Below are positions 1-64,000 of a DNA stretch of 64,000 nt, piece after piece. Every line of letters starts with the position of its first letter. Within the stretch, counting starts at the first letter, position 1. Both the position numbers and the translations under genes were made by a program. The notes below the pieces were generated by a model. That model worked only from the letters and a program-made list of their open reading frames with translations, did not search any database and had not been told where the DNA came from. The stretch comes from a virus. The stretch is taken from IMG/VR virus record IMGVR_UViG_3300036985_004568, positions 1 through 64,000 of that record. One strand, given 5' to 3'.

Positions 1-431
1 AAGACATTAGTAAACTTGGTATTGAAGATGAAAACTATGCAGTTCACGTTAAGTCTAATCAGGTCTTCAGTATATTTGGAAATATAGAAGTAGGGGAACA
101 AGACAAAGAGGACAAGACCACTGAACTAATATTAACTACAAGTAGTGGCTGGTCTTCTAAGGCTCTTTCTCTCTGCACTCCTGGCTCAGTTAGTCTTTCC
201 ACAAATATGTATCGTGGAAAGAGCTATGACGCAGACGTGATTCTGGGAGTATCTAGCGCGGCAACTTTCATAGAGTTCCTTAGGATTTCTGAGGAGCCTA
301 CTTATACCCAGATAATGGACCTGCTTCAGGAACATATTACCAAGTGCCAAGCTCACATAAAAGCGAAGCAGACTGCCTTAGATGTAGTTACAAATAAGTA
401 TGGGCAGTATTTGGTATTCAAAGAGTTATAA
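1..431 (+). CDS. Phage protein of unknown function, 5'-truncated at the window edge
   Basis: The frame is open from base 3 to the TAA at 429-431, so this is the C-terminal 142 residues of a gene that begins left of the window; the internal ATG at 207 has no clear ribosome binding site and is probably not the start. The last 45 or so residues resemble the end of the protein at 2030-2869 (both carry a L-R/Y-I-R/L-IS-E segment, a K-x-x-A-L-D-x-V helix and end in KYGQY....KEL), so the two are paralogues. No enzymatic motif is visible. It ends 15 bases before the next gene, in the same operon. Confidence 0.75.
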   Translation, partial: DISKLGIEDENYAVHVKSNQVFSIFGNIEVGEQDKEDKTTELILTTSSGWSSKALSLCTPGSVSLSTNMYRGKSYDADVILGVSSAATFIEFLRISEEPTYTQIMDLLQEHITKCQAHIKAKQTALDVVTNKYGQYLVFKEL

Positions 432-446
432 AAGAAAGGAGGACTA

Positions 447-725
447 ATGATGTTCGGATTAAATGTAGTAATCTTTAAGTGGGAGAAGTATCAGGCAGTA
501 ATGAAAGACGGAACCTTAAAAGAAAAGATAGCTAAAGGTAATTGTTCCTGCTGTAGAAAACAAATACCTAATGGAGTTGCTATAATTACCCAGACTTATA
601 GTAATAGGTTTGGTGGTGGTGTCCATAAGTATTGTCCCGCGTGTTCTGCGGCTGGGATGAAAGAACTTAAGGAAGCTACCAAGAACATAAAATTCCGAGC
701 CAAGATAGGCTGGGATAACTTTTAA
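447..725 (+). CDS. Small zinc-finger-like protein
   Basis: 92 residues, starting at tandem ATGs behind AAAGGAGG. A CSCC pair near residue 35-38 and a C-x-x-C pair (CPAC) near residue 70, with a His just before the second pair, suggest one zinc-binding module in the middle of the protein. A basic C-terminal segment follows. The family is not recognised. It lies in an operon of small proteins typical of a phage early region; a DNA- or host-protein-binding role is only inference. Confidence 0.75.
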   Translation: MMFGLNVVIFKWEKYQAVMKDGTLKEKIAKGNCSCCRKQIPNGVAIITQTYSNRFGGGVHKYCPACSAAGMKELKEATKNIKFRAKIGWDNF

Positions 726-741
726 CTAAAGGAGGCTAGTA

Positions 742-1029
742 ATGAAAAGACCAGCAAAAGTCACACTTCAAAGAGCAGTCAAGTTGTTAAGGGCTACCAA
801 TGGAACAGTCTTCAGGGCAACCTTCGTGAAGAGAACAGATGGTACCGTAAGGAACTTGGTAGGCAGGCTTGATGTGACCAAGGGAATCACAGGTAAGGGT
901 ATGGCATATGACCCTTTCGATAAAGGACTTATGACCGTATTTGATTTCCAGAAGAAGGCTTTCAGGATGGTGAATCTTGAATCCTTAACTGAGATAGTAG
1001 TGAAAGGACATACCTATGCGATTAAGTAA
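742..1029 (+). CDS. SH3-like beta-barrel phage protein
   Basis: 95 residues, basic, starting at ATG after AAAGGAGG. The pattern FVKRTDGTVRN, a central D-V-x-K-G-x-x-G-K-G, a GLMTVFD strand, then FRMVNLESL and G-H-T-Y, matches the general layout of a widespread small phage family usually described as having an SH3-like fold (K-x-D-G-x-x-R, then V-x-D, then Y-R-x-x-N-L). The biochemical role of that family is unknown. Its end overlaps the next start by 14 bases, so the two are translationally coupled. Confidence 0.7.
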   Translation: MKRPAKVTLQRAVKLLRATNGTVFRATFVKRTDGTVRNLVGRLDVTKGITGKGMAYDPFDKGLMTVFDFQKKAFRMVNLESLTEIVVKGHTYAIK

Positions 1030-1264
1030 GTATTACACACAAGGTGATGGTGAGGGTAATGTGTATACAATTAGAAAAATGAAAGGACCAGGTCTTAAGA
1101 ATTGGAGAGTTACTTATCAGGGTAGGTTCTTTAAAAATGGGGAAGAGTTTGTTTCGGACCCTAATGGTCAACATTATGACTATTATAACTATGCGGATAT
1201 TAGAAAGCACCTAGACCCCATTACTAAAAAACAACTTATGATTTTAGTATTAAAACACTACTAA
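1016..1264 (+). CDS. Small protein of the C-terminal tail family
   Basis: 82 residues, beginning inside the end of the preceding gene. The body is rich in Gly, Tyr and charged residues and looks like a small beta barrel. It ends in P-I-T-K-K-Q-L-M-I-L-V-L-K-H-Y, a variant of the tail (K/R)-x-L-T-x-x-E-x-x-hydrophobic-Y seen at the end of many small proteins in this window. No known domain is recognised. Real-gene status rests on codon-like composition, overlap coupling, and the shared tail. Confidence 0.7.
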   Translation: MRLSKYYTQGDGEGNVYTIRKMKGPGLKNWRVTYQGRFFKNGEEFVSDPNGQHYDYYNYADIRKHLDPITKKQLMILVLKHY

Positions 1265-1273
1265 GGAGGTATT

Positions 1274-1459
1274 ATGGAACAAGACTTGATTCTAGGATTC
1301 AAAGAACTTAGACGCAAGATCTGGGAAGGGATGTCAATAACAGAACTGTACCAAGTAAAGAATAGCAGGCTGGAGATGCTGGATTCAGGTATGCATATCG
1401 ATAAAAAAGATTTGGAAGAGATTAACAGGGAGTTAAGAAAGAGAGGGGAAAATGTCTGA
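1274..1459 (+). CDS. Small helical protein of unknown function
   Basis: 61 residues behind AAGGAGG with an ATG at the normal spacing. Predicted largely helical and rich in Glu, Leu, Arg and Lys (EINRELRKRGE at the C-terminus), so it may be a small coiled-coil or regulator. It overlaps the next start by eight bases (ATGTCTGA). The minus-strand frame over the same place is a shadow. No family is recognised. Confidence 0.6.
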   Translation: MEQDLILGFKELRRKIWEGMSITELYQVKNSRLEMLDSGMHIDKKDLEEINRELRKRGENV

Positions 1460-1610
1460 ACCATATGCTAGAACCAAGATACCAATTGAGACCTTGATGG
1501 ACGAAGCTTATGCTTGGTGGGAAAGTAAACTAGACCACGAGAAACAAAATATGTATTTAGAGTTGTATATGAAAGCTAAGAAGATAGGACCAGAAGAAGT
1601 TCAATACTAA
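1452..1610 (+). CDS. Small protein of unknown function
   Basis: 52 residues, starting at an ATG that overlaps the stop of the preceding gene (ATGTCTGA) and ending TAA just before the AAGGAGG of the next gene. The sequence has a YAWWES segment and a long charged helix (KLDHEKQNMYLELYMKAKK). Coupling at both ends and the perfect fit in the gap support it as a gene. Function cannot be assigned. Confidence 0.6.
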   Translation: MSEPYARTKIPIETLMDEAYAWWESKLDHEKQNMYLELYMKAKKIGPEEVQY

Positions 1611-1620
1611 GGAGGTTAAG

Positions 1621-1869
1621 ATGGCAAAGAGTACCAAGTTCAAGAAAGGTGAGTACGCGATTCAGATCAATGCTCCAATGGATAACTGCTTGGTAAGGAT
1701 TCTGGATAATGACACTGTATCAAAGGATGGTTTCTACAGGCATGAACATCTTGGGGGTGGAGGAAAAGACTTTATTAGTCAGCCCCAAATGGGAGTTGTA
1801 CACGGTAAGTTTCTTCGTAGGGCTACCAAGAAGGAAATTCTAATCCACGCCGTAAGAAAGGAGTATTAA
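1621..1869 (+). CDS. Small protein of the C-terminal tail family
   Basis: 82 residues with a strong AAGGAGG upstream. It opens with a F-K-K-G-E-Y-A segment like the F/Y-K-V-G-D-x-V opening of other beta-barrel-like members here, has a Gly-rich loop (HLGGGGKDF) and closes with R-R-A-T-K-K-E-I-L-I-H-A-V-R-K-E-Y, which fits the shared tail (T-x-x-E, hydrophobic run, terminal Tyr). There are no cysteine pairs, so it belongs to the non-zinc branch of the group. Function unknown. Confidence 0.72.
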   Translation: MAKSTKFKKGEYAIQINAPMDNCLVRILDNDTVSKDGFYRHEHLGGGGKDFISQPQMGVVHGKFLRRATKKEILIHAVRKEY

Positions 1870-1886
1870 AAAAGAAAGCAAACTAT

Positions 1887-2015
1887 ATGTACATAGTTCA
1901 CTGTAAGATACCAGTAATAGCAAAGACTGCTGTAGAAGCAAAGAAGAAAATAAAGTCTAAGTTAGGAACCACTATTAAGGGTGGTAGGAAATACTTTATT
2001 GAAGCCTTTAAATAG
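1887..2015 (+). CDS. 42-residue basic peptide
   Basis: ATG at 1887 to TAG at 2013, encoding 42 residues with a KTAVEAKKKIKSKLG helix and a C-terminal GGRKYFIEAFK strand. Such short beta-alpha-beta peptides are common in phage operons. The AAAGAAAG upstream is a modest ribosome binding site. It fills the gap between two coding regions exactly. No homologue is recognised. Confidence 0.55.
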   Translation: MYIVHCKIPVIAKTAVEAKKKIKSKLGTTIKGGRKYFIEAFK

Positions 2016-2029
2016 AAAGGAGTTACCAA

Positions 2030-2869
2030 GTGATATTTCCAAGAGAAGAAAAGTTAAAGTATGAGAAGTTACAAGCTAAGCTGGATCGCTTAAACGCATC
2101 CTGTAAGAAGATGGATATTAACACATTCTATAGCAACAAGTTCGAGACTATAGTTCTGTGTGCATCTCAAAAGTTAATATTAAGAACTGAGAAGATAAAA
2201 CTCACTGAGGGAGACTTCTATGGGGGGCACACATTCTCCCTTACCGGTTCTGGAATTCGTCAGCATTATGGATATGTAGGACACCACCATAGACCAGAGG
2301 GTAATTGGTTACACTTTCTTATTAATGGCCCTCATTGTAAGTCTTTGCAAAATAAGAAGTGGTTGGCAGATCTATCTAAGAAGTGGGATGAGATAAAGAA
2401 GATAGCAAAGGATCCCACGACGGTGGATAATCTAAAGCAGGTACTTGAAGATATCCGTAGTACTCACTTCTTTGGATCCAACTATAATGATGTTAATCTT
2501 ACACACGAAGAAAAGGTAGCGCTTGGTACTCCCGTAGAGATTCAAGGATCTGAGGAGATGGAGGCAAGTAAAGGGGAAAATGATAGTGATCACACATTTA
2601 CTGCTACTAGGTTAGTTGTTGAGCTTAATGATCGTGATATCTCAATTTCCTTAGAAAAGAACAAGGCTTCTCATGTATGCTTTCAGATAGTTGAAAGATT
2701 AATGCTCTCAGACTATATTCGGATCTCTGAACCGGAAACTTATGATGCTATTACCAAGTTGATTGATGGGTTGATCTGTCAGGTAGACGCCAAGGTGGCA
2801 GCCAAAACCCAGGCCCTTGATGCTGTCGTACAGAAGTATGGTCAGTATATCTGCTACAAAGAGCTCTAA
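2030..2869 (+). CDS. Phage protein of unknown function, paralogue of the gene at the left edge
   Basis: 279 residues from a GTG start behind AAAGGAG. The first 120 residues include a His-rich stretch (RQHYGYVGHHHRPEGNWLHFL) and the second half has a long acidic region. The last 70 residues align by eye with the gene ending at 431 (LSDYIRISEPETY..., then helix K-x-Q-A-L-D-x-V-x-x-KYGQY). It is the last gene before a 218-base gap. No enzyme family is recognised; the His cluster could bind metal. Confidence 0.75.
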   Translation: MIFPREEKLKYEKLQAKLDRLNASCKKMDINTFYSNKFETIVLCASQKLILRTEKIKLTEGDFYGGHTFSLTGSGIRQHYGYVGHHHRPEGNWLHFLINGPHCKSLQNKKWLADLSKKWDEIKKIAKDPTTVDNLKQVLEDIRSTHFFGSNYNDVNLTHEEKVALGTPVEIQGSEEMEASKGENDSDHTFTATRLVVELNDRDISISLEKNKASHVCFQIVERLMLSDYIRISEPETYDAITKLIDGLICQVDAKVAAKTQALDAVVQKYGQYICYKEL

Positions 2870-2931
2870 ATCCCGCGGAATAGTCTTGGTAAGCTCCTTA
2901 TCTAAATCTCATTAAGGAAAAATAACAACAC

Positions 2932-2957
2932 TAGTATTATATATTTATATAATACTA
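2932..2957. repeat. Perfect 12-bp palindrome in the intergenic gap
   Basis: TAGTATTATATA, two bases, then TATATAATACTA: 12 complementary bases on each side of TT, all A/T except one pair. It lies between the end of one operon (2869) and the next gene (3088). It has no GC stem or T tract, so it is not a typical terminator; a protein-binding operator or an unwinding element is more likely. Its right arm contains TATATAAT, as does the 16-nt element found elsewhere in the window. Confidence 0.7.
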
Positions 2958-2998
2958 AAGCTTTAAGTACTTGTATTATCCCCTGGGGGCCCCTAAGA

Positions 2999-3027
2999 TA
3001 GATTATATACCTAATTTAGGGTATAAT
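2999..3027 (+). promoter_or_regulatory. Weak candidate promoter
   Basis: A perfect TATAAT at 3022-3027 with TAGATT at 2999-3004, 17 bases apart. The -35 box is poor (three of six positions). It would serve the gene at 3088 after a gap with no other signal. Confidence 0.35.
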
Positions 3028-3087
3028 AGAATTATTTTAAAAATACTTGGTAGTCGCCCCACAAAAATAGGCTCAAAAGGAGGGATT

Positions 3088-3393
3088 ATGGCACAAAAGT
3101 ACAAAGTTGGAGATATAGTTAGGCTGGTTAGGGAGAGGGATGGGGAATCGTGGGAACGTGTTGCACGGATTGAGCATGTCAAATCTTGTAGTGCTTCGGA
3201 TTGTACCTATAGGGACGGAGGAACGCATAGGGAAGAAAGTGGGGAAGTTTGTAAGCAATGTGATGGTTCTATGTATGACTGTAGAGTTATTGCAGGTAAA
3301 GGAAGGAATTATCAAGAAGGTCATCTAGGAGCTTGGGCAGGATATAACATGCAGAAACTAACAGACGAAGAACTAGCATTCTATCTTCTGTAA
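3088..3393 (+). CDS. Zinc-binding beta-barrel-like protein of the tail family
   Basis: 101 residues from the ATG following AAAAGGAGGG; an in-frame upstream extension to 2971 lacks a ribosome binding site. It opens Y-K-V-G-D-I-V-R-L-V, has C-x-x-x-x-C (SCSASDC) and C-x-x-C (CKQCDG) pairs that probably bind one zinc, then G-Y-N-M-Q-K-L-T-D-E-E-L-A-F-Y-L-L. The proteins at 6742 and 7053 have the same three-part plan, including CSKCDGIMY against CKQCDGSMY. Cellular role unknown; the common tail suggests a common partner. Confidence 0.78.
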   Translation: MAQKYKVGDIVRLVRERDGESWERVARIEHVKSCSASDCTYRDGGTHREESGEVCKQCDGSMYDCRVIAGKGRNYQEGHLGAWAGYNMQKLTDEELAFYLL

Positions 3394-3407
3394 TGAGAGG
3401 AGGTTAT

Positions 3408-3761
3408 ATGAGTAAAGCTGTACGTAAGAACGCTAAATGGCACTTGGTAGATATCCCTGAGACTATGGTCCTTACGCCGGATCTACCACGAAGACAACGG
3501 GCCTTCAGAGGCAGGCATTGCAACCGGTGTGGCATTCCTATCTCAGCTGGAGAAGAACACCTAGCAATGTTCTTTAAGACAGACAAGTTCTTTATGATGC
3601 GGCATAACTTATGTTGTATCTGTGGGTTAGAACTATTATTAGAGTCCCTACAAAGGGCGGAAGCTTTGTATCTCTATGTCCAGCAACAGATCAAATCTGT
3701 ACGTAAGTACATTAAGAACAAGAACTTAACTCTAGTTAGGGATGTACATAACCACGTTTAA
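3408..3761 (+). CDS. Zinc-finger protein with C-terminal helix
   Basis: 117 residues, ATG at 3408 chosen because AGAGGAGG sits just upstream, although an in-frame ATG exists at 3393. C-x-x-C (CNRCG) near residue 40 and C-x-x-C (CCICG) near residue 72, about 30 residues apart, with His residues beside them, form a likely treble-clef or PARP-type zinc module. A coiled helix follows (SLQRAEALYLYVQQQIKSVRKYIKNKN). Base composition is richer in GC than the surroundings. Function not recognised. Confidence 0.72.
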   Translation: MSKAVRKNAKWHLVDIPETMVLTPDLPRRQRAFRGRHCNRCGIPISAGEEHLAMFFKTDKFFMMRHNLCCICGLELLLESLQRAEALYLYVQQQIKSVRKYIKNKNLTLVRDVHNHV

Positions 3762-3926
3762 GGCCCCTTGGTGGTCCTAAGAAGTCGCCTGAAGCCCAAT
3801 GCCTAGGTTCTACCAAGATCGTTTAAATTGGCTCTATAAAACGCCAGTAGCTAGGCCATTCTACCCTGGGGTAACAAGTGCAATAATTACAATTATTATT
3901 GGGAATAGCAATTAAGCACAATTTAC

Positions 3927-3955
3927 TTGACAAATCAACAAAGATGTGTTATACT
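3927..3955 (+). promoter_or_regulatory. Sigma-70-type promoter
   Basis: TTGACA at 3927-3932, 17-base spacer, TATACT at 3950-3955, preceded by TGT (extended -10). The first 12 bases around the -35 (ACTTGACAAATC) are repeated at the promoter at 6695. The next start, ATG 3982 with AAAGGAG, lies about 20 bases downstream of the expected +1. An AT-rich inverted repeat (AATAATT/AATTATT, 3882-3897) lies upstream. Confidence 0.85.
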
Positions 3956-3981
3956 TTAACCAAATAACTGAAAGGAGCATT

Positions 3982-4551
3982 ATGTTAGTAAGCAGAGGGA
4001 ACCATAAGTTGGGGACTGATACCTTGATCTTGAACATCACCAGCGCGGCCGATTGCATGTCTCGGAAGCTGGGTCTTTGTGCTCTAGGTACCAAGTGTTA
4101 TGCTATGAAGGCTGAGCGCATGTATAAAGCCGTCCTGCCTTACCGGAGTAAACAGACTGAGTATTGGGACCAGAATCATCCGGCCACGATTGCAATGGAT
4201 CTCTGGAAGGAAGTTTCCAGGACTACCAAGCAACCAATCAAGTACATTCGGATCTCAGAAGCAGGAGACTTCAGGGACCAAGCAGACGTAGACAAGTTGA
4301 TCAAAATAGCAGAAATACTTGGGGCTATTGATGTTACGTTATATGGATACACGGCCCGTAAGGACCTAGCCTTTGGTAAGTGCCCGAGCAACCTGATCAT
4401 GAATGGCTCAGGGTTTATGATTCACAATAGCTTCACGGCCGTACCTAAAGTTAGCCTGGCCCAGCACAAGGTAACATGCGCGGGGAACTGCCGGGGATGC
4501 AACCTTTGTAAGATCCGCGGGAAGCTGGCCATCAAAGTGGGGATACACTGA
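3982..4551 (+). CDS. GP88-like conserved phage protein with Cys clusters
   Basis: 189 residues from ATG 3982; the in-frame ATG at 3946 lies inside the promoter and is rejected. The pattern T-L-I-L-N-I-T-S-A-A-D-C, then L-C-x-x-G-x-x-C-Y-A-M-K-A-E, P-Y-R-x-x-Q and Y-W fits a phage family known as gene product 88, whose members have a Cys-rich N-terminal part. I see R-I-S-E-A-G-D-F near residue 95 and a second Cys cluster near the end (CAGNCRGCNLC), which could hold zinc or an iron-sulphur cluster. The gene is richer in GC than its neighbours. Biochemical function of the family is not established. It heads the transcript from the promoter at 3927. Confidence 0.65.
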   Translation: MLVSRGNHKLGTDTLILNITSAADCMSRKLGLCALGTKCYAMKAERMYKAVLPYRSKQTEYWDQNHPATIAMDLWKEVSRTTKQPIKYIRISEAGDFRDQADVDKLIKIAEILGAIDVTLYGYTARKDLAFGKCPSNLIMNGSGFMIHNSFTAVPKVSLAQHKVTCAGNCRGCNLCKIRGKLAIKVGIH

Positions 4552-4763
4552 TGAAGAGCACACATGGGCCCGTACGCTTACCAAAGTATACCAAGCGGAA
4601 ATGGATCTGTAAGAAGCTTAATACCTGTGGTTCTCCAGACTGTTTATGTTATAAGCCACATGAACATAGTTCTAGATGTGGTCACTTTTGTTCTGCTGAA
4701 CCTGCTGGATATGGTACCTGTAGGCCCCTAGTAAAGGGGGAGGAGCTAATCTATGGCTACTAA
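4551..4763 (+). CDS. Cys-rich tail-family protein
   Basis: 70 residues, start overlapping the preceding TGA (TGATG). I-C-K-K-L-N-T-C-G-S-P-D-C-L-C with P-H-E-H, then C-G-H-F-C, ends in C-R-P-L-V-K-G-E-E-L-I-Y-G-Y. First of six consecutive genes sharing the plan I-C-x(5)-C-x(4)-C, H-x-x-x-H, further Cys, C-R/K-x-L and a final Tyr. Probably binds one or two zinc ions through Cys and His. Function unknown. The last codons overlap the next gene by 11 bases. Confidence 0.75.
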   Translation: MKSTHGPVRLPKYTKRKWICKKLNTCGSPDCLCYKPHEHSSRCGHFCSAEPAGYGTCRPLVKGEELIYGY

Positions 4764-4986
4764 AATTAGAACAGATAGTTATGAACCAATAAAGGGAACT
4801 GTAATATGTAGGGGTCACCTAGACTGCCGTTCCAAAATGGGTTGTCCCCATCATAAGTTACATAAGTGGATAAAAAATGAAGAAGGCCGTCCAAGTCATC
4901 AAGAATGTTTCAACCAAATACTTGGTCCTTCCCACTGTGACTGTATCCCAATGACCAAAGTAGGACTTCTATTGGAGTCCTATTAA
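4753..4986 (+). CDS. Cys-rich tail-family protein, long N-terminal form
   Basis: 77 residues overlapping both neighbours. An N-terminal R-x-D-S-Y-E-P-I-K-G-T-V precedes I-C-R-G-H-L-D-C-R-S-K-M-G-C-P-H-H-K-L-H-K-W, then Cys residues near 51, 62 and 64, ending T-K-V-G-L-L-L-E-S-Y. The closest relative is the protein at 5449 (D-M-W-E-P-I-K-G-W-V-I-C-Q-G-Y-K-T-C). The block 4551/4753/4986 therefore looks like a duplicate of the block 5232/5449/5685. Confidence 0.75.
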   Translation: MATKIRTDSYEPIKGTVICRGHLDCRSKMGCPHHKLHKWIKNEEGRPSHQECFNQILGPSHCDCIPMTKVGLLLESY

Positions 4987-5168
4987 TGGTAAAGTTAATA
5001 TGTTCCAAGTGGTTAAAGTGTACTAATAAAGAGTGTCCCGCCAAGGTGGCCCATGTGGCACGCCATGGGTGTTGTGATGGCCCTAAGTGTTATTATGAAT
5101 CTAATATTGGGAGAAAGGTAAAGTGTAGAAAACTAACTAAGGAAGAGGAAATTTTAATCTATTATTAA
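4986..5168 (+). CDS. Cys-rich tail-family protein
   Basis: 60 residues, ATG overlapping the previous TAA. L-I-C-S-K-W-L-K-C-T-N-K-E-C with A-H-x-x-x-H, then GCCDGPKC and V-K-C-R-K-L-T-K-E-E-E-I-L-I-Y-Y, one of the clearest copies of the tail. Likely a compact zinc-binding fold. Third member of the first three-gene block. Confidence 0.76.
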   Translation: MVKLICSKWLKCTNKECPAKVAHVARHGCCDGPKCYYESNIGRKVKCRKLTKEEEILIYY

Positions 5169-5178
5169 AGGAGACTCA

Positions 5179-5247
5179 ATGAAACTAATGGAAAAGTTAT
5201 TCCCCCCTCAGGGCTACCAAGGGAGGCCTAAATGTCTAAAGAAGTGA
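5179..5247 (+). CDS. Possible 22-residue micro-ORF
   Basis: ATG at 5179 behind a very good AAAGGAG; reads 22 codons to TGA at 5245, overlapping the start at 5232 by 16 bases. It includes PPQGYQGRPK. It may be a leader that couples translation to the next gene, since the ribosome binding site for 5232 (GGGAGG) lies inside it. It could equally be a remnant. Confidence 0.35.
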   Translation: MKLMEKLFPPQGYQGRPKCLKK

Positions 5248-5459
5248 TCTGTGACCACTACAAAGAATGTAAAGCTAAAGGATGCCACCATATTAAACCA
5301 CATACAACTGTTGACTTTTCTGCTATACTAAGAAGATCCTTTGCTACAAAGACTACCTGCCTTGATCCTGATTTATGTACTGGCCTAACTCTATCATTTC
5401 CGGTTAGAGTAAGATGTAGAGCTTTAAAGAAGGGTGAGAAGCTAATCTATGCCTACTAA
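5232..5459 (+). CDS. Cys-rich tail-family protein
   Basis: 75 residues. V-I-C-D-H-Y-K-E-C-K-A-K-G-C-H-H-I-K-P-H, a middle segment with C-L-D-P-D-L-C, then V-R-C-R-A-L-K-K-G-E-K-L-I-Y-A-Y; the end closely matches the protein at 4551 (K-G-E-E-L-I-Y-G-Y). First member of the second three-gene block. Overlaps the next gene by 11 bases, the same overlap as in the first block. Confidence 0.75.
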   Translation: MSKEVICDHYKECKAKGCHHIKPHTTVDFSAILRRSFATKTTCLDPDLCTGLTLSFPVRVRCRALKKGEKLIYAY

Positions 5460-5685
5460 ACAACGTAAAGATATGTGGGAGCCAATTAAAGGATGGGTAA
5501 TTTGTCAGGGCTACAAGACCTGTTCATCCAAAAGAGCATGTCTTCATTCTAGGTTGCATAGGTGGAGAAGGTCCCCAAAGTTTAAAGAGGGGATAGATTG
5601 TTGCTATAATAGTGATTCTAGTAAACAAAATACTTGTAACTGCTCACATAAAACTAAAACAGAATTAATGCTGGAGGCCTATTAA
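5449..5685 (+). CDS. Cys-rich tail-family protein, long N-terminal form
   Basis: 78 residues. Resembles the protein at 4753 throughout: M-x-T-K-x-R at the start, E-P-I-K-G, V-I-C-Q-G-Y-K-T-C-S-S-K-R-A-C, H-S-R-L-H-R-W, later CC and C-x-C, and a T-E-L-M-L-E-A-Y ending. Second member of the second block, coupled to both neighbours by overlaps. Confidence 0.75.
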   Translation: MPTKQRKDMWEPIKGWVICQGYKTCSSKRACLHSRLHRWRRSPKFKEGIDCCYNSDSSKQNTCNCSHKTKTELMLEAY

Positions 5686-5870
5686 TGGAAAAACGAATCT
5701 GTCCACGCGCTGGAACTTGTTGTGATTATGCTCCCTGTAAGCATAGTCGGCCACATATACCCAATGATAACTGTTATGCTACCACCATTCTCTGTACATA
5801 CCACTGCTGTGAAGCCACTCCTGAATTACTGGAGAAGATAGAAGCAGAGAAGATAGTAAATAATTATTAA
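5685..5870 (+). CDS. Cys-rich tail-family protein
   Basis: 61 residues starting on the previous TAA (TAATG). R-I-C-P-R-A-G-T-C-C-D-Y-A-P-C-K-H-S-R-P-H, then CYATTILCTYHCC and a diverged tail (I-E-A-E-K-I-V-N-N-Y) that keeps the Glu, the hydrophobic run and the terminal Tyr. Last gene before a structured gap. Confidence 0.74.
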   Translation: MEKRICPRAGTCCDYAPCKHSRPHIPNDNCYATTILCTYHCCEATPELLEKIEAEKIVNNY

Positions 5871-5954
5871 GCACTTTGAGAAAGGTGCGTTAGCAAGTAC
5901 GCTAGAGGCACGATTAGCAAAAAACTCGATTTCGAGAACTCTGTGTTAGCAGAG
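5871..5954 (+). ncRNA. Intercistronic segment with four successive hairpins
   Basis: Directly after the stop at 5870 the transcript can fold into GCACTTT/AAAGgTGC (5871-5888), GCGT/ACGC (5887-5902, sharing two bases with the first), CTCG/CGAG (5925-5936) and CTCTG/CAGAG (5939-5954). TTAGCA occurs three times, once in or beside a loop each time (5890, 5914, 5946). There are no T tracts, so these are not ordinary terminators. It could be a processing site, a regulatory leader for the small gene at 5973 or a small RNA. No known RNA family is recognised. Confidence 0.45.
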
Positions 5955-5972
5955 AATGAGAGGAGAATTTAT

Positions 5973-6068
5973 ATGTCTCCCACCTTAATTCACTTATTTG
6001 ATGATATATTCAGTACTCTATTGGGTATTTTGGATGATATAGTCAATACTATACTAGGAGAAAACTAA
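5973..6068 (+). CDS. 31-residue amphipathic peptide
   Basis: ATG at 5973 behind GAGAGGAG, ending TAA with its last base shared with the next ATG. The product alternates hydrophobic residues with Asp (HLFDDIFSTLLGILDDIVN), giving an acidic amphipathic helix. Good ribosome binding site and coupling to the membrane protein at 6068 support it; no family is known. Confidence 0.5.
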   Translation: MSPTLIHLFDDIFSTLLGILDDIVNTILGEN

Positions 6069-6370
6069 TGTTAATTAGCCTATTTAACTGGTTTATTCAT
6101 TTAAATAACCCTATTGTAGCTGTTTTACTCATAGCTTTACCCTTTATAATTGCTGGATATATAGAAATAAATAGGGAGAAAGCCTGTAAAATAGGTAGAA
6201 TAGTCTATGATAAAGAGAGTAAGATAATAGGTAGAATTGATGGGGAAATAGATATGGACGGTACTATAAGACTTACGAATGACAGAGGAACTTATTGGTA
6301 TACGCAAGTGGGGAAGCTTAGAAGATTAACCCCTAAAGAAAGGTTTGATTATTATGTCCAATCTCTTTGA
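6068..6370 (+). CDS. Membrane-anchored tail-family protein
   Basis: 100 residues. One transmembrane segment near residues 14-32 (IVAVLLIALPFIIAGYI), then a cytoplasmic-type beta domain (I-G-R-I-V-Y-D-x-E-S-K-I-I-G-R-I-D) and the tail L-R-R-L-T-P-K-E-R-F-D-Y-Y-V-Q-S-L. It shows that the tail is also attached to membrane-anchored proteins. Overlaps the next gene. Confidence 0.7.
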   Translation: MLISLFNWFIHLNNPIVAVLLIALPFIIAGYIEINREKACKIGRIVYDKESKIIGRIDGEIDMDGTIRLTNDRGTYWYTQVGKLRRLTPKERFDYYVQSL

Positions 6371-6560
6371 AGTAGGTATGTGGGTAAATGACGGGCGAAA
6401 AGGTTGTGTGGGTCAAATAAAGATTTTAGGTAAGGAAACGGTGGAATTGTATTACCCCACTAAATACTCTACACACGGAATATGGTGGGATGCTTGGATT
6501 TGGGATATTGAATTTCTTACGGAACAAGAGCAATTACAAGTAATGTTAGATTTGCTTTAG
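6354..6560 (+). CDS. Small beta-barrel-like tail-family protein
   Basis: 68 residues from the ATG at 6354, inside the end of the preceding gene; a TTG three codons earlier is less likely. Opening F-E-V-G-M-W-V-N-D, then G-C-V-G-Q-I-K-I-L-G-K-E-T-V-E-L resembles KOW or SH3-type barrels. Trp-rich middle and tail F-L-T-E-Q-E-Q-L-Q-V-M-L-D-L-L. No cysteine pairs. Last gene before the promoter at 6695. Confidence 0.68.
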   Translation: MSNLFEVGMWVNDGRKGCVGQIKILGKETVELYYPTKYSTHGIWWDAWIWDIEFLTEQEQLQVMLDLL

Positions 6561-6694
6561 GCTTGAATGCTATATGCTCGATAGCAATTAAGATAAAACT
6601 CGGATTAATTATTGAAAATTAGATTTTAAGCTCAAATCATATTGATGGTTATACTAATTAATCCCTAACAATAGCCAATAATTCAAGGAAACAC

Positions 6695-6723
6695 TTGACA
6701 AATCCCACTTTATATGCTATACT
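6695..6723 (+). promoter_or_regulatory. Sigma-70-type promoter
   Basis: TTGACA at 6695-6700, 17-base spacer, TATACT at 6718-6723 with TGC in front (extended -10). Shares ACTTGACAAATC with the promoter at 3927. The gene at 6742 starts about 12 bases downstream of the expected +1, after AAGGAG. An ATAGCAATTAAG motif at 6581-6592 also occurs upstream of the other promoter (3905-3916). Confidence 0.85.
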
Positions 6724-6741
6724 TAACACAAGGAGAATAGA

Positions 6742-7056
6742 ATGTTTGAGATTGGAACATTTATAAAGTGTAAAAGGAAATCAAGATGGAAATATCAGGA
6801 AGATAAGATTCTCATATTTAAAATAGTAAGTACTAGGCTCTGTCAAGAAGCTAGCTGTATCTGGGGTAAAACTGAATCAGGCAAGAAGAAGATTTGTTCT
6901 AAATGTGATGGCATTATGTATCGGGGTTTAAATATACGAAAACCAGTTAAACCCAAGTCTTTTAATCTAGGGAAAAAGAAACCCTATGATTTTTCTTTGG
7001 CGGGATTTGATATGATACAAATTTCAGAAGCCGAGGTAATGGTGGAGCTGTTATGA
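6742..7056 (+). CDS. Zinc-binding beta-barrel-like tail-family protein
   Basis: 104 residues, first gene after a strong promoter. Opening M-F-E-I-G-T-F-I-K-C-K-R, Cys pairs L-C-Q-E-A-S-C and I-C-S-K-C-D-G-I-M-Y, then S-L-A-G-F-D-M-I-Q-I-S-E-A-E-V-M-V-E-L-L. Same plan as 3088 and 7053, including A-G-Y/F-N/D-x-x-Q before the tail. Likely one zinc site. Overlaps 7053 by four bases (ATGA). Confidence 0.78.
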   Translation: MFEIGTFIKCKRKSRWKYQEDKILIFKIVSTRLCQEASCIWGKTESGKKKICSKCDGIMYRGLNIRKPVKPKSFNLGKKKPYDFSLAGFDMIQISEAEVMVELL

Positions 7057-7325
7057 AAACATTTAAAGTCAAAGATATAGTTTTATTTAAGCGGCCTACA
7101 AATGGGGAAGAATTTAGAGTTATTATTGGCAGGATTACTAGCCTTGAAAAATGTACACCCGAAGTAGATTGTAGCTATAAGGGTACAAATAAGTTCTGTA
7201 ATAAATGTCACCACATAAAGTATAGGATTAAATCCCTAAATATAGCTAAGCCTCCGTTTGGGTATATGGCTGGCTTTAATTGTCAAAAATTAAATTCTGT
7301 AGAGGTTGCAGTCTATTTAATGTAG
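7053..7325 (+). CDS. Zinc-binding beta-barrel-like tail-family protein
   Basis: 90 residues. F-K-V-K-D-I-V-L-F-K-R opening, K-C-T-P-E-V-D-C and F-C-N-K-C-H Cys pairs, Y-M-A-G-F-N-C-Q-K-L-N-S-V-E-V-A-V-Y-L-M ending. Clear paralogue of 3088 (A-G-Y-N-M-Q-K-L-T-D-E-E-L-A-F-Y-L-L) and 6742. Coupled to 6742 by an ATGA overlap. Confidence 0.78.
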   Translation: MKTFKVKDIVLFKRPTNGEEFRVIIGRITSLEKCTPEVDCSYKGTNKFCNKCHHIKYRIKSLNIAKPPFGYMAGFNCQKLNSVEVAVYLM

Positions 7326-7334
7326 GAGGATAAA

Positions 7335-7631
7335 ATGCAAGATACAGAAACGGGGGAATCTAAATACCAAAGAGTAAGAAGGCATATTGACGAAATAAGT
7401 ATATTAGCTGGAATACTTTATAAGTATGTGAGTACTTTACGGGATGGTATAAAATCTAAAGAAATACAGATTGACGATGAAATGAAGCGGTTAAAGGAAA
7501 TCATTAGCTCCATTCGCAATAAACGAATAACCCTTAATAAAGATAAAACCTGTATTGAAGAATGCAAACAGGTATTAAAGAAGTGTTATAGGATAAATTT
7601 AGATGCCTTAGAAACAGCCGAGGAACTATAA
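7335..7631 (+). CDS. Coiled-coil protein of unknown function
   Basis: 98 residues behind TAGGAGG. Helical throughout with heptad-like Leu and Ile spacing (IDDEMKRLKEIISSIRNKR), two Cys near the end and E-T-A-E-E-L at the C-terminus. May oligomerise. Overlaps the next ATG by one base. No family recognised. Confidence 0.65.
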   Translation: MQDTETGESKYQRVRRHIDEISILAGILYKYVSTLRDGIKSKEIQIDDEMKRLKEIISSIRNKRITLNKDKTCIEECKQVLKKCYRINLDALETAEEL

Positions 7632-7861
7632 TGCCTAAACCAGAAATACACTTAACTGTACAAACAAACTATGTAGGAATTATTGCTTGTTCTAAATGTG
7701 GTTATGAATGTGCTTGGACTTCAAAGAATTATAATGATGGTAAATGTAAGCGATGCGGTAAAGATACCAAGAATATAATTACTAATTGTTCCGCAAACTC
7801 AAAACGACCATTAAATCAAACTATACAAGCTTACATAAGAGAACTTGGAGGAACAATATGA
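7631..7861 (+). CDS. Zinc-ribbon protein
   Basis: 76 residues. C-x-x-C-G-Y-x-C near residue 21 and C-K-R-C-G near residue 38 form a classic zinc ribbon in the first half; a short basic second half follows. Zinc ribbons of this size often bind nucleic acid or a polymerase; here that is inference. ATA-TGA overlaps the next ATG. Confidence 0.7.
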   Translation: MPKPEIHLTVQTNYVGIIACSKCGYECAWTSKNYNDGKCKRCGKDTKNIITNCSANSKRPLNQTIQAYIRELGGTI

Positions 7862-8199
7862 ATATTCTAGATGGTATTTTAGAATTAGAGGAATTACTTA
7901 CTCAATTAAATTATAAATCTAAAGAACCCTTTAAAGAGGGGGCTAAGGTTTTAATATGGGTAAATAAAACTTTTATATCAGCAACATTTGTAAAGTATAC
8001 CCCCTGTGATTCCGACAATTATGTAGAATGTAGAACATGTTTTAAGTATATGGAATTTAAAGATATTATACCGCCCTACCACGAAGTCTTACCACATATA
8101 TCACGATGTAACACAGCAACTGCCCATAATTCACATCGTAGAGTATTCCTAGCAGATGACCCAATAGTAGATGTAATAAAGATTCATTTTAATTATTAA
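7858..8199 (+). CDS. Phage protein with CHH-type metal motif
   Basis: 113 residues from ATG 7858 after TTGGAGG; the longer frame from 7786 is rejected for lack of a ribosome binding site. The segment G-A-K-V-L-I-W-V-N-K-T-F-I-S-A-T-F-V-K-Y resembles the barrel domains of nearby proteins, followed by C-R-T-C-F and a His-rich region (HISRCNTATAHNSHRR). The end (V-D-V-I-K-I-H-F-N-Y) keeps the hydrophobic run and final Tyr of the tail family but lacks L-T-x-x-E. Confidence 0.65.
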   Translation: MNILDGILELEELLTQLNYKSKEPFKEGAKVLIWVNKTFISATFVKYTPCDSDNYVECRTCFKYMEFKDIIPPYHEVLPHISRCNTATAHNSHRRVFLADDPIVDVIKIHFNY

Positions 8200-8265
8200 G
8201 CCAATAGGAATTGAGCTTAATTAGTTATATGTTGTTTAACAATTAAGTTTAAATAGGAGGAACAA

Positions 8266-8472
8266 ATGAAAACAAAGGCGTTTGTAGTAGGGGATAGAGT
8301 TGTAACAAAGGACTTAGAGGGAATTATTTCGGAAGTGATTGATTCAAAAAATGTTATGGTAAGTTGGATTGATTCCTTAATAATAGGGAATACCTGCTTA
8401 TCACGAGATTTACTGCATTGGGATGAAACAATGAAAGTATATGATGTTCAACAAGGTAAAACAAGGATTTAA
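8266..8472 (+). CDS. Small beta-barrel-like protein
   Basis: 68 residues behind AGGAGGAACAA. F-V-V-G-D-R-V-V-T-K-D-L-E-G-I-I-S-E-V-I-D is typical of KOW/SH3-like barrels, as in the tail family, but the C-terminus (Q-Q-G-K-T-R-I) lacks the tail. It may represent the ancestral barrel without the tail. Function unknown. Confidence 0.68.
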   Translation: MKTKAFVVGDRVVTKDLEGIISEVIDSKNVMVSWIDSLIIGNTCLSRDLLHWDETMKVYDVQQGKTRI

Positions 8473-8488
8473 CTAAAAGGAGGAACAA

Positions 8489-8758
8489 ATGTATAATGCC
8501 TTAATGAGTGCTTGGTTGTTCATCTGGGTAGGGTGTCTAGTGACGGCAATGGTATTCTTTACTTACTATGTGTTATTTGGAAGAAATGTAAAAAAAGAAA
8601 GCTTAATGGTAGTTGTTGAAGGAGAAAAGGTCGTGCCTTGTCAATGTTGCGGGGAGGCTTGTAATACAATAGAAGTTAAAAAGCCTAAGGTGGCTAAGAA
8701 ATTTGTTAGTAAAGGAAAAATTGGTAGCAAACGGAAAACACGGAAGAAACTGGGTTGA
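8489..8758 (+). CDS. Single-pass membrane protein with Cys motif and basic C-terminus
   Basis: 89 residues. One transmembrane helix near residues 8-30 (WLFIWVGCLVTAMVFFTYYVLF), then C-Q-C-C-G-E-A-C and a very basic end (KRKTRKK). Topology with the charged end in the cytoplasm is likely. The promoter for the collagen-like gene overlaps its last codons. Confidence 0.65.
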   Translation: MYNALMSAWLFIWVGCLVTAMVFFTYYVLFGRNVKKESLMVVVEGEKVVPCQCCGEACNTIEVKKPKVAKKFVSKGKIGSKRKTRKKLG

Positions 8759-8782
8759 TTATTTTAGAAAATATGTTATACT
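8755..8782 (+). promoter_or_regulatory. Sigma-70-type promoter, copy 1 of a duplicated pair
   Basis: TTGATT at 8755-8760, 16-base spacer, TATACT at 8777-8782 with TGT in front. About 30 bases here differ at only one position from the promoter at 26603-26630. Drives the collagen-like gene at 8812. Confidence 0.8.
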
Positions 8783-8811
8783 TGGCTTAACCAATAACAA
8801 GGAGGATTTAA

Positions 8812-9762
8812 ATGGTAAGACGTAAAGCAAAAAAGAGAATGGGTATACACAAGTTTATAGAAGCCAACTGGTCATTATTTATGGTAGGACTTATTGGGCT
8901 AATATTTCTTATCTTATTTGTTACCAAGGCTTTTGCAGGAGTAGAAACGGTTAAGGATAATAATGATGGAAATTTAGGGGATATTTTAGTAAATACGGGA
9001 ACAAAAAATGGACAAAGTGATGTAGGCACTTGGACAAATCCAACTTGTATACCCTCTTTAAAAGGAGATAAAGGAGACAAGGGAGATAAAGGAGCTACTG
9101 GTGCAACTGGATTACAGGGTATCCAGGGAAATCAAGGTTTTGTAGGAAATAATGGAACTAATGGTTTAAATGGTAAAGATGGTAAAGATGGAATTAATGG
9201 TAAAGATGGTAAAGATGGAATTAATGGTAAAGATGGTAAAGATGGAATTAATGGTAAAGATGGTAAAGATGGAATTAATGGTAAAGATGGTAACGATGGA
9301 GAAGTTGGACCAAAGGGTGACCAGGGAGATGTGGGATTGCCAGGAGTTCCTGGGGAAGAAGGCGCAAAGGGAGACATTGGAGACAAAGGGGAGCACGGGA
9401 TACAGGGAATGAAGGGCCTTGACTTTGATCCCGCAACTCTTAATGAACAGAATAGTAAACTTGATAATATGAACTCTCGTATTAACAAATTAGAAAGAAC
9501 GCAGTATGTATTTCAGGGGGAAGTAAGATTATTTGATACTCGCAAATGGACAGGAAAACCTTTTGTGCGATACAATATTCAAAGGCACAAGGTGGATACC
9601 GTTGGCTTTATACTCACCTACAAAATGGGTAAGAGTTATGAAGAACGCCAAATGGAGTTATTAAATACTCGTCTTGATCGAATGGAAAAAAACCAACCCG
9701 CAGTAATTGAAAGACATTATAATGCGGACGGAACAGTAAAGGAAATTAGTATCCACGATTAG
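8812..9762 (+). CDS. Secreted collagen-like protein
   Basis: 316 residues, ATG behind AAGGAGG. Basic N-terminus and a hydrophobic helix near residues 20-40 ending T-K-A-F-A-G, a plausible signal peptidase site. Residues about 84-200 are 39 uninterrupted G-x-y triplets, including tandem G-K-D-G-K-D-G-I-N. A coiled coil (LDNMNSRINKLERT) and a globular end follow. Collagen-like triplets form triple helices in phage fibres and bacterial surface proteins; a signal peptide is unusual for a virion fibre, which is normally assembled in the cytoplasm. It could therefore decorate the infected cell surface, or the hydrophobic helix could anchor it. It has its own strong promoter. Confidence 0.82.
   Translation: MVRRKAKKRMGIHKFIEANWSLFMVGLIGLIFLILFVTKAFAGVETVKDNNDGNLGDILVNTGTKNGQSDVGTWTNPTCIPSLKGDKGDKGDKGATGATGLQGIQGNQGFVGNNGTNGLNGKDGKDGINGKDGKDGINGKDGKDGINGKDGKDGINGKDGNDGEVGPKGDQGDVGLPGVPGEEGAKGDIGDKGEHGIQGMKGLDFDPATLNEQNSKLDNMNSRINKLERTQYVFQGEVRLFDTRKWTGKPFVRYNIQRHKVDTVGFILTYKMGKSYEERQMELLNTRLDRMEKNQPAVIERHYNADGTVKEISIHD
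9172..9300 (+). repeat. 27-bp in-frame tandem repeat
   Basis: Four identical copies of a 27-base unit (two GGTAAAGAT plus GGAATTAAT) followed by a partial fifth with one changed base, encoding G-K-D-G-K-D-G-I-N. Identity at synonymous positions points to recent expansion. The copy number is likely to vary between relatives. Confidence 0.9.
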
Positions 9763-9763
9763 C

Positions 9764-9839
9764 AGGTGAGTGCGTAGTAGCGAACAAAGCGGGTATGGTG
9801 GGGGAGACTTCCCCGAAAATAAGCAAGTTTTCCTCACCT
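9764..9839 (+). ncRNA. Compact multi-branch RNA structure between genes
   Basis: AGGTGAG (9764-9770) pairs with CTCACCT (9833-9839). Inside, GGGGA/TCCCC (9801-9814, four-base loop) and GAAAA/TTTTC (9815-9832) lie end to end and abut the closing helix, as in a coaxial junction; 30 unpaired bases (9771-9800) remain. It starts immediately after the collagen-like gene stop and ends 20 bases before the next start, so it could control that gene, define an mRNA end or be a small RNA. No known riboswitch class is recognised. Confidence 0.5.
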
Positions 9840-9858
9840 ACCTAATTCGGAGGTAAAA

Positions 9859-10035
9859 ATGAAAGACCCTAAAAGAATTAAAAGAATCTGTAAATTACTT
9901 GAAAAACAATGGTCAAAAGTACCAGACCAAAGGCTTGGTCAATTTATTGCTAATTATATTTTTGGACACCATACAGATACTTTTTATCAGGAAGACACTA
10001 CTTCAGAAGAATGCTTAAATAAACTTTCTTTATAA
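9859..10035 (+). CDS. Conserved small protein (DPKRI...PD.RLGQ family)
   Basis: 58 residues behind CGGAGG. M-K-D-P-K-R-I-K-R-I, then W-x-x-x-P-D-Q-R-L-G-Q-F-I-A-N and F-Y-Q-E-D. I recall this pattern from a widespread family of small uncharacterised bacterial and phage proteins. Function unknown. It follows the RNA structure at 9764-9839 and may be under its control. Confidence 0.65.
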   Translation: MKDPKRIKRICKLLEKQWSKVPDQRLGQFIANYIFGHHTDTFYQEDTTSEECLNKLSL

Positions 10036-10045
10036 AGAGGTGAAT

Positions 10046-10291
10046 ATGGAGACCCCCAATAAGGAAGCTTTAGAACAAAATGAGGCACAGAAACAAATCC
10101 AAGCACGTATGAAGGCACAGCAGGATATGAAGGATAAGATTGATAAGGTATCTGCAGAAATAAATGTTATCTTGGAACGAGAAGGACTGACATTAAAGGT
10201 GGAACATAGCATTATGGTAGTACCAAATGACCAGCTGCAGATGATGCGTCCGCCTAAACCGCCTACTCCTCCAGAAGAAAGTAAGGAGTAA
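10046..10291 (+). CDS. Coiled-coil protein with proline-rich end
   Basis: 81 residues from ATG 10046 behind AGAGGTG; a GTG two codons earlier is less likely. A Gln- and Lys-rich helix (residues 5-45) then a beta segment and a PPKPPTPPEE end. Similar short chaperone-like or virion proteins exist in phages, but no family is recognised. Located between the collagen-like gene and the glycosyltransferase. Confidence 0.65.
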   Translation: METPNKEALEQNEAQKQIQARMKAQQDMKDKIDKVSAEINVILEREGLTLKVEHSIMVVPNDQLQMMRPPKPPTPPEESKE

Positions 10292-10293
10292 AA

Positions 10294-11511
10294 ATGAAAT
10301 TATCAATCTTTACCCCAACACATGACCCAAAATATTTACAGGAGGCCTATGATTCAATTAAGAATCAGGACTTTGATGAGTGGGTTATAGTAGCCAACAA
10401 TACTTTAATACCAAATTTTAATGATTCTCGTGTAAAGGTATTCGAGTATAATGATGTTCATTTTGTTGGAGCTTTAAAGAAAGTAGCGTGTGGATATTGT
10501 ACTGGAGATATTTTAGTTGAGCTAGACCACGATGACCTTCTTACGGATGATGCCATAAAAGAAATTAGAAAGGCATTTGAAGATCCAAGAATAGGATTTG
10601 TACATTCAAATGCAACTAATTTCAAGAATAACTTCGAACCAACTCCTCTATATAGTACAGCTTTTGGATGGAAGTATCGTCCATTCCTATATAAAGGGCA
10701 TAAATTAGATGAGTATATTGCATTTGCTTCCACACCTGCAAGTGTTTCTCGTATTTGGTATTGTCCTAACCATGTTCGTGCATGGAGAAAAGATGCATAT
10801 ATTAAAGCTGGAGGACATTCCGAGAATATGAGGGTATTAGATGACCAGGATTTAATTGCAAGGACATATTTAATTACTGAATTTAAGCATATAGATAAAT
10901 GTTTATATCTATATAGAATTACTGGAGATAATACTTGGTTAAAACATAACGCTGAGATTCAGAATAATGTTTATCGCATCTATGATAAATATATATTTAA
11001 GATTGTAGAGAAGTGGGCTGATACTAATTTTTTCTTAAAATTAGATTTAGGTGGAAGATTTAATTGCCCTAAAGGATATAAGAGTGTTGATATGAAAGAT
11101 GCTGACTATAATATTGACCTAACAAAACCCTGGCCGTTTAAGGATAATTCAGTAGGAGTACTTAGGGCGCAAGATATATTGGAGCATCTAAAAGATCCAA
11201 TCCATGTAATGAAAGAAGCTTATAGGGTGCTGGCTCCTGGTGGATATTTTATGATCAATGTTCCAAGCACTGATGGAAGAGGGGCATTTCAAGACCCAAC
11301 CCATGTAAGTTTCTGGAATGAGAATAGTTTCTGGTATTATACTAAACATGACCAGGCACGATTTATTGATACTCCAGTAAGATTTCAGTCAATGCGGTTA
11401 TATAGTAGTAATCCTAATGAGTATTGCAAAGCTAACTATATCTGCTATGTAACCGCGCATCTAATAGCATTAAAAGGCCAATCCCGTCAACCAGGATTAA
11501 TTGAAATTTAG
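10294..11511 (+). CDS. Glycosyltransferase family 2 fused to a SAM methyltransferase
   Basis: 405 residues. Residues 1-230: GT-A fold opening L-S-I-F-T-P-T-H-D, the metal and nucleotide motif L-D-H-D-D-L-L near residue 75, and a D-D-Q-D-L acceptor-side motif near 190. Residues 245-390: a class I methyltransferase with D-L-G-G-R-F, V-D-M-K-D-A-D-Y near 268, then A-Q-D-I-L-E-H and V-L-A-P-G-G-Y-F, as in Methyltransf_11. The fusion suggests transfer of a sugar followed by its methylation. The substrate may be phage fibre protein, phage DNA or host surface glycan; proximity to the collagen-like gene favours protein or surface glycosylation (inference). Confidence 0.83.
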   Translation: MKLSIFTPTHDPKYLQEAYDSIKNQDFDEWVIVANNTLIPNFNDSRVKVFEYNDVHFVGALKKVACGYCTGDILVELDHDDLLTDDAIKEIRKAFEDPRIGFVHSNATNFKNNFEPTPLYSTAFGWKYRPFLYKGHKLDEYIAFASTPASVSRIWYCPNHVRAWRKDAYIKAGGHSENMRVLDDQDLIARTYLITEFKHIDKCLYLYRITGDNTWLKHNAEIQNNVYRIYDKYIFKIVEKWADTNFFLKLDLGGRFNCPKGYKSVDMKDADYNIDLTKPWPFKDNSVGVLRAQDILEHLKDPIHVMKEAYRVLAPGGYFMINVPSTDGRGAFQDPTHVSFWNENSFWYYTKHDQARFIDTPVRFQSMRLYSSNPNEYCKANYICYVTAHLIALKGQSRQPGLIEI

Positions 11512-11520
11512 GAGGGTACA

Positions 11521-11763
11521 ATGATTGTTAAACAAAGTTCTAACGTAACTAAAAATCTTCAACTTATGTATCAAGGACTTTGGTTAATGATTAAAGTGAT
11601 AGGTTGGTGTCTATGGCATTTGCTTATGGGATGGGCAATGGTAAATATGCTATTTTTTAAACCCAAGAAATGGGACATAGTTACTAAACTATTTTTATTA
11701 TTGGCTGGTAGAAAGTTCTATATGCACCTTACAAAACCAAAAGTTAAATGTAACCTAAGTTAA
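11521..11763 (+). CDS. Small membrane protein
   Basis: 80 residues after GGAGGG. A hydrophobic Trp-rich stretch at residues 18-45 (LWLMIKVIGWCLWHLLMGWAM) and a second weaker hydrophobic stretch near 60 are followed by a basic end. A membrane location is likely. No family recognised. Confidence 0.6.
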   Translation: MIVKQSSNVTKNLQLMYQGLWLMIKVIGWCLWHLLMGWAMVNMLFFKPKKWDIVTKLFLLLAGRKFYMHLTKPKVKCNLS

Positions 11764-11814
11764 GGAGTCCCGAATATGAAAAGTGAGCCACCCGCCCCAG
11801 AGAAAGGATGAGAG

Positions 11815-11988
11815 ATGAGAAAAAGCAAAGAATTTTTAATCCCAGATAGCAAGATACCAAAGTTATTTCAGCTTGCAACAGGAAGAAAATATAGTACTAA
11901 ACAGATTTGTATTAATGATTTGCGTAGGTTTTTTGAGTATTGCTTGATATATGTTACTCAGGAATATCAAAAAATTAAAAAGGACTAA
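11815..11988 (+). CDS. 57-residue basic protein
   Basis: ATG at 11815 behind GAAAGGATGAGAG, TAA at 11986. Basic with K-I-P-K-L-F-Q-L-A-T-G-R-K-Y-S-T-K-Q-I, a possible helix-turn-helix-like segment, then an aromatic-rich helix. Possibly DNA-binding. A small hairpin (CCCAC/GTGGG) lies just downstream. Confidence 0.5.
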   Translation: MRKSKEFLIPDSKIPKLFQLATGRKYSTKQICINDLRRFFEYCLIYVTQEYQKIKKD

Positions 11989-12026
11989 CCCCACGCTCCC
12001 AAAGGTGGGTAAAGGAGGAGGGATAG

Positions 12027-12227
12027 ATGAAAATACTTTCTTTAAATAAGAAACAGCCTGATCCAGCCAAAGCGTTGATACTTATTTGTGCAGAATTAAT
12101 ACGATTAAGTGGACAAAAAAGGATAACTCCTAATGACAAACTTTCCCTTGGATACTATGGAGTTATGGGACTATGCCACACAGCGAGGTTGTCTAAAGAA
12201 AGTAGGAGAATTAAAAGTGGAAAATAA
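12027..12227 (+). CDS. Small protein overlapping the RecA-like gene
   Basis: 66 residues behind an excellent AAAGGAGGAGGG. L-I-L-I-C-A-E-L-I-R-L-S-G looks like a natural helix. It overlaps the RecA-like gene by 95 bases, far more than other overlaps here. Either it is a separate small gene, or its first half belongs to the RecA-like product through a frameshift; the second half (residues 34-66) lies wholly within the overlap. Confidence 0.5.
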   Translation: MKILSLNKKQPDPAKALILICAELIRLSGQKRITPNDKLSLGYYGVMGLCHTARLSKESRRIKSGK

Positions 12228-12879
12228 TTTAAAACTACCAATTCCTAGAATTATTATCCCAACCGGAATAGTTGAGTTTGATATGGCTATTGGTGGGGGC
12301 ATTCAAGCAGGGAGATTTATAGAAATATTTGGTAATGCTGGAGTTGGTAAAAGCCTATTTGCTTTATATTTAATTAAAGTATTACAAAATAACCGATCCA
12401 CTGAAGTTTTATATGTGGATGCAGACCAGTCCTTTGATCCCATACACGCCTCTAAACTAGGCATAAATTTAAAGACACTAGCACTAGCCAGGATACAGTC
12501 TGGGGATTTAAGTGGCATACTAGATTGTGCAAATGAGTATGATGTAATAGTTGTTGACCCCATCGTTGGAATGGATGAGCCCGAGATGATAGTAGACTTC
12601 TTTGTAAAACATTTAGAAGCCTTAAGTCATTCAAGGGCCTCATTCGTATTACTAAATCAATTACGTGTTAACTTAGGTAAAGGCAATCTTATAGCCCCAT
12701 TAGGAAGGGCTTTCCACCAGTTCATTTCAATCCGAGTTCTTATTACTAAGAAGCGAGTATTAAGTTCAAAAGGTATAATTTGTGGATATGAGTTAAATTG
12801 TGATGTAGTAAAGAATAAATTAGCACCAACCACTGGAACATTTAAAGTTACAGTGCCTTATGAAGGGGGGATAAAATGA
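12133..12879 (+). CDS. RecA/RadA-family ATPase, first of two
   Basis: 248 residues. Walker A G-N-A-G-V-G-K-S near residue 65, Walker B D-V-I-V-V-D-P near residue 140 and F-V-L-L-N-Q-L-R-V near 175, in the order of the RecA core; there is no long C-terminal domain. It is shorter than the RecA homologue at 36789 and resembles RadB- or KaiC-like recombination accessory ATPases. It immediately precedes RuvB and DNA ligase, with a four-base overlap to RuvB, so it may help branch migration or strand exchange. The start is uncertain. Confidence 0.82.
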   Translation: MTNFPLDTMELWDYATQRGCLKKVGELKVENNLKLPIPRIIIPTGIVEFDMAIGGGIQAGRFIEIFGNAGVGKSLFALYLIKVLQNNRSTEVLYVDADQSFDPIHASKLGINLKTLALARIQSGDLSGILDCANEYDVIVVDPIVGMDEPEMIVDFFVKHLEALSHSRASFVLLNQLRVNLGKGNLIAPLGRAFHQFISIRVLITKKRVLSSKGIICGYELNCDVVKNKLAPTTGTFKVTVPYEGGIK

Positions 12880-13697
12880 ATTTCGTAGGACTTAAATCTA
12901 TATTATATGAATTAAAATTAATTGCAAGTAAAACCAGCACATTTCCACATTCCCTCTTCAAAGGTCCGAGGGGCTGTGGTAAAACTGTACTTAGTAGGGA
13001 AATCGGTAGAATAACTCATCAGAGATTTATTGAATTGAATGCTCCTGCGCTTGATAAGAAACGTTTATATGTAGTACTATTAAATACCAAGCCCAATGAT
13101 ATTATTTTTATTGATGAGATCCACAGGCTTACTCCTGTAGTTGAAGAAATCCTATATCAACCTATGGAATCAAAAATGTTAACCATACCCTGTGGTGGAC
13201 GATTAATGACAGTCCCCTTCGTTCCCTTTACTTTAATAGGGGCCACAACCAGACCGGCATTGATTACCAAACCCTTATTATCCAGATTTAAAATTACCAT
13301 TGATATTCCTCCCTATACTACAAGAGATTTGGCGAGGATAATTAAAGGTAAATATCAAATGACAAATAGGGAAGCATTAAACATCGCGAGGCACACATTA
13401 GTTCCAAGAGAGGCACTCAATTTAGCAGAGAGGGCCCTGGCATTAGATATGGGTGTTGCTACTGGATTAACTTTCCTAAACTTTAAGGATGGTTTATCTG
13501 CAGATGAAAGAGTATACTTAAAGCAATTAGCACAAGGGGATAGCCACTCCATACAGTCGATTGCCAGTGGGATGCAATTGGAACTTGATTCCATTACCTT
13601 TTTAGAAGATCGATTATTCAAATTAGGGTATATAGAAGTAACCAGTAAGGGTAGGCAATTAACTTATCTGGGCCTAGCAAAAGCAAGGAGCCTATAA
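12876..13697 (+). CDS. ruvB: RuvB-like Holliday junction helicase ATPase
   Basis: 273 residues, slightly shorter than bacterial RuvB. Walker A G-P-R-G-C-G-K-T near residue 32, Walker B I-I-F-I-D-E-I-H-R-L near 76, sensor segment F-T-L-I-G-A-T-T-R-P near 118, L-L-S-R-F arginine-finger region near 135, and a winged-helix C-terminus (L-E-D-R-L-F-K-L-G-Y-I-E-V-T-S-K-G-R). Cellular RuvB drives branch migration with RuvA; no RuvA is seen here, so it may use the host RuvA or work alone. It pairs functionally with the RuvC-like gene at 41202. Confidence 0.87.
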   Translation: MNFVGLKSILYELKLIASKTSTFPHSLFKGPRGCGKTVLSREIGRITHQRFIELNAPALDKKRLYVVLLNTKPNDIIFIDEIHRLTPVVEEILYQPMESKMLTIPCGGRLMTVPFVPFTLIGATTRPALITKPLLSRFKITIDIPPYTTRDLARIIKGKYQMTNREALNIARHTLVPREALNLAERALALDMGVATGLTFLNFKDGLSADERVYLKQLAQGDSHSIQSIASGMQLELDSITFLEDRLFKLGYIEVTSKGRQLTYLGLAKARSL

Positions 13698-14785
13698 TGG
13701 TATTTTCAACGCTATACGCTAATGCAAGTAACGGTAAGATAAAGATGTGGAGCATTGAGGCTGATGGTAATACTATGATAATTCGTAGTGGATATGAGGG
13801 TGGAAAAATGGCCGAGCAAAGAAAAACCATTGTGGGTAAGAATATTGGTAAAGCCAATGAAACTTCAGATGGACAACAATGTCATTTGGAATGCAAATCT
13901 AAGTGGCAGAAGAAGATAGATGAACAATACTGTGAAGACCGTATGAAGATTAAGGAATATGGTGAACAAGAGATATTACTTCCTATGTTGGCCTTGAACT
14001 TTAGAGATAGGGAACACGACATTAAATTTCCCTGCTATGTCCAACCTAAAATTAATGGAGTAAGGTGTATCTATCAAGGAGATAAGTTTATATCCCGTAA
14101 AGGAAAAGAATATACAACTCTCAAGCATCTTGCTATAGAATTAAAGGAACTTGGAATCACTATGCCGGATGGAGAGATTTATGTTCACGGAATGGCCTTT
14201 CAAGAGATAATCCGTAGGGTAAAAAAAGATCGGGGTGTAAAGACACAGGCCTTAGAATATTGGATTTATGATCAAGTTAATGATCAGAAGTTTAAGGCGC
14301 GTAATGATGAAATTAGTAATAAATTTAAGGATTATTTTATCCAGGCTCCTAGTATTAGAAAGTGTAAGATAAAATATGTTGAAACTGTTTTAGTTAACTC
14401 TAAAGAAGAAATTAAACAATGGCACGGTAAATTTGTACAGCAGGGATTTGAAGGAGTAATTATTCGTAATGTGGATGGATTATATAAAGTGAAGCATCGT
14501 TCTCAGGATCTCCAAAAATATAAGGAGTTCTTTGATGCTGAATTTGAGATTGTAGGTTATCACGAAGGAACGGGTACGGATGATGGAACAGTTATATTTG
14601 AAGTAAAAACTAAAAAAGGACAAGTATTTAGTGTCCGGCCCAGGGGAACACATGAAGTAAGGTCGGAGTATTTGGAGGACATTTCTAGCATCATTGGGAA
14701 AGAACTTACAGTTAGATATCAAAACCTTAGTGAGGAAGGTATTCCAATTTTTCCAGTGGGAATATCTATTAGAGACTATGAATAA
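13697..14785 (+). CDS. ATP-dependent DNA ligase with WGR-like N-terminal region
   Basis: 362 residues, coupled to RuvB by a TAATG overlap. Residues 1-75 resemble the WGR-type module that precedes some phage ligases (L-Y, W-S-I-E, G-K-N-I-G-K-A-N-E-T). The nucleotidyltransferase domain has motif I K-I-N-G-V-R near residue 117, motif III P-D-G-E-I-Y near 155, motif IV E-G-V-I-I-R near 252 and motif V Y-K-V-K-H-R near 262; the OB domain ends the protein. Seals nicks during replication and recombination, using ATP and the motif I lysine. Confidence 0.87.
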   Translation: MVFSTLYANASNGKIKMWSIEADGNTMIIRSGYEGGKMAEQRKTIVGKNIGKANETSDGQQCHLECKSKWQKKIDEQYCEDRMKIKEYGEQEILLPMLALNFRDREHDIKFPCYVQPKINGVRCIYQGDKFISRKGKEYTTLKHLAIELKELGITMPDGEIYVHGMAFQEIIRRVKKDRGVKTQALEYWIYDQVNDQKFKARNDEISNKFKDYFIQAPSIRKCKIKYVETVLVNSKEEIKQWHGKFVQQGFEGVIIRNVDGLYKVKHRSQDLQKYKEFFDAEFEIVGYHEGTGTDDGTVIFEVKTKKGQVFSVRPRGTHEVRSEYLEDISSIIGKELTVRYQNLSEEGIPIFPVGISIRDYE

Positions 14786-14960
14786 AAGAATGATCTGCAT
14801 ACATAGAACTGAGAAGTGTGTAAGAACAGAATGTGTACATTGCGTACCACATGAAGAGAGACTAGGTATATGTGATAGAAAAGCGTGTGGCTATGCCTTT
14901 AATCAAAAAGCACATTGTAAAGTACTAACTAAAACAGAGTTAATTATTGAATCTTACTAA
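14778..14960 (+). CDS. Cys-rich tail-family protein
   Basis: 60 residues, ATG overlapping the end of the ligase gene by eight bases. M-I-C-I-H-R-T-E-K-C-V-R-T-E-C-V-H-C-V-P-H, then I-C-D-R-K-A-C and H-C-K-V-L-T-K-T-E-L-I-I-E-S-Y. A clear member of the group at 4551-5870, eight kilobases away. Likely zinc-binding; function unknown. Confidence 0.76.
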   Translation: MNKRMICIHRTEKCVRTECVHCVPHEERLGICDRKACGYAFNQKAHCKVLTKTELIIESY

Positions 14961-14970
14961 GGAGGTTACA

Positions 14971-15261
14971 ATGAATGCTCCAATTATTGAACAAGGCAGT
15001 AATAATCTTTTTGCAGAACAAGTACCAGAACAGGTTGGATTGGATTTAAAGTGTCCTGGATGTGGAAACAACCTTACAATGAATGATAAGGGATTGGTAT
15101 GTCCCGTATGTGATAAAGAAAAGAAGGTATTGGTAAAAAAGCATTGGTTATTCGGATACAAGGTTATTGAAGCACATAATGTTTTTTGTGGGGAATATCT
15201 AACCATTGAACAGTGTGAGGAACTTACTAAAAAGGGAGTAGACATTAGTGTTAAATACTAA
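14971..15261 (+). CDS. Zinc-ribbon protein
   Basis: 96 residues from ATG 14971 after AAGGAGG; the frame upstream to 14947 lies in the previous gene and is rejected. L-K-C-P-G-C-G-N and V-C-P-V-C-D-K form a four-Cys ribbon at residues 29-50. No tail motif. Possible nucleic-acid binding. Confidence 0.7.
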   Translation: MNAPIIEQGSNNLFAEQVPEQVGLDLKCPGCGNNLTMNDKGLVCPVCDKEKKVLVKKHWLFGYKVIEAHNVFCGEYLTIEQCEELTKKGVDISVKY

Positions 15262-15478
15262 ACTATTTAAAGCATATTTAGTTGAAGTAACTGATGAAGC
15301 TTCCTTTTTGGAGAAGCACATTGTTATACTATTACTACAACCCACATTGGACTCAGTACCAACTATCTTTGATTATACGGAACTAAAAATAATTAGAACT
15401 GATAGTATCTATAAACTTATAAAAGAAATTAAGATGCCTAAGGATGCCGAGGCCAGGTTATTATTAACCTATTATTAG
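15248..15478 (+). CDS. Small protein with tail-like end
   Basis: 76 residues from a GTG overlapping the previous TAA by 14 bases. A beta-rich body with two predicted strands (AYLVEVT, HIVILLLQP) and the end M-P-K-D-A-E-A-R-L-L-L-T-Y-Y, which keeps the Glu, hydrophobic run and terminal Tyr of the tail family. No Cys. Function unknown. Confidence 0.6.
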   Translation: MLNTKLFKAYLVEVTDEASFLEKHIVILLLQPTLDSVPTIFDYTELKIIRTDSIYKLIKEIKMPKDAEARLLLTYY

Positions 15479-15480
15479 GA

Positions 15481-15624
15481 GGGGTTCTTTTCATAAAACA
15501 GTTTGTACCCTATCCTGAAAATTGGTTACATTTAGATATTGCCTCTTCTGCTTTTGGTAAGGATGGTAAGGCCAATGGGGCGCCAATAAAAACATTAATT
15601 AAATTTATTGAAGGGTTAATATAG
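15481..15624 (+). pseudogene. Fragment resembling the C-terminus of leucyl aminopeptidase (M17)
   Basis: An open frame with no ATG, GTG or TTG start encodes about 47 residues reading F-I-K-Q-F-V-P, then P-E-N-W-L-H-L-D-I-A-S-S-A, G-A-P-I-K-T-L-I-K-F-I-E. This matches by eye the last 45 residues of M17 leucyl aminopeptidases (F-L-x-x-F-V, W-x-H-x-D-I-A-x-x-A, G-A-T-G-x-x-V-R-T-L). The catalytic residues of M17 enzymes lie upstream and are absent. AGGAGGGG at 15477 sits before an ATA codon at 15493, so translation from a rare start is conceivable; otherwise it is a captured relic. Confidence 0.55.
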
Positions 15625-15626
15625 CA

Positions 15627-15803
15627 ATGGCCAAAGACATGATCTGCCCGGGATATAAAAAATGCCACCCTACAGCTTGTGCTTGTAGGGAGTTGCATGA
15701 ACAGGTCCACATATGTACTTCTTTTACCAGATGTCCTGAAGTAAATAGAAGAATTATATGTCGTAAGGCTACTAAAGAAGAAAAAATATATTTTAACTAT
15801 TAA
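15627..15803 (+). CDS. Cys-rich tail-family protein
   Basis: 58 residues. M-I-C-P-G-Y-K-K-C-H-P-T-A-C-A-C-R-E-L-H, then I-C-T-S-F-T-R-C and I-I-C-R-K-A-T-K-E-E-K-I-Y-F-N-Y. It has the same order of Cys, His and tail elements as the genes at 4986 and 5685. The 143-codon minus-strand frame over this region is a shadow. Confidence 0.75.
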   Translation: MAKDMICPGYKKCHPTACACRELHEQVHICTSFTRCPEVNRRIICRKATKEEKIYFNY

Positions 15804-15812
15804 AGGACAAAT

Positions 15813-15977
15813 ATGAAGAATAGAATATGTCCACGTTATAAAAAATGTAAAGAAGTCTGCTATCATAAAACAGTCCATGAAGTGGAAGACGGATGTGGGT
15901 ATAAATGTACCCCTAATGGAAAGATTGTAAACTGTAGACAAGCTACAATGGGAGAAATAATTATAGCGAATTTCTAA
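15813..15977 (+). CDS. Cys-rich tail-family protein
   Basis: 54 residues, ATG behind AAAGGAC. R-I-C-P-R-Y-K-K-C-K-E-V-C-Y-H-K-T-V-H, then G-C-G-Y-K-C and V-N-C-R-Q-A-T-M-G-E-I-I-I-A-N-F. The closest relative is its direct neighbour at 15627, suggesting tandem duplication. The 16-nt-type promoter follows its stop. Confidence 0.75.
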   Translation: MKNRICPRYKKCKEVCYHKTVHEVEDGCGYKCTPNGKIVNCRQATMGEIIIANF

Positions 15978-15981
15978 TTCT

Positions 15982-16000
15982 GGTATATAATATATAATAG
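15982..16000 (+). promoter_or_regulatory. Variant of the 16-nt promoter-like element
   Basis: GGTATATAATATATAATAG: the GGTATATAATATATA core is identical to the four exact copies, with AT inserted before the final AG. It lies 20 bases before the GTG at 16021 and has no TTGACA-type box 17 bases upstream. Confidence 0.6.
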
Positions 16001-16020
16001 GAACACTAAAAGGAGGAAAT

Positions 16021-16179
16021 GTGATTAATTTAACAAAAGAGCAGGTAAAATTAGGATGTAAGGCAGTAAGTATTATATTGGCAGTTATAGGCTTAGGTAT
16101 AATTTTTAAAACTAGTCCTATTGCCGTGGTATTAGTAATAATGGGTGTTGTTGGTTTTTACTTCTCAGATAAACCCTAA
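16021..16179 (+). CDS. Small two-helix membrane protein
   Basis: 52 residues from GTG behind AAAGGAGG. Two hydrophobic segments (residues 14-29 and 33-48) with a short loop, resembling small holin-like or membrane-stress peptides in size, but too short to assign. First gene after the element at 15982. Confidence 0.6.
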   Translation: MINLTKEQVKLGCKAVSIILAVIGLGIIFKTSPIAVVLVIMGVVGFYFSDKP

Positions 16180-16192
16180 ATCGGAGGTACTA

Positions 16193-17257
16193 ATGTCTCG
16201 TGTATTTAAAAGTATTATTGCCGGGTTAATTCTTATTGCTTTAGCTTTACAGGCCAAGTTCTTACAAGGAATAAATAATAAACTGTCATTTATGGACCAA
16301 GGACAGAGCATTATTACTTATGATTTAGATATACTTAATAAGAATTTACTAAATACTAATAATAATGTAATAGAAGGAGCACAGGCCACATTTGAATTAA
16401 ATAATGTGATGGTTAAAATTATGCAGGCAATAGATGGAAATAGTGTGGAACGGGATAATCAATTAACTGTTCAATTAGATAAATTAGTGGAATCTCTTGC
16501 CAAAGAAATTAAACTTAATAAAATACGAGATGCTTATTTAGCCAAAGTAACTAATTTTATTCTTAAAAAAAACCGTGATGAAGTAATGACACAAGAATTA
16601 TTTGATAGAGAAATTGAAGGGATAAGAAAACTAATTTCCCAATCAGAAGATGCGACAAGATTAGGAAGGGAATTAATTGAACATAATATAATGTTAAGCA
16701 ATATTATGCTTTATAATAATGAGGAGGGCACACAGGGATCTGGAATTACTATTAAGTTAAAAGATAAGTATTTTATACTTTCTGCTGCCCATTTAGTCTC
16801 AAATGATAAACAAATACTACAATTAGTAGAAAATGGAATTACTGTTTGTGATGTGCGCGTGGTACGTTGGGACAAAAAATTTGACTTACTCCTATTGGAA
16901 ACAGTTGATCCAGATATACAACCAAGAGTATGGACTACAATTGCCGTTAATGAGCCTCAAAAAGGGATTGATTCAATTTATGTTTGTGGAAATCCAATAG
17001 GTCTGGAAGACGTTTTAAGTACAGCAAGGGTAATAAAATATACAGGAGATTTCTTTTATTATTTAAATCATAGTTATTTCGGATCTTCTGGTGGGGGAAT
17101 ATTTAATATATCAGGAGAATTAGTTGGTACCATATCCCACTTGATTGCAGTTGATCCTACACCAGTAGGAATTGTAACGCAACGCTCCCCCATGTTTGTA
17201 ATTCATGGAGCTACGCGTACTCAAGCTATTCATAAATTCTTGGAAGGACTAGAGTAA
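16193..17257 (+). CDS. Membrane-anchored trypsin-like serine protease
   Basis: 354 residues from ATG 16193 behind CGGAGG. N-terminal transmembrane or signal segment (residues 6-22), a long helical stalk (about 40-165), then a chymotrypsin-fold domain with the triad H200 (L-S-A-A-H-L-V), D231 (F-D-L-L-L-L-E) and S299 (G-S-S-G-G-G). A HtrA-like PDZ domain is absent. Presumably acts at the outer face of the membrane or in the periplasm. Targets unknown; possibilities are processing of phage surface proteins or attack on host defence or receptors (inference). Phage-encoded trypsin-like proteases are uncommon. Confidence 0.83.
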   Translation: MSRVFKSIIAGLILIALALQAKFLQGINNKLSFMDQGQSIITYDLDILNKNLLNTNNNVIEGAQATFELNNVMVKIMQAIDGNSVERDNQLTVQLDKLVESLAKEIKLNKIRDAYLAKVTNFILKKNRDEVMTQELFDREIEGIRKLISQSEDATRLGRELIEHNIMLSNIMLYNNEEGTQGSGITIKLKDKYFILSAAHLVSNDKQILQLVENGITVCDVRVVRWDKKFDLLLLETVDPDIQPRVWTTIAVNEPQKGIDSIYVCGNPIGLEDVLSTARVIKYTGDFFYYLNHSYFGSSGGGIFNISGELVGTISHLIAVDPTPVGIVTQRSPMFVIHGATRTQAIHKFLEGLE

Positions 17258-17260
17258 ATT

Positions 17261-17335
17261 TGCGGGGTGACGCATTGGTAGCGTGAAAGGCTCATAACCT
17301 TTAAGTAGGAAGTTCGATTCTTCCCCCCGCTTCCA
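17261..17335 (+). tRNA. tRNA with CAT anticodon (Met, or Ile if modified)
   Basis: Acceptor GCGGGG pairs with CCCCGC, T at position 8, D arm ACGC/GCGT, anticodon arm AAAGG/CCTTT with loop CTCATAA (anticodon CAT at 17293-17295), T arm GGAAG/CTTCC with loop TTCGATT, and an encoded CCA at 17333-17335. The 1-72 pair is T-T. The anticodon stem has two, not three, G-C pairs, so a typical initiator is unlikely; elongator Met, or Ile after lysidine modification, fits better. It lies inside the operon, 27 bases before RNA ligase. Confidence 0.88.
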
Positions 17336-17361
17336 AAAAAGTATATGAAAGGACGGACTAA

Positions 17362-17958
17362 GTGGAAAATATAATTACCCCAAAATTTCAGGAATTTAAA
17401 AAGATTCCTAGACTTAGTAGGGATATAATTATTACTGAAAAACTGGATGGGACCAATGGTGTAATTTATATTGGTGAAACTGGGGAATTTCTGGTAGGAT
17501 CAAGGTCACGATGGATTACGCCAGCAGATGATAATCATGGTTTTGCACGATGGGCCTATGAGTATAAAGATGAATTATTACAATTAGGGGTGGGCTGGCA
17601 TTATGGAGAATGGTGGGGAAGTGGTATCAATAGAGGATATGGTTTAATTAAAGGGGAAAAAAGATTTTCTCTCTTTAATTCTGGCAGATGGGTAAAGAAA
17701 ACTCCCGAAGAAATTCCACCTCTTGGGGAAAAGCAAGAATATTGTCCTGATTGTTGTCATGTGGTTCCTATATTATATCAAGGAATATTTCATACATCAA
17801 TGATTTTTAATGCCTTAGGTTATTTAGAAGAAAAGGGTAGTATAGCTGCCCCGAACTTTATGGATCCTGAAGGAATAGTTATTTATCACGTTGCTGCCAG
17901 GCAATACTTTAAAAAGACTATTAAAAATGACCAAGTTCATAAAGGAGAAGTGCAATAA
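17362..17958 (+). CDS. RNA ligase family nucleotidyltransferase
   Basis: 198 residues from GTG behind AAGGAC. Motif I E-K-L-D-G-T-N-G near residue 27, the F-L-V-G-S-R-S-R motif near 48, Y-G-E-W-W-G-S-G-I motif III near 82 and P-E-G-I-V-I-Y motif IV near 170, ending with a K-K-T-I-K motif V. This matches the core RNA_ligase domain without extra C-terminal domain. Joins RNA ends using ATP. Its position directly after a tRNA gene suggests repair of tRNA cut by host defence nucleases (inference). No polynucleotide kinase is seen nearby. Overlaps the exonuclease by one base. Confidence 0.85.
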   Translation: MENIITPKFQEFKKIPRLSRDIIITEKLDGTNGVIYIGETGEFLVGSRSRWITPADDNHGFARWAYEYKDELLQLGVGWHYGEWWGSGINRGYGLIKGEKRFSLFNSGRWVKKTPEEIPPLGEKQEYCPDCCHVVPILYQGIFHTSMIFNALGYLEEKGSIAAPNFMDPEGIVIYHVAARQYFKKTIKNDQVHKGEVQ

Positions 17959-18728
17959 TGCCTAAGCAGATATTGGCAGTTGACTTTAGTGAGGTGTTCT
18001 TCTCTTCTGTGTTTGGCCATCAAAGGGCCTGCCAAATGGGTATGAAGTTACCATTAGAGTTTATTGTCTTAAAGAAACTATTCTCCTATCTTAAGGCATT
18101 TCCAGGGAGAGACATTTATATTATGTGCGATGGTACTAAGACTTGGCGCAAAGAAGTATACCCTGAGTACAAGGCACAAAGAAAAGCACAAAGGGAAAAG
18201 CATGAAGACCTGGATTGGACTGATATATTTTTAAAGTATGGTCGGATGATTAGTGATATAGAAAATTACACACCCATGCTCACCTTTAGGGATGATATTT
18301 TAGAGGCAGATGACCTTGAGGCCATCCTCGCTAAAGATGGGGAAGATATAATTATATTTAGTTCGGATAAAGACCTTAACCAGCTAACTATATACCCTAA
18401 CCTAAAATTAGTATCTCCAAAAGGAAAGAAAGTAAAGGGTAAATTTGTTTTTAAAGTAATAGAGGACCCAATAAAAGAATTAGATAAATTAGTGATGAAG
18501 GGGGATGTTGCAGATAATGTACCTAGGGCTTCCTCAGAAGCACAGAGAATAATAAATAATAAAATAGTTAATCTAATAAATCTTCCCACTAACATTGAAG
18601 AGCGTTGTAGGGCTGTACTCAATCAAGCACGATGTAAAACCCCTGACTTAATTGGCTTTTGTAACCTTTATAATTGGCAATTCGTTAGAATAGAGCTTAA
18701 AAAGATTTATCCTAATCATGCACTATAG
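17958..18728 (+). CDS. 5'-3' exonuclease / flap endonuclease
   Basis: 256 residues, FEN family as in T5 exonuclease and T4 RNase H. A-V-D-F-S near residue 6, M-C-D-G-T-K-T-W-R and Y-P-x-Y-K-A-x-R near 56-75, E-A-D-D-L-E-A near 115, S-S-D-K-D-L-N-Q near 135 and V-M-K-G-D-V-A-D-N-V-P-R near 178, the last being the helix-hairpin-helix metal site. Removes RNA primers and 5' flaps, cooperating with the PolA homologue and ligase; the PolA homologue here lacks its own 5' nuclease, which this gene supplies. Confidence 0.85.
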   Translation: MPKQILAVDFSEVFFSSVFGHQRACQMGMKLPLEFIVLKKLFSYLKAFPGRDIYIMCDGTKTWRKEVYPEYKAQRKAQREKHEDLDWTDIFLKYGRMISDIENYTPMLTFRDDILEADDLEAILAKDGEDIIIFSSDKDLNQLTIYPNLKLVSPKGKKVKGKFVFKVIEDPIKELDKLVMKGDVADNVPRASSEAQRIINNKIVNLINLPTNIEERCRAVLNQARCKTPDLIGFCNLYNWQFVRIELKKIYPNHAL

Positions 18729-18963
18729 AGCAAAGTTAAAGTTAAAGATAGGTGGATGGTACAGGACACAGAAGGGGGAGATTTATAAAATTGTGAAATG
18801 CCCCCATGAAGGATGTAGTGGAGACCACTGTTCTAACCAATTGATGGTATGTATGTATTCTCCTAAACGGATCATACGAAGTACGCTCTGTGGTAGTGGA
18901 TCAATACGGGCCGAACTTATCTATTATTGTACAGATGAAGAAATAACATTTCATTCATTATGA
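18718..18963 (+). CDS. Zinc-binding beta-barrel-like tail-family protein
   Basis: 81 residues starting inside the end of the exonuclease gene. K-I-G-G-W-Y-R-T-Q-K-G-E-I-Y-K-I-V-K-C resembles the barrel opening, followed by C-S-G-D-H-C, further Cys, and C-T-D-E-E-I-T-F-H-S-L, a tail variant with Thr and Glu-Glu. ATGA overlap couples it to the next gene. Confidence 0.66.
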   Translation: MHYRAKLKLKIGGWYRTQKGEIYKIVKCPHEGCSGDHCSNQLMVCMYSPKRIIRSTLCGSGSIRAELIYYCTDEEITFHSL

Positions 18964-19232
18964 AGCCAAAAATATTAAAATATAAAAAAGGGGACCTCTT
19001 TAAACATATTGATCATTTTGGTAAAGTTGAGTACTTTGTTGTTAGAGAATGTCGTTCAAGGGGATTTTGTGAACTAGCAGTAGCCAAAGCTACTATAAAT
19101 AAATTAGACTGTAAAGGGTTAGGTTTATACGCACTAGATAAGAAAGATTGGATATCCAGTTGCTCTAATTCTCAGCACCACCAGGAAATGAAAAAGTTAA
19201 CTGAAGCTGAAAAAATGTTAATGGGATACTAA
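18960..19232 (+). CDS. Zinc-binding beta-barrel-like tail-family protein
   Basis: 90 residues. Y-K-K-G-D-L-F-K-H-I-D-H-F-G-K-V-E-Y-F-V-V-R-E-C opening, C-R-S-R-G-F-C pair, later C and H residues, and M-K-K-L-T-E-A-E-K-M-L-M-G-Y, a near-ideal tail. Adjacent tandem relative of 18718. Function unknown. Confidence 0.75.
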   Translation: MKPKILKYKKGDLFKHIDHFGKVEYFVVRECRSRGFCELAVAKATINKLDCKGLGLYALDKKDWISSCSNSQHHQEMKKLTEAEKMLMGY

Positions 19233-19508
19233 ATGACGCAACTAAAGCAATATAAATTATCTTTTGACCAATTATGTAATGTGGCTCCGGATCATACCCT
19301 TAAAGGTTTATTAAATTATTTAGTAAGGACTAATCCAGAGGAGAGGGGGCATGGAACCACCTATAAGTATACTTGCCCTACCTGTGGGCAGTTACATCTA
19401 AGCTTAGCACATTATGCATGTAAGATTGAACTGGATATGGCTAATACTGATAAGTTATGCCCATATTGCACTAGTTTATTAATAGCTTTAAACCTGGGAG
19501 AATTCTAA
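19233..19508 (+). CDS. Zinc-finger protein
   Basis: 91 residues, ATG directly after the preceding TAA. Y-T-C-P-T-C-G-Q-L-H and L-C-P-Y-C-T form two C-x-x-C pairs 30 residues apart in the second half, typical of a treble-clef or ribbon finger. N-terminal part helical. No tail motif. Confidence 0.7.
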   Translation: MTQLKQYKLSFDQLCNVAPDHTLKGLLNYLVRTNPEERGHGTTYKYTCPTCGQLHLSLAHYACKIELDMANTDKLCPYCTSLLIALNLGEF

Positions 19509-19509
19509 T

Positions 19510-19947
19510 ATGATAAAGCGAATAGTTACTGATAGAAAGATATTAAGTGTTCCTTGTGAATTAGTACTTCCAGGAGAAGACATTACACAAATAGTGCAGG
19601 ATCTTAAAGATACCTTTGAGCCCCTAAAGTCTCGGGGGTTTGGACTTGCTGCTAACCAAATTGGATATAATAAGGCAGTAGCTTATTTTATGTTTGCTGG
19701 TAAAGAGTATATACTAATCAACCCAAAGATTATAGTTAAGGACTTACCAATAGCCTTTATGGAAGGTTGTTTTAGTTTTAGTGGAATGCAGATTAAGACT
19801 AGACGATTTAACTATATTAAACTTATCAATGGCTTAGAAGTAAAGGAAGAAGAATATAAGGGATTACTTGCTATAATAATTCAACATGAATGTGACCATT
19901 TAGTGGGTTTAACTATCCTAGATAAAAAGTGGAGATCGAGTAACTAA
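19510..19947 (+). CDS. def: Peptide deformylase
   Basis: 145 residues. All three family motifs are present: G-L-A-A-N-Q-I-G (Q50), E-G-C-F-S (metal ligand C87, in place of the usual E-G-C-L-S) and H-E-C-D-H (H126, H130, catalytic E127). Removes the formyl group from nascent proteins at the ribosome exit. It is shorter than host enzymes, lacking the C-terminal helix, like known phage deformylases. May sustain maturation of phage proteins late in infection. Coupled to the next gene by a TAATG overlap. Confidence 0.9.
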   Translation: MIKRIVTDRKILSVPCELVLPGEDITQIVQDLKDTFEPLKSRGFGLAANQIGYNKAVAYFMFAGKEYILINPKIIVKDLPIAFMEGCFSFSGMQIKTRRFNYIKLINGLEVKEEEYKGLLAIIIQHECDHLVGLTILDKKWRSSN

Positions 19948-20183
19948 TGATTATTAACCCTATAATTGGTGAGCAATATTGGTGGAAGAACAATACGCAG
20001 TTTCGTGGAAAAGTAGTCGAAGTTATAGCACTCCACCACAATATGTCTCGCGTTTCCTCTTTTAAATACTTTGTCACAGTAAGAATTATAGAGTCAAGTT
20101 ATAAAGGGGAAGTTGGCTTAACCTCTAGTACAATAAATACTTGTTTATATGATCTTGCTACTATAGTCATGGAGGCCCTATGA
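19947..20183 (+). CDS. Small beta-barrel-like protein
   Basis: 78 residues. P-I-I-G-E-Q-Y-W-W, then F-R-G-K-V-V-E-V-I-A, F-V-T-V-R-I-I-E and a C-terminal helix D-L-A-T-I-V-M-E-A-L in the same place as the tails of the family, but without L-T-x-x-E. Probably a divergent relative. Overlaps the next gene by four bases. Confidence 0.62.
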   Translation: MIINPIIGEQYWWKNNTQFRGKVVEVIALHHNMSRVSSFKYFVTVRIIESSYKGEVGLTSSTINTCLYDLATIVMEAL

Positions 20184-20413
20184 AAAGAAGATTTATTCTA
20201 TTGATTGTACTATTTCTCCTATGCACAGTACCCGTATCAGCAGCTTGTCCTAAATTCAAACTAAATATAGTCCAATTGGATAATATGAAGGGAGTAAATT
20301 ACTCCATTAATTATCCAGTAAGCATAGACTATGATGGAGATAGTGATATGGACATTCTAATAATGTCAAAAGAAGGAACTTTATACTTTTTAGAAAACCT
20401 TAGTATTCCTTAG
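20180..20413 (+). CDS. Secreted protein with a VCBS/FG-GAP-like calcium motif
   Basis: 77 residues. Signal peptide at residues 1-22 (RRFILLIVLFLLCTVPVSAA, cleavage after VSA). The mature part has D-Y-D-G-D-S-D-M-D-I-L-I and G-T-L-Y-F-L-E-N, one blade-like repeat of the VCBS/FG-GAP type whose Asp residues bind calcium. A single isolated repeat is odd and may be a fragment of a larger propeller or bind to one. Confidence 0.66.
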   Translation: MKRRFILLIVLFLLCTVPVSAACPKFKLNIVQLDNMKGVNYSINYPVSIDYDGDSDMDILIMSKEGTLYFLENLSIP

Positions 20414-20421
20414 GAGGGAAT

Positions 20422-20766
20422 ATGAATAATTCTCAGAAGAAGGATATGGTAACTGTATTAAAAGTCTGGTTAGTATGGACGGTACTATTTTTACTATGGC
20501 TTATATTTACGCCAAGTACCTGTAGAGCAATGGACTTTAAAGGATATATTAATAGGCCAATTACCACTACACAGACTAAGGGGGAGCTTAGGATAGAGTG
20601 GAGTGATTTCTTTGGTTGTGATCTATTCCGCCCCTACTTTGCTATAAAAGACATGGAACGTTCCTTCACAAATTTTACAGCCTTAGATATGGGGAAACTT
20701 AAGGGAAGACTAAGATTTGGGGATGGGTATAAAACAGTAGAGTATAAATTTAAATATGAATTCTAA
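20422..20766 (+). CDS. Membrane-anchored or secreted protein
   Basis: 114 residues behind AGGAGGG. Basic start, a hydrophobic segment at residues 14-32 (WLVWTVLFLLWLIFTPSTCRA) that may be a signal peptide, then a beta-rich domain of about 75 residues. The Cys near the end of the hydrophobic stretch is not in a convincing lipobox. No family recognised. Confidence 0.62.
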   Translation: MNNSQKKDMVTVLKVWLVWTVLFLLWLIFTPSTCRAMDFKGYINRPITTTQTKGELRIEWSDFFGCDLFRPYFAIKDMERSFTNFTALDMGKLKGRLRFGDGYKTVEYKFKYEF

Positions 20767-21925
20767 TAGCAAAATGAACCCTAAAGTTAAATTAGTTTTT
20801 GGACTATCCATATTGACTTATTTTCAACAGGGAGTTGAGGGACTTCCTGCGCAAGGTCTATTCGTGTTCATGAAGACTAAGCTTGGCATGACTCCCCAGG
20901 CTATTATGTGGTTTGGCACATTTATTGGAATAGCATGGCTTATAAAGCCCGTTTTGGGGGCAATTATTGACAGGTTCTTTGGCAAAAAATGGTGGTATTT
21001 TGGGGCTGTTTTGCTAAGTATGGTAACTTGTGCCTTCTTAGCTAAATTAAGCCTACCTATCATCTTCCTAGGATGTTTACTGGCCCTTTTAAGCACTGCT
21101 GCCAGTATCCGGGATATATCTGTAGATGGAATTGCAGTATGTGCTGGTAAAGCTAATGGTATCTGTGACAAACTACAATCTGTACAGTGGATCGCGGTTA
21201 CAGTAGGTAGTCTCTTGGTAGGTATAGGGGGAGGTTATATTGCACAATATTTACCCTATCAAGTAGGATTTATGATATTGATTCCAATATATGCTTTAGC
21301 TGGTTGCCTAATTTTAAAATATAAACCTGAAGCGGAGCAAACCAAAGTAACTTTTGGATCAGTATTGGTGTTATTTAAAGATAAACGGTTTATTCTAACG
21401 TGCTTATTTATCTTTCTATATAAATATAGCCCTTCATTTGGTACTCCCTTGGGATTTATTATTCGGGATAAGTTTAAGTGGTCAGAAATATTTATTGGAT
21501 TTCTTGGAACAATAACTGCAGTGATGAGTATCATTGGAGCCTTAATATATTATAGAATTTCTAAAAAGATAGACCCCAAGAAATGGATTACTATTTCCAT
21601 CTGGTTAGGGGCAATTACTACATTACTGTACCTTTACTATACTCGTTATACTGCAGTAGGTTATGATGTAGTATTTAGTTTAACTGGAATGTTTTTTCAT
21701 CTAATAATTATGTCTTGGATGGCGGAGAATTCAGTAACTGGACTAGAAACTACATCGTTTGCAACCCTTTGTGCCATTAGTAATTTAGCAGGAACGGCTG
21801 GAAGTGCATCGGGAGCATGGTTACTTCCAATTATAGGACTACCCGGATTAATTATTCTATCAGCAGCTACGTCATTTTTATGCTTACCTTTAGCACCGAT
21901 TATATTTAGAAAGAATAATGAATAA
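20756..21925 (+). CDS. MFS transporter, BT1 / folate-biopterin-like
   Basis: 389 residues with about 11-12 hydrophobic helices. The opening Y-F-Q-Q-G-V-E-G-L-P-A-Q-G, L-G-M-T-P-Q-A and W-L-I-K-P-V-L-G-A-I-I-D resembles the BT1 branch of the major facilitator superfamily (folate, biopterin and related solutes), where K-P and a D in loop 2-3 are typical. Located in the inner membrane. The substrate is not determinable by eye. A full-length nutrient transporter is unusual in a phage and could maintain uptake in infected cells. The start overlaps the preceding gene and lacks a clear ribosome binding site. Confidence 0.76.
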   Translation: MNSNSKMNPKVKLVFGLSILTYFQQGVEGLPAQGLFVFMKTKLGMTPQAIMWFGTFIGIAWLIKPVLGAIIDRFFGKKWWYFGAVLLSMVTCAFLAKLSLPIIFLGCLLALLSTAASIRDISVDGIAVCAGKANGICDKLQSVQWIAVTVGSLLVGIGGGYIAQYLPYQVGFMILIPIYALAGCLILKYKPEAEQTKVTFGSVLVLFKDKRFILTCLFIFLYKYSPSFGTPLGFIIRDKFKWSEIFIGFLGTITAVMSIIGALIYYRISKKIDPKKWITISIWLGAITTLLYLYYTRYTAVGYDVVFSLTGMFFHLIIMSWMAENSVTGLETTSFATLCAISNLAGTAGSASGAWLLPIIGLPGLIILSAATSFLCLPLAPIIFRKNNE

Positions 21926-22109
21926 ATTTGTTATTGGGGATTTTGTTTCATCCTGTCCCCATAATACTCGTTCTAATTTTATGCCTGGGGTTGGGGAGGT
22001 AATAGCGATATTCAAATTAGATAAGACCCCTACTCTTTACGTTTGTGAACACAATACTAACTACTTCTTATATGAGGAAGACCAAATATATCTTTATGAT
22101 CCATATTAG
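21918..22109 (+). CDS. Small beta-barrel-like protein with tail-like end
   Basis: 63 residues. K-F-V-I-G-D-F-V-S-S-C-P-H opening, G-V-G-E-V-I-A-I-F strand, T-L-Y-V-C-E-H and ending E-E-D-Q-I-Y-L-Y-D-P-Y. Resembles the barrel branch of the tail family; the end is a loose match only. Overlaps the transporter gene by eight bases. Confidence 0.6.
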   Translation: MNKFVIGDFVSSCPHNTRSNFMPGVGEVIAIFKLDKTPTLYVCEHNTNYFLYEEDQIYLYDPY

Positions 22110-22119
22110 GGGGGGTATA

Positions 22120-22686
22120 ATGAAAATCTGGTTTACAGCGGACTGCCACTTCTTCCATTATAATATTATAAAGTACTGTAAGCGTCCTTTTAACTCTATG
22201 GACGAGATGAACTTAGTGATGATAAAGAATTGGAACTCTAGGGTAAAAAAAGAAGATACTATATTCATAGTGGGTGACTTTATATTCACAAATAGTCCTG
22301 GTGGTAAGCCCGGGGAAGGGGCTCCTATTAATGTACCTACTTTTATGTCCTTACTCAATGGTAATAAAATATTTATAGAGGGCAATCATGATAAAAATAA
22401 TCACACTAATAGCCATATTCAGAAATTAGTTCTAGACTATGGTGGACGAAAGTTAAATTTAGTGCACAATCCTGACCATGCGGATTATAGATATGATATT
22501 AATTTAACTGGGCATGTGCATGAAAAATGGGAAATAAATAGGTATAGGAACGGAGAGTTATTTACTGATTGTATAAATGTTGGTATGGATGTATGGAATT
22601 TCCTGCCAGTAAATTGGGAAGAACTTAATAGTCGATACGCAAAATGGTTGAAATTAAATGGAACATGCACAAGATTTGGTATATAA
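22120..22686 (+). CDS. Calcineurin-like metallophosphoesterase
   Basis: 188 residues from ATG 22120; the frame to 22045 lies in the previous gene. Metal ligands in order: T-A-D-C-H-F-F-H-x-N, V-G-D-F near residue 50, G-N-H-D near 88, H-N-P near 113 and G-H-V-H near 130. Fits the small phage/bacterial phosphoesterase family with two-metal catalysis; possible substrates include phosphoesters of nucleotides or RNA. The exact substrate is not visible. A copy of the 16-nt element overlaps its last codons. Confidence 0.82.
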   Translation: MKIWFTADCHFFHYNIIKYCKRPFNSMDEMNLVMIKNWNSRVKKEDTIFIVGDFIFTNSPGGKPGEGAPINVPTFMSLLNGNKIFIEGNHDKNNHTNSHIQKLVLDYGGRKLNLVHNPDHADYRYDINLTGHVHEKWEINRYRNGELFTDCINVGMDVWNFLPVNWEELNSRYAKWLKLNGTCTRFGI

Positions 22687-22693
22687 TATATAG
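22678..22693 (+). promoter_or_regulatory. 16-nt promoter-like element (exact copy)
   Basis: GGTATATAATATATAG, followed at once by TAGGAGG and the ATG at 22706. Contains a consensus -10 but no -35 at 17 bases. Identical to the copies at 25826, 35854 and 44351. Confidence 0.7.
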
Positions 22694-22705
22694 TAGGAGG
22701 CGTAC

Positions 22706-22879
22706 ATGAGTGAATTCAAGTACAAAAATGGAGCAAAGTTAGTATTTGGCCTATTTATTTTATCATTATTAATTATTATTGGCTGTGGTACGCTCAGTCA
22801 GTATGATATTGATAGTGCTAAAAAGAGGATTGATAGAGATAAACAGCCCCAAGCACCCTTTAGCATACCTAAAGAATAA
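22706..22879 (+). CDS. Small lipoprotein
   Basis: 57 residues behind GTAGGAGG. A hydrophobic helix ends I-I-I-G-C-G, a plausible lipobox with Cys near residue 27, followed by a charged tail with a Pro-rich end. It could be an outer-membrane spanin-like subunit if the host is Gram-negative; this is only inference. Stop and next start share one base pair boundary (TAAATG). Confidence 0.6.
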   Translation: MSEFKYKNGAKLVFGLFILSLLIIIGCGTLSQYDIDSAKKRIDRDKQPQAPFSIPKE

Positions 22880-23137
22880 ATGACCATACCCATAATAGCA
22901 CTATATGGACTCATCGGTTTTAGTTATGGTATATGCAAATTCTTTACTAGTCCAAATGTGCAATACACTCTGTGTGATGCTCTCTTCAGTGTATTATTTG
23001 GGGGAGTAATAGTTTTAGTTGGCTTACTAGTTTTTATTATAGAAGTACTAATAAATTTATTTATTTGGTTAAATAGGTTAGTAATAGTTGAAAAGGATAA
23101 TAAAGCAGCTATTATAAAGTGCTCAAAAAGGAAATAA
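22880..23137 (+). CDS. Membrane protein with two helices
   Basis: 85 residues starting directly after the lipoprotein stop. Hydrophobic segments near residues 3-20 and 35-68, the latter long enough for two passes, then a basic end (IIKCSKRK). Neighbour of the lipoprotein and the membrane protein at 23375, so this may be a lysis or envelope cluster; no family recognised. Confidence 0.6.
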   Translation: MTIPIIALYGLIGFSYGICKFFTSPNVQYTLCDALFSVLFGGVIVLVGLLVFIIEVLINLFIWLNRLVIVEKDNKAAIIKCSKRK

Positions 23138-23138
23138 T

Positions 23139-23366
23139 ATGGGACAACGCTCTGATTGTTGTATGGCTAAAGTGAACATTGTTGGAGATACAGATCCACA
23201 TTATGTTTGTCGTAAATGTAAACAGTCCTGTCACATTATTATGAAAGTACGTAAAGACTGGGGACTTAATCCTAGTACTCAGGTACTACCTACGAAGAAA
23301 AGAAATAAAAGATTTAGATTAACCCCCAAAGAAGAACGAGAAATTAGGCGAGATCTATTCTATTAG
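23139..23366 (+). CDS. Zinc-finger protein with tail-like end
   Basis: 75 residues. S-D-C-C-M-A near the N-terminus and V-C-R-K-C-K near residue 27 give four Cys for one zinc. The end R-F-R-L-T-P-K-E-E-R-E-I-R-R-D-L-F-Y contains the L-T-P-K-E element and a terminal Tyr, linking it to the tail family. Confidence 0.7.
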   Translation: MGQRSDCCMAKVNIVGDTDPHYVCRKCKQSCHIIMKVRKDWGLNPSTQVLPTKKRNKRFRLTPKEEREIRRDLFY

Positions 23367-23374
23367 GAGGTACT

Positions 23375-24076
23375 ATGAATGAATTAATGGTAGCAGTCAT
23401 TGGAGTAGTGAGTGCAGTCCTTGGGGCCCTCCTATTCCCTATAATTAAAGGATTTATTATGTCCGCTGGAACGAAGGTAATAAAGGAAAAGTTGGGGGTA
23501 GAGGTGAAGAATACCTATACTGGTAGTACACTATTGGCTAAAGTTAAGTATGACCTTCAGCCAATTAAGTTCCTAACTACCTCAATCCGGACCTTGGCAT
23601 TAGCTGCAGCAATAGCAGGAGCAGTATACGGGATTGGATTTTGGAGAGGGCAGGTAAATAAACCAGTCCACTTTAATCTTCAGGGTAAAGAGGCCACTAT
23701 TAAATTAAATGAGCATTTTCTTAAGATACTTTCTGATGGCACTGCACAGGTAATAGATAAACAAGGTAAGGTTTTAAAAGTTATACGTCCTAAGGATATT
23801 CCTGAATTAGAGAGAGAATTAAGGCCAATGGGATTTGAGTTTAAGCCAATAATGGTAATGGGGTTAGGGGTTGGGACGCTAGTAAAGTATGAGGCGGGAC
23901 TTGGGGTATCAGTATTTAAGTTTAATAAGTTTTCCCTTAATGCATTTATAACTAATGGCGGTGCCTATGTAGGCCCAAGTTATAAATTAACGCCAAATTT
24001 TGATGCTTTAGTTGGCGTAGGTAAGGACTATCAAATGGGTACCCGTGTATTTGCCGGGGGAAGGTGGAAATTTTAA
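23375..24076 (+). CDS. Membrane protein of unknown function
   Basis: 233 residues behind TAGGAGG. Hydrophobic helices near residues 4-28 and 72-92 (LALAAAIAGAVYGIGFW), a central soluble part (K-E-A-T-I-K-L-N, G-K-V-L-K-V-I-R-P-K-D-I-P) and a Gly-rich beta end with alternating hydrophobic residues (G-A-Y-V-G-P-S-Y-K-L), reminiscent of outer-membrane barrel strands. No family recognised. Confidence 0.62.
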   Translation: MNELMVAVIGVVSAVLGALLFPIIKGFIMSAGTKVIKEKLGVEVKNTYTGSTLLAKVKYDLQPIKFLTTSIRTLALAAAIAGAVYGIGFWRGQVNKPVHFNLQGKEATIKLNEHFLKILSDGTAQVIDKQGKVLKVIRPKDIPELERELRPMGFEFKPIMVMGLGVGTLVKYEAGLGVSVFKFNKFSLNAFITNGGAYVGPSYKLTPNFDALVGVGKDYQMGTRVFAGGRWKF

Positions 24077-24249
24077 TGCGCCCTAATTATGTTGATATTA
24101 TTACAAAAGGTTTAGTTTTACAGGGGTACATAGAAAAAGGCGGAAGTGACGTGTTTAGATTATTAATAAATCCCACTACTGGGCAACATATAAAAGTATT
24201 TTATACAGATTACGAGTTGAAGGAAGAAGTCATGGTGAGGGAGAGCTAA
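24076..24249 (+). CDS. Small protein of unknown function
   Basis: 57 residues from the ATG overlapping the preceding TAA (TAATG); an in-frame GTG at 24064 is less likely. A helix (VDIITKGLVLQGYI) then beta strands (GQHIKVFYTDYEL). Function unknown; coupled to its neighbours. Confidence 0.58.
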   Translation: MRPNYVDIITKGLVLQGYIEKGGSDVFRLLINPTTGQHIKVFYTDYELKEEVMVRES

Positions 24250-24837
24250 ATGGAACTTTCAATGGTAGTTACAGGAATAAAGACCATACCTTCCACTACC
24301 ACAATTGAGGAATGCATGTTGCTGTACTCATATGTTAAACAACTTCCATTAAATGCTATTATTGTGGAATTAGGCACTGGTTTAGGAAGATCAACGGCAG
24401 CTATGGCGTATGCCTGTAATGGCACAGGGCGTAAAATTTATACAATAGATAATTATTGTCAAGGTAAAAAGTTTACCCAGGAAGTGGCTGGAGAGTGGTC
24501 AGCTAGTAAAGCTAAGGAGAATCTAAGAAGACTTCACCTAGAGCAGTATATTACATTCTTAAACTATGAAACTACGGATACACAAGTCCTACATTTTATA
24601 CCTACCCCATTTGACTTTATCTTTATAGACGCGGGCCATTCCTACCAAGGAGTTATTGAGGATATCCTTCTCTGGAAACAGTATCTTAGGCCAAATGGTA
24701 TTATGTGTGGGCACGATTGGAGTTTTGCATATCCAGAAGGAATTATGGTTATTAAAGCAGTCTCCTCTACTATATTAGACCCAAGACATCCCTTTGAAGT
24801 GCAGCATAGGATTTGGAAGTTAGCGAGGTATTGGTAA
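24250..24837 (+). CDS. Class I SAM methyltransferase, Methyltransf_24-like
   Basis: 195 residues. I-V-E-L-G-T-G-L-G-R-S-T near residue 38 is the SAM-binding glycine loop; I-Y-T-I-D-N-Y near 62; D-F-I-F-I-D-A-G-H-S-Y near 120; L-R-P-N-G-I-M-C-G-H-D-W near 143. This pattern is typical of methyltransferases linked to sugar and polysaccharide biosynthesis. The adjacent pyruvyl-transferase-like gene, joined by a TAATG overlap, supports a glycan substrate (inference). Confidence 0.8.
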   Translation: MELSMVVTGIKTIPSTTTIEECMLLYSYVKQLPLNAIIVELGTGLGRSTAAMAYACNGTGRKIYTIDNYCQGKKFTQEVAGEWSASKAKENLRRLHLEQYITFLNYETTDTQVLHFIPTPFDFIFIDAGHSYQGVIEDILLWKQYLRPNGIMCGHDWSFAYPEGIMVIKAVSSTILDPRHPFEVQHRIWKLARYW

Positions 24838-25826
24838 TGGCAATTTACGCTTTCGGCGCGTTTGGAACAAATAACATAGGGGATGAGGCTATTTTTAATG
24901 GGCTCAGTGAAGAATACCCTGGTGCAATTCAGATGTATGTTAATAAAGTACCTAAGTGGGGGGCAGGAACCACACCTGCAGTATGGTACGCTGATTTTCT
25001 TACTGGAGTAAAGCATTTTGTAAAGGAGGATACATTAATTATAGGAGGAGGGGGATTATTACATAGTATGCAGGCAATAAATGATTATTATACTATGGCC
25101 CAATTGGTATTTGATGTGGGAGGTAAGGTTATTATAGAGGGGCTAGGGGCAGAAGGATTACAAACAGAATACAAACCTATTGTAAAAAACCTACTTTCTC
25201 TTGCAACACACATTTCTGTACGCACTACTACTTCTAGAGAATTATTACAGCCCCTAACAACTAAGAAGGTGGATGTTAGGGCCGATTTTGCTTATTCGAT
25301 GAAGTGGAAGCGGGCTCAATTAGGGCCCTTATTTAGAGCAAAATACATCGGTATAGTAGTAGGAGGGACCACTAATTTGCACGAATATGATGAGTTATGT
25401 GAGTTAATAAAGAAGTACTCAGTTGGTGCAACTCATTTTAATTTTTTAATTTTACCCCATTCTATATCCTATACCAACCCAATGAACAATGACCGATTAG
25501 TGGCTCAATATATTTGGTCTAATTGCGATATATACCATTCATATAGGGAAGATAGAATCAACATATTAGAATATTTACCTAGTTGCCCAGAAGATATGGT
25601 TAGTCTATATAGTGAATTGATGTATGGGGTAATTGGATGGAGATACCATTCCTTAATATTTAGTGAACTGGCTAATAAGCCAATCCTTCTAGCTGCACCT
25701 ACATTTAAGAATATGGCCTATGTTAAAGATGTTAAAAGATCCAACTTAATTGTGAAGCAAAATAACGAGACCCTCGAGCAGGCTTTTCTAAATCTTATAC
25801 CTTTACTGGCAGTTGAGCAGTTTTAG
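24837..25826 (+). CDS. Polysaccharide pyruvyl transferase family protein
   Basis: 329 residues from ATG 24837; the upstream frame lies in the previous gene. N-terminal G-A-F-G-T-N-N-I-G-D-E-A-I, then L-I-I-G-G-G-G-L-L near residue 66, S-V-R-T-T-T-S near 125 and the C-terminal R-Y-H-S-L-I-F-S near 272, which are the hallmarks of the PS_pyruv_trans family (CsaB-like GT-B fold). Such enzymes add ketal pyruvate to wall polysaccharides or make related glycan changes. In a phage it may modify the host surface to block superinfection or alter fibres (inference). Confidence 0.82.
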   Translation: MAIYAFGAFGTNNIGDEAIFNGLSEEYPGAIQMYVNKVPKWGAGTTPAVWYADFLTGVKHFVKEDTLIIGGGGLLHSMQAINDYYTMAQLVFDVGGKVIIEGLGAEGLQTEYKPIVKNLLSLATHISVRTTTSRELLQPLTTKKVDVRADFAYSMKWKRAQLGPLFRAKYIGIVVGGTTNLHEYDELCELIKKYSVGATHFNFLILPHSISYTNPMNNDRLVAQYIWSNCDIYHSYREDRINILEYLPSCPEDMVSLYSELMYGVIGWRYHSLIFSELANKPILLAAPTFKNMAYVKDVKRSNLIVKQNNETLEQAFLNLIPLLAVEQF

Positions 25827-25841
25827 GTATATAATATATAG
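25826..25841 (+). promoter_or_regulatory. 16-nt promoter-like element (exact copy)
   Basis: GGTATATAATATATAG beginning at the last base of the preceding stop codon, 59 bases before the ATG at 25885, the longest leader of the six copies. No -35 box at the usual distance. Confidence 0.7.
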
Positions 25842-25884
25842 TAAGTACTACTATTTTTAACAAACAACTAACTAGGAGGTTAAG

Positions 25885-26343
25885 ATGGCAGAAGGAATTC
25901 TTCAGGAGTTAAGTGGGGAATTAGTGCGCGTTGATTCCAAATGGTATAAAGTATTACAACCACAATATGTTCCAAAAGAAATGGGAATTAAGATTTCATT
26001 TAGTACAGAGGATTCTGATCCCGGAACTATTAAGTTTATAAAGGCGTTTGTGGCAGGAGAATCAAAACCCGCAAGTAAAACCTATTCAAAACCATATGTT
26101 AAAAAGGCATATGGTGCCCCAGTTGCAGAAAAAGCCCCCTCTACATCCCCTACATCGGCTCCTACAAAACAAACCGGATATGGTAGTGCCGAAGATGTAA
26201 AGGGTAAAGAAGTTGGCTGTGCTATAGGAGCTGCAGCTGAAATATTATCTGGTAGTCAAGAGGCCACTTCTGTTATTTTAGTTAAGATGAAACAGTTGGT
26301 TGAGGGGATCTTAGCTATATCAAAGGAATTTAAGGCAAAATAA
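25885..26343 (+). CDS. Phage protein with linker and C-terminal helix, possibly OB-fold
   Basis: 152 residues behind TAGGAGG. Residues 1-65 are beta-rich (G-E-L-V-R-V-D-S-K-W-Y-K-V-L, I-K-F-I-K-A-F-V), then a Pro-, Ser- and Ala-rich linker (70-105) and a helical end starting K-G-K-E-V-G-C-A-I-G-A-A-A-E-I-L. The layout resembles small phage single-strand binding proteins, but no diagnostic motif is seen. First gene after a 16-nt element. Confidence 0.6.
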   Translation: MAEGILQELSGELVRVDSKWYKVLQPQYVPKEMGIKISFSTEDSDPGTIKFIKAFVAGESKPASKTYSKPYVKKAYGAPVAEKAPSTSPTSAPTKQTGYGSAEDVKGKEVGCAIGAAAEILSGSQEATSVILVKMKQLVEGILAISKEFKAK

Positions 26344-26344
26344 A

Positions 26345-26593
26345 ATGGAAAAGCAGATAACTATAAAAGTCTGTGATAGATGTACTTGCAAGACTCCCAA
26401 GCGGGCATCCGTGCAGTGTATTATCTGCAAACGTGATGTCTGCTCGGAACATAGGAGTTACAATGATTTCTTCCAGGAGCTATGTAGTGAATGTAGTAAT
26501 GCAATAGAAGGGCTTAAACCAGCACAGAGGGCGCATTTACAGCGGCAAATGGCGGATATATTAGCCCCAATTGTAGTTGTACAAAAATTATAA
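26345..26593 (+). CDS. Zinc-finger protein
   Basis: 82 residues. C-D-R-C-T-C-K, C-I-I-C-K-R-D-V-C-S-E-H-R and C-S-E-C give at least eight Cys/His in FYVE- or RING-like order for two zinc ions in residues 9-55, then a helix with L-K-P-A-Q-R-A-H-L. Eight-ligand cross-brace fingers are rare in phages. Function unknown. Confidence 0.68.
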   Translation: MEKQITIKVCDRCTCKTPKRASVQCIICKRDVCSEHRSYNDFFQELCSECSNAIEGLKPAQRAHLQRQMADILAPIVVVQKL

Positions 26594-26602
26594 AATACTT
26601 TG

Positions 26603-26630
26603 TTGATTATTTTAGAATATATGTTATACT
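26603..26630 (+). promoter_or_regulatory. Sigma-70-type promoter, copy 2 of a duplicated pair
   Basis: TTGATT at 26603-26608, 16-base spacer, TATACT at 26625-26630 with TGT in front. Matches the promoter at 8755-8782 at all but one of about 30 positions. It heads the operon starting with the small gene at 26653 and the sigma-like gene. Confidence 0.8.
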
Positions 26631-26652
26631 TGTCTAGGAAAGGGAAACTAGC

Positions 26653-26820
26653 ATGAGACTATTGGGTAGGACTGCCACAGATGTTATTAAGCGGGGGCTA
26701 CTTGAGGGAAAGAACTCAATTCAACTATTCCTCATGGTTAAAGATGAATTTCCCCGTTATTCTGACAAGGCGTTGAGAAAACTCATATCAGTCCATAAAG
26801 CTAGGTTCTTAAAAAAATAG
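26653..26820 (+). CDS. Small basic helix-turn-helix-like protein
   Basis: 55 residues, ATG 23 bases after the promoter; the ribosome binding site (AGGAAAGGGAAA) is moderate. Sequence T-A-T-D-V-I-K-R-G-L-L-E-G-K-N-S-I-Q-L-F and then Y-S-D-K-A-L-R-K-L-I suggests two helix pairs like a compact DNA-binding domain. Being first in the transcript with a sigma-like gene next to it, a regulatory role is plausible. Confidence 0.55.
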   Translation: MRLLGRTATDVIKRGLLEGKNSIQLFLMVKDEFPRYSDKALRKLISVHKARFLKK

Positions 26821-26827
26821 GAGCAAT

Positions 26828-27208
26828 ATGAAGACAAAGGTACAAGTTAAAACCATTGATTCAATTGTATCCGCTCTCCGAAACAAGAATAATGTAACTA
26901 ACCAGGAATATCAGAAAGTTTATAGGCACTGTAAACGGGTATCTGGTAGAGCGTTTGACCATTACGGGATGAATTCCATTGTGTATAATCCTAGTGTTAA
27001 GGAAGACATAATTGAAGATATAGCCACCATATCCTTAGTTAAGGCCATTAAAGGATATAATCCCAATAAAAATGCTAAATTTTTTACTTATTACTTTAAT
27101 AAAGTACGTTCCTACACAAGAGCACATGCAGGAAAGGCCTATCGTAGAAGGAGCCTCCTTAATGCATCGAGTTTAGACGAGTATACTAAAGAAGGTCAGG
27201 ACGATTAA
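26828..27208 (+). CDS. Sigma-70 region 2-like transcription factor
   Basis: 126 residues. The segment K-E-D-I-I-E-D-I-A-T-I-S-L-V-K-A-I-K-G-Y-N-P-N-K-N-A-K-F-F at residues 58-86 followed by T-Y-Y-F-N-K-V-R-S-Y matches sigma region 2.1-2.4 (D-L-x-Q-E-x-x-x-G-L-x-x-A-x-x-x-F-D-P-x-x-G-x-x-F-x-T-Y). No region 4 is present, as in T4 gp55 and other minimal late sigma factors. Would bind host RNA polymerase core and recognise a -10-only promoter; the 16-nt element is the obvious candidate target. Overlaps the next gene (TAATG). Confidence 0.68.
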   Translation: MKTKVQVKTIDSIVSALRNKNNVTNQEYQKVYRHCKRVSGRAFDHYGMNSIVYNPSVKEDIIEDIATISLVKAIKGYNPNKNAKFFTYYFNKVRSYTRAHAGKAYRRRSLLNASSLDEYTKEGQDD

Positions 27209-27576
27209 TGCGCCTACTCATATGTGGAGACCGTAACTGGAAAAATAAGGAATTAATCTTAAATGTTATTAGGGCTATAAGACCTAAGCCTAAAGTTGTA
27301 ATATGTGGTGGTGCCAGTGGCGCTGACACTCTTGCAAAAGAAGTGGCTCTAGAGTTGGGGATTCCAGTTAAAGAATTTATGGCAAATTGGGCACAGTTTG
27401 GTAAGGCAGCTGGCCCAATGCGAAATAAACAAATGTTGCAAGAAGGCAAGCCCACGTATGTTATTGCCTTTCATGATGATATAAAGAACTCTAAAGGTAC
27501 GGCTCATATGCTTTACATTTCTAAGTATTATAAAATACGTACAACTTTATATACTACGAGAGGAATTGAAAAATGA
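27208..27576 (+). CDS. SLOG-domain protein, YspA/DUF2493-like
   Basis: 122 residues. L-L-I-C-G-D-R-N-W opening, I-C-G-G-A-S-G-A-D near residue 33 (nucleotide-binding loop), F-M-A-N-W-A-Q-F-G-K-A-A-G-P-M-R-N near 60-76 and V-I-A-F-H-D near 86. Matches the cpYpsA-related SLOG family, Rossmann-like proteins thought to bind nucleotides or NAD-derived ligands and often tied to phage-host conflict. Exact ligand unknown. Coupled to the primase-helicase by a four-base overlap. Confidence 0.82.
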   Translation: MRLLICGDRNWKNKELILNVIRAIRPKPKVVICGGASGADTLAKEVALELGIPVKEFMANWAQFGKAAGPMRNKQMLQEGKPTYVIAFHDDIKNSKGTAHMLYISKYYKIRTTLYTTRGIEK

Positions 27577-30500
27577 TTAAGAACCTCGGATCCACTTTAG
27601 AGACTTTAAAACCTTTTCTTAGGAAGTACCTACTGGTTAAAGGCACACAGTTTAAGGGTAGGTTGTTCTCCTGTCCTAATAAACAGGCTCATAAAAACCT
27701 GGATATTAAACCAGGTTGTAATTTTCTGGATAAAGAGGAAACTAAATTTTATTGCTATGTTTGCCTCCCCGGGCATGAAGAAGTAAGGACCTCATTAGGG
27801 CTTAAACCTATTAAAGATCTACTTATAGGGGAAAAGGTATATACAAGACTGGGACAAGAGACAACCCTTATTAATAAAGTAAAACATGATCCCCAGTATG
27901 CTATCATAAATTTGCAAACCGGCCTTACTCCTATTGGCCATAGTATGACCCAAAATCATGCGATTCCCATAATTAAACAAGAGCAAGTATATACAATGCC
28001 CTATATTGAATTAATTCCAAATAGGTATAAATTTTCTAGTAGGGCCTTTTATAGAAACCATATTTCTAAATATACTGATGTTTTAAATATCTTTAAAGTG
28101 CCCGCTAAAGATATTAGAGTTGGGGATTATTTATTATATCCAGAAACTAGACATATTACCGATTACTCTAAAATCTATACAGATAGAATAATTAAAAAAT
28201 ATACAAAAGGCCCCATGAATAAACGTATTACAAAAATTCCACTAGAGGACGACATTTTATGGATGTTTGGTCTCTATATTGCAGAGGGTAATACATATAG
28301 AGGAGGGGTAAGGTTTACTTTACATAAAAATGAAACTGCCTATCAAATAAAATTAAAGCAAATTTTTAAAACATATTTTGCTAAAGACTTAGTTGAGCGC
28401 GTTCATAATAATTCTTGGACTGCTACTTGTTCATCTACAGACCTAGAGCTTATTTTTAGAGAATTATTTAATGATTTAGCAGAAAATAAAATATATCCAT
28501 ATTTCTTTAATTATCTCCCTATTGATAAGCGGCATGCCTTATTTTCTGGAATAATGGCTGGGGATGGATCTAAAACAAGAGAATTTATTAAAATAACTAG
28601 TTCTGCCCTGATTGCACAATTATTTGATTTAGGTATATCCTTACATAAAATCCCTAGTTATCAAGAATACCCAGAATATACGGATAACATGGGAATTAGG
28701 CATTTAAAAACTTATAGTCTTTCTTTTATAAGACCCTCACTCAGGGGATTTTTTGAGACTATTGAAGGTGTTACTTATTTATTACAACAAGTAACTAAAA
28801 TTTCCTTATGTGGACAGGAGCCGGTATATGATATAACCGTAAAAGATCAAGATCATTCCTTTGTTGGAAAATTCTTTACTTTTTATAATTGTGGCGCATC
28901 TGGTGATATCGTAGATGCAGTACATCTTTTAGAGGCTAGACCTATAACTGGTTCAGGTTTTCATGATACAATAGAATACTTATGTAAGTTAGTTAAGGTA
29001 CCATTTGAATTGGCTGAAGAGACCCCAGAGTCTAAATTTATGCAAGAGGTAGAGGCCTTCTTGGGTGCTTTAGTGTCCAAAGCCCATACTAATCTTAAAA
29101 ATTTAGTAGTTACTCAGCCCGAACATCCGGCGGTTAAACTATTACAGACTAAGGGATGGTTAAATAGTGTAGACACCTATAAACTTGGATTGATCCAAGC
29201 GGTTAAGGAGAATAAGTCCCAGAAATTGATGGATGTTTGTAACTTTTTAAATTTAGACCTTAATCACTTAGTTAATGGTATTATTATTCCAATTGAGTTT
29301 AAGCATAAGTTAATAGGATTTCAGATCAGAGCCACTGATTTAAATACATTAGGGGGCATGAAGTATAAGACTTATTTATCTACTAGTAAAGGATTGTTTA
29401 ACCTAGATAATATTGATGCCTCCCAACCAGTCTATATAGTAGAAGGGGCCTCATCTGTTATAGTTATGCATAACTTTGGAATAGACAATGTTGTTTCTAC
29501 CTTAGGTAACGGATTAAATGAATCCCACTATGAGGCATTAATTTCTAAGGATGTTAAAGATGTATGTGTATTATATGACAATGATGAAGGTGGAGAGTTA
29601 GGTAGAAAACGGGGTTGTGAGACATTTGTAGGTAAGGGCGAGATCAAACTAAACTTCAAACTATTGTCTAAGGAGAATGACCCGGCCGATTATGTGTTGG
29701 CAGGTAATAAATTAGAAACTTTACCAACATTAACTTTATGGGATTACCTTTTACACAAAGGATATAAAGAGTTGATGTTAAAGTATGTAGCAGCACAGCA
29801 GGATTTAATTGATAAAGAGAAGTTGGTTAATATACTAGCTAAAGAACTAGATGTTCCTAAGAGCATACTCTTGGAAGAAATCCATAAGTATGAAAGCACA
29901 ATAAGTGAAGTTCCCACCATCATGTCTTTAAAAGAGAAGGAAAGTATTATTGAGACTATTAATACTTTCGAAAAATGGGCATGGAGTCGTGGGGAATTAC
30001 TGGGAATAAAATCATTTGATTGCTTTGATAAATGCTTTGATGGATTACAGGAAGGATTGATTTTGGTAGGTGGTGCGCCTAACGTAGGAAAATGCTTAAG
30101 TGGGGAGACTCTTATCCAAACTACTTTAGGGTTAGTTCCGATACAGAACCTATTTAAAGAAAAAAATAAAGTAATAGGTACATTTACTAATCCTACAGAT
30201 AAATTCTCAGTTCCCGGCCCACTTAGTTTAGAGCCAGTAACCAAACTTTATTATACAAAAAGTAAATGTTATAAGGTAATTTTAAATAATGGCCGAGAAA
30301 TTATAGGAACGCCAGAACATCCCCTCTTAACTAATATTGGGGTATTTAAACAGCTTAAAGAACTCACTTTAAAGGACCAACTAATAACTAGTAATGGGGC
30401 AAATATTTGGGGGACTAAAGTTACTTTAAATAAATTTGTGCCTTCCCAACAATTATTGGCTACTGCAACCATAATTCCTAAAATGTATCCAATAGAATTA

Positions 30501-32129
30501 ACCAAAGATTTAGCCTTTTTACTCGGATTATATATAGGAGATGGCGCATGTTTTGCTCCAGATTTTTCTATTACCCAAAAAACACCGTATAATACAACTA
30601 TAAATAAACTGATTAAAAAACTCTTTGGTATTAGGCCCCACACATATAAATTGGAATTGTCGGCAGGTAGGTTAATTCGAACCTATTTTGAGGAAATATT
30701 AGGAGTGCCCTATGTTACAGGTGGGTATAAAGAAGTCCCTTCTTGTATATGGACTGCCCCCAAAGAGGTTGTAGCTGCATTTATAAGTGGTTATTTTGCT
30801 GCCGATGGATATATAAATAAAACTAGAGTCGAGATTAGTTTAACTACAAAATCTTATAAAATGTCCCAACAATTGGCTACACTATTAGATAATTTTGGTG
30901 TAAGAAATTATATTAGGGTAGTAAATAGATGTGCATCTAATACTAAATTAAAAATTAAACGAAACTATTATACAGTTACAGTACGTGGAACCTATGAAGA
31001 TGCTGTACGTTTTAGAAGTGAAGTTTGTAGTAATCGTACGGGAAGATCCGGAAAATTCCATGCTCTAGAAAAATTAACTGGACAGTTTAATAGAAGTTAT
31101 CAGCCACTTAGGACGAATACAGGTATACGGTTTGAGCCTATGGGAATAAAAGAAATAATTTATTTAACAAAAGAACAAGAAGTATATGATATTAGTGTAC
31201 CAACAACGCACCAGTTTATTGCTAATGGCATTGTAAGTCATAATAGCGCGCTTACAACGTCAATAGCCTGTAGAATTATGGAGACCACTCCAAATCCCTA
31301 TATTATCTATTTGAGTATAGACGATTCTGCTATTATAACTACGGCTAGATTTTTAGCTAACTTATCTGGTATTCCTATTAATATTGTTTCAAATCCTAAA
31401 CATCGTATTGTTGAAAATAAGTATTATACGGATGCCGAAAGAAAAGATTTGATGGTGCGTAGAGAAAAGGCCCTAGAGTATATGCGTAAACATGTGACTG
31501 TCTTTAATTTGAAGGATGCGTCTAGTGGATATACTATTGAATATTTAAATACACTCTTTAAATCCCTAGAACCTATTATTAAAGATAAGAAGGTTGTCTT
31601 AATAGTGGATAATCTGCATAAATTACGAAGTCTTAGGGATTTTAAGAGTGATAAGTCTTTGGTGGACTCTGTATGTAGTAATTTAAAGATTCTTTCAGGT
31701 GTGTACAAGTGCCCAGTAATAGCCACTGTTGAACATACAAAGGCATCTATACAATTAGGTGAAGTTGGAGGTTCGGCGATAAAAGAGTCCTCTTCGTTGC
31801 ATTATGATGCTAATTTAATTCTGACTGTTGTGCTAAAGCAGGTGGTTGGTACCTTTAAATTGGTTGATGTAATAGTTAGTAAAAATAAAATGAGTACTTT
31901 TATTGGAGCCCTACCCTTTAGACTATATCCTGATCAAAGTAGAATGGAAGCCTGTGATGGAAATGCCTCTAACTTTGGATTACCCCAGGATGGACCTGTA
32001 TCCCAAGAAGTTAAAACTGAACCTATTACTCAAGGAGAACCTGATGGAAAAATTTCAAGTAATGGAGAAGGAAATCCTATTAATAAAGAACAAGGAACTC
32101 CAGGAGTGGGTACGGAAGAGCCTAAATAA
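27573..32129 (+). CDS. Bifunctional primase-helicase with two inteins
   Basis: 1518 residues, of which 758 remain after excision of inteins at residues 64-439 and 841-1224. The N-terminal zinc domain has C34, H40, C61 and the Cys just after intein 1; a Toprim domain follows (I-V-E-G-A-S-S near residue 623, L-Y-D-N-D-E-G-G near 668) and a DnaB/RecA-type helicase whose Walker A G-G-A-P-N-V-G-K/S is split by intein 2. Walker B is V-V-L-I-V-D-N near 1345. The plan is that of T7 gp4-type primase-helicases: RNA primer synthesis plus hexameric unwinding at the fork. Both insertions hit essential sites, so the product is inactive until spliced. The end overlaps the HD gene by 86 bases. Confidence 0.88.
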   Translation: MIKNLGSTLETLKPFLRKYLLVKGTQFKGRLFSCPNKQAHKNLDIKPGCNFLDKEETKFYCYVCLPGHEEVRTSLGLKPIKDLLIGEKVYTRLGQETTLINKVKHDPQYAIINLQTGLTPIGHSMTQNHAIPIIKQEQVYTMPYIELIPNRYKFSSRAFYRNHISKYTDVLNIFKVPAKDIRVGDYLLYPETRHITDYSKIYTDRIIKKYTKGPMNKRITKIPLEDDILWMFGLYIAEGNTYRGGVRFTLHKNETAYQIKLKQIFKTYFAKDLVERVHNNSWTATCSSTDLELIFRELFNDLAENKIYPYFFNYLPIDKRHALFSGIMAGDGSKTREFIKITSSALIAQLFDLGISLHKIPSYQEYPEYTDNMGIRHLKTYSLSFIRPSLRGFFETIEGVTYLLQQVTKISLCGQEPVYDITVKDQDHSFVGKFFTFYNCGASGDIVDAVHLLEARPITGSGFHDTIEYLCKLVKVPFELAEETPESKFMQEVEAFLGALVSKAHTNLKNLVVTQPEHPAVKLLQTKGWLNSVDTYKLGLIQAVKENKSQKLMDVCNFLNLDLNHLVNGIIIPIEFKHKLIGFQIRATDLNTLGGMKYKTYLSTSKGLFNLDNIDASQPVYIVEGASSVIVMHNFGIDNVVSTLGNGLNESHYEALISKDVKDVCVLYDNDEGGELGRKRGCETFVGKGEIKLNFKLLSKENDPADYVLAGNKLETLPTLTLWDYLLHKGYKELMLKYVAAQQDLIDKEKLVNILAKELDVPKSILLEEIHKYESTISEVPTIMSLKEKESIIETINTFEKWAWSRGELLGIKSFDCFDKCFDGLQEGLILVGGAPNVGKCLSGETLIQTTLGLVPIQNLFKEKNKVIGTFTNPTDKFSVPGPLSLEPVTKLYYTKSKCYKVILNNGREIIGTPEHPLLTNIGVFKQLKELTLKDQLITSNGANIWGTKVTLNKFVPSQQLLATATIIPKMYPIELTKDLAFLLGLYIGDGACFAPDFSITQKTPYNTTINKLIKKLFGIRPHTYKLELSAGRLIRTYFEEILGVPYVTGGYKEVPSCIWTAPKEVVAAFISGYFAADGYINKTRVEISLTTKSYKMSQQLATLLDNFGVRNYIRVVNRCASNTKLKIKRNYYTVTVRGTYEDAVRFRSEVCSNRTGRSGKFHALEKLTGQFNRSYQPLRTNTGIRFEPMGIKEIIYLTKEQEVYDISVPTTHQFIANGIVSHNSALTTSIACRIMETTPNPYIIYLSIDDSAIITTARFLANLSGIPINIVSNPKHRIVENKYYTDAERKDLMVRREKALEYMRKHVTVFNLKDASSGYTIEYLNTLFKSLEPIIKDKKVVLIVDNLHKLRSLRDFKSDKSLVDSVCSNLKILSGVYKCPVIATVEHTKASIQLGEVGGSAIKESSSLHYDANLILTVVLKQVVGTFKLVDVIVSKNKMSTFIGALPFRLYPDQSRMEACDGNASNFGLPQDGPVSQEVKTEPITQGEPDGKISSNGEGNPINKEQGTPGVGTEEPK
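27762..28889 (+). other. Intein 1 of the primase-helicase, with LAGLIDADG endonuclease
   Basis: 376 residues from Cys64 to Asn439. It begins C-L-P-G-H-E-E-V and ends K-F-F-T-F-Y-N before a +1 Cys. Two LAGLIDADG-like motifs, F-G-L-Y-I-A-E-G-N and F-S-G-I-M-A-G-D-G-S, mark a homing endonuclease. Block B is M-T-Q-N-H-A-I-P. The residue before the final Asn is Tyr, where His is usual, so splicing may be slow or use another helper residue. It splits the zinc-binding domain just before its last Cys ligand. Confidence 0.85.
30093..31244 (+). other. Intein 2 of the primase-helicase, with LAGLIDADG endonuclease
   Basis: 384 residues from Cys841 to Asn1224, ending I-V-S-H-N before a +1 Ser. Block B is G-T-P-E-H-P-L-L-T; endonuclease motifs L-G-L-Y-I-G-D-G-A and S-G-Y-F-A-A-D-G-Y are present. 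Inserted exactly between Lys and Ser of the helicase Walker A loop, a favoured site for inteins in P-loop ATPases. Confidence 0.9.
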
Positions 32130-32586
32130 TACTCCCGACTATTTCTTTAAGGGTTGGGCATCCTCCACAGGTAAATACCATCCCGCGTGTACCTGTAAAG
32201 ATGGGGGCCTAGTAGTGCATGTTAAACGCGCTGTTTACATTGCTAATAGGCTATGTGGTGGGTGGGGTTTAGTAGAAGAAAATAGGGATATAGTTCTAGC
32301 TGCAACTATTCTACATGATATAGCTAAAGTTGGGCAGGGATCTGGTCCTTATATAGACTATGTTAATCATCCATTAAATGCTGAGAAGTATTTAATACAA
32401 GACAGCCTTACTCCAGAATTATATACTAAAATTAATAATTGTATACGTCATCATATGGGACTATGGACTCCCGATGGAGTTAAGAAGCCCCTTACAGAGT
32501 ATAGTTTGCTAGAATTGGCAACCTACTCAGCGGACTATATGGCAACTACTAAGGACTTGATTACTCCGGAGGACACACTTGGATAA
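32044..32586 (+). CDS. HD-domain metal-dependent phosphohydrolase
   Basis: 180 residues from ATG 32044 behind AAGGAG, within the end of the primase-helicase frame; the longer frame to 31903 is rejected. G-G-L-V-V-H-V near residue 58, I-L-H-D-I-A-K-V-G near 90, N-H-P near 110 and I-R-H-H-M-G-L-W near 135 supply the His/Asp ligands. The order resembles the HD domain of YhaM-type 3'-5' exoribonucleases and related nucleotide phosphohydrolases. Substrate unknown; a nucleotide is likely given the replication neighbours. Confidence 0.8.
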   Translation: MEKFQVMEKEILLIKNKELQEWVRKSLNNTPDYFFKGWASSTGKYHPACTCKDGGLVVHVKRAVYIANRLCGGWGLVEENRDIVLAATILHDIAKVGQGSGPYIDYVNHPLNAEKYLIQDSLTPELYTKINNCIRHHMGLWTPDGVKKPLTEYSLLELATYSADYMATTKDLITPEDTLG

Positions 32587-33256
32587 ATTAGCCTTAGAGC
32601 AGAGAATTAAGGAACTAGCGCCCTGGTTTCACTATATAGAATTTCCTTATGGTTTAAAGTCCAGAGAGTGCAAGGACCTCAAACATGATGTCTATAACCA
32701 TCCTTTATCCCTAGCAGATAGATTGGAGAAAGTACTTCCAATTAATAGTGTAAAGGATAAATTGATTCTAGATATGGGGTGTAATGGAGGTTACTTTACT
32801 TACCTATATGCTAAAAATGGGGGTAGAGTGGATGCAATGGACCTTAATCGACGTTATGTGGATCAAACTAAATTTGTACGGGAAGTCTTCTCTGAGGAAT
32901 TTAGTACCATGCCAACAGTGTCTATGGCCGATATTGAAACATTAGCAATGCCTCCAGAAACTTACGATATAAGTTTAGGACTAGGTCTTTTATATCACGT
33001 CCCTAATCCCGTCCTTGCCTTACATAATTTCTATAAGGTAACTAAAACGGGAGGACTTTGCATCTTAGAGTCTAATTGCTCTCCTAAAATACCAGAAGGT
33101 ACTGTAGAATTTATGGGAAATATTAAACCATATAGTGCAGTCTGGAGATTTTCTGCACAGACATTAAGAGATATGGTAGAGTATGTCGGATTTAATGTAG
33201 AGGAAAGTATTGTATTTTCTGCCGGTAATAGGATAATCATATACGCCACTAAATGA
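32579..33256 (+). CDS. CmoB-like SAM-dependent methyltransferase
   Basis: 225 residues from TTG with GGAGG upstream, overlapping the HD gene by eight bases. P-W-F-H-Y-I-E-F near residue 15 and the class I motif I-L-D-M-G-C-N-G-G-Y-F-T near 63, A-M-D-L-N near 85, G-L-L-Y-H-V near 137 and L-E-S-N near 162. The P-W-x-H-x-I-E start and spacing resemble tRNA wobble-uridine CmoB and the DUF1698 group, which act on tRNA; that assignment is tentative. It might instead modify phage DNA bases. Confidence 0.72.
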   Translation: MDKLALEQRIKELAPWFHYIEFPYGLKSRECKDLKHDVYNHPLSLADRLEKVLPINSVKDKLILDMGCNGGYFTYLYAKNGGRVDAMDLNRRYVDQTKFVREVFSEEFSTMPTVSMADIETLAMPPETYDISLGLGLLYHVPNPVLALHNFYKVTKTGGLCILESNCSPKIPEGTVEFMGNIKPYSAVWRFSAQTLRDMVEYVGFNVEESIVFSAGNRIIIYATK

Positions 33257-33513
33257 GTATTAGAAATAATAAATTTAAAGTAGGCCAGATTTGGAAACGG
33301 ACCTTTTCTGATGCAGTCATGTATCAGATTGTATCTTGTAATAAGGGTAAAAATACGTATGCTGACTTTGATCCTATACTATGTAAACGATGTACTATTA
33401 ATTCCATGTTACTACCACCAAAGTGTAATTTAGGATATTGTTGTAGACTACATGTAAATAATACTCATATTAAAAAGTTAACAAAACTTGAAGCATTACT
33501 GGAGAATTTTTAA
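33253..33513 (+). CDS. Zinc-binding beta-barrel-like tail-family protein
   Basis: 86 residues, coupled to both neighbours. F-K-V-G-Q-I-W-K-R-T opening, Y-Q-I-V-S-C, L-C-K-R-C-T pair, C-x(5)-CC, and H-I-K-K-L-T-K-L-E-A-L-L-E-N-F tail. It sits immediately before the DNA polymerase, so the tail family also reaches into the replication operon. Confidence 0.75.
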   Translation: MSIRNNKFKVGQIWKRTFSDAVMYQIVSCNKGKNTYADFDPILCKRCTINSMLLPPKCNLGYCCRLHVNNTHIKKLTKLEALLENF

Positions 33514-35843
33514 TGAAATTTACTTGTACAGATTGTGCATTAAAGAAGGTAGGTTGTGTGACTGGGGAAGGTTTAACTCCGGCACTAATTATGATTGTTT
33601 CAGATAGGCCTACACTGGATGAGGTTAATAATAAGACGGGATTTTCTGGTAAATCTAATGAACAAATAAATTCCTATCTTACTTTGGCTGAAATTCCATT
33701 AGATAAGGTCTATAAGACCTACATAGTTAAGGGATATGTAAAGTCTGGAGCAACAGTTGGTATTGTATCTATTCGTAAGTGTGTACCACATTTAGTCGAA
33801 GAAATTAAATTAGTAAAACCAAAAGTAATAGTACTTCTTGGAGCTACTGCATATAAGGGATTCAAAGGTAAGTCGGGATCTGGAACATACTACTATGATG
33901 AGGAGTTTAGTGCTTGGATAGTCTACAGTTTCCATCCAATGAAGCCAATATATTCTGGGCAAGAGGACGACTTTATGCAGATCGTCTCTCATTTTAAATT
34001 AGCCAAGGAATTAGTAACTCGTAATACTACTCAGACTTTAGCAAAACCAAATGTGGTAGTTGTGCACACCCTGGAAGAATTACAGGCCGTAAAGTCCACA
34101 CTTATGGTAGCCAGTGAATGTGGGATTGACTGTGAAACTACAGGATTAAATCTACAGAAAGATAAATTATTAACTATAGGGTTTGCTACAAAAGAGTTTG
34201 TTATTGGAGTAATCTATAGAAAGGAAATGCAGCAAGATCTTCAGGATATTTTTAATGTACGTAAAATTATTGGGCATAACTTAAAATTTGATATTCAAGT
34301 ATTAAGAAGTAATGGTTTAATCTCTAAGAATGTGGCTGCAGATACAATGCTAGAGCATTATGTGTTAGAACCAATCTCCACAAGTAGGGACCTAGTAAGT
34401 TTGTGTCTTAAGGAGTTTCAAACTACTTTCGAAAAGAACCTAGACTATACCACTCTTTTTGTTAATGGGATAACTTCAGAAATTGAGAACTTACTCGCGG
34501 AACGCGGGGCCCTGGATGCCTATTTATCATTCCTACTCCATGAAAAATTTATTGCTCGTATCCAAGCAGACAAGACTATGAGTAGTTTCTTTTCCAATTG
34601 TGTTATGCCAATTTTAGATTTACTTTGTGAAATAGAGTTTAATGGAATCCATATTGATCAAAATGAGTTGTTCTCTGCTGAAACAGTACTAAACTATGAG
34701 TTGAAGGCTAGGGAGGCGGATATACTAGCTGACCCTGTAGTACAACATTTCGCACAAAAGGAGAATCTAACAGAGATAAATCTTGGCTCACCTAAGCAAA
34801 TGAGTACCTTAATATATAAGTATCTTCACTTTCCAGTACTACGAGAGCAAGGAAGGACAACAGCAAAAGATGTTATAGAGAAGTTAAATGAGACACAAAA
34901 GAATCCTTTTATAACTAAACTCTTAGAGTATAGAAACATGTCCAAGCTACGAGATACTTATATTAAAGGGCTTAAAGAGGCCCTAGATCGTTCTGGTGAA
35001 GATAGGGTACATGTGCAGTATAATCAGACGGTAGTAGTTACTGGACGCTTGAGTTGTTCCGCGCCTAACCTTCAGACTATTCCTAAGGCAGTAGAGAACG
35101 CTAAGACAATTAGAAAGATGTTTGGTGCGCGTTTGGGTTATTCTTTAGTAGAAATGGATTTTAAGCAACTAGAATTTAGAATTTGGGCACATCTTTCCAA
35201 AGATGCAGCAATGTTAAACATGTTAGAGGCTGGAGGGGATATCCATAGAAATATAGCCGCCCTATTAAATGGCGTAGCTGAGCCCCAGGTAACAGATTCC
35301 CAAAGATACCAAGCAAAAGAAATTTGTTTTGGTTTGATTTATGGCATGGGTGTAACCACTATGTCTGATAGAACTGGAATAACGGTAGAAGAGGCAACAC
35401 GTATAAAGAATGACTTCTTCTCAACTTTTCCTGAAGCTACTATATGGATTAAACAGGTACAAGACTTTGGATTAAAGCATAAGTATGTGCTAACTCCTTT
35501 TGGACGTAAAATTCCAATTGTGTATAATCCTAATGATAAAGAACAGATAGCCAGTGCACAACGTCATGCAGTTAACTATCCTATCCAAAGCACCGGTGGA
35601 GACCTTACAAATATTACTGGAGTATATCTAAAGAAACTGATGATTACGGAAGGGATTAATGCTAAAATTGTACTAAACGTCCATGACTCCTTAGTATGGG
35701 AGGTCAAGGACGAGGAAATAGTTAAATTTAAGCCAGTTGCCCTAGAAGCAATTAAAATGATTAGTGATAAGATCAATTTTAGGGCATTTTTACAGGCCTC
35801 TTTTACTCAAGGTAAGAATCTTGGAGAGTTAGTTGAACTTTAA
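33513..35843 (+). CDS. Uracil-DNA-glycosylase-like domain fused to family A DNA polymerase
   Basis: 776 residues. Residues 1-170 resemble family 4 uracil-DNA glycosylases: C-T-D-C-A-L-K-K-V-G-C and a fourth Cys (I-R-K-C-V-P-H-L near 92) for an iron-sulphur cluster, F-S-G-K-S-N-E-Q, V-I-V-L-L-G-A-T-A and S-F-H-P-M near 148; the usual catalytic G-E-A-P-G is replaced. Residues 185-340 are a DEDD 3'-5' exonuclease (I-D-C-E-T-T-G-L, G-H-N-L-K-F-D, A-L-D-A-Y). The PolA core carries motif A M-D-F-K-Q-L-E-F-R near 547, motif B K-E-I-C-F-G-L-I-Y-G near 604 and motif C V-H-D-S-L near 722. No 5' nuclease domain; gene 17958 supplies it. The principal phage replicative polymerase. Confidence 0.88.
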   Translation: MKFTCTDCALKKVGCVTGEGLTPALIMIVSDRPTLDEVNNKTGFSGKSNEQINSYLTLAEIPLDKVYKTYIVKGYVKSGATVGIVSIRKCVPHLVEEIKLVKPKVIVLLGATAYKGFKGKSGSGTYYYDEEFSAWIVYSFHPMKPIYSGQEDDFMQIVSHFKLAKELVTRNTTQTLAKPNVVVVHTLEELQAVKSTLMVASECGIDCETTGLNLQKDKLLTIGFATKEFVIGVIYRKEMQQDLQDIFNVRKIIGHNLKFDIQVLRSNGLISKNVAADTMLEHYVLEPISTSRDLVSLCLKEFQTTFEKNLDYTTLFVNGITSEIENLLAERGALDAYLSFLLHEKFIARIQADKTMSSFFSNCVMPILDLLCEIEFNGIHIDQNELFSAETVLNYELKAREADILADPVVQHFAQKENLTEINLGSPKQMSTLIYKYLHFPVLREQGRTTAKDVIEKLNETQKNPFITKLLEYRNMSKLRDTYIKGLKEALDRSGEDRVHVQYNQTVVVTGRLSCSAPNLQTIPKAVENAKTIRKMFGARLGYSLVEMDFKQLEFRIWAHLSKDAAMLNMLEAGGDIHRNIAALLNGVAEPQVTDSQRYQAKEICFGLIYGMGVTTMSDRTGITVEEATRIKNDFFSTFPEATIWIKQVQDFGLKHKYVLTPFGRKIPIVYNPNDKEQIASAQRHAVNYPIQSTGGDLTNITGVYLKKLMITEGINAKIVLNVHDSLVWEVKDEEIVKFKPVALEAIKMISDKINFRAFLQASFTQGKNLGELVEL

Positions 35844-35853
35844 ATCTAAATCT

Positions 35854-35869
35854 GGTATATAATATATAG
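35854..35869 (+). promoter_or_regulatory. 16-nt promoter-like element (exact copy)
   Basis: GGTATATAATATATAG in the 39-base gap between the polymerase and the gene at 35883, followed by GAGGGAG and the ATG 13 bases on. Would restart transcription for the recombination cluster. Confidence 0.72.
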
Positions 35870-35882
35870 TGAGGGAGTAATA

Positions 35883-36287
35883 ATGGGAAAAACTGTAATA
35901 AGGGCAAATGACTGTGGGGCAACCTTAAAGAAGGTCACTGAACGTTCCGGTAAGAATGGTCCCTACTTAATGTGGGAATTCCAAGATGACGGTGGGGAAC
36001 GTAAGGTTGGTTTCACAGATAGTGAAGTAATCCTAGGCAATAGGACATGGACATGGCTTCATATGTTAGGAATTTCTTTAAATGTTGGAGATACTATAGA
36101 ATTACAGGATTTGCAAGATATAGAATGTTTTATATTTCTGGATGATAAGGGCACTGTGAGAATGGTAACAGAGACCCTAACACCAGAACAAGTAGACAAT
36201 TCAGTAGAGCCTAACAGTGGTGTAATAACGCCAGTGGTTACTCCGGAGCTTCCGGAGAAATCAGAGGCCGAGGGGTTATTCTCCTAA
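35883..36287 (+). CDS. Probable single-stranded DNA-binding protein (SSB-like)
   Basis: 134 residues. Residues 1-95 are beta-rich (T-L-K-K-V-T-E-R-S-G-K-N-G-P-Y-L-M-W-E-F) with W-T-W-L-H-M, a Pro-rich spacer and an acidic end (E-K-S-E-A-E-G-L-F-S). An OB-like body plus acidic tip with a Phe near the end is the layout of SSB proteins, whose tip recruits partners. Position between polymerase and recombination nuclease agrees. Assignment rests on layout, not on a clear family motif. Confidence 0.58.
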   Translation: MGKTVIRANDCGATLKKVTERSGKNGPYLMWEFQDDGGERKVGFTDSEVILGNRTWTWLHMLGISLNVGDTIELQDLQDIECFIFLDDKGTVRMVTETLTPEQVDNSVEPNSGVITPVVTPELPEKSEAEGLFS

Positions 36288-36622
36288 TGACTAGTCATGA
36301 ATTCGGTAAAAGACTACAGGATCAGGTGGCCGATATGTTTAAAGATATTTTTCCTAAGGCTAGATCCACCTCGGGTAGTGGTAATAGAGGGGAACATGGG
36401 GATGTGCAGCAGCCCTGGTTTATCATAGAATGCAAAGCTCGTTTTACTGACTCCATAACTATTAGTAGGAATGTGTGGAGAAAGTTAAACTCGGACATTC
36501 CAATTGGAAGTAAAAGACTACCGTTATACATTATAGAGAATAAGCATGGAGAGCAATTTGCAGTATTAAGTCTTGTGGACTTTATAGATATATTTAAAAG
36601 AAGTATTAAGGAGGAAAAATGA
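36287..36622 (+). CDS. PD-(D/E)XK nuclease, Holliday junction resolvase-like
   Basis: 111 residues. F-G-K-R-L-Q-D-Q-V near residue 6, S-G-S-G-N-R-G-E-H-G-D-V near 30, and F-I-I-E-C-K-A-R near 46 form the catalytic D...E-x-K site; the order matches small VRR/Hjc-like endonucleases. Probably processes branched replication intermediates or acts in recombination. Ends with G-G-A-G-G-like ribosome binding site (AAGGAGG) for the next small gene inside its codons. Confidence 0.75.
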   Translation: MTSHEFGKRLQDQVADMFKDIFPKARSTSGSGNRGEHGDVQQPWFIIECKARFTDSITISRNVWRKLNSDIPIGSKRLPLYIIENKHGEQFAVLSLVDFIDIFKRSIKEEK

Positions 36623-36789
36623 AATACTTAGTATTCTTTCAAGTTGAGAGTATGCGGAATACTCGGACTTATGTTGCTAGGGAATGTGACACAATTGGGG
36701 AAGCCCTTGAGCAACGAGAAGAGCTTATTAATCACGGTTGGCATGATGAGACAGTAATTTTCACGGAAATAAAAGAAGGGACAAAATAA
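36619..36789 (+). CDS. 56-residue protein of unknown function
   Basis: ATG overlaps the preceding TGA; ends on the TAA that overlaps the RecA start (TAATG). Y-L-V-F-F-Q-V-E-S at the N-terminus and A-L-E-Q-R-E-E-L-I-N-H-G-W resemble a small beta-alpha-beta fold. The good AAGGAGG upstream and double coupling support translation. Confidence 0.6.
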   Translation: MKYLVFFQVESMRNTRTYVARECDTIGEALEQREELINHGWHDETVIFTEIKEGTK

Positions 36790-37775
36790 TGTCTGAAGAT
36801 AAAAAAACAATAAAAGAAGTTATTAAAGAGTTAAATAAGAAATTTGGTAGGACGTCTATAAACTTTGCAGATACAGTTAAGGATAGAACACGTATCCCAT
36901 TTAAGCAGAAGTACTTAAATGATTTAACTGGCGGTGGAGTTCCTTGTGGCCAGTTCACAACTATATGGGGTGGTTCAAGTTGTGGAAAGTCCTCCACTAT
37001 ACTAGATTTAATAGCTGAGGCGCAGAAGAAGGGGTTAACTTGCGTATATTGTGACCTTGAGCACTCCTATGACCCAAAGTGGGCTGCCAAACATGGCGTG
37101 GATGCCAGTAAATTGATCTACGGTGACTTTGGTAGCGCCGAAGAGCCCATGGATGCACTAATTGCCTTCTGTAAGGCACAAGTGGCTGATTTGATCATCG
37201 TAGACTCAATTCAGGGCCTTTCTCCAAAGGGCGAGCAGGAAGAAAAGAGTGGCAAGGAAAAGTCTGTCCAGGATGATACAATGGCACTATTAGCTAGAAA
37301 GTTATCCCAGTTTTTTAGGATGGCTGCTGGTCTAGTAAGTCAGGCAAATACTGCAGTAGTATTAGTTGGGCAGACTAGAATGGACTTGGGTGGCTTTATT
37401 AAGCTTGAGACTCTGTCTGGTGGGCATGCACTGTTGCATTGGTCTAGTATTATCTTACATTTAAGACGCGGTCAAAAAGCAGATGCTCCAACCACTGAGA
37501 TTGTTAATGAAGAAGGAAAGAAGGAAAAAGTAATTATTGGATTTAACTGTGTTATTAAATTAAATAAATGTAAAGTATCTGGAGCAGTTGAAGGAAATGA
37601 AATGAGCCTTCCTTTTTATTTTGGATCTGGTTTAACAGATGGGGAAGCACCTGAAGTAATATCGGTGGAAGAAAAACCAACAGTAGAAGAGGTAATTGCG
37701 GAAGTTAATGCTGCAGACCCGTGTCCTGATGTTAAAGAAAAAAAGAAGCGGGGACGGAAGCCTAAAGTTAACTAA
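36789..37775 (+). CDS. RecA/UvsX-like recombinase
   Basis: 328 residues. Walker A W-G-G-S-S-C-G-K-S-S near residue 60, Y-C-D-L-E-H-S-Y near 88, Walker B L-I-I-V-D-S-I-Q near 135, and V-L-V-G-Q-T-R near 195 with L2-like segment G-G-H-A-L-L-H-W; the C-terminus is acidic, then K/R-rich (K-K-K-R-G-R-K-P-K). Catalyses homologous strand exchange, with SSB, SbcCD and RuvC-like partners nearby. This is the larger of two RecA-family proteins in the window and the likelier main recombinase. Confidence 0.85.
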   Translation: MSEDKKTIKEVIKELNKKFGRTSINFADTVKDRTRIPFKQKYLNDLTGGGVPCGQFTTIWGGSSCGKSSTILDLIAEAQKKGLTCVYCDLEHSYDPKWAAKHGVDASKLIYGDFGSAEEPMDALIAFCKAQVADLIIVDSIQGLSPKGEQEEKSGKEKSVQDDTMALLARKLSQFFRMAAGLVSQANTAVVLVGQTRMDLGGFIKLETLSGGHALLHWSSIILHLRRGQKADAPTTEIVNEEGKKEKVIIGFNCVIKLNKCKVSGAVEGNEMSLPFYFGSGLTDGEAPEVISVEEKPTVEEVIAEVNAADPCPDVKEKKKRGRKPKVN

Positions 37776-37777
37776 AT

Positions 37778-37927
37778 ATGAATACTCTTTATTGTAAATG
37801 TAGGCGCCCACTACACCAAGATTGGTGGCTAGTTATTATAGATGGGGTTCGCACTGAGATATGTGCAAGATGTATAGGCTTAATAAAACCAAAGGTAAAG
37901 AGGAGTAAGCATGACAACAAAAGATGA
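37778..37927 (+). CDS. Small four-Cys protein
   Basis: 49 residues starting two bases after the RecA stop. L-Y-C-K-C-R-R-P-L-H near the N-terminus and I-C-A-R-C-I-G near residue 30 form a short zinc knuckle, followed by a basic end. Overlaps the next gene by 17 bases. No clear ribosome binding site, but the close stop suggests re-initiation. Confidence 0.55.
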   Translation: MNTLYCKCRRPLHQDWWLVIIDGVRTEICARCIGLIKPKVKRSKHDNKR

Positions 37928-38339
37928 CATTAAGGCATTCTGTGACTCCAAGTTAGAGGGACTAAAGCCCTATTTTACTAAAATTGAGGAGATCTCAAAA
38001 CAGTTTTACACAGATGCTGACATAATGTCCTTTCCCCAATATGGGCCATTAGAGAACAGACTAGTTGGCATGTTTACTTTTATAAATACAGTATATAAAG
38101 AGCTTGATGCCCTTACGGATACCTATTCTGCAGTAAGGTTCAACCAACTTAAAGTAAAGGCTGAGATCGATAGTATTAAGTTTGTAGCGGATGTGGCTAA
38201 GCATGATGCACAAGAGTTTACCTCAGACCTAAGATTAACGCGGGCTATATTAGAGGGGTATGTACACAATATAGAGCAACTTTTAGCCACCTGCAGAAGG
38301 CACCTTTATGTAACAAAAAAAGAGCAGCACTATGGATAA
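37911..38339 (+). CDS. Helical protein of unknown function
   Basis: 142 residues behind GAGGAG. Almost all helix: K-A-F-C-D-S-K-L-E-G-L, R-F-N-Q-L-K-V-K-A-E, F-V-A-D-V-A-K-H-D-A and L-R-L-T-R-A-I-L-E-G-Y-V with a final Cys-Arg-Arg-His. Resembles helical phage proteins found beside RecA and nuclease genes; no function recognised. Confidence 0.62.
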   Translation: MTTKDDIKAFCDSKLEGLKPYFTKIEEISKQFYTDADIMSFPQYGPLENRLVGMFTFINTVYKELDALTDTYSAVRFNQLKVKAEIDSIKFVADVAKHDAQEFTSDLRLTRAILEGYVHNIEQLLATCRRHLYVTKKEQHYG

Positions 38340-38799
38340 ACATAATCTTCATGAGTTTGAAACAGTCCTTTTTCTAATGGAGCAGTTAGATGAAGTAATT
38401 ACTGCTTATAAGATGCAGCACGGTGTAGCTCCTGTTGCATATTCATACTTATATGAACTTTGTATTCTACGTTTACTGGAATTATTTAAGGGGAATCCCG
38501 AATTTATAAAGGGAGTTTCCGATGTTACAACCGCTACAGTATTGGCTCTTTTAAAACTTATTCAAAAACCAGTAGAAAAGGATAAGGAACTCACGGATAA
38601 ATTAAACAAATTTAAGGAGTTATTGGCAGGTACTAATATTGTTATACCCGACACAGTAAACAAATTTTTAAAGAAGTACCCACATAGTACTTGTTCTACT
38701 AATGAGAACATGGATAAAAATAAAAGTACATCCGATAAATTAATAGATGAGTATTTAAAAAAGAAGAAGTTAAATAATAAAAAGAAACGGAACAAATAA
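38332..38799 (+). CDS. Helical protein with basic C-terminus
   Basis: 155 residues overlapping the previous gene by eight bases. Residues 1-105 helical, rich in Leu and Glu; residues 115-155 lysine- and asparagine-rich (KKKKLNNKKKRNK), likely disordered and DNA-attracting. Function unknown. Confidence 0.6.
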   Translation: MDKHNLHEFETVLFLMEQLDEVITAYKMQHGVAPVAYSYLYELCILRLLELFKGNPEFIKGVSDVTTATVLALLKLIQKPVEKDKELTDKLNKFKELLAGTNIVIPDTVNKFLKKYPHSTCSTNENMDKNKSTSDKLIDEYLKKKKLNNKKKRNK

Positions 38800-39431
38800 T
38801 GCTTCCAAGGACTCTTCTACAAAATAAATTAAATGAGCTCCTTAGCCAGGACTCTTGGGGGCATAGGTGCTTATATTGTAGACTACCCCTAGGCCCATCT
38901 TCACTTACACTCCCAGGTTTTAATGTGAGTAAGCTACATGCGGATTGTGTAACTCCCTTCATGAATTACTGGGCATGCATGCTTCTAGGAGATTTACTTC
39001 CAGTGTCCACAAATCAGGTGCTGTTTAACAGTCAGATAGTATCGGATGGGCTACTCAGGAACAGTTCTATGGAGGAGGGCGTTTTAGATTTAATTATACA
39101 TAGAGTAGCCCATGAAGTGAGTGAAAAGTTACCATTTAATGCAAAGATAGATAAGAGTGAGATACAACACACCCGTAATCCAAGTTCTTTGACTTCAACT
39201 ATCTCTATACGCCTCCACTATCATGTTAACTGCATGTTCTGTGGAGGATCTTTAAGGGTAAGTCAACTGCCTTATAAACCCTGGGAGCAGAATGATTTAA
39301 TCTTTCCCGATCAGGGCACTAGGTTCGAGGAAGTACTACAGTCTGAAGATAAAAAATTTGCTTTTCATAAGTCCTGTCTAAATGATACATTACAGATGCT
39401 CACTACTTACCATGGAGGAATACATGAATAA
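38799..39431 (+). CDS. Protein with two treble-clef-like Cys motifs
   Basis: 210 residues, TAATG-coupled. C-L-Y-C-R-L-P-L-G-P near residue 24 with L-H-A-D-C near 48, and C-M-F-C-G-G-S-L near 147 with F-H-K-S-C near 194. Both copies have C-x-x-C and a later H-x-x-C, a pattern used by treble-clef zinc fingers, so the protein looks like an internal duplication separated by a beta-rich middle. Function unknown. Confidence 0.6.
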   Translation: MLPRTLLQNKLNELLSQDSWGHRCLYCRLPLGPSSLTLPGFNVSKLHADCVTPFMNYWACMLLGDLLPVSTNQVLFNSQIVSDGLLRNSSMEEGVLDLIIHRVAHEVSEKLPFNAKIDKSEIQHTRNPSSLTSTISIRLHYHVNCMFCGGSLRVSQLPYKPWEQNDLIFPDQGTRFEEVLQSEDKKFAFHKSCLNDTLQMLTTYHGGIHE

Positions 39432-40068
39432 AAAGGGAGTAGAGGTTGAAGCTGGTGTAGATTTAAGGGTGCGTTTAGATCCGGGTTGTCTATCCTGGGA
39501 CCTCTTTCTTTTTGGGGAAGTAGAGCATAGAAGAATTTCGGAACTTATTCAACATATGTTAGTTTTAGATGCTACAAATGATAAACGTTCAATTAATTTA
39601 ATTATTTGTTCACCGGGAGGATACTGTTCCGCAGGATATGCCCTAATAGATACAATGGCTGGCATGAGACATGTAGTTAGAACAATAGCCCTGGGGGAGA
39701 TTTGCTCTATGGGGTCTCTAATCTTTATAGCAGGTACTCCTGGCCAAAGATATATTGGAAGTAGGACCCAAGTTCTTTTTCATCCTATGAGTGAGGAAGT
39801 TGCAGATTATGGTTCTTTTATTAAAGACCGCGTAAAAAGCATTGATCATGCCCAAAAATTAGCAAAAGACCTAATGCGTTCAAGAACTGGTTTACCTAGT
39901 GATATGGTTGAGCTCTCCGAACGAGGAGAAATATGGTTAGATTCTGGAGAGGCCTTAAAATATAAGGTTGCGGATACTATTATTACTGATAATGAGGTAA
40001 TATCGGGGATGTACAAGGAATTACTTAAAGAACGTATAAAAGTTTCACCTAAAAAGGCAAAGAAATAA
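39424..40068 (+). CDS. ClpP-like serine protease
   Basis: 214 residues from ATG 39424 behind ATGGAGG (in-frame ATG at 39412 is possible). I-C-S-P-G-G near residue 61, catalytic S95 in G-E-I-C-S-M-G-S, H120 in V-L-F-H-P-M, and an Asp near 170, in ClpP order. ClpP forms barrels with Clp ATPases; phage copies may degrade host or phage proteins, or serve as prohead protease. It is far from the portal gene, so a head-maturation role is uncertain. No ClpX-type ATPase is encoded here. Confidence 0.83.
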   Translation: MNKKGVEVEAGVDLRVRLDPGCLSWDLFLFGEVEHRRISELIQHMLVLDATNDKRSINLIICSPGGYCSAGYALIDTMAGMRHVVRTIALGEICSMGSLIFIAGTPGQRYIGSRTQVLFHPMSEEVADYGSFIKDRVKSIDHAQKLAKDLMRSRTGLPSDMVELSERGEIWLDSGEALKYKVADTIITDNEVISGMYKELLKERIKVSPKKAKK

Positions 40069-40985
40069 TGGTAAAGGTAATTTGTACAGCAGACTTGCAT
40101 ATTGCAGAAAGATTCGACCTAGAACAACAGAAACGTTTATTAGATGTGGTTATATTAGAGGCCAATAAACGCGATGAACTATGGATCTTAGGCGACCTAT
40201 TTCATACTAACCGTATATCTCCTTTAGAACTAATGTTGTTTATTGATTTTATAAAGCAGATTAAAGTGCCAATTATATTAATTGCCGGAAATCATGATAT
40301 GGCTGCAGAAAATTCTTTACTAGACTGGATGCCTAAAGTTTTACCAGTAACAGTTTCCAAAACCTCAATGAGGATTGAACGTGAGGGGGTCTCTGTATTA
40401 TTGGGACATTATAGTGTGGAAGAATCAGTACTTGGTGCATATGATATAAGGTTAAATTCTGGAATATCTGTAAATCAATTAGATGTGGACTTAGCATTGC
40501 TAGGACATATCCATCGCGGCCAGCATATTCAGGGCACAAAGACACAAGTCGTCCATCCGGGTTCATTATTTTATATTGATTTTAATGAACGCAATGATAC
40601 TAAGGCCTTAGTGGAAGTTACATTTGATCAGGGTAAATATATGATAGAACATATAGAGCTCAATCCAGATCCAATTGTACAATTAGATATTACCCCAGAT
40701 AGCGACTCTGATATTTTAAAAGACTATCCTTCTAATTGTAGAGTAAAATTAATTGTACATTACTCAGACCCTAGTCTTAATAAAAAAGAAGTATATAAAA
40801 GATTTGCTAAATTTCTATTTAAAGACCTAAAAGTAGTATTCCTTTATGAGAATAAAAATTTACTTGGAGTAAGTTTACAAGAAGATCATAAAGAAGAAGC
40901 AGGATTACTTAGATTAGACAGGTATCTTACGGAACATACTACTAGTGAGATTAAAGAACTGATATTAATGTTATTAAAGGAGTAA
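40068..40985 (+). CDS. SbcD/Mre11-like recombination nuclease subunit
   Basis: 305 residues. T-A-D-L-H-I near residue 7, L-G-D-L-F-H near 42, A-G-N-H-D near 75, G-H-I-H-R-G near 148 and H-P-G-S-L near 168 provide the two-metal site. C-terminal region (about 200-305) matches the DNA-binding cap length of T4 gp47. Works with the SbcC-like ATPase at 41765 to trim double-strand ends for recombination; two short genes separate the pair. Confidence 0.85.
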   Translation: MVKVICTADLHIAERFDLEQQKRLLDVVILEANKRDELWILGDLFHTNRISPLELMLFIDFIKQIKVPIILIAGNHDMAAENSLLDWMPKVLPVTVSKTSMRIEREGVSVLLGHYSVEESVLGAYDIRLNSGISVNQLDVDLALLGHIHRGQHIQGTKTQVVHPGSLFYIDFNERNDTKALVEVTFDQGKYMIEHIELNPDPIVQLDITPDSDSDILKDYPSNCRVKLIVHYSDPSLNKKEVYKRFAKFLFKDLKVVFLYENKNLLGVSLQEDHKEEAGLLRLDRYLTEHTTSEIKELILMLLKE

Positions 40986-40987
40986 TA

Positions 40988-41233
40988 TTGTCTTATCCAA
41001 ATAAACAAAATAGAAGTATAGTTATAGGAAGTAAATATGGCAACTATACTGTTATTAGAAAAACTAAACGATATAAATTAGGCCATTATAAAACAGGGCA
41101 AATTCGTAATTTTATATGTTCTAAATGTAACTGGGGGTTGGGATGTTTCAATGATTCCCCACTTTATCTTACACGTGCCATTAAATATTTAAAGGAGTAC
41201 AATGGGAATTCTTCTGGCCTTAGATCAAAGTAG
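40988..41233 (+). CDS. Small basic protein with a Cys pair
   Basis: 81 residues from a TTG behind AAAGGAG. Basic (K-Q-N-R-S-I-V-I-G, T-K-R-Y-K-L-G-H-Y), I-C-S-K-C-N-W near residue 43 and another Cys later. Overlaps the RuvC-like gene by 32 bases. DNA or RNA binding possible. Start codon less certain than most. Confidence 0.58.
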   Translation: MSYPNKQNRSIVIGSKYGNYTVIRKTKRYKLGHYKTGQIRNFICSKCNWGLGCFNDSPLYLTRAIKYLKEYNGNSSGLRSK

Positions 41234-41765
41234 CACTGCAACTGGGTATTGTGTTATGCGTAATGGTAAAATATCAGAAGTAGGTTGTATTAATGTAAGG
41301 GCGTCTTTAGACCTTTTTGAACGTACTGTAGAAATGAGTAAGGACATTCGGGAATTATTGAATAAGTTTAAGCCAGATTATCTTTGTCTTGAGGAGATAT
41401 ATGGTCTGCCGGGGCGTTATACGGCCCTTAAAGCACTCGCTATAGTACGTGGCGCCCTTATTTTAGTATGGTATGAATATAAACATGAGGCACCTATTGT
41501 TATTAATTGCTCCTCAGCTAGATGTAAAATAGGAATAAAGGGCAATGCTAAGAAACCGGAGGTTATGGCTGCCGTTAATGCTAAGTTTAATCTTAAGATT
41601 GAAAATGAACATGAGGCTGATGCAGTAGTATTGGGAGTAGTAGGTAATGATATGCTTCCAGCTAAAGAGCCTGAAATAGAAGTGACCAATACTGCGGTTA
41701 AAGTTAGAAGTAAGGGAACTAAAGTGGGAAAACTTAGTAAAGGTGGAAAGAAGGGGAAGAAGTAA
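41202..41765 (+). CDS. RuvC-like Holliday junction resolvase
   Basis: 187 residues. RNase H fold with L-A-L-D-Q-S-S-T-A-T-G near residue 5 (Asp8), L-C-L-E-E-I-Y-G near 65, and H-E-A-D-A-V-V-L-G near 138 supplying the acidic site; A-V-R-G segment A-I-V-R-G-A near 83. Basic Lys/Gly-rich end (K-G-G-K-K-G-K-K). Cuts four-way junctions, complementing RuvB from 12876. Lies between the two SbcCD subunits in one operon. Confidence 0.83.
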   Translation: MGILLALDQSSTATGYCVMRNGKISEVGCINVRASLDLFERTVEMSKDIRELLNKFKPDYLCLEEIYGLPGRYTALKALAIVRGALILVWYEYKHEAPIVINCSSARCKIGIKGNAKKPEVMAAVNAKFNLKIENEHEADAVVLGVVGNDMLPAKEPEIEVTNTAVKVRSKGTKVGKLSKGGKKGKK

Positions 41766-43273
41766 TGAAATTTAAGTCCTTACATTTAGAAAACTTTCAA
41801 AGTTATGACAAGGCAGATATCCTCTTTACTGATTTTAAAATAACTTTTGTAACAGGTTATAATCAGGATACTGGTAGTAGTAATGGTGCCGGTAAAAGTG
41901 GTATTAAAGAGGCCCTTTTCTACTTATTATTTGGTAGATCTAAAGTTAAAGGTCCAGATTTAATTAGAAGGGGGCAAAAGTCACTAAAAATATCTGGTAG
42001 TATTGAGCACAATTCCTATACATTAAATATTAGTAGAACACGAAAAGCGCAAACTGCAACTCTAGAATTAGAAGTCAACGGAGTACCAAGTGTAGGAACT
42101 GCTTCTGAATTGCAAACTAAAATAGAAGAATTACTTGGTATTAATATTGAATCTTTTACTACTTATTCAGTTATTGACAAAGTAAGACAGACAGATTTAA
42201 CCCAATTATCTTCAACAGATTTACGTTTAGTACTACAAGACCTATTGGGATTGGATAGATTACAAGGAGTATTGGTCTCCTTAAACTCTCATAAAAATGA
42301 TTTAGAGAAGTATTTATTACGTGCCCATACTCGCTTTTACCCATCTCAAAAACGCCTAGATATACTACATGTTGTTCATGCTGAGTTAAAGAAACGTTGT
42401 GATGAGTATGGTGCACAAGTAGTTGAGTTATCTAGCAAGAAAAGTACACTAGAGTATGAGATTAGATCAATCAAGAACTTGAGGGAAGGTCTGTTAATGC
42501 AAAAGGAAGATTTATTAAAAAATTCTTCCTGTCCTACTTGTGGGGCCTCTATAATTTTAAGTAAACGAATGGAAGACCTTAATAAATGTGAAGAAGCAGT
42601 ACTTAAATTCAATCAACAAATTGATACCAATACAAAAGAAGCGATGAGGATTGGTGGAGATATTGCAGGAGCCATGCACCTCAACAACTCCCTTGGGAAT
42701 AAGGTAGCCAAGTGTATTACTCGTATTGCACAATTATCGGACAGCATGAAGGAACAACAAGACATCAATGTAATAAAGGTAGAGCAGGAGACTTACTCTT
42801 CTGCTCTAATAACTCTGCAAAATTATATTACGTCTGTTTTGGTAGATGTAGCATTAAAGATCGAAGACCAAATGAACCTGGAGTTATCAAGATTTAGTGA
42901 TTTATTTTGTAAAATTAACCTATCTAAGACTACGCATGATGGCTTGATTGTACCCAATTGCTCTATTGTATTATTTAGAGACCAGTATGAATATACTTTT
43001 GATATGTTATCTTCTGGGGAACAGGCCCTAGTATCCCTTATATTTAAGTTAGTAATAAGTAATCTTAGGGGTAATATTTCAATGTTATTTGTTGATGAGG
43101 GACTTGATGCCTTAGATGAGGTTAATAGAGAAAGGATATTATCCCTATTAGAAGTAAGTCCCTATACACAAATATTCATTATTTCCCACCGAGAAGACTC
43201 AGCCCACATAAAAGCTGGCCAAAAGATCCTATTAAGAAAGACTGATGGCATCACACAGATAATCTCAATTTAG
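41765..43273 (+). CDS. SbcC/Rad50-like recombination ATPase
   Basis: 502 residues. Walker A G-S-S-N-G-A-G-K-S near residue 38; coiled-coil arms on both sides of a zinc hook C-P-T-C near 258; signature L-S-S-G-E-Q-A-L near 418; Walker B M-L-F-V-D-E-G near 440 and I-I-S-H-R-E near 475. Shorter coiled coils than cellular Rad50, as in T4 gp46. Partner of the SbcD-like protein in end resection. The gene end overlaps a variant of the 16-nt element. Confidence 0.86.
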   Translation: MKFKSLHLENFQSYDKADILFTDFKITFVTGYNQDTGSSNGAGKSGIKEALFYLLFGRSKVKGPDLIRRGQKSLKISGSIEHNSYTLNISRTRKAQTATLELEVNGVPSVGTASELQTKIEELLGINIESFTTYSVIDKVRQTDLTQLSSTDLRLVLQDLLGLDRLQGVLVSLNSHKNDLEKYLLRAHTRFYPSQKRLDILHVVHAELKKRCDEYGAQVVELSSKKSTLEYEIRSIKNLREGLLMQKEDLLKNSSCPTCGASIILSKRMEDLNKCEEAVLKFNQQIDTNTKEAMRIGGDIAGAMHLNNSLGNKVAKCITRIAQLSDSMKEQQDINVIKVEQETYSSALITLQNYITSVLVDVALKIEDQMNLELSRFSDLFCKINLSKTTHDGLIVPNCSIVLFRDQYEYTFDMLSSGEQALVSLIFKLVISNLRGNISMLFVDEGLDALDEVNRERILSLLEVSPYTQIFIISHREDSAHIKAGQKILLRKTDGITQIISI

Positions 43274-43286
43274 TATATAATATAAG
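43272..43286 (+). promoter_or_regulatory. Diverged copy of the 16-nt promoter-like element
   Basis: AGTATATAATATAAG immediately after the SbcC stop and eight bases before the ATG at 43294. Matches GGTATATAATATATAG except at the first base and near the 3' end. Confidence 0.5.
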
Positions 43287-43293
43287 GTGAGAG

Positions 43294-43500
43294 ATGCTAT
43301 ACGAATACCATAGTGAGTCTATATATTGTGAAGTATGCAAAAAATGGTACAATATTTATAGAGAGGTATATCAGCTAGAGGGGTGGGGTGCACCAGGACC
43401 CCTTCTCTGCTTAGAAGGAGACCATATAGTTGGATATACCTGGGAACTACCAGAAATATTTTTACCTGGGTACAAACCACAAAAGTATACAGCGGAGTAG
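43294..43500 (+). CDS. Small protein with Cys pair
   Basis: 68 residues behind AAGGTGAGAG. I-Y-C-E-V-C-K-K-W near residue 11 and one later Cys, many Tyr and Trp, E-G-D-H. A small zinc-knuckle fold is possible. No family. Confidence 0.55.
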   Translation: MLYEYHSESIYCEVCKKWYNIYREVYQLEGWGAPGPLLCLEGDHIVGYTWELPEIFLPGYKPQKYTAE

Positions 43501-43508
43501 GAGGAAGC

Positions 43509-43664
43509 ATGTTAGTCAAGGTATTACTGCAATATACGGCAACTCTTTCTTTTGTAGGGCTAACTATTGTAGGACTAGTAGAGAAGGACTGGAACTTTGG
43601 GGTCGGGGTCAACCTGGGATTAGTAATATTATATATATTTCTTTACTTTACCCCAATTAAATGA
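43509..43664 (+). CDS. Small two-helix membrane protein
   Basis: 51 residues from ATG 43509 behind GTAGGAGG. Two hydrophobic helices (residues 4-22 and 29-47) with a W-N-F loop. The two other frames open across the same bases are shadows. It overlaps the next ATG (ATGA), forming a membrane pair with 43661. Confidence 0.58.
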   Translation: MLVKVLLQYTATLSFVGLTIVGLVEKDWNFGVGVNLGLVILYIFLYFTPIK

Positions 43665-43927
43665 TATTTATACTAGAACTTATATTAGCAGTTACTGGTA
43701 TGTTCCTCCTCTTACTAACTATGGTATTATTAAATCTAATTGCTGTAATAGGTTATTCCTACTTAATTGACCCTAAAGAAGATGGGGACGAGTTATATTC
43801 CCTATTGGGTAAATTATCTAGGCAGGTTCAAGTGATAACGTTATTCCTATTTATACCGATTGGACTAATTATTTTAATAAAACAACGTAGATTGGAAAAA
43901 TGGAAAACATATTTAGAGAGATTATAA
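43661..43927 (+). CDS. Membrane protein with two helices
   Basis: 88 residues. Hydrophobic N-terminal helix (2-30), charged loop (P-K-E-D-G-D-E), second helix (52-71), basic C-terminus. Coupled to 43509 and 43900. A holin-type size and topology, but without a diagnostic motif. Confidence 0.58.
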   Translation: MIFILELILAVTGMFLLLLTMVLLNLIAVIGYSYLIDPKEDGDELYSLLGKLSRQVQVITLFLFIPIGLIILIKQRRLEKWKTYLERL

Positions 43928-44337
43928 ACCTACGTGGGGAAGATGCAATGGATATCATAAAATACGCCATGTATAGAAGATATTCGGCTATTAGAGTTGC
44001 ATTTAGGGAAGTCAAGTGGTTTATTCAGCGGGGTAAGCGTGGATACGCAGACTGTGATACCTGGGATTTTGATACATACTTATCAAAAATAATTTGTGGG
44101 GGTTGCAAAAGACTCAAAGAAGGGGATTCCTCTTTACCCTTTTCCCTATCTATTAAATATTCAAATTATGCTGATGCAGAAAAGAAATGGCGTGAAATAT
44201 TAACTAAAATAATTAGAGCGTTTAGTCTAAAGAGGCTGTGGATGGACGAATGCAGGTTCCCAACTAAGTCAGAACTTAAAGAAATAGAGGTTGGGTGGAG
44301 GCTGTTTAAGAAGTACTATGGTGATCTTTGGGACTAG
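43900..44337 (+). CDS. Conserved phage protein of unknown function
   Basis: 145 residues. R-G-Y-A-D-C-D-T-W-D-F-D-T-Y-L-S-K-I-I-C-G-G near residue 48 recalls a phage family with a W-D-F-D-x-Y-L-x-x-V/I-I-x-x-G-L pattern; function of that family is unknown. Helical C-terminus with Trp and Lys. Last gene before the element at 44351. Confidence 0.6.
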   Translation: MENIFREIINLRGEDAMDIIKYAMYRRYSAIRVAFREVKWFIQRGKRGYADCDTWDFDTYLSKIICGGCKRLKEGDSSLPFSLSIKYSNYADAEKKWREILTKIIRAFSLKRLWMDECRFPTKSELKEIEVGWRLFKKYYGDLWD

Positions 44338-44350
44338 ATAGCTCCAGTTT

Positions 44351-44366
44351 GGTATATAATATATAG
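44351..44366 (+). promoter_or_regulatory. 16-nt promoter-like element (exact copy)
   Basis: GGTATATAATATATAG, followed at once by TAGGAGG and the ATG at 44379, the same arrangement as the copy at 22678. Confidence 0.72.
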
Positions 44367-44378
44367 TAGGAGGGCTCA

Positions 44379-44723
44379 ATGAGGCTAGAACTGATTAAAG
44401 CAGATACTGTATACGAGGGGATGTCCATCTCAGAAGACGCTTGTAAATCTGTAGTAGATAGTTTTAAGGGTCCAGTATCCATAACATTTGCCACCACTAA
44501 GCTCATTATGGGTAAAATAGTCTCAGTTGAGTATGATCCTATTACTAAGGCCATTTATGGTGAAGTAGAGTTAGATATAGTGGTAATGGCAGGTGTGGAT
44601 GGAACGAAGTCTATAGATACCCCTATGGGTAAGCGCATAATAGACGGAATACTAACTTCAGGAATTTTAGTACCTAAATCTTTGATGCCCGGAGGAAAAA
44701 ATGCCCACAAAATGGACAAGTAA
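44379..44723 (+). CDS. Phage protein, possibly related to prohead protease folds
   Basis: 114 residues. T-V-Y-E-G-M-S-I-S-E-D-A near residue 10, F-K-G-P-V near 31, M-G-K-I-V-S-V-E-Y-D near 45 and G-E-V-E-L-D-I near 60. The order N-G-x-x-I-x-x-E-A, F-x-G-x-P-V, G-x-V-x-x-x-x-Y-D is like the N-terminal strands of head-maturation proteases, but it is too short and no catalytic His/Ser pair is evident. Overlaps the phosphoesterase gene. Confidence 0.55.
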   Translation: MRLELIKADTVYEGMSISEDACKSVVDSFKGPVSITFATTKLIMGKIVSVEYDPITKAIYGEVELDIVVMAGVDGTKSIDTPMGKRIIDGILTSGILVPKSLMPGGKNAHKMDK

Positions 44724-45774
44724 AGAAACCCAAATATTAAAGAAATTATTAGAAGACGGAAAGACTCTTCGTGAATGTGCCAATGTTATAAGTAGGCCCT
44801 ATAGTAGTGTTGAACACAAAAGTAGGGAACTACAATTTACCAAACCTGCCGTTCAATTAACAGGGACGATGAAGGACAAGGGCCTTTCTATTAAAATAAT
44901 TCAGACTTTAAAAGATAATTTACGAGGAGTTACCCCATATGTTGCAGCAACTCCTGCATATACTAAAGGGGATACTTTAGTAATACAACTTTCGGATCTC
45001 CATGCTGGTAAGATCGTTAAGGAACAAGATGGTTCTATTAAGTATGACGAGCATGTATTTAGAGTAAGGATTAATTGTCTATTTACACAGATACTTAAAC
45101 TATTGGATAATAATATCACCAAAAGTGTTAAGATCACAAATGTTGTTATATTATCTACTGGGGACCAAGCTAATGGTGAGGGCATCTATGCTACACAGGC
45201 TTATGAACAGGAAATGGCTCCACCCCACCAGGTTATGTTGGTTGTTGAAGTTATTCAGAAATTAATAGTATCTTTACTAGCTAGAAAATTAAATGTTAGT
45301 TTTTACGGAGTTAAAGGTAATCACGGTAGAACTGGTAAAGATATGGATACAACCTCAAACTGGGATTTAATGATATATATGATCCTAGATTTTTGGTCAA
45401 AACAAGTATTAAAGAACCCAAATCTTACAATTAAGTATGCTGAAACAGACTACATGACCTTAGCAATTAGAGGCCATAGGTATCTTATAAGGCACGTTGC
45501 CCCTGAACAGTCAGATAGCCCTTCAGGAAGAGTTAAATTTAATGAGTGGGCTAGAATGCACGGAGTTGAGGCAATAGTATATGGCCATTTCCACCATTTT
45601 GGTCTAAATGATTGTGATGGAGTACGTATTTTTAGGGGGGGATGTGTCCCTGGAGGAGATGCCCTATCAGAACAGATGGCTAAAAGCTCAAATCCTATTC
45701 AGTTGATTTGGGGAGTAAATGAAGCAAGGGTAAGTACATTTTTCTATGCAGTTGACTTGGGAGGGGAAAAATAA
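44701..45774 (+). CDS. Metallophosphoesterase with N-terminal HTH
   Basis: 357 residues. Residues 1-45 form a Myb/HTH-like region (W-T-S-K-E-T-Q-I-L-K-K-L-L-E, R-E-C-A-N-V-I). The phosphoesterase has L-S-D-L-H-A-G-K near residue 98, S-T-G-D-Q-A-N near 150, V-K-G-N-H-G-R near 202, and Y-G-H-F-H-H-F-G near 295. Such proteins occur in many phages and are usually annotated as DNA-repair-type exonucleases. DNA targeting by the HTH is plausible. Confidence 0.78.
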   Translation: MPTKWTSKETQILKKLLEDGKTLRECANVISRPYSSVEHKSRELQFTKPAVQLTGTMKDKGLSIKIIQTLKDNLRGVTPYVAATPAYTKGDTLVIQLSDLHAGKIVKEQDGSIKYDEHVFRVRINCLFTQILKLLDNNITKSVKITNVVILSTGDQANGEGIYATQAYEQEMAPPHQVMLVVEVIQKLIVSLLARKLNVSFYGVKGNHGRTGKDMDTTSNWDLMIYMILDFWSKQVLKNPNLTIKYAETDYMTLAIRGHRYLIRHVAPEQSDSPSGRVKFNEWARMHGVEAIVYGHFHHFGLNDCDGVRIFRGGCVPGGDALSEQMAKSSNPIQLIWGVNEARVSTFFYAVDLGGEK

Positions 45775-45775
45775 C

Positions 45776-46465
45776 ATGAATAAACTAGAATTGGCTAAAG
45801 TTATTGACCATACAAATCTTAAACCTGAATTAAATCGTAAGGGGATTATAGCCTTACTTAACGAAGCTAAAGAGTATAACTTTATTGCCGTATGTATTCC
45901 GGCAAGTTGGGTATATTTTGCTAAACAACGATTGGCGGGAACTGGGATCCAAGTAGCCACTGTACCCAACTGGGAATCTGGTGGTGGACTATTGAGATTA
46001 AAAGGAGAGTCTGCTTTTGAAGAAGCTGATGCAATTGACTATATTCTTGATATTCATAGGTTTGTTGTTGGTAAGGACTGGCCTAAAACAGCTATGGAAC
46101 TAGAGCAGATAAGGTTAAAGACCCGTGGAGAACTAAAAATAATTATTGAAACCACCGTTATTAGGGCCGTAGCAGAGGAAAAGAAAGAAAGTTATGAGCT
46201 ACTCCTTAAGAAAGCTTGTAAATTAGTACAAGAATCTGGAGCGAACTGGATAAAGACAGATAGTGGCTTATTTATGAGAGATCCAAAGACTGGAATGCAG
46301 GATTTACTCAATGATGTTAAATTAATGAGGCAGTTCTGCACTCTTCCAGTTAAAGCTGCAGGTGGGATAAAGACTAAGGAAGAAGTTGAAAAGTTAGTTG
46401 AATTAGGGGCTACTAGGATTGGAACATCTAGAGGAGTTTCTATAATTCAAAGTGCAAAGGAGTAA
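45776..46465 (+). CDS. deoC: Deoxyribose-phosphate aldolase
   Basis: 229 residues from ATG 45776. I-D-H-T-N-L-K-P near residue 10, W-I-K-T-D-S-G near 158 (Schiff-base lysine), V-K-A-A-G-G-I-K-T near 190 and G-T-S-R-G-V-S-I-I near 212 match the DeoC TIM barrel. Reversibly converts 2-deoxyribose 5-phosphate to acetaldehyde and glyceraldehyde 3-phosphate. In a phage it could burn deoxyribose from degraded host DNA or, in reverse, supply it. Near a deoxyribosyltransferase-like gene and a dNTP-hydrolase-like gene, suggesting a salvage set. Confidence 0.87.
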   Translation: MNKLELAKVIDHTNLKPELNRKGIIALLNEAKEYNFIAVCIPASWVYFAKQRLAGTGIQVATVPNWESGGGLLRLKGESAFEEADAIDYILDIHRFVVGKDWPKTAMELEQIRLKTRGELKIIIETTVIRAVAEEKKESYELLLKKACKLVQESGANWIKTDSGLFMRDPKTGMQDLLNDVKLMRQFCTLPVKAAGGIKTKEEVEKLVELGATRIGTSRGVSIIQSAKE

Positions 46466-46467
46466 AC

Positions 46468-46839
46468 TTGAATAGACTTATGTTGCAAGAGATTTTTGGA
46501 TTTGCCTTAATCCTAACTGGAATTTTAGATGCCATAAAGTACGTAATACAGGCATCTAAGATACGCAAGGAGAAGTCAGCAGAAGCAATGTCCCGGAGAT
46601 TTGTAAATTATGCCATACTCAATGATATAGTAAAATTAGGCTATGGACTGGTTATTAGAGACCTATTCATTATATCCACCTCAGTCCTAGCTTTAGTATG
46701 TATGCTGTACTTATTTTGGACAGTGTACATTTTTTATAGTTATGAGACCTACCCTAGGAGAGTGTACATAAAGCGCCCTAGTTTATGGAAATACACTATT
46801 AATTCAATAGTGCCAAACAATAAAAGAAAACATCTTTAG
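46468..46839 (+). CDS. SemiSWEET/PQ-loop-like membrane protein (candidate)
   Basis: 123 residues from TTG behind AAGGAG. Three hydrophobic helices (residues 7-25, 45-62, 67-92). Y-V-I-Q-A-S-K-I-R-K-E-K-S-A-E-A-M-S at the end of helix 1, Y-G-L-V-I-R-D in helix 2 and a final aromatic run match the SemiSWEET layout (Q-x-x-K-I-x-x-x-K-S-x-x-x-S, then Y-G). Such proteins form dimers that move sugars across the inner membrane. The C-terminal 35 residues are extra. Beside the aldolase, sugar transport is plausible but unproven. Confidence 0.5.
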   Translation: MNRLMLQEIFGFALILTGILDAIKYVIQASKIRKEKSAEAMSRRFVNYAILNDIVKLGYGLVIRDLFIISTSVLALVCMLYLFWTVYIFYSYETYPRRVYIKRPSLWKYTINSIVPNNKRKHL

Positions 46840-46848
46840 GAGTTAAAT

Positions 46849-48438
46849 ATGGCTGATAATAGAGTAGAAAATACCCCTCCCAGTATAGCACCAAAATTAG
46901 AAGCATTAGACTCCCAATTTAAGTTTGTTACTTATTTAATTGGAGCTATGCAGATCACTGCTGAAAAAGATGGTGGTGGGGAAAAGCGAGAAAATCTTGA
47001 TAAAGAACTTCGTTTAAGAAATGTATTTCCAATTAATCCCGTTAAACTAGAGGAATCCAAAACTGGTATGTCCTCAGAAGAGATTACTATTAAGATGAAG
47101 GGCTGGATAGCATCTGGATGTTGGGATAAATTTGGAGAACAAGCCATTAATATTTGGAAGGGACGTGATTATGTTGAAGCCAACGGAAGTCTCAAGCATG
47201 TACCCGGGGACATTGCTTACTGTACAATGTCTAGCTGGATTACTTTTAGGCTTTCTTCTGGCGACCAGCCTTGTATTGCTAACAATACTCCTATTACAAT
47301 GGCTGACTTTTCTACCAAAATGATTCAAGATATTGTTCCTGGAGATAAGATATTAGGATTTGTTAAAAGAAATAGGAAAACCTATTTAACTGAATCTACT
47401 GTTTTTGAGACGTTAGATAGGGGGATAAAAAGTACAGTGCAGTGTTTAGGGCCAAATTCATCCGTATTTGCTACTCCAGATCATCCATTTTTAACACCCA
47501 ATACACGATCTGGTTCAATTTATGCTCCAGTCAAAGATATTGGGACCTGTTTTGCCACAGATTGCAGTCCATTAACTCTAGAATTTATAAAAGGTTGGTT
47601 TTTAGGTTATACACAACATGATGGAAGTATGATAAATACAAAACATGGGGCGGCTTTAACTTTTTTGTCTAATAAGCAAGAAGAGATAAACAAGGTATAT
47701 GAAGTAATGCAGAAATTAGGACTAACACCTACTCCAGTTAAACGAGGTGGATTAAATTACAAATATTGGGTAGTTGGTACGTATAAAAGGTCCGACATTC
47801 TACTTGTACAAAAATGGCAGAATGAACTAACTGGAAAAGTGCAATTAAAAGGTTGGTTAAGTGGGAGTATTGATGCTGATGGTTATTATGAACTTGAGTC
47901 AATAAGGTACACCCAAGCAGAAGTACATAATAGGAATATAGAACAATTTAAAAAAGCACTTGAGTCTATTGGGATCAAGTATTCCCTACAAGTACGCAAT
48001 CGTAAAGGTCTATTTGGATTACGTAGTATTAATGCAACTCCGGAATACACGATTTGTATGCCGAAAAGTGTTGCTTTTACATGTCCCTCCCTATTAGCAT
48101 ATAAACGTTTAAATTTTAAGTATACTATTGATAAGTTACAGGTACCCATAACCACAATACCTGCTGGCAAGTTGCGAGTTTTTGATCTTGCTACCTCAAC
48201 AGGAAATTTTATGGCTAATGGTTTTATCGTACATAATTGTGGTTCTTACATGGAGTGTGGGATCGCTATGGAACACGGTATACCAATCTATCTTATAACG
48301 GATATACCTAAAAAAGAATTAAAGCAAAGTTTACTACAGGCAATATTAGTGACCCAAGGAGAAGTATTCAGGACTGAGAATGAATATTTACTCTTCATAG
48401 ATAAGAAGTATGATTTAAAGAGGAAAAATGCGGATTAG
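46849..48438 (+). CDS. Nucleoside 2-deoxyribosyltransferase-like protein with an intein
   Basis: 529 residues, 207 after removal of an intein at residues 142-463. Extein: Y-L-I-G-A-M-Q near residue 30, D-G-G-G-E-K-R, F-P-I-N-P-V near 60, a S-S-G-D-Q-P/C-G-S-Y-M-E-C-G-I-A motif across the splice site and I-P-I-Y-L-I-T. This is the Rossmann-like plan of deoxyribosyltransferase and related nucleotide hydrolase families, where the S-S-G-x-x-x-E motif holds the catalytic Glu. Probably cleaves or transfers a nucleoside glycosidic bond. Actual activity is unknown. Confidence 0.7.
   Translation: MADNRVENTPPSIAPKLEALDSQFKFVTYLIGAMQITAEKDGGGEKRENLDKELRLRNVFPINPVKLEESKTGMSSEEITIKMKGWIASGCWDKFGEQAINIWKGRDYVEANGSLKHVPGDIAYCTMSSWITFRLSSGDQPCIANNTPITMADFSTKMIQDIVPGDKILGFVKRNRKTYLTESTVFETLDRGIKSTVQCLGPNSSVFATPDHPFLTPNTRSGSIYAPVKDIGTCFATDCSPLTLEFIKGWFLGYTQHDGSMINTKHGAALTFLSNKQEEINKVYEVMQKLGLTPTPVKRGGLNYKYWVVGTYKRSDILLVQKWQNELTGKVQLKGWLSGSIDADGYYELESIRYTQAEVHNRNIEQFKKALESIGIKYSLQVRNRKGLFGLRSINATPEYTICMPKSVAFTCPSLLAYKRLNFKYTIDKLQVPITTIPAGKLRVFDLATSTGNFMANGFIVHNCGSYMECGIAMEHGIPIYLITDIPKKELKQSLLQAILVTQGEVFRTENEYLLFIDKKYDLKRKNAD
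47272..48237 (+). other. Intein in the deoxyribosyltransferase-like protein
   Basis: 322 residues from Cys142 to Asn463, ending F-I-V-H-N before a +1 Cys. Block B is T-P-D-H-P-F-L-T; LAGLIDADG motifs appear as G-W-F-L-G-Y-T-Q-H-D-G-S and S-G-S-I-D-A-D-G-Y, the first weakened. Inserted in the active-site S-S-G-x-x-x-E loop. Confidence 0.88.
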
Positions 48439-48634
48439 TGTATATTTTAAGTGTAAAGGGTGCATGGGGACGGGTTGGGCAACTCCCAATACTCCTTGTC
48501 CTACATGTAAGGGTAAAGGGGAGGCGCTCCACCAATTCATGGATGTTATAAAGGTAATAGAGTTTCCAGATAACACTGAATACGCAGAACTAGTAGTTAA
48601 GGAGAATAATGCACCCAGTACTAGTAGCAATTAG
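48428..48634 (+). CDS. DnaJ-type zinc-finger-like small protein
   Basis: 68 residues overlapping the previous gene by 11 bases. C-K-G-C-M-G-T-G and C-P-T-C-K-G-K-G form a C-x-x-C-x-G-x-G pair exactly like the DnaJ cysteine-rich repeat, in residues 8-33. Small free-standing versions are common in phages; the partner protein is unknown. Overlaps the next gene by 26 bases. Confidence 0.7.
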   Translation: MRISVYFKCKGCMGTGWATPNTPCPTCKGKGEALHQFMDVIKVIEFPDNTEYAELVVKENNAPSTSSN

Positions 48635-48935
48635 TCTTTTCGTAGTAGGGATATTGGAGAACTTCCTAATATCAGTGAATACTGATTTTCGTATTCAGAA
48701 GAGTAGGTGGGGATGCTTTATTACTTCCTTTATTATTGCAGTAACTTGGTGTTATATTGTGGGGACAGTTACTGAAAATCTTACGGTTCTTTGGCTTATT
48801 ACAATTTATTCTATAGGGTATGGTGTAGGGGACGTATTAGGGCTTCATTTTAATAAATACCTGGAGCATATAGTTAAGAAGTATAATCTTAAATTACGCA
48901 AACTTCGTAAGCGTAAACTAAGTAGAAAGAAATAA
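48609..48935 (+). CDS. Membrane protein, DUF2179/UPF0316-like (candidate)
   Basis: 108 residues. Hydrophobic helices near residues 4-20, 36-55 and 63-80, with E-N-F-L-I-S-V-N-T near 17 and Y-S-I-G-Y-G-V-G-D-V-L-G near 70, resembling the membrane part of UPF0316-type proteins (A-Y-A-L-G-x-x-x-G). Very basic C-terminal tail (KLRKLRKRKLSRKK). Function unknown. Confidence 0.5.
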   Translation: MHPVLVAISLFVVGILENFLISVNTDFRIQKSRWGCFITSFIIAVTWCYIVGTVTENLTVLWLITIYSIGYGVGDVLGLHFNKYLEHIVKKYNLKLRKLRKRKLSRKK

Positions 48936-49081
48936 TGGCAGATCATCCCATAGTTGGCGGAGGTGATACGGAGTATTCAAAAAATTATGATAAAATATTC
49001 CGTAAGCCCCTTAAGGTTCGCCTAATAGATAAGTGGAACAGGTTTCTAATTAAGTTATTTCTTGAGAAAAGAAAGGTATAA
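48935..49081 (+). CDS. 48-residue basic protein
   Basis: ATG on the preceding TAA (TAATG), TAA at 49079. Gly-rich start (HPIVGGGDTEY) and a basic amphipathic helix (VRLIDKWNRFLIKLFLEKRK). No family. Fills the gap exactly between two genes. Confidence 0.55.
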   Translation: MADHPIVGGGDTEYSKNYDKIFRKPLKVRLIDKWNRFLIKLFLEKRKV

Positions 49082-49082
49082 T

Positions 49083-49427
49083 ATGTACCGCTATAATACT
49101 ATACGAATTAGTGCTACGGGGTCTATAGAGTCAAGGTTCTTTCCTTATCATATAAATGCTGAGATCATTATGTTAGATTCTAAGCAAAGTACATTAGATA
49201 CAGACATTATAAAGGGCATCCTATCTAAAAACCTCAACTTAAAGAACGGTTCACTAGAGAATATAGCCCGGGTACTAAGTTTAAGATTATCCCGGTACGT
49301 TTTTAAGGCATATCCCTATGTATTAACTATTAAAGTTAAGGTACTTTGTAATGAGGATGGTATTAGCAGTGAAATGGAGCTTTCAGAAGAGGAATTAGTA
49401 ATTGAACAAAACAATGGAGGGTTATAA
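49083..49427 (+). CDS. Phage protein of unknown function
   Basis: 114 residues from ATG 49083; the frame upstream to 49062 lies in the previous gene. Beta strands at both ends (Y-R-Y-N-T-I-R-I-S-A-T-G-S, V-L-T-I-K-V-K-V-L) and an acidic end (E-L-S-E-E-E-L). Not recognised. TAATG overlap with the next gene. Confidence 0.6.
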   Translation: MYRYNTIRISATGSIESRFFPYHINAEIIMLDSKQSTLDTDIIKGILSKNLNLKNGSLENIARVLSLRLSRYVFKAYPYVLTIKVKVLCNEDGISSEMELSEEELVIEQNNGGL

Positions 49428-49642
49428 TGGAATTAGTTGCAATGAATATTCAGAATGCTAGGAATTTGGTATGGATAGGGGTTAATATCGGGATAGGTTT
49501 AACAATGGGGTACATAGTTGTATCTTTCATTGGGGGAATACTGTCTTACTTCACTACTCCTAAAAATAATGATGTAGATACTGAGCGGATGTTCCAGGAA
49601 TTATTAAAGAAAAAGGAAGAAGCCGATAATAAGGGGGAATAG
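49427..49642 (+). CDS. Single-pass membrane protein
   Basis: 71 residues. One hydrophobic helix at residues 14-40 (VWIGVNIGIGLTMGYIVVSFIGGIL), then a short coiled-coil cytoplasmic end (E-L-L-K-K-K-E-E-A). Function unknown. Confidence 0.58.
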   Translation: MELVAMNIQNARNLVWIGVNIGIGLTMGYIVVSFIGGILSYFTTPKNNDVDTERMFQELLKKKEEADNKGE

Positions 49643-49645
49643 ACT

Positions 49646-50035
49646 ATGAAATTTAATAAAGTTAAAGATTCTGGTAAGCGGCAGTCCTTTAAATCCGGGG
49701 CAGTTAGAGATACAGCAGAAGGCAAAGGTAGGTATGACCTATTGCCTACAAGGGCCCTTAGAAGATTAGCAGAGCACTATGAAAATGGCGCAAAGAAGTA
49801 TGGGGATGATAACTGGTTAAAAGGAATACCTCTTAAGCGCATGATGGACTCTGCTCTTCGCCATATGTTTAAAGCGCTAGAGGGAAAAGTAGATGAGGAC
49901 CATTTAACTGCTGCTGCTTGGAATATTGTAGGCATAATCGAATTGCAGGAACGAATTGAAGAGGGAATGTTACCAAAAGAACTTGATAATCTTCCAAAGC
50001 AAAAGAAGGTAGTCAAGGAAAGTGGGAGAGATTAA
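49646..50035 (+). CDS. dATP/dGTP diphosphohydrolase-like protein (MazG/MazZ-like, DUF5664)
   Basis: 129 residues. R-Y-D-L-L-P-T-R-A-L near residue 30, H-Y-E-N-G-A-K-K-Y-G-D-D-N-W near 43-57, S-A-L-R-H-M-F-K-A-L near 70 and E-D-H-L-T-A-A-A-W-N near 84 fit the all-alpha NTP-pyrophosphohydrolase family seen in phages. Would hydrolyse dNTPs to dNMP and pyrophosphate, changing pools in favour of phage DNA synthesis or base modification. No PurZ gene is visible, so 2-aminoadenine DNA is not implied. Confidence 0.78.
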   Translation: MKFNKVKDSGKRQSFKSGAVRDTAEGKGRYDLLPTRALRRLAEHYENGAKKYGDDNWLKGIPLKRMMDSALRHMFKALEGKVDEDHLTAAAWNIVGIIELQERIEEGMLPKELDNLPKQKKVVKESGRD

Positions 50036-50461
50036 ATGTGGAAAAGGACTTATAAGGCTAGAACAAAGAAGAGTTATTTGAATGTGAAAGAGTGCCCCCC
50101 AAAGATTAATGAGGTCATTGGGTACCTATCAATGGACTTTGCTAAGAACAATCTATTGGAAAGGGATGATCTGGCCCAAGATTTATATTTACTCTACTTC
50201 TCCATGCTTAAGAAGCGCCCCGAGTTAGTCAACGCACAACCTGGTTACTTCTTTATTAAATTTAAGTGGTTCTTACTTACTAAATGGAAGAAACGCATTA
50301 AGGACATTTGTAAAGAATGGGATTATAAACTCAGTAAACTTAGGGACTATGATATTCCATTAGATCCAGAAGAACACAACTACTACGCTGAACAGGAGAA
50401 AGAGAAGAAACTCCAACCAAAGGTAAGACTTACTAAGAAGCGTAAACGCTACGGATTCTAG
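50036..50461 (+). CDS. Second sigma-region-2-like transcription factor
   Basis: 141 residues, ATG immediately after the preceding stop. L-L-E-R-D-D-L-A-Q-D-L-Y-L-L-Y near residue 40 and P-G-Y-F-F-I-K-F-K-W-F-L-L-T-K-W-K-K near 64 correspond to sigma regions 2.1-2.2 and 2.3-2.4. Basic C-terminus (K-K-R-K-R-Y). No region 4. Lies directly before the terminase genes, the usual place for a late regulator. Could be the factor for the 16-nt element, or for another class of late promoter. Confidence 0.6.
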   Translation: MWKRTYKARTKKSYLNVKECPPKINEVIGYLSMDFAKNNLLERDDLAQDLYLLYFSMLKKRPELVNAQPGYFFIKFKWFLLTKWKKRIKDICKEWDYKLSKLRDYDIPLDPEEHNYYAEQEKEKKLQPKVRLTKKRKRYGF

Positions 50462-50469
50462 GAGAGACT

Positions 50470-50748
50470 ATGGCACATAATGAAGAGGTGGGTAACGTCG
50501 CTGCATATGAGTCAATGATGGCGCAAGTTAAGGAAGAACTTGGTGATACTATTTTTGTAATCGCGGAATTACTAAGTCATGGTTTAACTAAGCGAAAGGT
50601 GGCTAAGACCCTTAATATACCTTATCCAGAACTAAAACAGAAGGTTTTGCTTTTAAGAAAGTACTTTTCTAAAGAATATCATTTAGTGGGAGGTAAAAGT
50701 GGTGGAAAAAAGAAGCGTAGGACGGCCAAAAAAGGCGGATCAAAGTAA
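50470..50748 (+). CDS. HTH DNA-binding protein
   Basis: 92 residues behind TAGGAGAG. I-A-E-L-L-S-H-G-L-T-K-R-K-V-A-K-T-L-N-I-P-Y-P-E-L-K near residues 31-56 is a helix-turn-helix; the C-terminus is Gly- and Lys-rich (GGKSGGKKKRRTAKKGG). Upstream of the small terminase, it could bind the packaging site or regulate late genes. It overlaps the next gene by 50 bases. Confidence 0.65.
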   Translation: MAHNEEVGNVAAYESMMAQVKEELGDTIFVIAELLSHGLTKRKVAKTLNIPYPELKQKVLLLRKYFSKEYHLVGGKSGGKKKRRTAKKGGSK

Positions 50749-51295
50749 ACGGTTATCAATAGCCCAGGAGTACCTCTTAAAGGGGTTTAAGGACCATGAG
50801 ATAGTAGAAGAGATGGCTAAGTTATTCCCGGGTTATACTACTAATATGCTTGTTAGTGATAAGGAGACTATTACAGCCAACTACATCAAGGCTGTTACGG
50901 AGAATAAATATTTATTGGCCAAGCAAGCAGAAACTATCATGAAGCACTTGGACCAGTTAGATATGATTAAAAAGAAGTTATGGGAGATTGAATCCAAGGC
51001 CAATGGGGACACTAAAGGGCAAATTGAGGCCCTAAAGACCCTATTGACAGAATTGGAACATGAGTCCAAGATATTGAAACTTATTGATACCTCACATAAG
51101 ATTATTAAGAACTACATCCATATTGATAAAATTAATATCTTAATGGAGAAGTTGACTGGAGTTATTAGAGAGTTCGTTCCAGAGGATAAACAACCATATG
51201 CTTTTCAGAGGATTAAGGACATGGGTTCTGTTTTGGACACGGAATGTACAGAGATTGCAGACCAAGTAGAAGCAGAAGAAGAGAAGGGTAGATAA
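50699..51295 (+). CDS. Probable terminase small subunit
   Basis: 198 residues from tandem GTG codons. N-terminal K-R-S-V-G-R-P-K-K basic segment and helix-rich A-Q-E-Y-L-L-K-G-F-K-D-H-E-I-V-E-E-M-A, then a long coiled coil (residues 70-130) and an acidic end. This layout (DNA-binding head, oligomerising coiled coil, acidic end) and its place one base before the large subunit point to TerS. No strict family motif; the start is uncertain. Confidence 0.62.
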   Translation: MVEKRSVGRPKKADQSKRLSIAQEYLLKGFKDHEIVEEMAKLFPGYTTNMLVSDKETITANYIKAVTENKYLLAKQAETIMKHLDQLDMIKKKLWEIESKANGDTKGQIEALKTLLTELEHESKILKLIDTSHKIIKNYIHIDKINILMEKLTGVIREFVPEDKQPYAFQRIKDMGSVLDTECTEIADQVEAEEEKGR

Positions 51296-51296
51296 T

Positions 51297-53513
51297 ATGG
51301 GTATAGGTAGCTCTTGGGAAAATTTCTTCGATAAACAGGCAAAGAACACAGCTGCTACAGCTAAGTTCATTGAAAAGCCCACTTCTCCTGAAGTATTCTT
51401 CAGGGACTGGATGGGACAACCCCTATTTCCTGAGCAGTTAAATCCTATTAATGCCATGTTTACTCCAGATCTTGAGAACCTCAATCCTGATATTAATGAG
51501 ATTCTATTAATGTTTGGAGAAGGCGCTGGAAAAGACTTTCTATGTGAGCGCATGTTAATATATGTAGCTTATTGGTTACTGTGCCATAAGAGCCCACAAA
51601 AGTACTTAGGTAGGGCTGAAGGTACGCCTATCGACTTAGTAAATACTTCCGTAAATGAAGAACATGCATCCAATGTATTCTTTGAGCAGTTCTGTGAGGC
51701 CGTAAAATTAGTTATTAATCCCATAACTGGAAAGAATTGGTTTGAAGAACAAGGTATGGATATCCGTTCTGGTAGGGATATACTCACAACTAAAGTAAGG
51801 TTTCCAAAAAATATCACCGCCTATAGTTGTAACAGTGTTAAATACACCGCTGAAGGAAAGAACGTATTAATTGGAATCCTCGACGAGATCGCAGAATTCA
51901 AGTATGATAGGGCTAAATCATTATACACCAACCTTAAAGCTACCGCTACTTCCCGCTTCCCAAACTACCATAAGATAATTTTAATATCTTATTTAAGAGA
52001 CCAGTATGATTTTATGAACAGTCACTGGAACGAGATGGAGGCTTTACCAGAATCTTTGCGTAGGAAGGTATATATGTCAAAAAAGGCTACTTGGGAAGTG
52101 AACCTAATGGTCTCTAAGGCAGATTATGCAGATGCATACGCACAGGATCCAGAAGACTCGGCAAGAAGATATGAAAATATTATGCCTAGTAAAACTGGCC
52201 AGAAGTTTATAAAGAACGGAATTAAGATTACTAATGCTGTATATGACTTTGATGGTTCTCCCATTATATCGGAAACTCCCCATGTTAGTACTAATATAAA
52301 TGAGGAGACCCTGCAGGTTTGGTTTAAGGCGTTTTATATTAAAGAAATTTATAGATTGGAGCAGGAATTAGCCCTAAGTCCCAACAGTGCAGAATTAAGG
52401 GCTAAAATTGATGCATTAAAAGATAACCATAGTGGTGCTAATTATTATATTCATATTGACTTGGCAAAAGGTGCAGTTGACTATGCTGGGTTTTGTATGT
52501 TGCATACTTATCAGAAGACTGAGTCCCAGATTGGATATTACACCGATCTAATCGTACAGTTACAGCCGGATGGCAATGAGATAAATTTTGAGCAGATAAG
52601 GGAATTTATTTTTAAATTACAAAGTATGGGATTTCCAATCGCTAAGGTCTCACTAGATGGGTGGTCCTGTCAATTAGGTACAAATAAAATAAAATTACTT
52701 AATGGCACCACTAAAAGAGTTGACGAAGTAACTCAAAAAGAATGGATTTATGCTTTTGATTCCTCCACTAATAGGATTGTCCCTGCTGAATGTAATCCTG
52801 CACGGAAAACTGGGGAAAATATAGGTTGTTATGGGTTACTTTTAGATAATGGAGAACAGGCTTCGTTTACCGCAGAACATAAAATTTTAATGTTAAATGG
52901 GACTTATAAAAGAGTAATAGATTTAATCCCAGGAGACCAAATAAGGCCTTTAGAATTTAGGGAAAAGAATATTTGGGGTGGGGGAAGTACTTATTTACAA
53001 GTCCACCAACCCTCAAATAAAACTAAAAAATGGCAATTTGTCCATAAAATTGTATCAATTACTTATATTGGTAAAAAGGATGTATATGATTTAGAAGTAC
53101 CTAATTATCATAATGTTGGCCTAGAGTGTGGAATATTTGCACATAATTCAACAGATTTTATGCAATTATTGGATAAAAGGGGAATTCCATGTGAACTAGT
53201 GTCTCTAGATCGCACTATGCAGCCTTATAATACTTTAAAGGATTTATTATACCAGGAGATACTTGAATATTATTATAACCCTATACTACTTAGGGAGTTA
53301 AATGAACTACAGATTATAAATAACAAGGTAGATCATCCTAAAGAAAGTACAGAAAGGTTAAAGGAAGAGGGTAAAAGACTGGGTTCCAAAGACCTTGCTG
53401 ACTCCTTGGCCGGTGCTGTATTTACTGCATCTTCTGCGGGTGGTTCCGGTTCAGGTTGTGTGGTAGAATTAGTGCCGGAAGAGGCCGAAGATAAGTTGGA
53501 TAAACTCTTTTAG
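51297..53513 (+). CDS. terL: Terminase large subunit with a mini-intein
   Basis: 738 residues, 578 after loss of an intein at residues 458-617. ATPase domain: Walker A-like M-F-G-E-G-A-G-K-D near residue 72 and Walker B V-L-I-G-I-L-D-E-I near 190. RNase H-like nuclease: Y-I-H-I-D-L-A-K-G near 385, V-S-L-D-G-W-S at the intein junction and D-L-A-D-S-L-A-G-A near 700, giving three Asp. Packages and cuts concatemeric DNA in the prohead with the small subunit. Inserting an intein in the nuclease core means splicing gates cutting. Confidence 0.87.
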   Translation: MGIGSSWENFFDKQAKNTAATAKFIEKPTSPEVFFRDWMGQPLFPEQLNPINAMFTPDLENLNPDINEILLMFGEGAGKDFLCERMLIYVAYWLLCHKSPQKYLGRAEGTPIDLVNTSVNEEHASNVFFEQFCEAVKLVINPITGKNWFEEQGMDIRSGRDILTTKVRFPKNITAYSCNSVKYTAEGKNVLIGILDEIAEFKYDRAKSLYTNLKATATSRFPNYHKIILISYLRDQYDFMNSHWNEMEALPESLRRKVYMSKKATWEVNLMVSKADYADAYAQDPEDSARRYENIMPSKTGQKFIKNGIKITNAVYDFDGSPIISETPHVSTNINEETLQVWFKAFYIKEIYRLEQELALSPNSAELRAKIDALKDNHSGANYYIHIDLAKGAVDYAGFCMLHTYQKTESQIGYYTDLIVQLQPDGNEINFEQIREFIFKLQSMGFPIAKVSLDGWSCQLGTNKIKLLNGTTKRVDEVTQKEWIYAFDSSTNRIVPAECNPARKTGENIGCYGLLLDNGEQASFTAEHKILMLNGTYKRVIDLIPGDQIRPLEFREKNIWGGGSTYLQVHQPSNKTKKWQFVHKIVSITYIGKKDVYDLEVPNYHNVGLECGIFAHNSTDFMQLLDKRGIPCELVSLDRTMQPYNTLKDLLYQEILEYYYNPILLRELNELQIINNKVDHPKESTERLKEEGKRLGSKDLADSLAGAVFTASSAGGSGSGCVVELVPEEAEDKLDKLF
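52668..53147 (+). other. Mini-intein in the terminase large subunit
   Basis: 160 residues from Cys458 to Asn617, ending I-F-A-H-N before a +1 Ser. Block B is F-T-A-E-H-K-I-L-M; V-Y-D-L-E-V-P and V-G-L-E-C-G-I-F-A-H-N are the C-terminal splicing blocks. There is no LAGLIDADG motif, so it is a splicing-only intein without endonuclease. Confidence 0.88.
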
Positions 53514-53574
53514 ATTGAGGTATTTAGGTAGTTTTCAATATTACAGACAATAATATTATAATAGGAGGTTTAAT

Positions 53575-54864
53575 ATGTGGTATAATTTATTCGGAGTATT
53601 CCATAAAAAGACTGAGGCGCCTCTTGCAGAAGTTGAGTCCCCTGCTATTTCAGAAGGGGTTGCCTATGTTGCGCCTGAGGAGAGGTCTTTATCTGCAGAC
53701 CAACTTTCTACTTTATATCTAACCAATTCTTGGGTACGTAAGTACATAGATATTATAGTTAGCGGTTGTCTAAAGTATAAATTACAGGCAGTTCCTGCAC
53801 CTGGGGTTAATGCGGCTGTTGCTACAGCCCACATGCAAGAAGTAAACACCTTCTTATCCTATGCAAACGAGGTTGAGACATTTGGAGATGTTAGGGGTAA
53901 ATATCTTAAAGATCTTTTGTTATTTGGTAATGGTGCTTTAGAATGCCAACCAAAAACAGGTACTGCAATCAAGTTCTTATATGCGGCTCCGGGATATCTA
54001 TTAAGAGCTAAATTTGATGCTTATGGTAACCTTGCTAAGGCAGGTTGCTATGCATTTATGGATCCTAAAACAGGAGTAGAGAGTGAAACAACCTATGGCC
54101 AGGAAGACCTGGTACATTTTAAATTAGACCAATTAAGTGACCATTTCTACGGATCTTCTCCAATTGCATCCGCTTATAAGGAGTTAAATGCTGATACTAA
54201 GGCCCTTAAAGAGATGGAACGTGGAGATTTTGGTATTTCCCCCCAGGTATTAGGATTTCCTAAGCAGACAAAGACCTGGATTTCTACCGTTATGACAAGT
54301 ATCCAGTCGGTTATTACTGGTAAGGGTGGTAATAAGGTGGTGAGTGTAAATACTGACGATATTAAAAAGATTGCTTTATCTGATAAGACCTATAAGGATG
54401 AGTTTGAATTTCAGAAGTGGCTTGTACAGAGGCACAATGTCTTTGGTATCCCTCCCTTTAAGCTGGGATTTGTAGATTCTACCGGATCTATGTCTGCTAG
54501 GGAGCAGAGAGAAGAATTTCAGTCCCTTATTTGGACATTAGTGACCTATGAGTGTGAAAAGTTAACTTTAATACTATGTCGTTTACGTCTAAAGTATGAG
54601 GATGTTATTATTACATCCCCGGAACTTATTACACGGTTGGATTTTGATAAAGCCCGCGTCCTTGACCGTTTAGTAATGTCTGGTATTATCACTCCTAATG
54701 AGGCCCGAGTTAAATATCTTGGCCTTGATGCAATATTGGATAAGAACGCAGATAAACTCTATATGAAAAAGAGTTTGGATGTTGAGGTAGATCCTAAAGT
54801 TACTGAATTGGAAGATAAGAAGAGTAAACTTATAGAAAAATTACTAGAAGAACATAAGGATTAA
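53575..54864 (+). CDS. Portal protein
   Basis: 429 residues behind AGGAGG. Y-L-T-N-S-W-V-R-K-Y-I-D-I-I near residue 47, L-L-F-G-N-G-A-L-E near 118, Y-G-S-S-P-I near 202 and the clip-region G-I-P-P-F-K-L-G near 300 agree with HK97/Phage_portal-family proteins. Forms the dodecameric gate for DNA in the capsid vertex. Directly after the terminase, as is usual, but it is not followed by protease and capsid genes. Confidence 0.8.
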   Translation: MWYNLFGVFHKKTEAPLAEVESPAISEGVAYVAPEERSLSADQLSTLYLTNSWVRKYIDIIVSGCLKYKLQAVPAPGVNAAVATAHMQEVNTFLSYANEVETFGDVRGKYLKDLLLFGNGALECQPKTGTAIKFLYAAPGYLLRAKFDAYGNLAKAGCYAFMDPKTGVESETTYGQEDLVHFKLDQLSDHFYGSSPIASAYKELNADTKALKEMERGDFGISPQVLGFPKQTKTWISTVMTSIQSVITGKGGNKVVSVNTDDIKKIALSDKTYKDEFEFQKWLVQRHNVFGIPPFKLGFVDSTGSMSAREQREEFQSLIWTLVTYECEKLTLILCRLRLKYEDVIITSPELITRLDFDKARVLDRLVMSGIITPNEARVKYLGLDAILDKNADKLYMKKSLDVEVDPKVTELEDKKSKLIEKLLEEHKD

Positions 54865-54875
54865 TAGGAGGAATC

Positions 54876-55175
54876 ATGGAGTTATTTTCTAATCCAGAAT
54901 TAACAGAACAAATCACGGGACTTGAGGTTGAGTTAGGCATTGTTCCTGCTGGTGAATCTAAGACCTATACCTTTTTCCTATATAATGAACAAGATTGTCA
55001 GTTAACTAATATACAGGTTAAGGTTAGGCATCCTGAAGTCACTATTGTTAGGGCTCCCCAAACACTCGAAGCAAAGTCCTCTGGAGCTATAGAGGTGAAA
55101 TGGGAAGCTTCAGTTACAGTTAAACAGGGGCTGCATACTCCCATTGAGATATTTGCTGATGAACTCTGGAGATAA
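54876..55175 (+). CDS. Ig-like virion protein
   Basis: 99 residues, behind TAGGAGG. Strands G-I-V-P-A-G-E-S-K-T-Y-T-F, L-T-N-I-Q-V-K-V, and S-G-A-I-E-V-K-W-E-A spaced as in immunoglobulin-like or NEW3 beta sandwiches. Probably decorates the head or attaches fibres. Next to portal and collagen-like fibre genes. Confidence 0.65.
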   Translation: MELFSNPELTEQITGLEVELGIVPAGESKTYTFFLYNEQDCQLTNIQVKVRHPEVTIVRAPQTLEAKSSGAIEVKWEASVTVKQGLHTPIEIFADELWR

Positions 55176-55177
55176 AT

Positions 55178-56275
55178 ATGATATTACGTCAAACAGAATA
55201 TAATAACTGGAGAGGGGCATGGGATTCTGAAAGAGCCTATATAGTTTATGATATTATTGAATATAACGGTTCTGCCTATGTTTGTATTAAACAACATGCC
55301 GATCAAGTTCCTCCAAATTTAACTTATTGGAATTTATTAGCTGAAGGACAAATAGGTCCGCAAGGACCTCAGGGGGAAATTGGTAGTCAGGGGCCCCAAG
55401 GCTTTCAAGGCAACCAAGGACTTACTGGAGATACCGGTGACCAAGGTGGAGTTGGTGAGCAGGGCCCTATGGGACCACAAGGACACCAAGGCTTCCAAGG
55501 TTGGCAGGGCTATCAAGGAATTAAAGGGGACACTGGTGATCAAGGTGGACAGGGATTTCAAGGAGAAGAAGGAGAGATTGGTCCTCAAGGTGATGCTGGA
55601 ATACAAGGACCACAAGGCAATCAAGGGTTTCAAGGTAACCAAGGGCCACAGGGAAGTACCGGAAGTCAAGGTGCAACAGGATCCCAAGGACCACAAGGTG
55701 TGGCTGGTTCTACAGGCCCGCAAGGAACTCAAGGTGTACAAGGGGCAGTTGGTAGTCAAGGAAATCAGGGCAATCAAGGTAACCAGGGCGCACAAGGACC
55801 CAATCAGGTCTCTACGTCTACAGCAACTAATATTACCGGAATACTTAAGGGGAATGGAGCAAATGTTTTAGCTGCTACCCCGAGTACTGATTATCTGGTC
55901 CCTAATGATATTCAGAGCGCCTTTGCTGAGTCTCTTGGTGTATCCACATCTACCTCAGCAGTATATGCACAAAAATTAAGATTATCTTTTACACCTACTA
56001 CATCTGGTAATTATTTACTAATTTGGTCGTGTGAGACTGTGAACTCAAATGGCGGTGGTACTATTGTATATATTCAAGTTCAGCAGAATGATACTACTAA
56101 CTTAGCCGGAGAGTTTGTACATGAGGTATGGACTGGTAATTTATATGAAGCCCAAGCAGGTTCTGCTGTGGTGGCCTTGACTGCTGGTGTAGCTCAAACA
56201 TTTGATATGGACTGGAGACGCTCTGCAAATAATGGGCGCATTCGTGATGCTAGAATGGCAATACAAAAACTTTAA
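55178..56275 (+). CDS. Collagen-like fibre protein
   Basis: 365 residues. Residues 5-52 resemble a carbohydrate-binding fold found in fibres (W-R-G-A-W-D, Y-I-V-Y-D-I-I-E-Y-N-G-S-A-Y). Then 51 uninterrupted G-x-y triplets (about 56-208), rich in G-P-Q, G-N-Q and G-F-Q, and a beta-rich trimerising domain. No signal peptide, unlike the collagen-like protein at 8812. A structural virion fibre; Gln-rich triplets are common in phage collagens. The antisense open frame over this region is a composition artefact. Confidence 0.85.
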   Translation: MILRQTEYNNWRGAWDSERAYIVYDIIEYNGSAYVCIKQHADQVPPNLTYWNLLAEGQIGPQGPQGEIGSQGPQGFQGNQGLTGDTGDQGGVGEQGPMGPQGHQGFQGWQGYQGIKGDTGDQGGQGFQGEEGEIGPQGDAGIQGPQGNQGFQGNQGPQGSTGSQGATGSQGPQGVAGSTGPQGTQGVQGAVGSQGNQGNQGNQGAQGPNQVSTSTATNITGILKGNGANVLAATPSTDYLVPNDIQSAFAESLGVSTSTSAVYAQKLRLSFTPTTSGNYLLIWSCETVNSNGGGTIVYIQVQQNDTTNLAGEFVHEVWTGNLYEAQAGSAVVALTAGVAQTFDMDWRRSANNGRIRDARMAIQKL

Positions 56276-56284
56276 GGAGTTAAC

Positions 56285-56491
56285 ATGACTTATACTTATA
56301 CTTTAGTTTCTGAATCCCCGGATCTAGATTTTATTCACATACAAGTAGCAAGTTCTCTTATGGTTGATAAGCAAATTGATTATTGTAGGTATGATGAAGA
56401 TTTATGTCTGCTTCAGGTGATCTTTATTAATGAATTATCAGTGGAAGATAAGGCTATCCTTGATCAGATTGTAACACAACTACCTATTTAA
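56285..56491 (+). CDS. Small virion-module protein
   Basis: 68 residues behind AAGGAG. T-Y-T-Y-T-L-V-S-E-S, then I-D-Y-C-R-Y-D-E-D-L-C and S-V-E-D-K-A-I-L-D-Q-I-V. Alpha/beta with acidic character. In the fibre cluster, so probably a structural or assembly protein; not recognised. Confidence 0.62.
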   Translation: MTYTYTLVSESPDLDFIHIQVASSLMVDKQIDYCRYDEDLCLLQVIFINELSVEDKAILDQIVTQLPI

Positions 56492-56493
56492 CT

Positions 56494-57081
56494 ATGAAAA
56501 ATATTATTGTTAATACAGCTGCCATCTTTGATCTGGTTCTTCTCGGAACTGATGGTAAAAAAGTTGAAGGCCTGGATATTCTTTATGAAATCAGAAGGGC
56601 CGATGACAATTCCTTAAGTGATACCGGGATAATGGGGGAAGAATCAGGGAGATATTTTGTAACAATTAACTTATCTGTTAAAGCACAGTATGTTATGTTT
56701 TATACTACACCTGAGGGTTATGAGGACGGTATGGAGGATTTTGCGGTTATAGATGAGCAAGCCAAAGAGTCCTCTGTCCAAGCCATTTCTACAAAAATAG
56801 ACCTTTTAGCGGGAACTTTAACTTCTATAATTAATTCTTTAACTTCACACAGGGGATTAACTGAAGATCGTTTAGCTAGAATACTTGGATTAGTACAGGA
56901 AAATTTTAGAATTACTTCCCCTGTATATGATACTCTAGGAAACTTAATTAGTAGTGTTACCAAAATTTATGCATCAGCTTCTGATTGCAATGCAGATATA
57001 AATCCTATTGCTACCTATTCGGTTGCGGGTTCTTATGATTCCACTAATAAACTTCTAACTTATAAAGTAACCAAAAACTAA
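56494..57081 (+). CDS. Virion-module protein with beta-sandwich and coiled coil
   Basis: 195 residues. Residues 1-85 beta-rich (F-D-L-V-L-L-G-T-D-G-K-K-V-E-G, G-R-Y-F-V-T-I-N-L), like baseplate/upper-fibre domains with a G-x-x-V-x-G-L pattern; 90-140 helical; then N-L-I-S-S-V-T-K-I-Y beta region. Function likely structural. Start lacks a strong ribosome binding site but follows the previous stop by two bases. Confidence 0.65.
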   Translation: MKNIIVNTAAIFDLVLLGTDGKKVEGLDILYEIRRADDNSLSDTGIMGEESGRYFVTINLSVKAQYVMFYTTPEGYEDGMEDFAVIDEQAKESSVQAISTKIDLLAGTLTSIINSLTSHRGLTEDRLARILGLVQENFRITSPVYDTLGNLISSVTKIYASASDCNADINPIATYSVAGSYDSTNKLLTYKVTKN

Positions 57082-57082
57082 C

Positions 57083-57856
57083 ATGCCTGATCCTGAAGAT
57101 CCAATACCTCCTCCTGATGAAGACGATGATTTAGGTGGTCATGCTAGACATCGTACCCCACCAAATCAACCTACTGTTAAATCTGTTGTTTTAGCGGGAG
57201 TTGGCTTATTTAAAAATGTCCTTTCTGCTATTACTAGGGGATTATTGTCCCCAAAAGAACTTCCAGTTGGGGAAGAGCCAATTGGAGGGGGTGGAAAACG
57301 GAGGAAAAAGTCACAAAAGACCCCTTATTTCCCTGGAAGGATAGTTCCACAGAGTAAAAAGTATAAACTTACGGGAACTAAGAAATTTCCCTTCCATTTC
57401 AAGGCTTTTGTGCTTGGAAAACTGAAGATAAGAGTTAAAGCGAAGACTAAGGTGCGGGGAACCTTACTTGCCCCTACGAGCCTCCTAGCGCAAATAACGG
57501 GTATTAAGCTATTTAAGAAGATGCTTAGGGCGCTTATTGGTGGTACAAAATTGACAAGAACGTTGACAAGAATACGTATTTTTGGAGTTAAGTTATTTGC
57601 TTCCAAGAGGTTATGGTTTGTCAAGGGGATTAAATCCTTTACTTACCAAGTACGGCAGATCCTTAGAGGTACCAAGTCATTCTCCAACTTTAACAAGTAT
57701 ATCTTAGTAGGAATTAAAATCTTTAGTACCAAGGTAAAATTAACCCTAAAAGGAACAATATTTAAAGCAATTAAATGTTTAAAGCAATTGAGGGGTAAAA
57801 AGGATTTTAAGAAGTTTTTATTTGCTTTGGGGATATTTGAAAAGAAGAAACGCTAA
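57083..57856 (+). CDS. Very basic protein with a strict 14-residue repeat
   Basis: 257 residues. Acidic Pro/Asp-rich N-terminus (1-30) and a Gly/Lys linker, then from residue 93 about 11-12 units of 14 residues with pattern L-x-G-x-K-x-F and basic or hydrophobic residues after it. Gly occurs at 98, 112, 126, 140, 154, 168, 182, 196, 210, 224 and 238, exactly 14 apart; two earlier Gly (39, 53) have the same spacing. The DNA of the units has diverged. Such regularity suggests a solenoid or amyloid-like stack with a positive face. No family recognised. Last gene before the strand switch. Confidence 0.75.
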   Translation: MPDPEDPIPPPDEDDDLGGHARHRTPPNQPTVKSVVLAGVGLFKNVLSAITRGLLSPKELPVGEEPIGGGGKRRKKSQKTPYFPGRIVPQSKKYKLTGTKKFPFHFKAFVLGKLKIRVKAKTKVRGTLLAPTSLLAQITGIKLFKKMLRALIGGTKLTRTLTRIRIFGVKLFASKRLWFVKGIKSFTYQVRQILRGTKSFSNFNKYILVGIKIFSTKVKLTLKGTIFKAIKCLKQLRGKKDFKKFLFALGIFEKKKR

Positions 57857-58309
57857 TCCGAAGATCCAACCAATTCCCAGTTCAGTTACCCACACATTTA
57901 TTTCAAATCTCACCATAAAGTAATTTACTAAACATAATAGTAGGGTAAACATAAAATAGGTATACCAGTCTTTGGTATGATAAGCAATGGGTAAGAAAGC
58001 AATAAGCCCGTAAACTAATCCACATAGCGTACGGGCCTGCACATTTGTTAATCCTAGAACATGCTGAAAGATTGAGTTTTCCCCATATCCTAAACGTATA
58101 ATTAGTGCTGTAATAATAGATAAAATTCCAATAATCCAATTCTTAGAGTTAAAGCCAAACACAATACCACATAAAATAGGAATTATTGTATCTCTCCATC
58201 CTACCCAAGGCCACGGATTTGGATTAATTAGACCAGGGCCCCAACCCCCTAAACGCCACAGGGGGCCACATGCCAACCATAAGCATATATTAAAGACAAT
58301 TTTCCACAT
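57818..58309 (-). CDS. Multi-pass membrane protein
   Basis: 163 residues, five or six hydrophobic helices and a Trp- and Pro-rich N-terminal third (W-G-P-G-L-I-N-P-N-P-W-P-W). Its 3' end overlaps the convergent gene at 57083-57856 by 39 bases, so the two operons meet with no terminator between. Candidates are holin or envelope protein; no motif decides. Confidence 0.65.
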   Translation of the reverse strand: MWKIVFNICLWLACGPLWRLGGWGPGLINPNPWPWVGWRDTIIPILCGIVFGFNSKNWIIGILSIITALIIRLGYGENSIFQHVLGLTNVQARTLCGLVYGLIAFLPIAYHTKDWYTYFMFTLLLCLVNYFMVRFEINVWVTELGIGWIFGLAFLLFKYPQSK

Positions 58310-58312
58310 AGT

Positions 58313-59407
58313 TTATGGATTAGGAAGTATCCATTCAGAAGGAATACTAGAATAATTACTTAAACTTGTAGTGGAATTACCTGCTCCACTATAGCAGGAG
58401 GTTGCAGTTACAGTACCTGTACCAAAGTTACAATTCCAAATAGCTGGAGCTTCCCCTTGCACGCCTGTAAAACTAGTTCTAGTAAAGCACTCAGTAAACT
58501 TAACGGATTTATTTAAAAATCTTGTATTCTCTTCTCCTGGTGCATAAAATATGGAGGCATTTAAACAAAGTTTATCACATCCATAAAATGTCCAAATAAA
58601 ATCATTTGCTTGGACATTATATTTAAATAATTCCGTAGGAATGGTGGTAAGCCGGAAGCAGGTGTGGAAGGCCATTTGAAAGTTTGTTGCTAGTAGGTTA
58701 TACCTAAATAGGTCAGTTGGAATGGCCCCTATCCTAGTGGTACCAAAAAAAACTGATTTAAAAGTAGTTACTTTATCATTATACCTGAATAAATCTGTAG
58801 GGATGGTAGTTAAAAAAGCGTCATTACATCCGTAAAAAGTTTGTTCAAAACTAGTAACTATAGTATTATATTTAAATAAATTAGCAGGGATTGCGCGTAA
58901 ATCTGAACATCCTCGGAAAGCGCCAAAAAATCTAGTTATTTTTGTACTTCCAGAAAATGCGTCAGTAGGAATTGAAGTCAACTTTGTGCAGTCCCTAAAA
59001 ATATTTTCAGCAGTAGTTAAAGACGTTAATTCTTTCATATTACTTGATATGGCGGTTAGATTAGTACAACCATTAAAATTCAGAGTAGTAAAGCCCATAT
59101 CCCCAATAAAATCAATTATTTCAGTAACTTTTAACTTATCCCCAGCATTATTAAATCCAAATGCTATACATGTACCCACCATAGTTATAGTTCTTGTTCC
59201 TGCTGTAGCATATGTATGGACTCTAGTTGCACTGGTATATGCAGTAACAGTACTATCGGAAGTACCATCCCCCCAGTTAACCGTAAAATTATGTGTACCT
59301 ATTAAAAGAGGTAAGGTAAAAGTTTCATTTGTAGAAGTGGTTGTCACACTAAATTTAAAAGTACCACTGGGTAATGACTTAAAAAATGTAGGTAAAGGGC
59401 TTATCAT
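58313..59407 (-). CDS. Tail protein with PKD-like and BspA-type (DUF285) repeats
   Basis: 364 residues. Residues 20-90 are PKD-like (N-W-G-D-G-T-S-D near 47, H-T-Y-A-T-A-G-T near 65). Residues 100-310 are repeated units with F-x-x-C-x-x-L-x-x-I-P-x-x-L-F, typical of BspA-like leucine-rich or DUF285 surface repeats, often used for adhesion. Followed by a Ser/Gly end. Probably a receptor-binding or decoration protein of the tail. The start has no strong ribosome binding site and depends on the upstream gene. Confidence 0.76.
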   Translation of the reverse strand: MISPLPTFFKSLPSGTFKFSVTTTSTNETFTLPLLIGTHNFTVNWGDGTSDSTVTAYTSATRVHTYATAGTRTITMVGTCIAFGFNNAGDKLKVTEIIDFIGDMGFTTLNFNGCTNLTAISSNMKELTSLTTAENIFRDCTKLTSIPTDAFSGSTKITRFFGAFRGCSDLRAIPANLFKYNTIVTSFEQTFYGCNDAFLTTIPTDLFRYNDKVTTFKSVFFGTTRIGAIPTDLFRYNLLATNFQMAFHTCFRLTTIPTELFKYNVQANDFIWTFYGCDKLCLNASIFYAPGEENTRFLNKSVKFTECFTRTSFTGVQGEAPAIWNCNFGTGTVTATSCYSGAGNSTTSLSNYSSIPSEWILPNP

Positions 59408-59412
59408 ATTAT

Positions 59413-59667
59413 TTACTTAAGTTGTATTGATTTGTTGATGGTATGGTCTACTAAAATATCTAATTTTCCTTCAATTTTAGCAAGCCGTTCCCTTATATCT
59501 GTCTGACCATTAGTACATTCTTTTTGCTCTTTTGCAAGGCGTATTACTTCTTTGTGTAGATGGCGGACATCATTAAATTTGATAATAACAAAAAAAGCAC
59601 CTTGAATTACAAATAGAACTATTGAACTTACTGCTGGCCACAACCTCAACGCTGTATCCCACTGCAT
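59413..59667 (-). CDS. Small membrane protein with coiled coil (XhlA-like layout)
   Basis: 84 residues from ATG 59667 behind GGAGG. Hydrophobic helix near residues 10-32 (PAVSSIVLFVIQGAFFVIIKF), then a coiled coil (V-I-R-L-A-K-E-Q-K-E and I-R-E-R-L-A-K-I-E-G-K-L-D). Small membrane proteins of this shape assist lysis or anchor tail parts. Within the tail operon. Confidence 0.62.
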   Translation of the reverse strand: MQWDTALRLWPAVSSIVLFVIQGAFFVIIKFNDVRHLHKEVIRLAKEQKECTNGQTDIRERLAKIEGKLDILVDHTINKSIQLK

Positions 59668-59680
59668 GGTGTCCTCCAAA

Positions 59681-60457
59681 TTAGAAAGCAGATTTTAGGA
59701 ATTCCAAAGAAAAATTAGAATATTTTCCGGTTCCACCACTGGAAGACCCCCTAACAAAACAGACATTGGTAAGGGTATATGATGTCCCACCATATGTCAC
59801 TGTTAATGTGTCTGCCGTTGTTGATAAAGTAGTATATAGATTCACTAAATATTGTTCTATTTCTATCCTGGACTCTTTTTTTACGTACCCATTCACCGTA
59901 ATACCTAGTTTACCACCGCCAACATAACCAGTTGACATCATCTTAATACCAAGGGCAGTTGGTAGGATATAGTCAATTACATTACCGTCATAGGAAACAT
60001 TAACTGAAGCGTGATCTCCTATGTAAATACTGCCAAATTTTACTGTCTGTACTGCTGCAGTAGATCCAGGTATATCCTCTAGTTTTCCAGATTTTGAAAA
60101 AGTAAACGTAGAAACTACAAATTCCCCTTGCGCGGACTTAATAGAATAGGCCGTTACTTTACAATTTGCTAAAATTAAAGAAATCCCAGTAGTACCATCT
60201 GGACCACCTAAGGACAGGTATATATCAAAATATGCCCCAACATCCAATCCAGTATCAAAAGTGGCCTCTAAAAAGTCACAGTTAACCGTAAGATCTTCAG
60301 TCTCAGTATCCTCTGATGTTACTTGCCCTTCAGGACCATATTCCTTATGGGTATTAATTCTATAATCTAAAGCAATATTTCGGGCAAATTCTATCGTTTT
60401 AATAGTAGCCCCACTTTGCTTTAGTACTAAATTTCCTACAGAAAAGCTGTAAACCAT
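59681..60457 (-). CDS. Tail tube/baseplate-type protein
   Basis: 258 residues behind AGGAGG. Beta-rich with Y-S-F-S-V-G-N-L-V-L-K-Q, E-D-T-E-T-E-D-L-T-V-N-C, F-V-V-S-T-F-T-F-S-K-S-G-K and long alternating strands; a C-terminal Y-S-N-F-S-L-E-F-L end. Resembles repeated tail-tube or tail-hub folds in phage tail operons. Assignment is by layout and neighbours. Confidence 0.6.
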   Translation of the reverse strand: MVYSFSVGNLVLKQSGATIKTIEFARNIALDYRINTHKEYGPEGQVTSEDTETEDLTVNCDFLEATFDTGLDVGAYFDIYLSLGGPDGTTGISLILANCKVTAYSIKSAQGEFVVSTFTFSKSGKLEDIPGSTAAVQTVKFGSIYIGDHASVNVSYDGNVIDYILPTALGIKMMSTGYVGGGKLGITVNGYVKKESRIEIEQYLVNLYTTLSTTADTLTVTYGGTSYTLTNVCFVRGSSSGGTGKYSNFSLEFLKSAF

Positions 60458-60481
60458 TGGTATTCCTCCTACTATTGAAAA

Positions 60482-61873
60482 CTAACTAATAAGTTTAATA
60501 TGGCCTAATTGTAAGTTTATATTTCCTGATCCAGAAACAGTATCTCCTAGTACACAAATTGGAGCAATTGCGCAATTTCTAACATCATAACCACTGCAAG
60601 ATGAATGTAATCTAACCCCCCAAATACGAATATTACTAATATTATTTTTATTATACCCATATTCTAAAGCGGCAATAGAAGCAAGACTAAATACTCCACT
60701 TGCCAAAGGTTGCCAATGTTGTAGTCTATACCAGAGCATTCCTCCATCTGCTGGATCCCAGCAAAGATAACCTTCATCATCAACATATGCCCAAGACTCC
60801 CCTTCCGCATGACACTGTGTTCCAGCAATATTAGCTAAAACAAGAGTTGGAAACTTAACACTTCCATCTTTAAAAGAAATTGTAGCATCTAATTCTAAAA
60901 TACCATAATAATTGGAACCACTAACTGAAGTATCTTCCAATTTTATTTTCATATGATTATTAGCTTCTTCTATCAATAAAGTATCTGATAATTGAACTAA
61001 ATGTTTAAACACTGACATTACATAGTTCATACTTCCTAACGATATAGTAGCTGAGATACTAGAACTAGCAACTACTGAAATTTTTGCTTGTTTTTTCTCT
61101 TCATTAATCCAATCTTGATCAAATGAGTAAGAGCAACTTCCTCCTGTCATAACTCCAGCTCCATTACCATACCAGCATTCTCCTTCACGGTACCAATTAT
61201 TTAAAGCGTAAAGTCTTCCACCTGGCCAAAAATGTCCACCACCACCATAACCACCACCAGGAACAAAAGGATAAGTATAACTCCCAGAATCATGTATCAT
61301 TGGCTCTAGTGGAAGAGGTGGGTCTGTTACTGGGCCCTGTTCCCACGTTTCTTCCCACAATACATTTAGTAACATGCCTCTTCTTAGTTCTTCTATGTGT
61401 ACTGCTTTAATAGAGCATCGTTCGGGTAAATATGGGACTTTTTCAATCCTATCTACGTCTGTCCAATCTACTTGTGTAGTCTCATATTCTACTTCTCCAT
61501 ACTTATCCCCCTTAAAATAGTCCGCAATTGTAACTCCTACTTTTTCTAAACATTGTTCTACTATCAACCGTAATGACACGATATCTGCTTTTGTTATAGA
61601 TTTTTGTTTAGTAGTTAAAAATTGAGTTAGGCTAGGGGGAAATGGAACTAATAGTAAAGTACAAACAGAATTCCAATAAACTATTAGTTGATCAATATGT
61701 ATTTTTTTACTATTTGTTTTACCAGAATAACCTACTCCTGCTAAACTATGTTGTGTAAAAATAGGATCATTTAACCAAATAGGATCTGCACACCAAGATT
61801 CTAAATCTGCTGGTTGTGTTCCTATCGGCTTTAATTTACTTTTACAAATATTACAAATGGGATCTGTGGGCAT
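60482..61873 (-). CDS. Large virion protein with a Gly-rich central segment
   Basis: 463 residues. An N-terminal C-x-x-C pair (I-C-N-I-C-K), a helical region (85-160), then a Gly/Tyr/Trp-rich loop region (G-G-G-Y-G-G-G-G-H-F-W-P-G-G) around residue 210 and beta strands to the end. Adjacent to the FN3-containing protein, so a tail or baseplate component is likely. No family recognised. Confidence 0.65.
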   Translation of the reverse strand: MPTDPICNICKSKLKPIGTQPADLESWCADPIWLNDPIFTQHSLAGVGYSGKTNSKKIHIDQLIVYWNSVCTLLLVPFPPSLTQFLTTKQKSITKADIVSLRLIVEQCLEKVGVTIADYFKGDKYGEVEYETTQVDWTDVDRIEKVPYLPERCSIKAVHIEELRRGMLLNVLWEETWEQGPVTDPPLPLEPMIHDSGSYTYPFVPGGGYGGGGHFWPGGRLYALNNWYREGECWYGNGAGVMTGGSCSYSFDQDWINEEKKQAKISVVASSSISATISLGSMNYVMSVFKHLVQLSDTLLIEEANNHMKIKLEDTSVSGSNYYGILELDATISFKDGSVKFPTLVLANIAGTQCHAEGESWAYVDDEGYLCWDPADGGMLWYRLQHWQPLASGVFSLASIAALEYGYNKNNISNIRIWGVRLHSSCSGYDVRNCAIAPICVLGDTVSGSGNINLQLGHIKLIS

Positions 61874-61874
61874 A

Positions 61875-64000
61875 TTATGCGTAAGTACTAAGGCTTGAAT
61901 CTGGTTTAACTGATGTTTCTGCTACTTGGGCAGATTTACCAAATAAATCTTTAATTTTATTTACATTATATTCTAATGTGCTAACTGCTGGCTTAAGTGA
62001 CTCATTTTCTCTTTTACGCTCTTTATCCTTATTAAGTATATGTAACGTAGAGGCATATTCAGACTGTGGAATTGATAATTCTAATGACGTTCTAAATCCA
62101 TCATTAAAAGAATGATGCACTCTAACTACATCTAAACCATTAACTGTTGTACGTAAATCTAAAGTTTCATCCCCTAAAATTTGCAATGAGCCTTCTCTAA
62201 CTGGCAGGTCAGATTTATGAAATTCTGTATTTGCTGCGTCTATTAAAGTATCCATTACTTCATCTAAATTATCTCCTGGAAGCCCGTACTCTTCATCCTC
62301 TTCATTAAAAATAGGAGTTATCCCCTGTACAATATATCTATTGGGCAGCCCTGAGCCTACGGTATAAGAATAGCGTTTACCTTTATACGTATATAGTATC
62401 CTCATTTCGGCTATATATTGATCTGGGTCCTCTTCATAAGCAACTGTTAATTCTTCAGTTCTTAATTCTGCAGTTACAGGATCAAATATTTCGCGTTCTA
62501 AAGTACCATATATTATTGCTGCCTGGTATCTAACAGGTACCGAATTAAGTACAATATAAGCAGTTTTTCCAGTCTCATCATAGGAATAGTCTACTGAGGC
62601 GCTGGCATCTTGCCATTCTAGAGGATATGTCTCAAAGGATACAATTGCAGGTTTTGAAGAGAAGGAACCATCTCTCCAAGGATGTGCTACAGCAACTAAT
62701 TCTTCTAGTGCGGGATCCATTCTACTATATCGTTTTTCTAAAATATCCATAGGGGTAAATTCTACATTTCCTGTAGTAACCCATTTTGTAAATCCATAAT
62801 CTGTACCATAATCGCTTAAAGCGGGAACCTCTTCCATAATTTGTAATAATTTAGTTACCTTTGGTGCACTATTAGTACGGGCCTGAACTTTAACATTAGA
62901 AATTTCAGATTCAAATCCTCCTAAATTTAACTTAAAATAAAATCCCTTTACGTCATCTTTAGTTTTAAATGGAGTAAGCAGAGTACTAAAAGCAGTATTT
63001 TTAGGAGTAGGCATCTCATCATGTAGGGTAAAAGGAAATATTTGCTCCTGTTTATCTGGATCAGTAGTTTTAAATAAATTACCCTCTTTATTTGAGTCAA
63101 TAATTTGTAATTGTTTTATTTCAGTATATTGAGAAAAATCACTTACAGCAGTAACACTCTTAATCTGATTAGTTTTATCATTAATTAAATTTTCCTCTAA
63201 AATATTTTGGCCAATAGTATACGTTCGTCTACTTACAGGAAAACCATATCTATATTCACTTAATCCTCCAGTAATGGGAGAGGAATAAAGTACGGTACCA
63301 TGATAAGCCGCAATGGCAGCTCTAGCTTCTAATTCTGTATTTCCAACTAAAGAATCCTCGTCAAATTTAGAGATATAATTTTTCTTTGCTGGGGGCCAAG
63401 TTTGTTGTCTACAAAAAGTAGAATAATAATAAGCAAATCCAGTAACTGTGAAATTTACCTGTAGCGCTCCGCCACTCCATATCTCTTCTCGCTTAAATAA
63501 ATATCCTCCAAATACATATCTTCCATTTATTTTAATATATACCGTTTGGCCAGTAGCAAGTAATAGTTCGTCTGTTGGGCGTATATTTTTATGAAAAGAG
63601 GCCGTACAAAAGGAGGGACCATAGACTAATTCAATTGAATCTAATATGTAACCTGTAGAAATAATTCCACCAATACTTATCTCATATGCGGGATTTGTTC
63701 TATATTGGATATCAAAAGTAGGAGTTCCTAGAGTTAATGTTCCAGTGCTCTCTATTCCCTCACCATTCACTCCAACTACCTTAAAACTATAAGTAAGACC
63801 AGAAACTAATTCTCCAATCGTAGTTTGATAATCATATATTAATGTTTGATTTTGTTTAATCCAACTCCCACCAATATCTTTATAGACATTATACCCCGCA
63901 TTATCTGAACTTCCAGTCCAAGTTAAAAATAAAGCATCCCCTAATTTTGGATCTGTGGCAATTAGAGACGTAGGATTTACTGGGGCAGGATAAGCAACTT
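61875..64000 (-). CDS. Tail protein with fibronectin III domain, 5'-truncated at the right edge
   Basis: The frame continues unbroken past the GTG at 63770 to the window edge, so that GTG is not the start. In the extra 76 residues I read P-V-N-P-T-S-L-I-A-T, L-T-W-T-G-S-S-D-N-A-G-Y-N-V-Y-K and G-L-T-Y-S-F-K-V-V-G-V-N, a fibronectin type III domain. After it come beta-rich tail domains (Y-I-K-I-N-G-R-Y-V-F-G-G-Y, P-V-R-E-G-S-L-Q-I). The plan fits a tail or baseplate hub protein. Confidence 0.72.
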   Translation of the reverse strand, partial: VAYPAPVNPTSLIATDPKLGDALFLTWTGSSDNAGYNVYKDIGGSWIKQNQTLIYDYQTTIGELVSGLTYSFKVVGVNGEGIESTGTLTLGTPTFDIQYRTNPAYEISIGGIISTGYILDSIELVYGPSFCTASFHKNIRPTDELLLATGQTVYIKINGRYVFGGYLFKREEIWSGGALQVNFTVTGFAYYYSTFCRQQTWPPAKKNYISKFDEDSLVGNTELEARAAIAAYHGTVLYSSPITGGLSEYRYGFPVSRRTYTIGQNILEENLINDKTNQIKSVTAVSDFSQYTEIKQLQIIDSNKEGNLFKTTDPDKQEQIFPFTLHDEMPTPKNTAFSTLLTPFKTKDDVKGFYFKLNLGGFESEISNVKVQARTNSAPKVTKLLQIMEEVPALSDYGTDYGFTKWVTTGNVEFTPMDILEKRYSRMDPALEELVAVAHPWRDGSFSSKPAIVSFETYPLEWQDASASVDYSYDETGKTAYIVLNSVPVRYQAAIIYGTLEREIFDPVTAELRTEELTVAYEEDPDQYIAEMRILYTYKGKRYSYTVGSGLPNRYIVQGITPIFNEEDEEYGLPGDNLDEVMDTLIDAANTEFHKSDLPVREGSLQILGDETLDLRTTVNGLDVVRVHHSFNDGFRTSLELSIPQSEYASTLHILNKDKERKRENESLKPAVSTLEYNVNKIKDLFGKSAQVAETSVKPDSSLSTYA

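Follow-up and report, generated by a model that had tools for sequence, protein, structure and literature searches.

A shared helical C-terminal tail is carried by a set of small, fast-changing and probably early-made proteins of a virus, and such a tail has so far been undescribed on proteins of this kind. In our preferred explanation, to which we assign a probability of roughly one half, the tail would be an old strand-helix end that has been kept by a diversifying family of early proteins, that packs on its own domain and that is probably used for association. The window, a stretch of 64 kb from a virus record of 95,374 b, was read for all of its open reading frames together with the rest of the record, and genes were called mechanically with our own caller in this phage and in the sole relative found, IMGVR_UViG_3300036980_001087 (96,942 b), which has a 65% identical DNA polymerase and broad synteny. 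The relative was located through its polymerase, capsid and terminase and through tail patterns. Beyond this one sister phage no relatives were detected in named phages, IMG/VR or GTDB at the sensitivity of pattern searches and tblastn; the remaining pattern matches were at chance level, and an apparent tail-only match (L013) was dropped because no open reading frame supported it. tblastn of seven tail proteins against known phages returned nothing or chance-level matches only, and Pfam, PHROGs and PDB sequence searches with the tail proteins gave no homology to a known family. The comparative evidence is that of two genomes, with shallow family alignments and a modest control set.

Reading of the open reading frames confirmed that genes exist at the starts assigned in a first-pass annotation, which had proposed that about 20 unrelated-looking small proteins end in one common tail (Table 1). 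Further cases were found outside the window in the same record, at 93971 and 93181, with a variant at 93708.

Table 1. Tail genes and promoters, with coordinates in the window. Short tails are written out; SH3-like assignments of 1621 and 6354 are our own reading.
Coordinates	Strand	Feature	C-terminal tail	Remarks
1016..1264	+	82-aa protein	ITKKQLMILVLKHY	Long class, cap to end 12 residues; tail identical in relative
1621..1869	+	82-aa protein, SH3-like	ATKKEILIHAVRKEY	Long class, 13 residues
3088..3393	+	SH3-like/Cys protein	LTDEELAFYLL	SH3-like family
3927..3955	+	TTGACA-17-TATACT promoter		TG ahead of -10; heads Cys-gene array; relative 70115
4551..4763	+	Cys-family protein	LVKGEELIYGY	Downstream gene's Shine-Dalgarno and ATG within tail
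4753..4986	+	Cys-family protein	MTKVGLLLESY	
4986..5168	+	Cys-family protein	LTKEEEILIYY	AlphaFold2: strands 3-6 and 45-49, helix 52-59
5232..5459	+	Cys-family protein	LKKGEKLIYAY	Downstream gene's start within tail
5449..5685	+	Cys-family protein	KTKTELMLEAY	
5685..5870	+	Cys-family protein	KIEAEKIVNNY	Variant tail, no Thr cap
6068..6370	+	Hydrophobic N-terminus, probable membrane protein	LTPKERFDYYVQSL	Long class
6354..6560	+	SH3-like protein	LTEQEQLQVMLDLL	Long class
6695..6723	+	TTGACA-17-TATACT promoter		TG ahead of -10; just 5' of 6742; relative 72756
6742..7056	+	SH3-like/Cys protein	ISEAEVMVELL	
7053..7325	+	SH3-like/Cys protein	LNSVEVAVYLM	AlphaFold2: four strands and C-terminal helix 82-89
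14778..14960	+	Cys-family protein	LTKTELIIESY	
15248..15478	+	Uncertain member	KMPKDAEARLLLTYY	
15627..15803	+	Cys-family protein	ATKEEKIYFNY	
15813..15977	+	Cys-family protein	ATMGEIIIANF	
18718..18963	+	SH3-like/Cys protein	CTDEEITFHSL	
18960..19232	+	SH3-like/Cys protein	LTEAEKMLMGY	
23139..23366	+	Cys-containing protein	LTPKEEREIRRDLFY	Long class
33253..33513	+	SH3-like/Cys protein	LTKLEALLENF	

The bodies are less diverse than had been proposed. Nine of the proteins in the window belong to a single Cys/His family (labelled Cys-family in Table 1) and six to a single SH3-like family (labelled SH3-like/Cys), with about six singletons among the tail genes; the assignment was made by body, after the tails had already been seen. 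Members of the first family, six of which occur in the relative, have the core I-C...C...C...H...C, and across its 15 sequences C6, C12, C17, H23 and C47 are invariant and one further Cys is nearly so. We infer from these sequences a metal-binding-like mini-domain that would bind metal. The SH3-like family, with three to four members in the relative, combines a strand resembling F-K-V-G-D with a Cys cluster; no Pfam or PHROGs family, SH3/KOW included, gave it a meaningful score. What stood of the original claim is that one tail is found on different bodies, for at least two families that do not align with each other.

Profiles of the two sets of tails recognised each other. When 333 C-termini were ranked by a 12-column profile built from the SH3-type tails, the first 14 places all went to Cys-family tails, of which there are 15, and the five best matches to a profile of the Cys-family tails were SH3-type tails. 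When the full families were compared by HMM-HMM alignment, only the last 17-18 columns aligned (P=0.004 and P=0.0016 in two comparisons); the tails alone gave P=1.4e-6, whereas the bodies alone did not align (P=0.49). Compared with internal T-x-x-E sites of matching hydrophobic pattern, the tails also scored higher across families (p=2.5e-5 and 0.004). A strand-helix end by itself does not account for this, and common ancestry or a common partner is required as well. The long-class tails did not align with the two short-class families in the profile comparison.

The distance from cap to chain end follows a rule. All small proteins of both phages were scanned for hydrophobic-[T/S]-x-x-E placed 4-30 residues from the C-terminus, with the last residue left free. 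The distances from T/S to the end were 9 (n=13), 12 (n=6), 13 (n=5) and 16 (n=2), with zero cases at 4-8, 10, 11, 14 and 15, so that 26 small-protein matches fell at these four distances and 7 elsewhere. The matches at the four distances are tail genes, except for 49062 (LSEEELVIEQNNGGL, distance 13) and the pair at 93181 (distance 16). The 354 control small proteins, drawn from three named phages (T4, SPO1 and Jay2Jay), about 25 miscellaneous IMG/VR contigs and bacteria, displayed no peak (none at distance 9, one at 12, none at 13 and three at 16), and 4 of their 29 matches lay at the four distances; the Fisher P against the phage pair, about 2e-7, should be taken as indicative, because the distance set was picked post hoc and the counts include orthologues, which are not independent of one another. 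The large proteins of these two phages had no peak at these distances. A Cys-family gene of the relative that the caller had overlooked (81383-81583) was identified from its start; its end, CRKATEEEIIESSY, is one that the distance rule predicts. Tyr or Phe is the terminal residue in 69% of tail genes, which had been selected partly by their ends, compared with 9% of other small proteins and 9% of large ones; in the Cys family, which is defined by its body, the figure is 14 of 15 members. Among the looser cases of the first-pass annotation, 1016, 1621, 6068, 6354 and 23139 could be retained as tails whose helix has roughly one extra turn (12-13 residues), while the T-x-x-E cap is missing from 5685 and 15248. 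The cross-family profiles, the HMM comparison and the distance scan establish the tails as real and as more than a chance likeness.

AlphaFold2 models predicted a terminal strand followed by a helix over the tail of both 4986 (mean pLDDT 72, last ten residues 85) and 7053 (mean pLDDT 76, last ten residues 89), with moderate confidence, as they were built from 15 and 11 sequences respectively; in both, the tail scores above most of the remaining model. The hydrophobic positions, -1, 5, 6 and 9 in the short class and -1, 5, 7-9 and 12 in the long class, all lie on one helical face, and the terminal residue is always on that face. Since the steps between the distances correspond to turns of an alpha-helix, the tail appears to be a capped amphipathic helix whose last residue lies on the hydrophobic face. 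In most members of the Cys family the last conserved Cys is four residues ahead of the cap, too close for a flexible linker to fit between them. We accordingly take the strand and helix of the tail to be an integral end of the domain. Foldseek gave no significant match; the best PDB fold match was the MSL3 chromo barrel (E=0.56), and the barrel matches were weak and non-significant.

Between the two phages the bodies turn over while the tail persists, and the exact chain end is always kept. At 1621 the tail is identical in 14 of 14 residues with a body identity of 71%, at 6068 an identical tail accompanies a body of 52% identity, and at 33253 the tail protein is unchanged despite several synonymous changes, on a body of 50% identity. 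Constraint differs by pair, the tail at 93971 having changed. Pooled over 14 gene pairs from the two genomes, several pairs differing hardly at all in the tail, orthologue pN/pS was 0.34 for tails and 0.50 for bodies, and about 1% of random 13-codon windows reach the tail value. Where tail positions share a residue, the codons match in 134 of 313 comparisons, against 139 expected from codon usage. This chance-level codon identity argues against recent swapping of the tail as DNA, and the module swapping that had been suggested is unsupported in a recent form, the tail also joining the last Cys without a linker.

A search of the whole 95 kb for TTGACA-(16-18)-TATA[A/T/C]T found only three near-consensus sigma70-type promoters (3927, 6695 and 86886), each found again at the corresponding site of the relative; two of the three (3927 and 6695) lie inside the tail-gene array. 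Conserved promoters in this position suggest that the tail proteins are made immediate-early, through transcription by the host polymerase.

In the preferred explanation, the tail would comprise the last beta-strand and a short amphipathic alpha-helix that is capped by Thr or Ser and in most cases ends in Tyr, Phe or Leu. The simplest origin would be old common descent of this strand-helix end, with bodies that diverged or were replaced long ago while the end was retained. It may have been retained because it closes the mini-domain, packing onto its own body, and it probably also supplies a hydrophobic surface, common to the set, by which the proteins associate with their own kind or with one another. 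The Cys/His metal-binding-like family, the SH3-like family and a few singletons would together form an expanding, fast-diversifying set, the synthesis of which is probably driven by strong host-type promoters immediately after infection. Common descent is not demonstrated, since the bodies of the two families have no detectable similarity, and the cross-family likeness of the tails exceeds a purely structural need, which speaks against this account.

That excess, beyond a generic helix, would fit a tail that is a docking module, one helical C-terminal ligand bringing different bodies to a single host or phage hub. We consider this the main rival and possible, with clearly lower probability. 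The frequency of terminal Tyr/Phe, in the body-defined Cys family as well, the exact retention of the chain end and the persistence of the tail while bodies turn over are in its favour, and the clamp-binding C-termini shared by T4 proteins would, by analogy, be a precedent. However, a flexible linker between body and tail is missing, and the models make the helix integral to the domain and give it high confidence; together with the helical spacing they favour a folded helix over a free extended peptide. The beta-clamp family PF02767 was absent from both genomes in searches in which the positive controls worked; a search for the gp45 family PF09116 also gave no match, with its positive control likewise silent. 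A clamp of the host could still be the partner. More tentatively still, one folded helix might act as a universal plug by which differing immediate-early bodies are delivered to, or assembled on, a single hub.

T-x-x-E is the capping box of helices in general, and helices with an amphipathic pattern are widespread. A generic C-terminal helix could thus have arisen by convergence on tiny zinc or SH3-like domains, with no shared origin or partner, and the failure of long-class tails to align with short-class family profiles fits such a view. We nevertheless regard it as unlikely, as the pattern is absent among the 354 control small proteins and the likeness across families exceeds that of the hydrophobic pattern alone. 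A degradation tag for a Clp-type or other protease is highly improbable: the C-termini are hydrophobic and the phage has its own ClpP homologue (39382-40068; CLP_protease, E=5e-29), but the helical spacing and high predicted order are unsuited to an unstructured degron, and the tail ends are presumably unlike known ClpX C-terminal signals.

Many tail genes overlap the following gene, and signals of this overlap account for a few residues of the tails. In several tail genes the GGAG of the downstream Shine-Dalgarno codes for the Glu three residues before the C-terminus. At 4551 and 5232 it specifies Gly-Glu-(Glu/Lys), and the codons for Tyr-Gly or Tyr-Ala contain the ATG of the following gene. 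The notion that the final codons are dictated by downstream Shine-Dalgarno and start codons, and that the tail is a by-product, is nonetheless largely refuted and receives hardly any weight, since the cap is also kept at 14778, 4986, 1016 and 6354, where the Shine-Dalgarno lies 3' of the stop or there is no close downstream gene, and since 6 of 8 TAATG-overlapped tail genes end in Tyr/Phe, compared with none of the 15 other small genes and 2 of the 26 large ones. The stop codons at 1264 and 14960 sit inside a full Shine-Dalgarno (TAAGGAGGT), locking stop and ribosome site together.

Other features of the genome were recorded alongside. The ClpP homologue (PF00574, + strand; head maturation or ATP-dependent protease in PHROGs) lies among replication genes and does not adjoin capsid genes. 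Intein-like insertions are present in the terminase, the primase-helicase and a third protein (51297-53513, 27573-32129 and 46849-48438); their counterparts in the relative are shorter, the insertions apparently missing at least in the terminase and the third protein. The segments 742-1264 and 1452-1610 (relative 67128-67990) have about 86-98% protein identity, compared with 65% for the DNA polymerase, which suggests recent exchange or strong constraint. A weak sigma-70 region 2 match (26828-27208, E=0.01) may mark a phage sigma factor. Separate shared C-termini also occur: paralogues at 207-431, 2030-2869 and 94246-95085 (full record) end in ALDxVxxKYGQYxxxKEL, and proteins of the relative (L008:2775-3293, L010:3456-4052 and similar), which we take to be probable HNH homing endonucleases and which are absent at equivalent places here, share the end CFHYTNLQPLW.

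Phage early genes are mostly tiny orphans that offer no handle on function. The tail signature links about 20 orphan genes in one genome and is predicted to form a helix with a fixed end, so that a single bait would test the whole set, and it illustrates that an array of orphan genes can retain one structural element while the remainder changes.

No description of a shared tail of such kind was found in the literature (openly licensed papers), and none of the tested T4, SPO1 and Jay2Jay stretches has a shared C-terminal element with this spacing. The earlier statement that no phage system of this type had been described was, however, too strong. In T4, the C-termini of gp43, gp55 and gp33 carry hydrophobic/acidic motifs that are interchangeable and by which these proteins dock on the sliding clamp; the co-crystallised ligand from RB69 polymerase is its last 11 residues, and the gp55 motif, which binds the phage clamp, is on a variable, probably unstructured linker (PMC2988020). 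In both cases a short, hydrophobic C-terminal segment with acidic residues is common to several phage proteins that have nothing else to link them. Unlike the T4 tails, those described here have no linker, are predicted to be folded into the domain and occur on many more genes, and no beta-clamp homologue was found. Chromo-barrel, Tudor and other SH3-like small barrels resemble the predicted model in their SH3-like strands, after which chromo domains also have a C-terminal helix, with the non-significant fold match given above; in contrast to these barrels, the SH3-like family has no sequence-family match and has Cys clusters inserted. The terminal region of SPO1 is an array of small early host-takeover proteins of a lytic phage, and the genes described here, short overlapping orphans near strong promoters, are like arrays of the SPO1 type.

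Follow-up and report, generated by a model that had tools for sequence, protein, structure and literature searches.

What does a phage do with the last ~45 residues of a leucyl aminopeptidase? The question is raised by a stretch of 64,000 nucleotides of viral DNA (the window), in which the C-terminal tail of an M17 peptidase is encoded on the + strand at 15484-15624, in a frame that lacks a standard start codon. The initial annotation offered two readings of this piece, either a relic of a gene captured from the host or a retained peptide that interferes with the aminopeptidase of the host. We think that the locus is very probably what an internal deletion of ~765 bp has left of a phage-borne M17 aminopeptidase gene, with no function of its own. 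The features discussed below are the following, where L004 is the contig of a sister phage in IMG/VR.

15248-15478, + strand: upstream 76-aa gene with no assigned function (counterpart L004:7552-7767); its stop codon TAG overlaps the retained Shine-Dalgarno sequence
15477-15482, + strand: AGGAGG, probably the Shine-Dalgarno sequence that once served the lost M17 gene; the L004 version is TAAGGAGGAGTAAATG, 5 nt before the ATG
15479-15486, + strand: probable deletion junction, placed within a few bases by comparison of the flanks, with small length differences at the edges
15484-15624, + strand: probable C-terminal remnant of an M17 aminopeptidase gene (46 codons and the stop TAG), equivalent to residues ~255-300 of the L004 M17 protein
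15493-15495, + strand: ATA, proposed as start codon by the initial annotation; in the family this codon position is an ordinary one for Val, Ile or Leu, and L004 has GTA there
15627-15803, + strand: next gene, 58 aa, cysteine-rich, as read from the sequence; it starts 2 nt past the stop of the remnant

Identity of the M17 tail

The frame is open from 15484 to 15621 and closed by TAG at 15622-15624 (translation VLFIKQFVPYPENWLHLDIASSAFGKDGKANGAPIKTLIKFIEGLI). Inspection of the sequence and an ORF check found no ATG, GTG or TTG in it, in agreement with the initial annotation, and the tail is thus not a gene translatable from a standard start. A profile search with Pfam PF00883 (Peptidase_M17), in which the initial annotation would have taken the lack of a match as fatal, gave one at profile positions 267-310 of 310 with E=7.4e-5 and 22.6 bits, which is marginal and slightly below the gathering score of 25. 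The leucyl aminopeptidase models of NCBIfam matched with a best E of 6.8e-5 and the leucine aminopeptidases of the PDB weakly, with a best E of 0.0011. The decisive match is that to the intact M17 gene of L004, which by tblastn against a small set is 75% identical over 44 residues (E=1.7e-21; 72% when the two tails are compared), and therefore we consider the M17 identity confirmed. A DSS3_PM1 match from the first tail search (E 0.7) was dropped, as the annotated gene there runs on the other strand.

The homology to M17 begins at ~15484-15487, which is 5' of the proposed ATA. The tail shares the last 44 profile positions with the M17 family (PF00883; PepA, PepB, bovine lens LAP), from which it differs by having neither a start codon nor any catalytic residue: equivalents of PepA K270, D275, K282, D293, D352, E354 and R356, which we take to be the metal ligands and the catalytic Lys and Arg, all map 5' of the retained tail, and none of the seven is present in it. 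The catalytic part is therefore missing, as was first noticed. Nine promoter-like sites were counted near the remnant, compared with 8.1 in shuffled sequences, and a search for terminators there found none.

An intact counterpart in a sister phage

The DNA ligase of the window retrieved 11 loci from IMG/VR, the closest of which lies on L004 (96,942 bp) and is 94% identical, and searches with the DNA polymerase and the trypsin-like protein of the window found the L004 contig alone. The regions at both sides of the tail, 13000-15240 and 15927-17257, share 80.7% and 78.7% DNA identity with L004. Between the same flanking genes, L004 holds an intact M17 gene of 300 aa (L004:7778-8680), which matches PF00883 at profile positions 74-309 with 192.5 bits and E 1.4e-56. 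Thus, where the window has the tail, a relative has the whole gene within collinear flanks, which is the configuration expected of an internal-deletion remnant.

To the left of the junction, the window can be followed along L004 past the stop codon of the 76-aa gene and the AGGAGG; to the right, the match to L004 starts again at codon ~255. The corresponding points in L004 are at ~7769 and 8534, with GAGG at both, which would give a loss of ~765 bp. So short a repeat (4 bp) says little about the exact breakpoint, and the position given is approximate. Compared with L004, the start codon and all seven catalytic or metal residues are gone. In the ancestor, the order would have been as in L004, i.e., a gene of the 76-aa type, a Shine-Dalgarno sequence, a catalytic-domain-only M17 gene of ~300 aa and cysteine-rich small genes. 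The internal deletion of ~765 bp, perhaps between the short GAGG repeats, would have brought codon ~255 next to the Shine-Dalgarno sequence; judging from L004, the start codon, the catalytic Lys and Arg and the metal ligands were lost with it. The 46-codon tail left in place probably gives no protein, since at the spacing usual in this phage the ribosome-binding site has no start codon behind it. The remnant itself is an ordinary gene loss, and the phage that carries it manages without an intact M17 enzyme.

An assembly or binning artefact, with a true phage that has the whole M17 gene and a contig that skips ~765 bp of it, seems to us highly improbable. The record is metagenome-derived, and both the GAGG at the two edges and the undecayed state of the tail (see below) would suit such an error. 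However, a repeat of 4 bp is far below typical assembler overlaps, which are far longer, and the bases of the junction differ from those at either edge in L004, which divergence would lead one to expect. Moreover, a search of the whole 95,374-bp virus record holding the window found no further part of the M17 gene anywhere.

Some further features of the region can be mentioned. The 76-aa gene is only 36.6% identical to its L004 counterpart (tblastn), a fast-changing island (~37%, compared with ~80% DNA identity in the longer flanks); it had no Pfam match and a single weak PHROG match (E 0.25). The ORF at 16193-17257 has a trypsin-like protease domain (PF13365) with a long N-terminal part, and a tRNA-Met gene at 17261-17335 separates it from the RNA-ligase gene; in the sister phage the trypsin-like and RNA-ligase genes are directly adjacent (L020:9065).

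Relic or retained peptide

The state of the tail was compared with that of its intact relatives. In an alignment of ten tails, the remnant has 3 private residues of 45, and the nine intact tails have 1-10. Its leave-one-out profile score is 94.2 bits (85.2-107.8 for the intact tails), and the pN/pS ratio with respect to L004 is 0.25, a value that mixes the time before and after the deletion, with 0.07-0.60 for eight intact neighbouring genes. The deletion is probably of recent date, given a tail without visible decay that still looks like one of the family; its timing relies on one close relative, L004. A recent deletion is the simplest reading of the undecayed tail, and constraint would fit too.

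The rival reading is a retained peptide, with translation starting at the ATA or resuming once ribosomes have passed the upstream stop, that disturbs the hexamer assembly of the M17 enzyme of the host or of a rival phage. Besides the lack of visible decay by the three measures above, the intact frame, the strong Shine-Dalgarno sequence and the adjoining upstream stop speak for such a peptide. Against it, ATG, GTG and TTG are absent from the frame, and the Shine-Dalgarno sequence is accounted for as that of the lost gene. The initial annotation placed the ATA at the right distance, but the spacing from AGGAGG (15477-15482) to the ATA (15493) is 10 nt, which is atypical for this phage. Of 79 window ORFs of at least 80 aa, 49 had some Shine-Dalgarno sequence and 39 a strong one, and in 36 of these 39 the spacing was 3-6 nt (one each at 7, 9 and 11), although the script chooses the start with the best Shine-Dalgarno sequence per ORF, which biases the survey toward tidy spacings.

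The predicted structure argues in the same direction. When the L004 protein is modelled with AlphaFold2 (mean pLDDT 88.3), the cut falls within the helix formed by residues 251-259, and of the fold the remnant keeps one strand (268-272) and one helix (287-297); for this reason the remnant is predicted to be unlikely to fold by itself. Furthermore, when IMG/VR was scanned by alignment for similar tails, 11 contigs came up (L004 and L026-L035), all 11 with an intact gene of 297-307 aa, and the isolated form was seen in none of them, in a collection that may omit very near records. With no positive support in these results, we find a retained peptide very hard to believe. That a -1 frameshift shortly before the upstream stop joins the tail to the 76-aa product deserves practically no credit, even if the tail frame is open back into the end of the 76-aa gene, as no slippery heptamer was seen by eye in 15455-15478, the fusion product would carry a tail without the rest of its fold and the two genes are separate in L004.

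Origin of the parent gene

The relic part of the initial reading is thus retained, and its other part, the capture of a host gene, is not. The best 80 of 585 cellular relatives in a scan of genome_contigs are 31-40% identical to the L004 protein, compared with 49-54% in a group of viral proteins (L026-L035), and host capture was rejected as the immediate source. The remnant is what is left of a 300-aa M17 gene that the phage lineage itself possessed and that is part of an exclusively viral clade. Since the parent gene belongs to such a clade, the remnant does not point to a host, and the comparison of M17 families that had been suggested for finding the donor did not identify one.

Known phages were searched through INPHARED, where queries with the L004, L049, L030 and L041 proteins gave 10, 11, 10 and 11 matches, respectively, from the same small set. 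Five records of this set were checked by gene content, and none is a convincing phage with an M17 gene. Three were discarded as cellular: MT835496, by its gene content with a dihydrolipoyl dehydrogenase-like ORF (by eye), AFYI01000007, which has the order pepA-holC-valS, and CAKLQH020000023, with yjgP-pepA-holC. The other two, OR844991 and OR845427, carry no annotation. A literature search found no paper on a phage M17 enzyme. A table of a stromatolite virome contains the entry 'Leucyl aminopeptidase ... 2' (PMC6008428), and a matching table row stands in the Pelagibacter section of PMC12570018.

A viral group of small M17 enzymes

The value of the fragment is that it led to a little-described viral M17 group that is devoid of the N-terminal domain. 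An alignment scan of IMG/VR found 56 M17 loci, in 23 of which the ORF is shorter than 335 aa (mini-M17; two of these touch a contig end), with 447-526 aa in the other 33. The closest to L004 are the ten loci L026-L035, including two pairs of near-copies, whose proteins are 49-54% identical to that of L004 over nearly the whole length and whose tails are 50-78% identical to the remnant. They belong to the same viral clade as L004 and, unlike the remnant, their genes are intact, with 297-307 aa.

The L004 protein is a full catalytic domain onto which all seven catalytic or metal residues can be mapped, and these positions are invariant in the 9 viral proteins aligned. Its residue 2 aligns to residue 179 of the 503 of PepA; that is, the enzyme begins where the catalytic domain of PepA starts, and in this alignment the N-terminal domain of PepA/LAP is absent from the 300-aa protein. 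Its model matches M17 crystal structures with Foldseek TM-scores of 0.80-0.86 on the query among the 50 matches listed. The sole M17-like match in BFVD with E<1e-4 and a TM-score (query) >0.5 is the cytosol aminopeptidase of Mimiviridae sp. ChoanoV1 (A0A5B8IGY4), which differs from mini-M17 in being a full-length protein of 523 aa from a Mimiviridae virus. PHROGs v4 gave no match to the L004 protein or to five other viral M17 proteins.

In a 69-sequence tree, L004 and eight of L026-L035 form an exclusively viral group on a long branch with SH-aLRT 100. This tree was built quickly, with no bootstrap, from 41 of the 56 viral and 28 of the 80 cellular loci; these were chosen by hand, leaving out near-copies, rows at contig edges and a few more. 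Other mini groups fall elsewhere (L036/L038/L040 and L037/L041/L058/L068), and two changes to the mini state are needed on this tree. Full-length M17 genes are found on the viral contigs of L045-L047, L049-L057, L060-L067, L069-L073 and L078-L080, with a few shorter genes among the viral rows (e.g., L058, L059, L072), and the nearest cellular row to the main full-length viral group is a Pelagibacteraceae protein.

The mini-M17 contigs are regarded as phages on the basis of IMG/VR and of their phage-like neighbours. A terminase profile matched in 7 of the 23 records, many of which are fragments, and the window's own terminase was found in 1 of the 23. One of these terminase matches (G029:C1:41429-42787) holds three stop codons, one TAG and two TAA.

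Gene neighbourhood and possible role

Two further intact genes of the window have counterparts close to the M17 gene in related phages:

19510-19947, + strand: peptide deformylase (PF01327, E 7.3e-26; phrog_2890), near the M17 gene in related phages
20756-21925, + strand: MFS/BT1-family transporter, with counterparts directly downstream of mini-M17 in L027, L028 and L030

In these three contigs, the mini-M17 gene is flanked by homologues of both, and the remnant-bearing phage retains the deformylase and the transporter. The cluster peptide deformylase, M50 peptidase, mini-M17 and MFS/BT1 transporter spans 1857-6997 in L027 and 2570-6590 in L030. Peptide deformylase occurs in 8 of the 23 mini-M17 records, a count that includes the near-copies G012/G015 and G013/G014, and all 8 are within the 11 of the close group. 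It was found in none of the 10 ligase-related records without M17, which come from more distant phages and form a weak control.

Judging from the family and the neighbourhood, the most likely task of the intact enzyme is to trim N-terminal residues or small peptides, and peptide deformylase would possibly have taken off the formyl group beforehand. Within such a cluster, mini-M17 may serve for trimming deformylated N-termini or for recycling peptides during infection. We tentatively propose, with doubt slightly outweighing belief, that phages carry their own ancient catalytic-domain-only M17 lineage, in some of them within a small protein-maturation cassette made up of the genes of this cluster, and that the phage with the remnant is a natural deletion mutant for which the enzyme is a losable accessory. 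Sister phages with and without the gene provide a natural experiment on the purpose of a phage aminopeptidase. In addition, a minimal M17 catalytic domain would be useful to probe the role of the N-terminal domain in assembly and regulation.

Beyond the M17 locus, the window terminase (51297-53513) has an intein-looking insert of ~160 residues (roughly 458-616), whereas that of the sister phage is without it and its two matches abut. Seeming intein-like inserts were also noticed by eye in the translations of a 1518-aa helicase/primase-like ORF (27573-32129) and of a 529-aa ORF (46849-48438).
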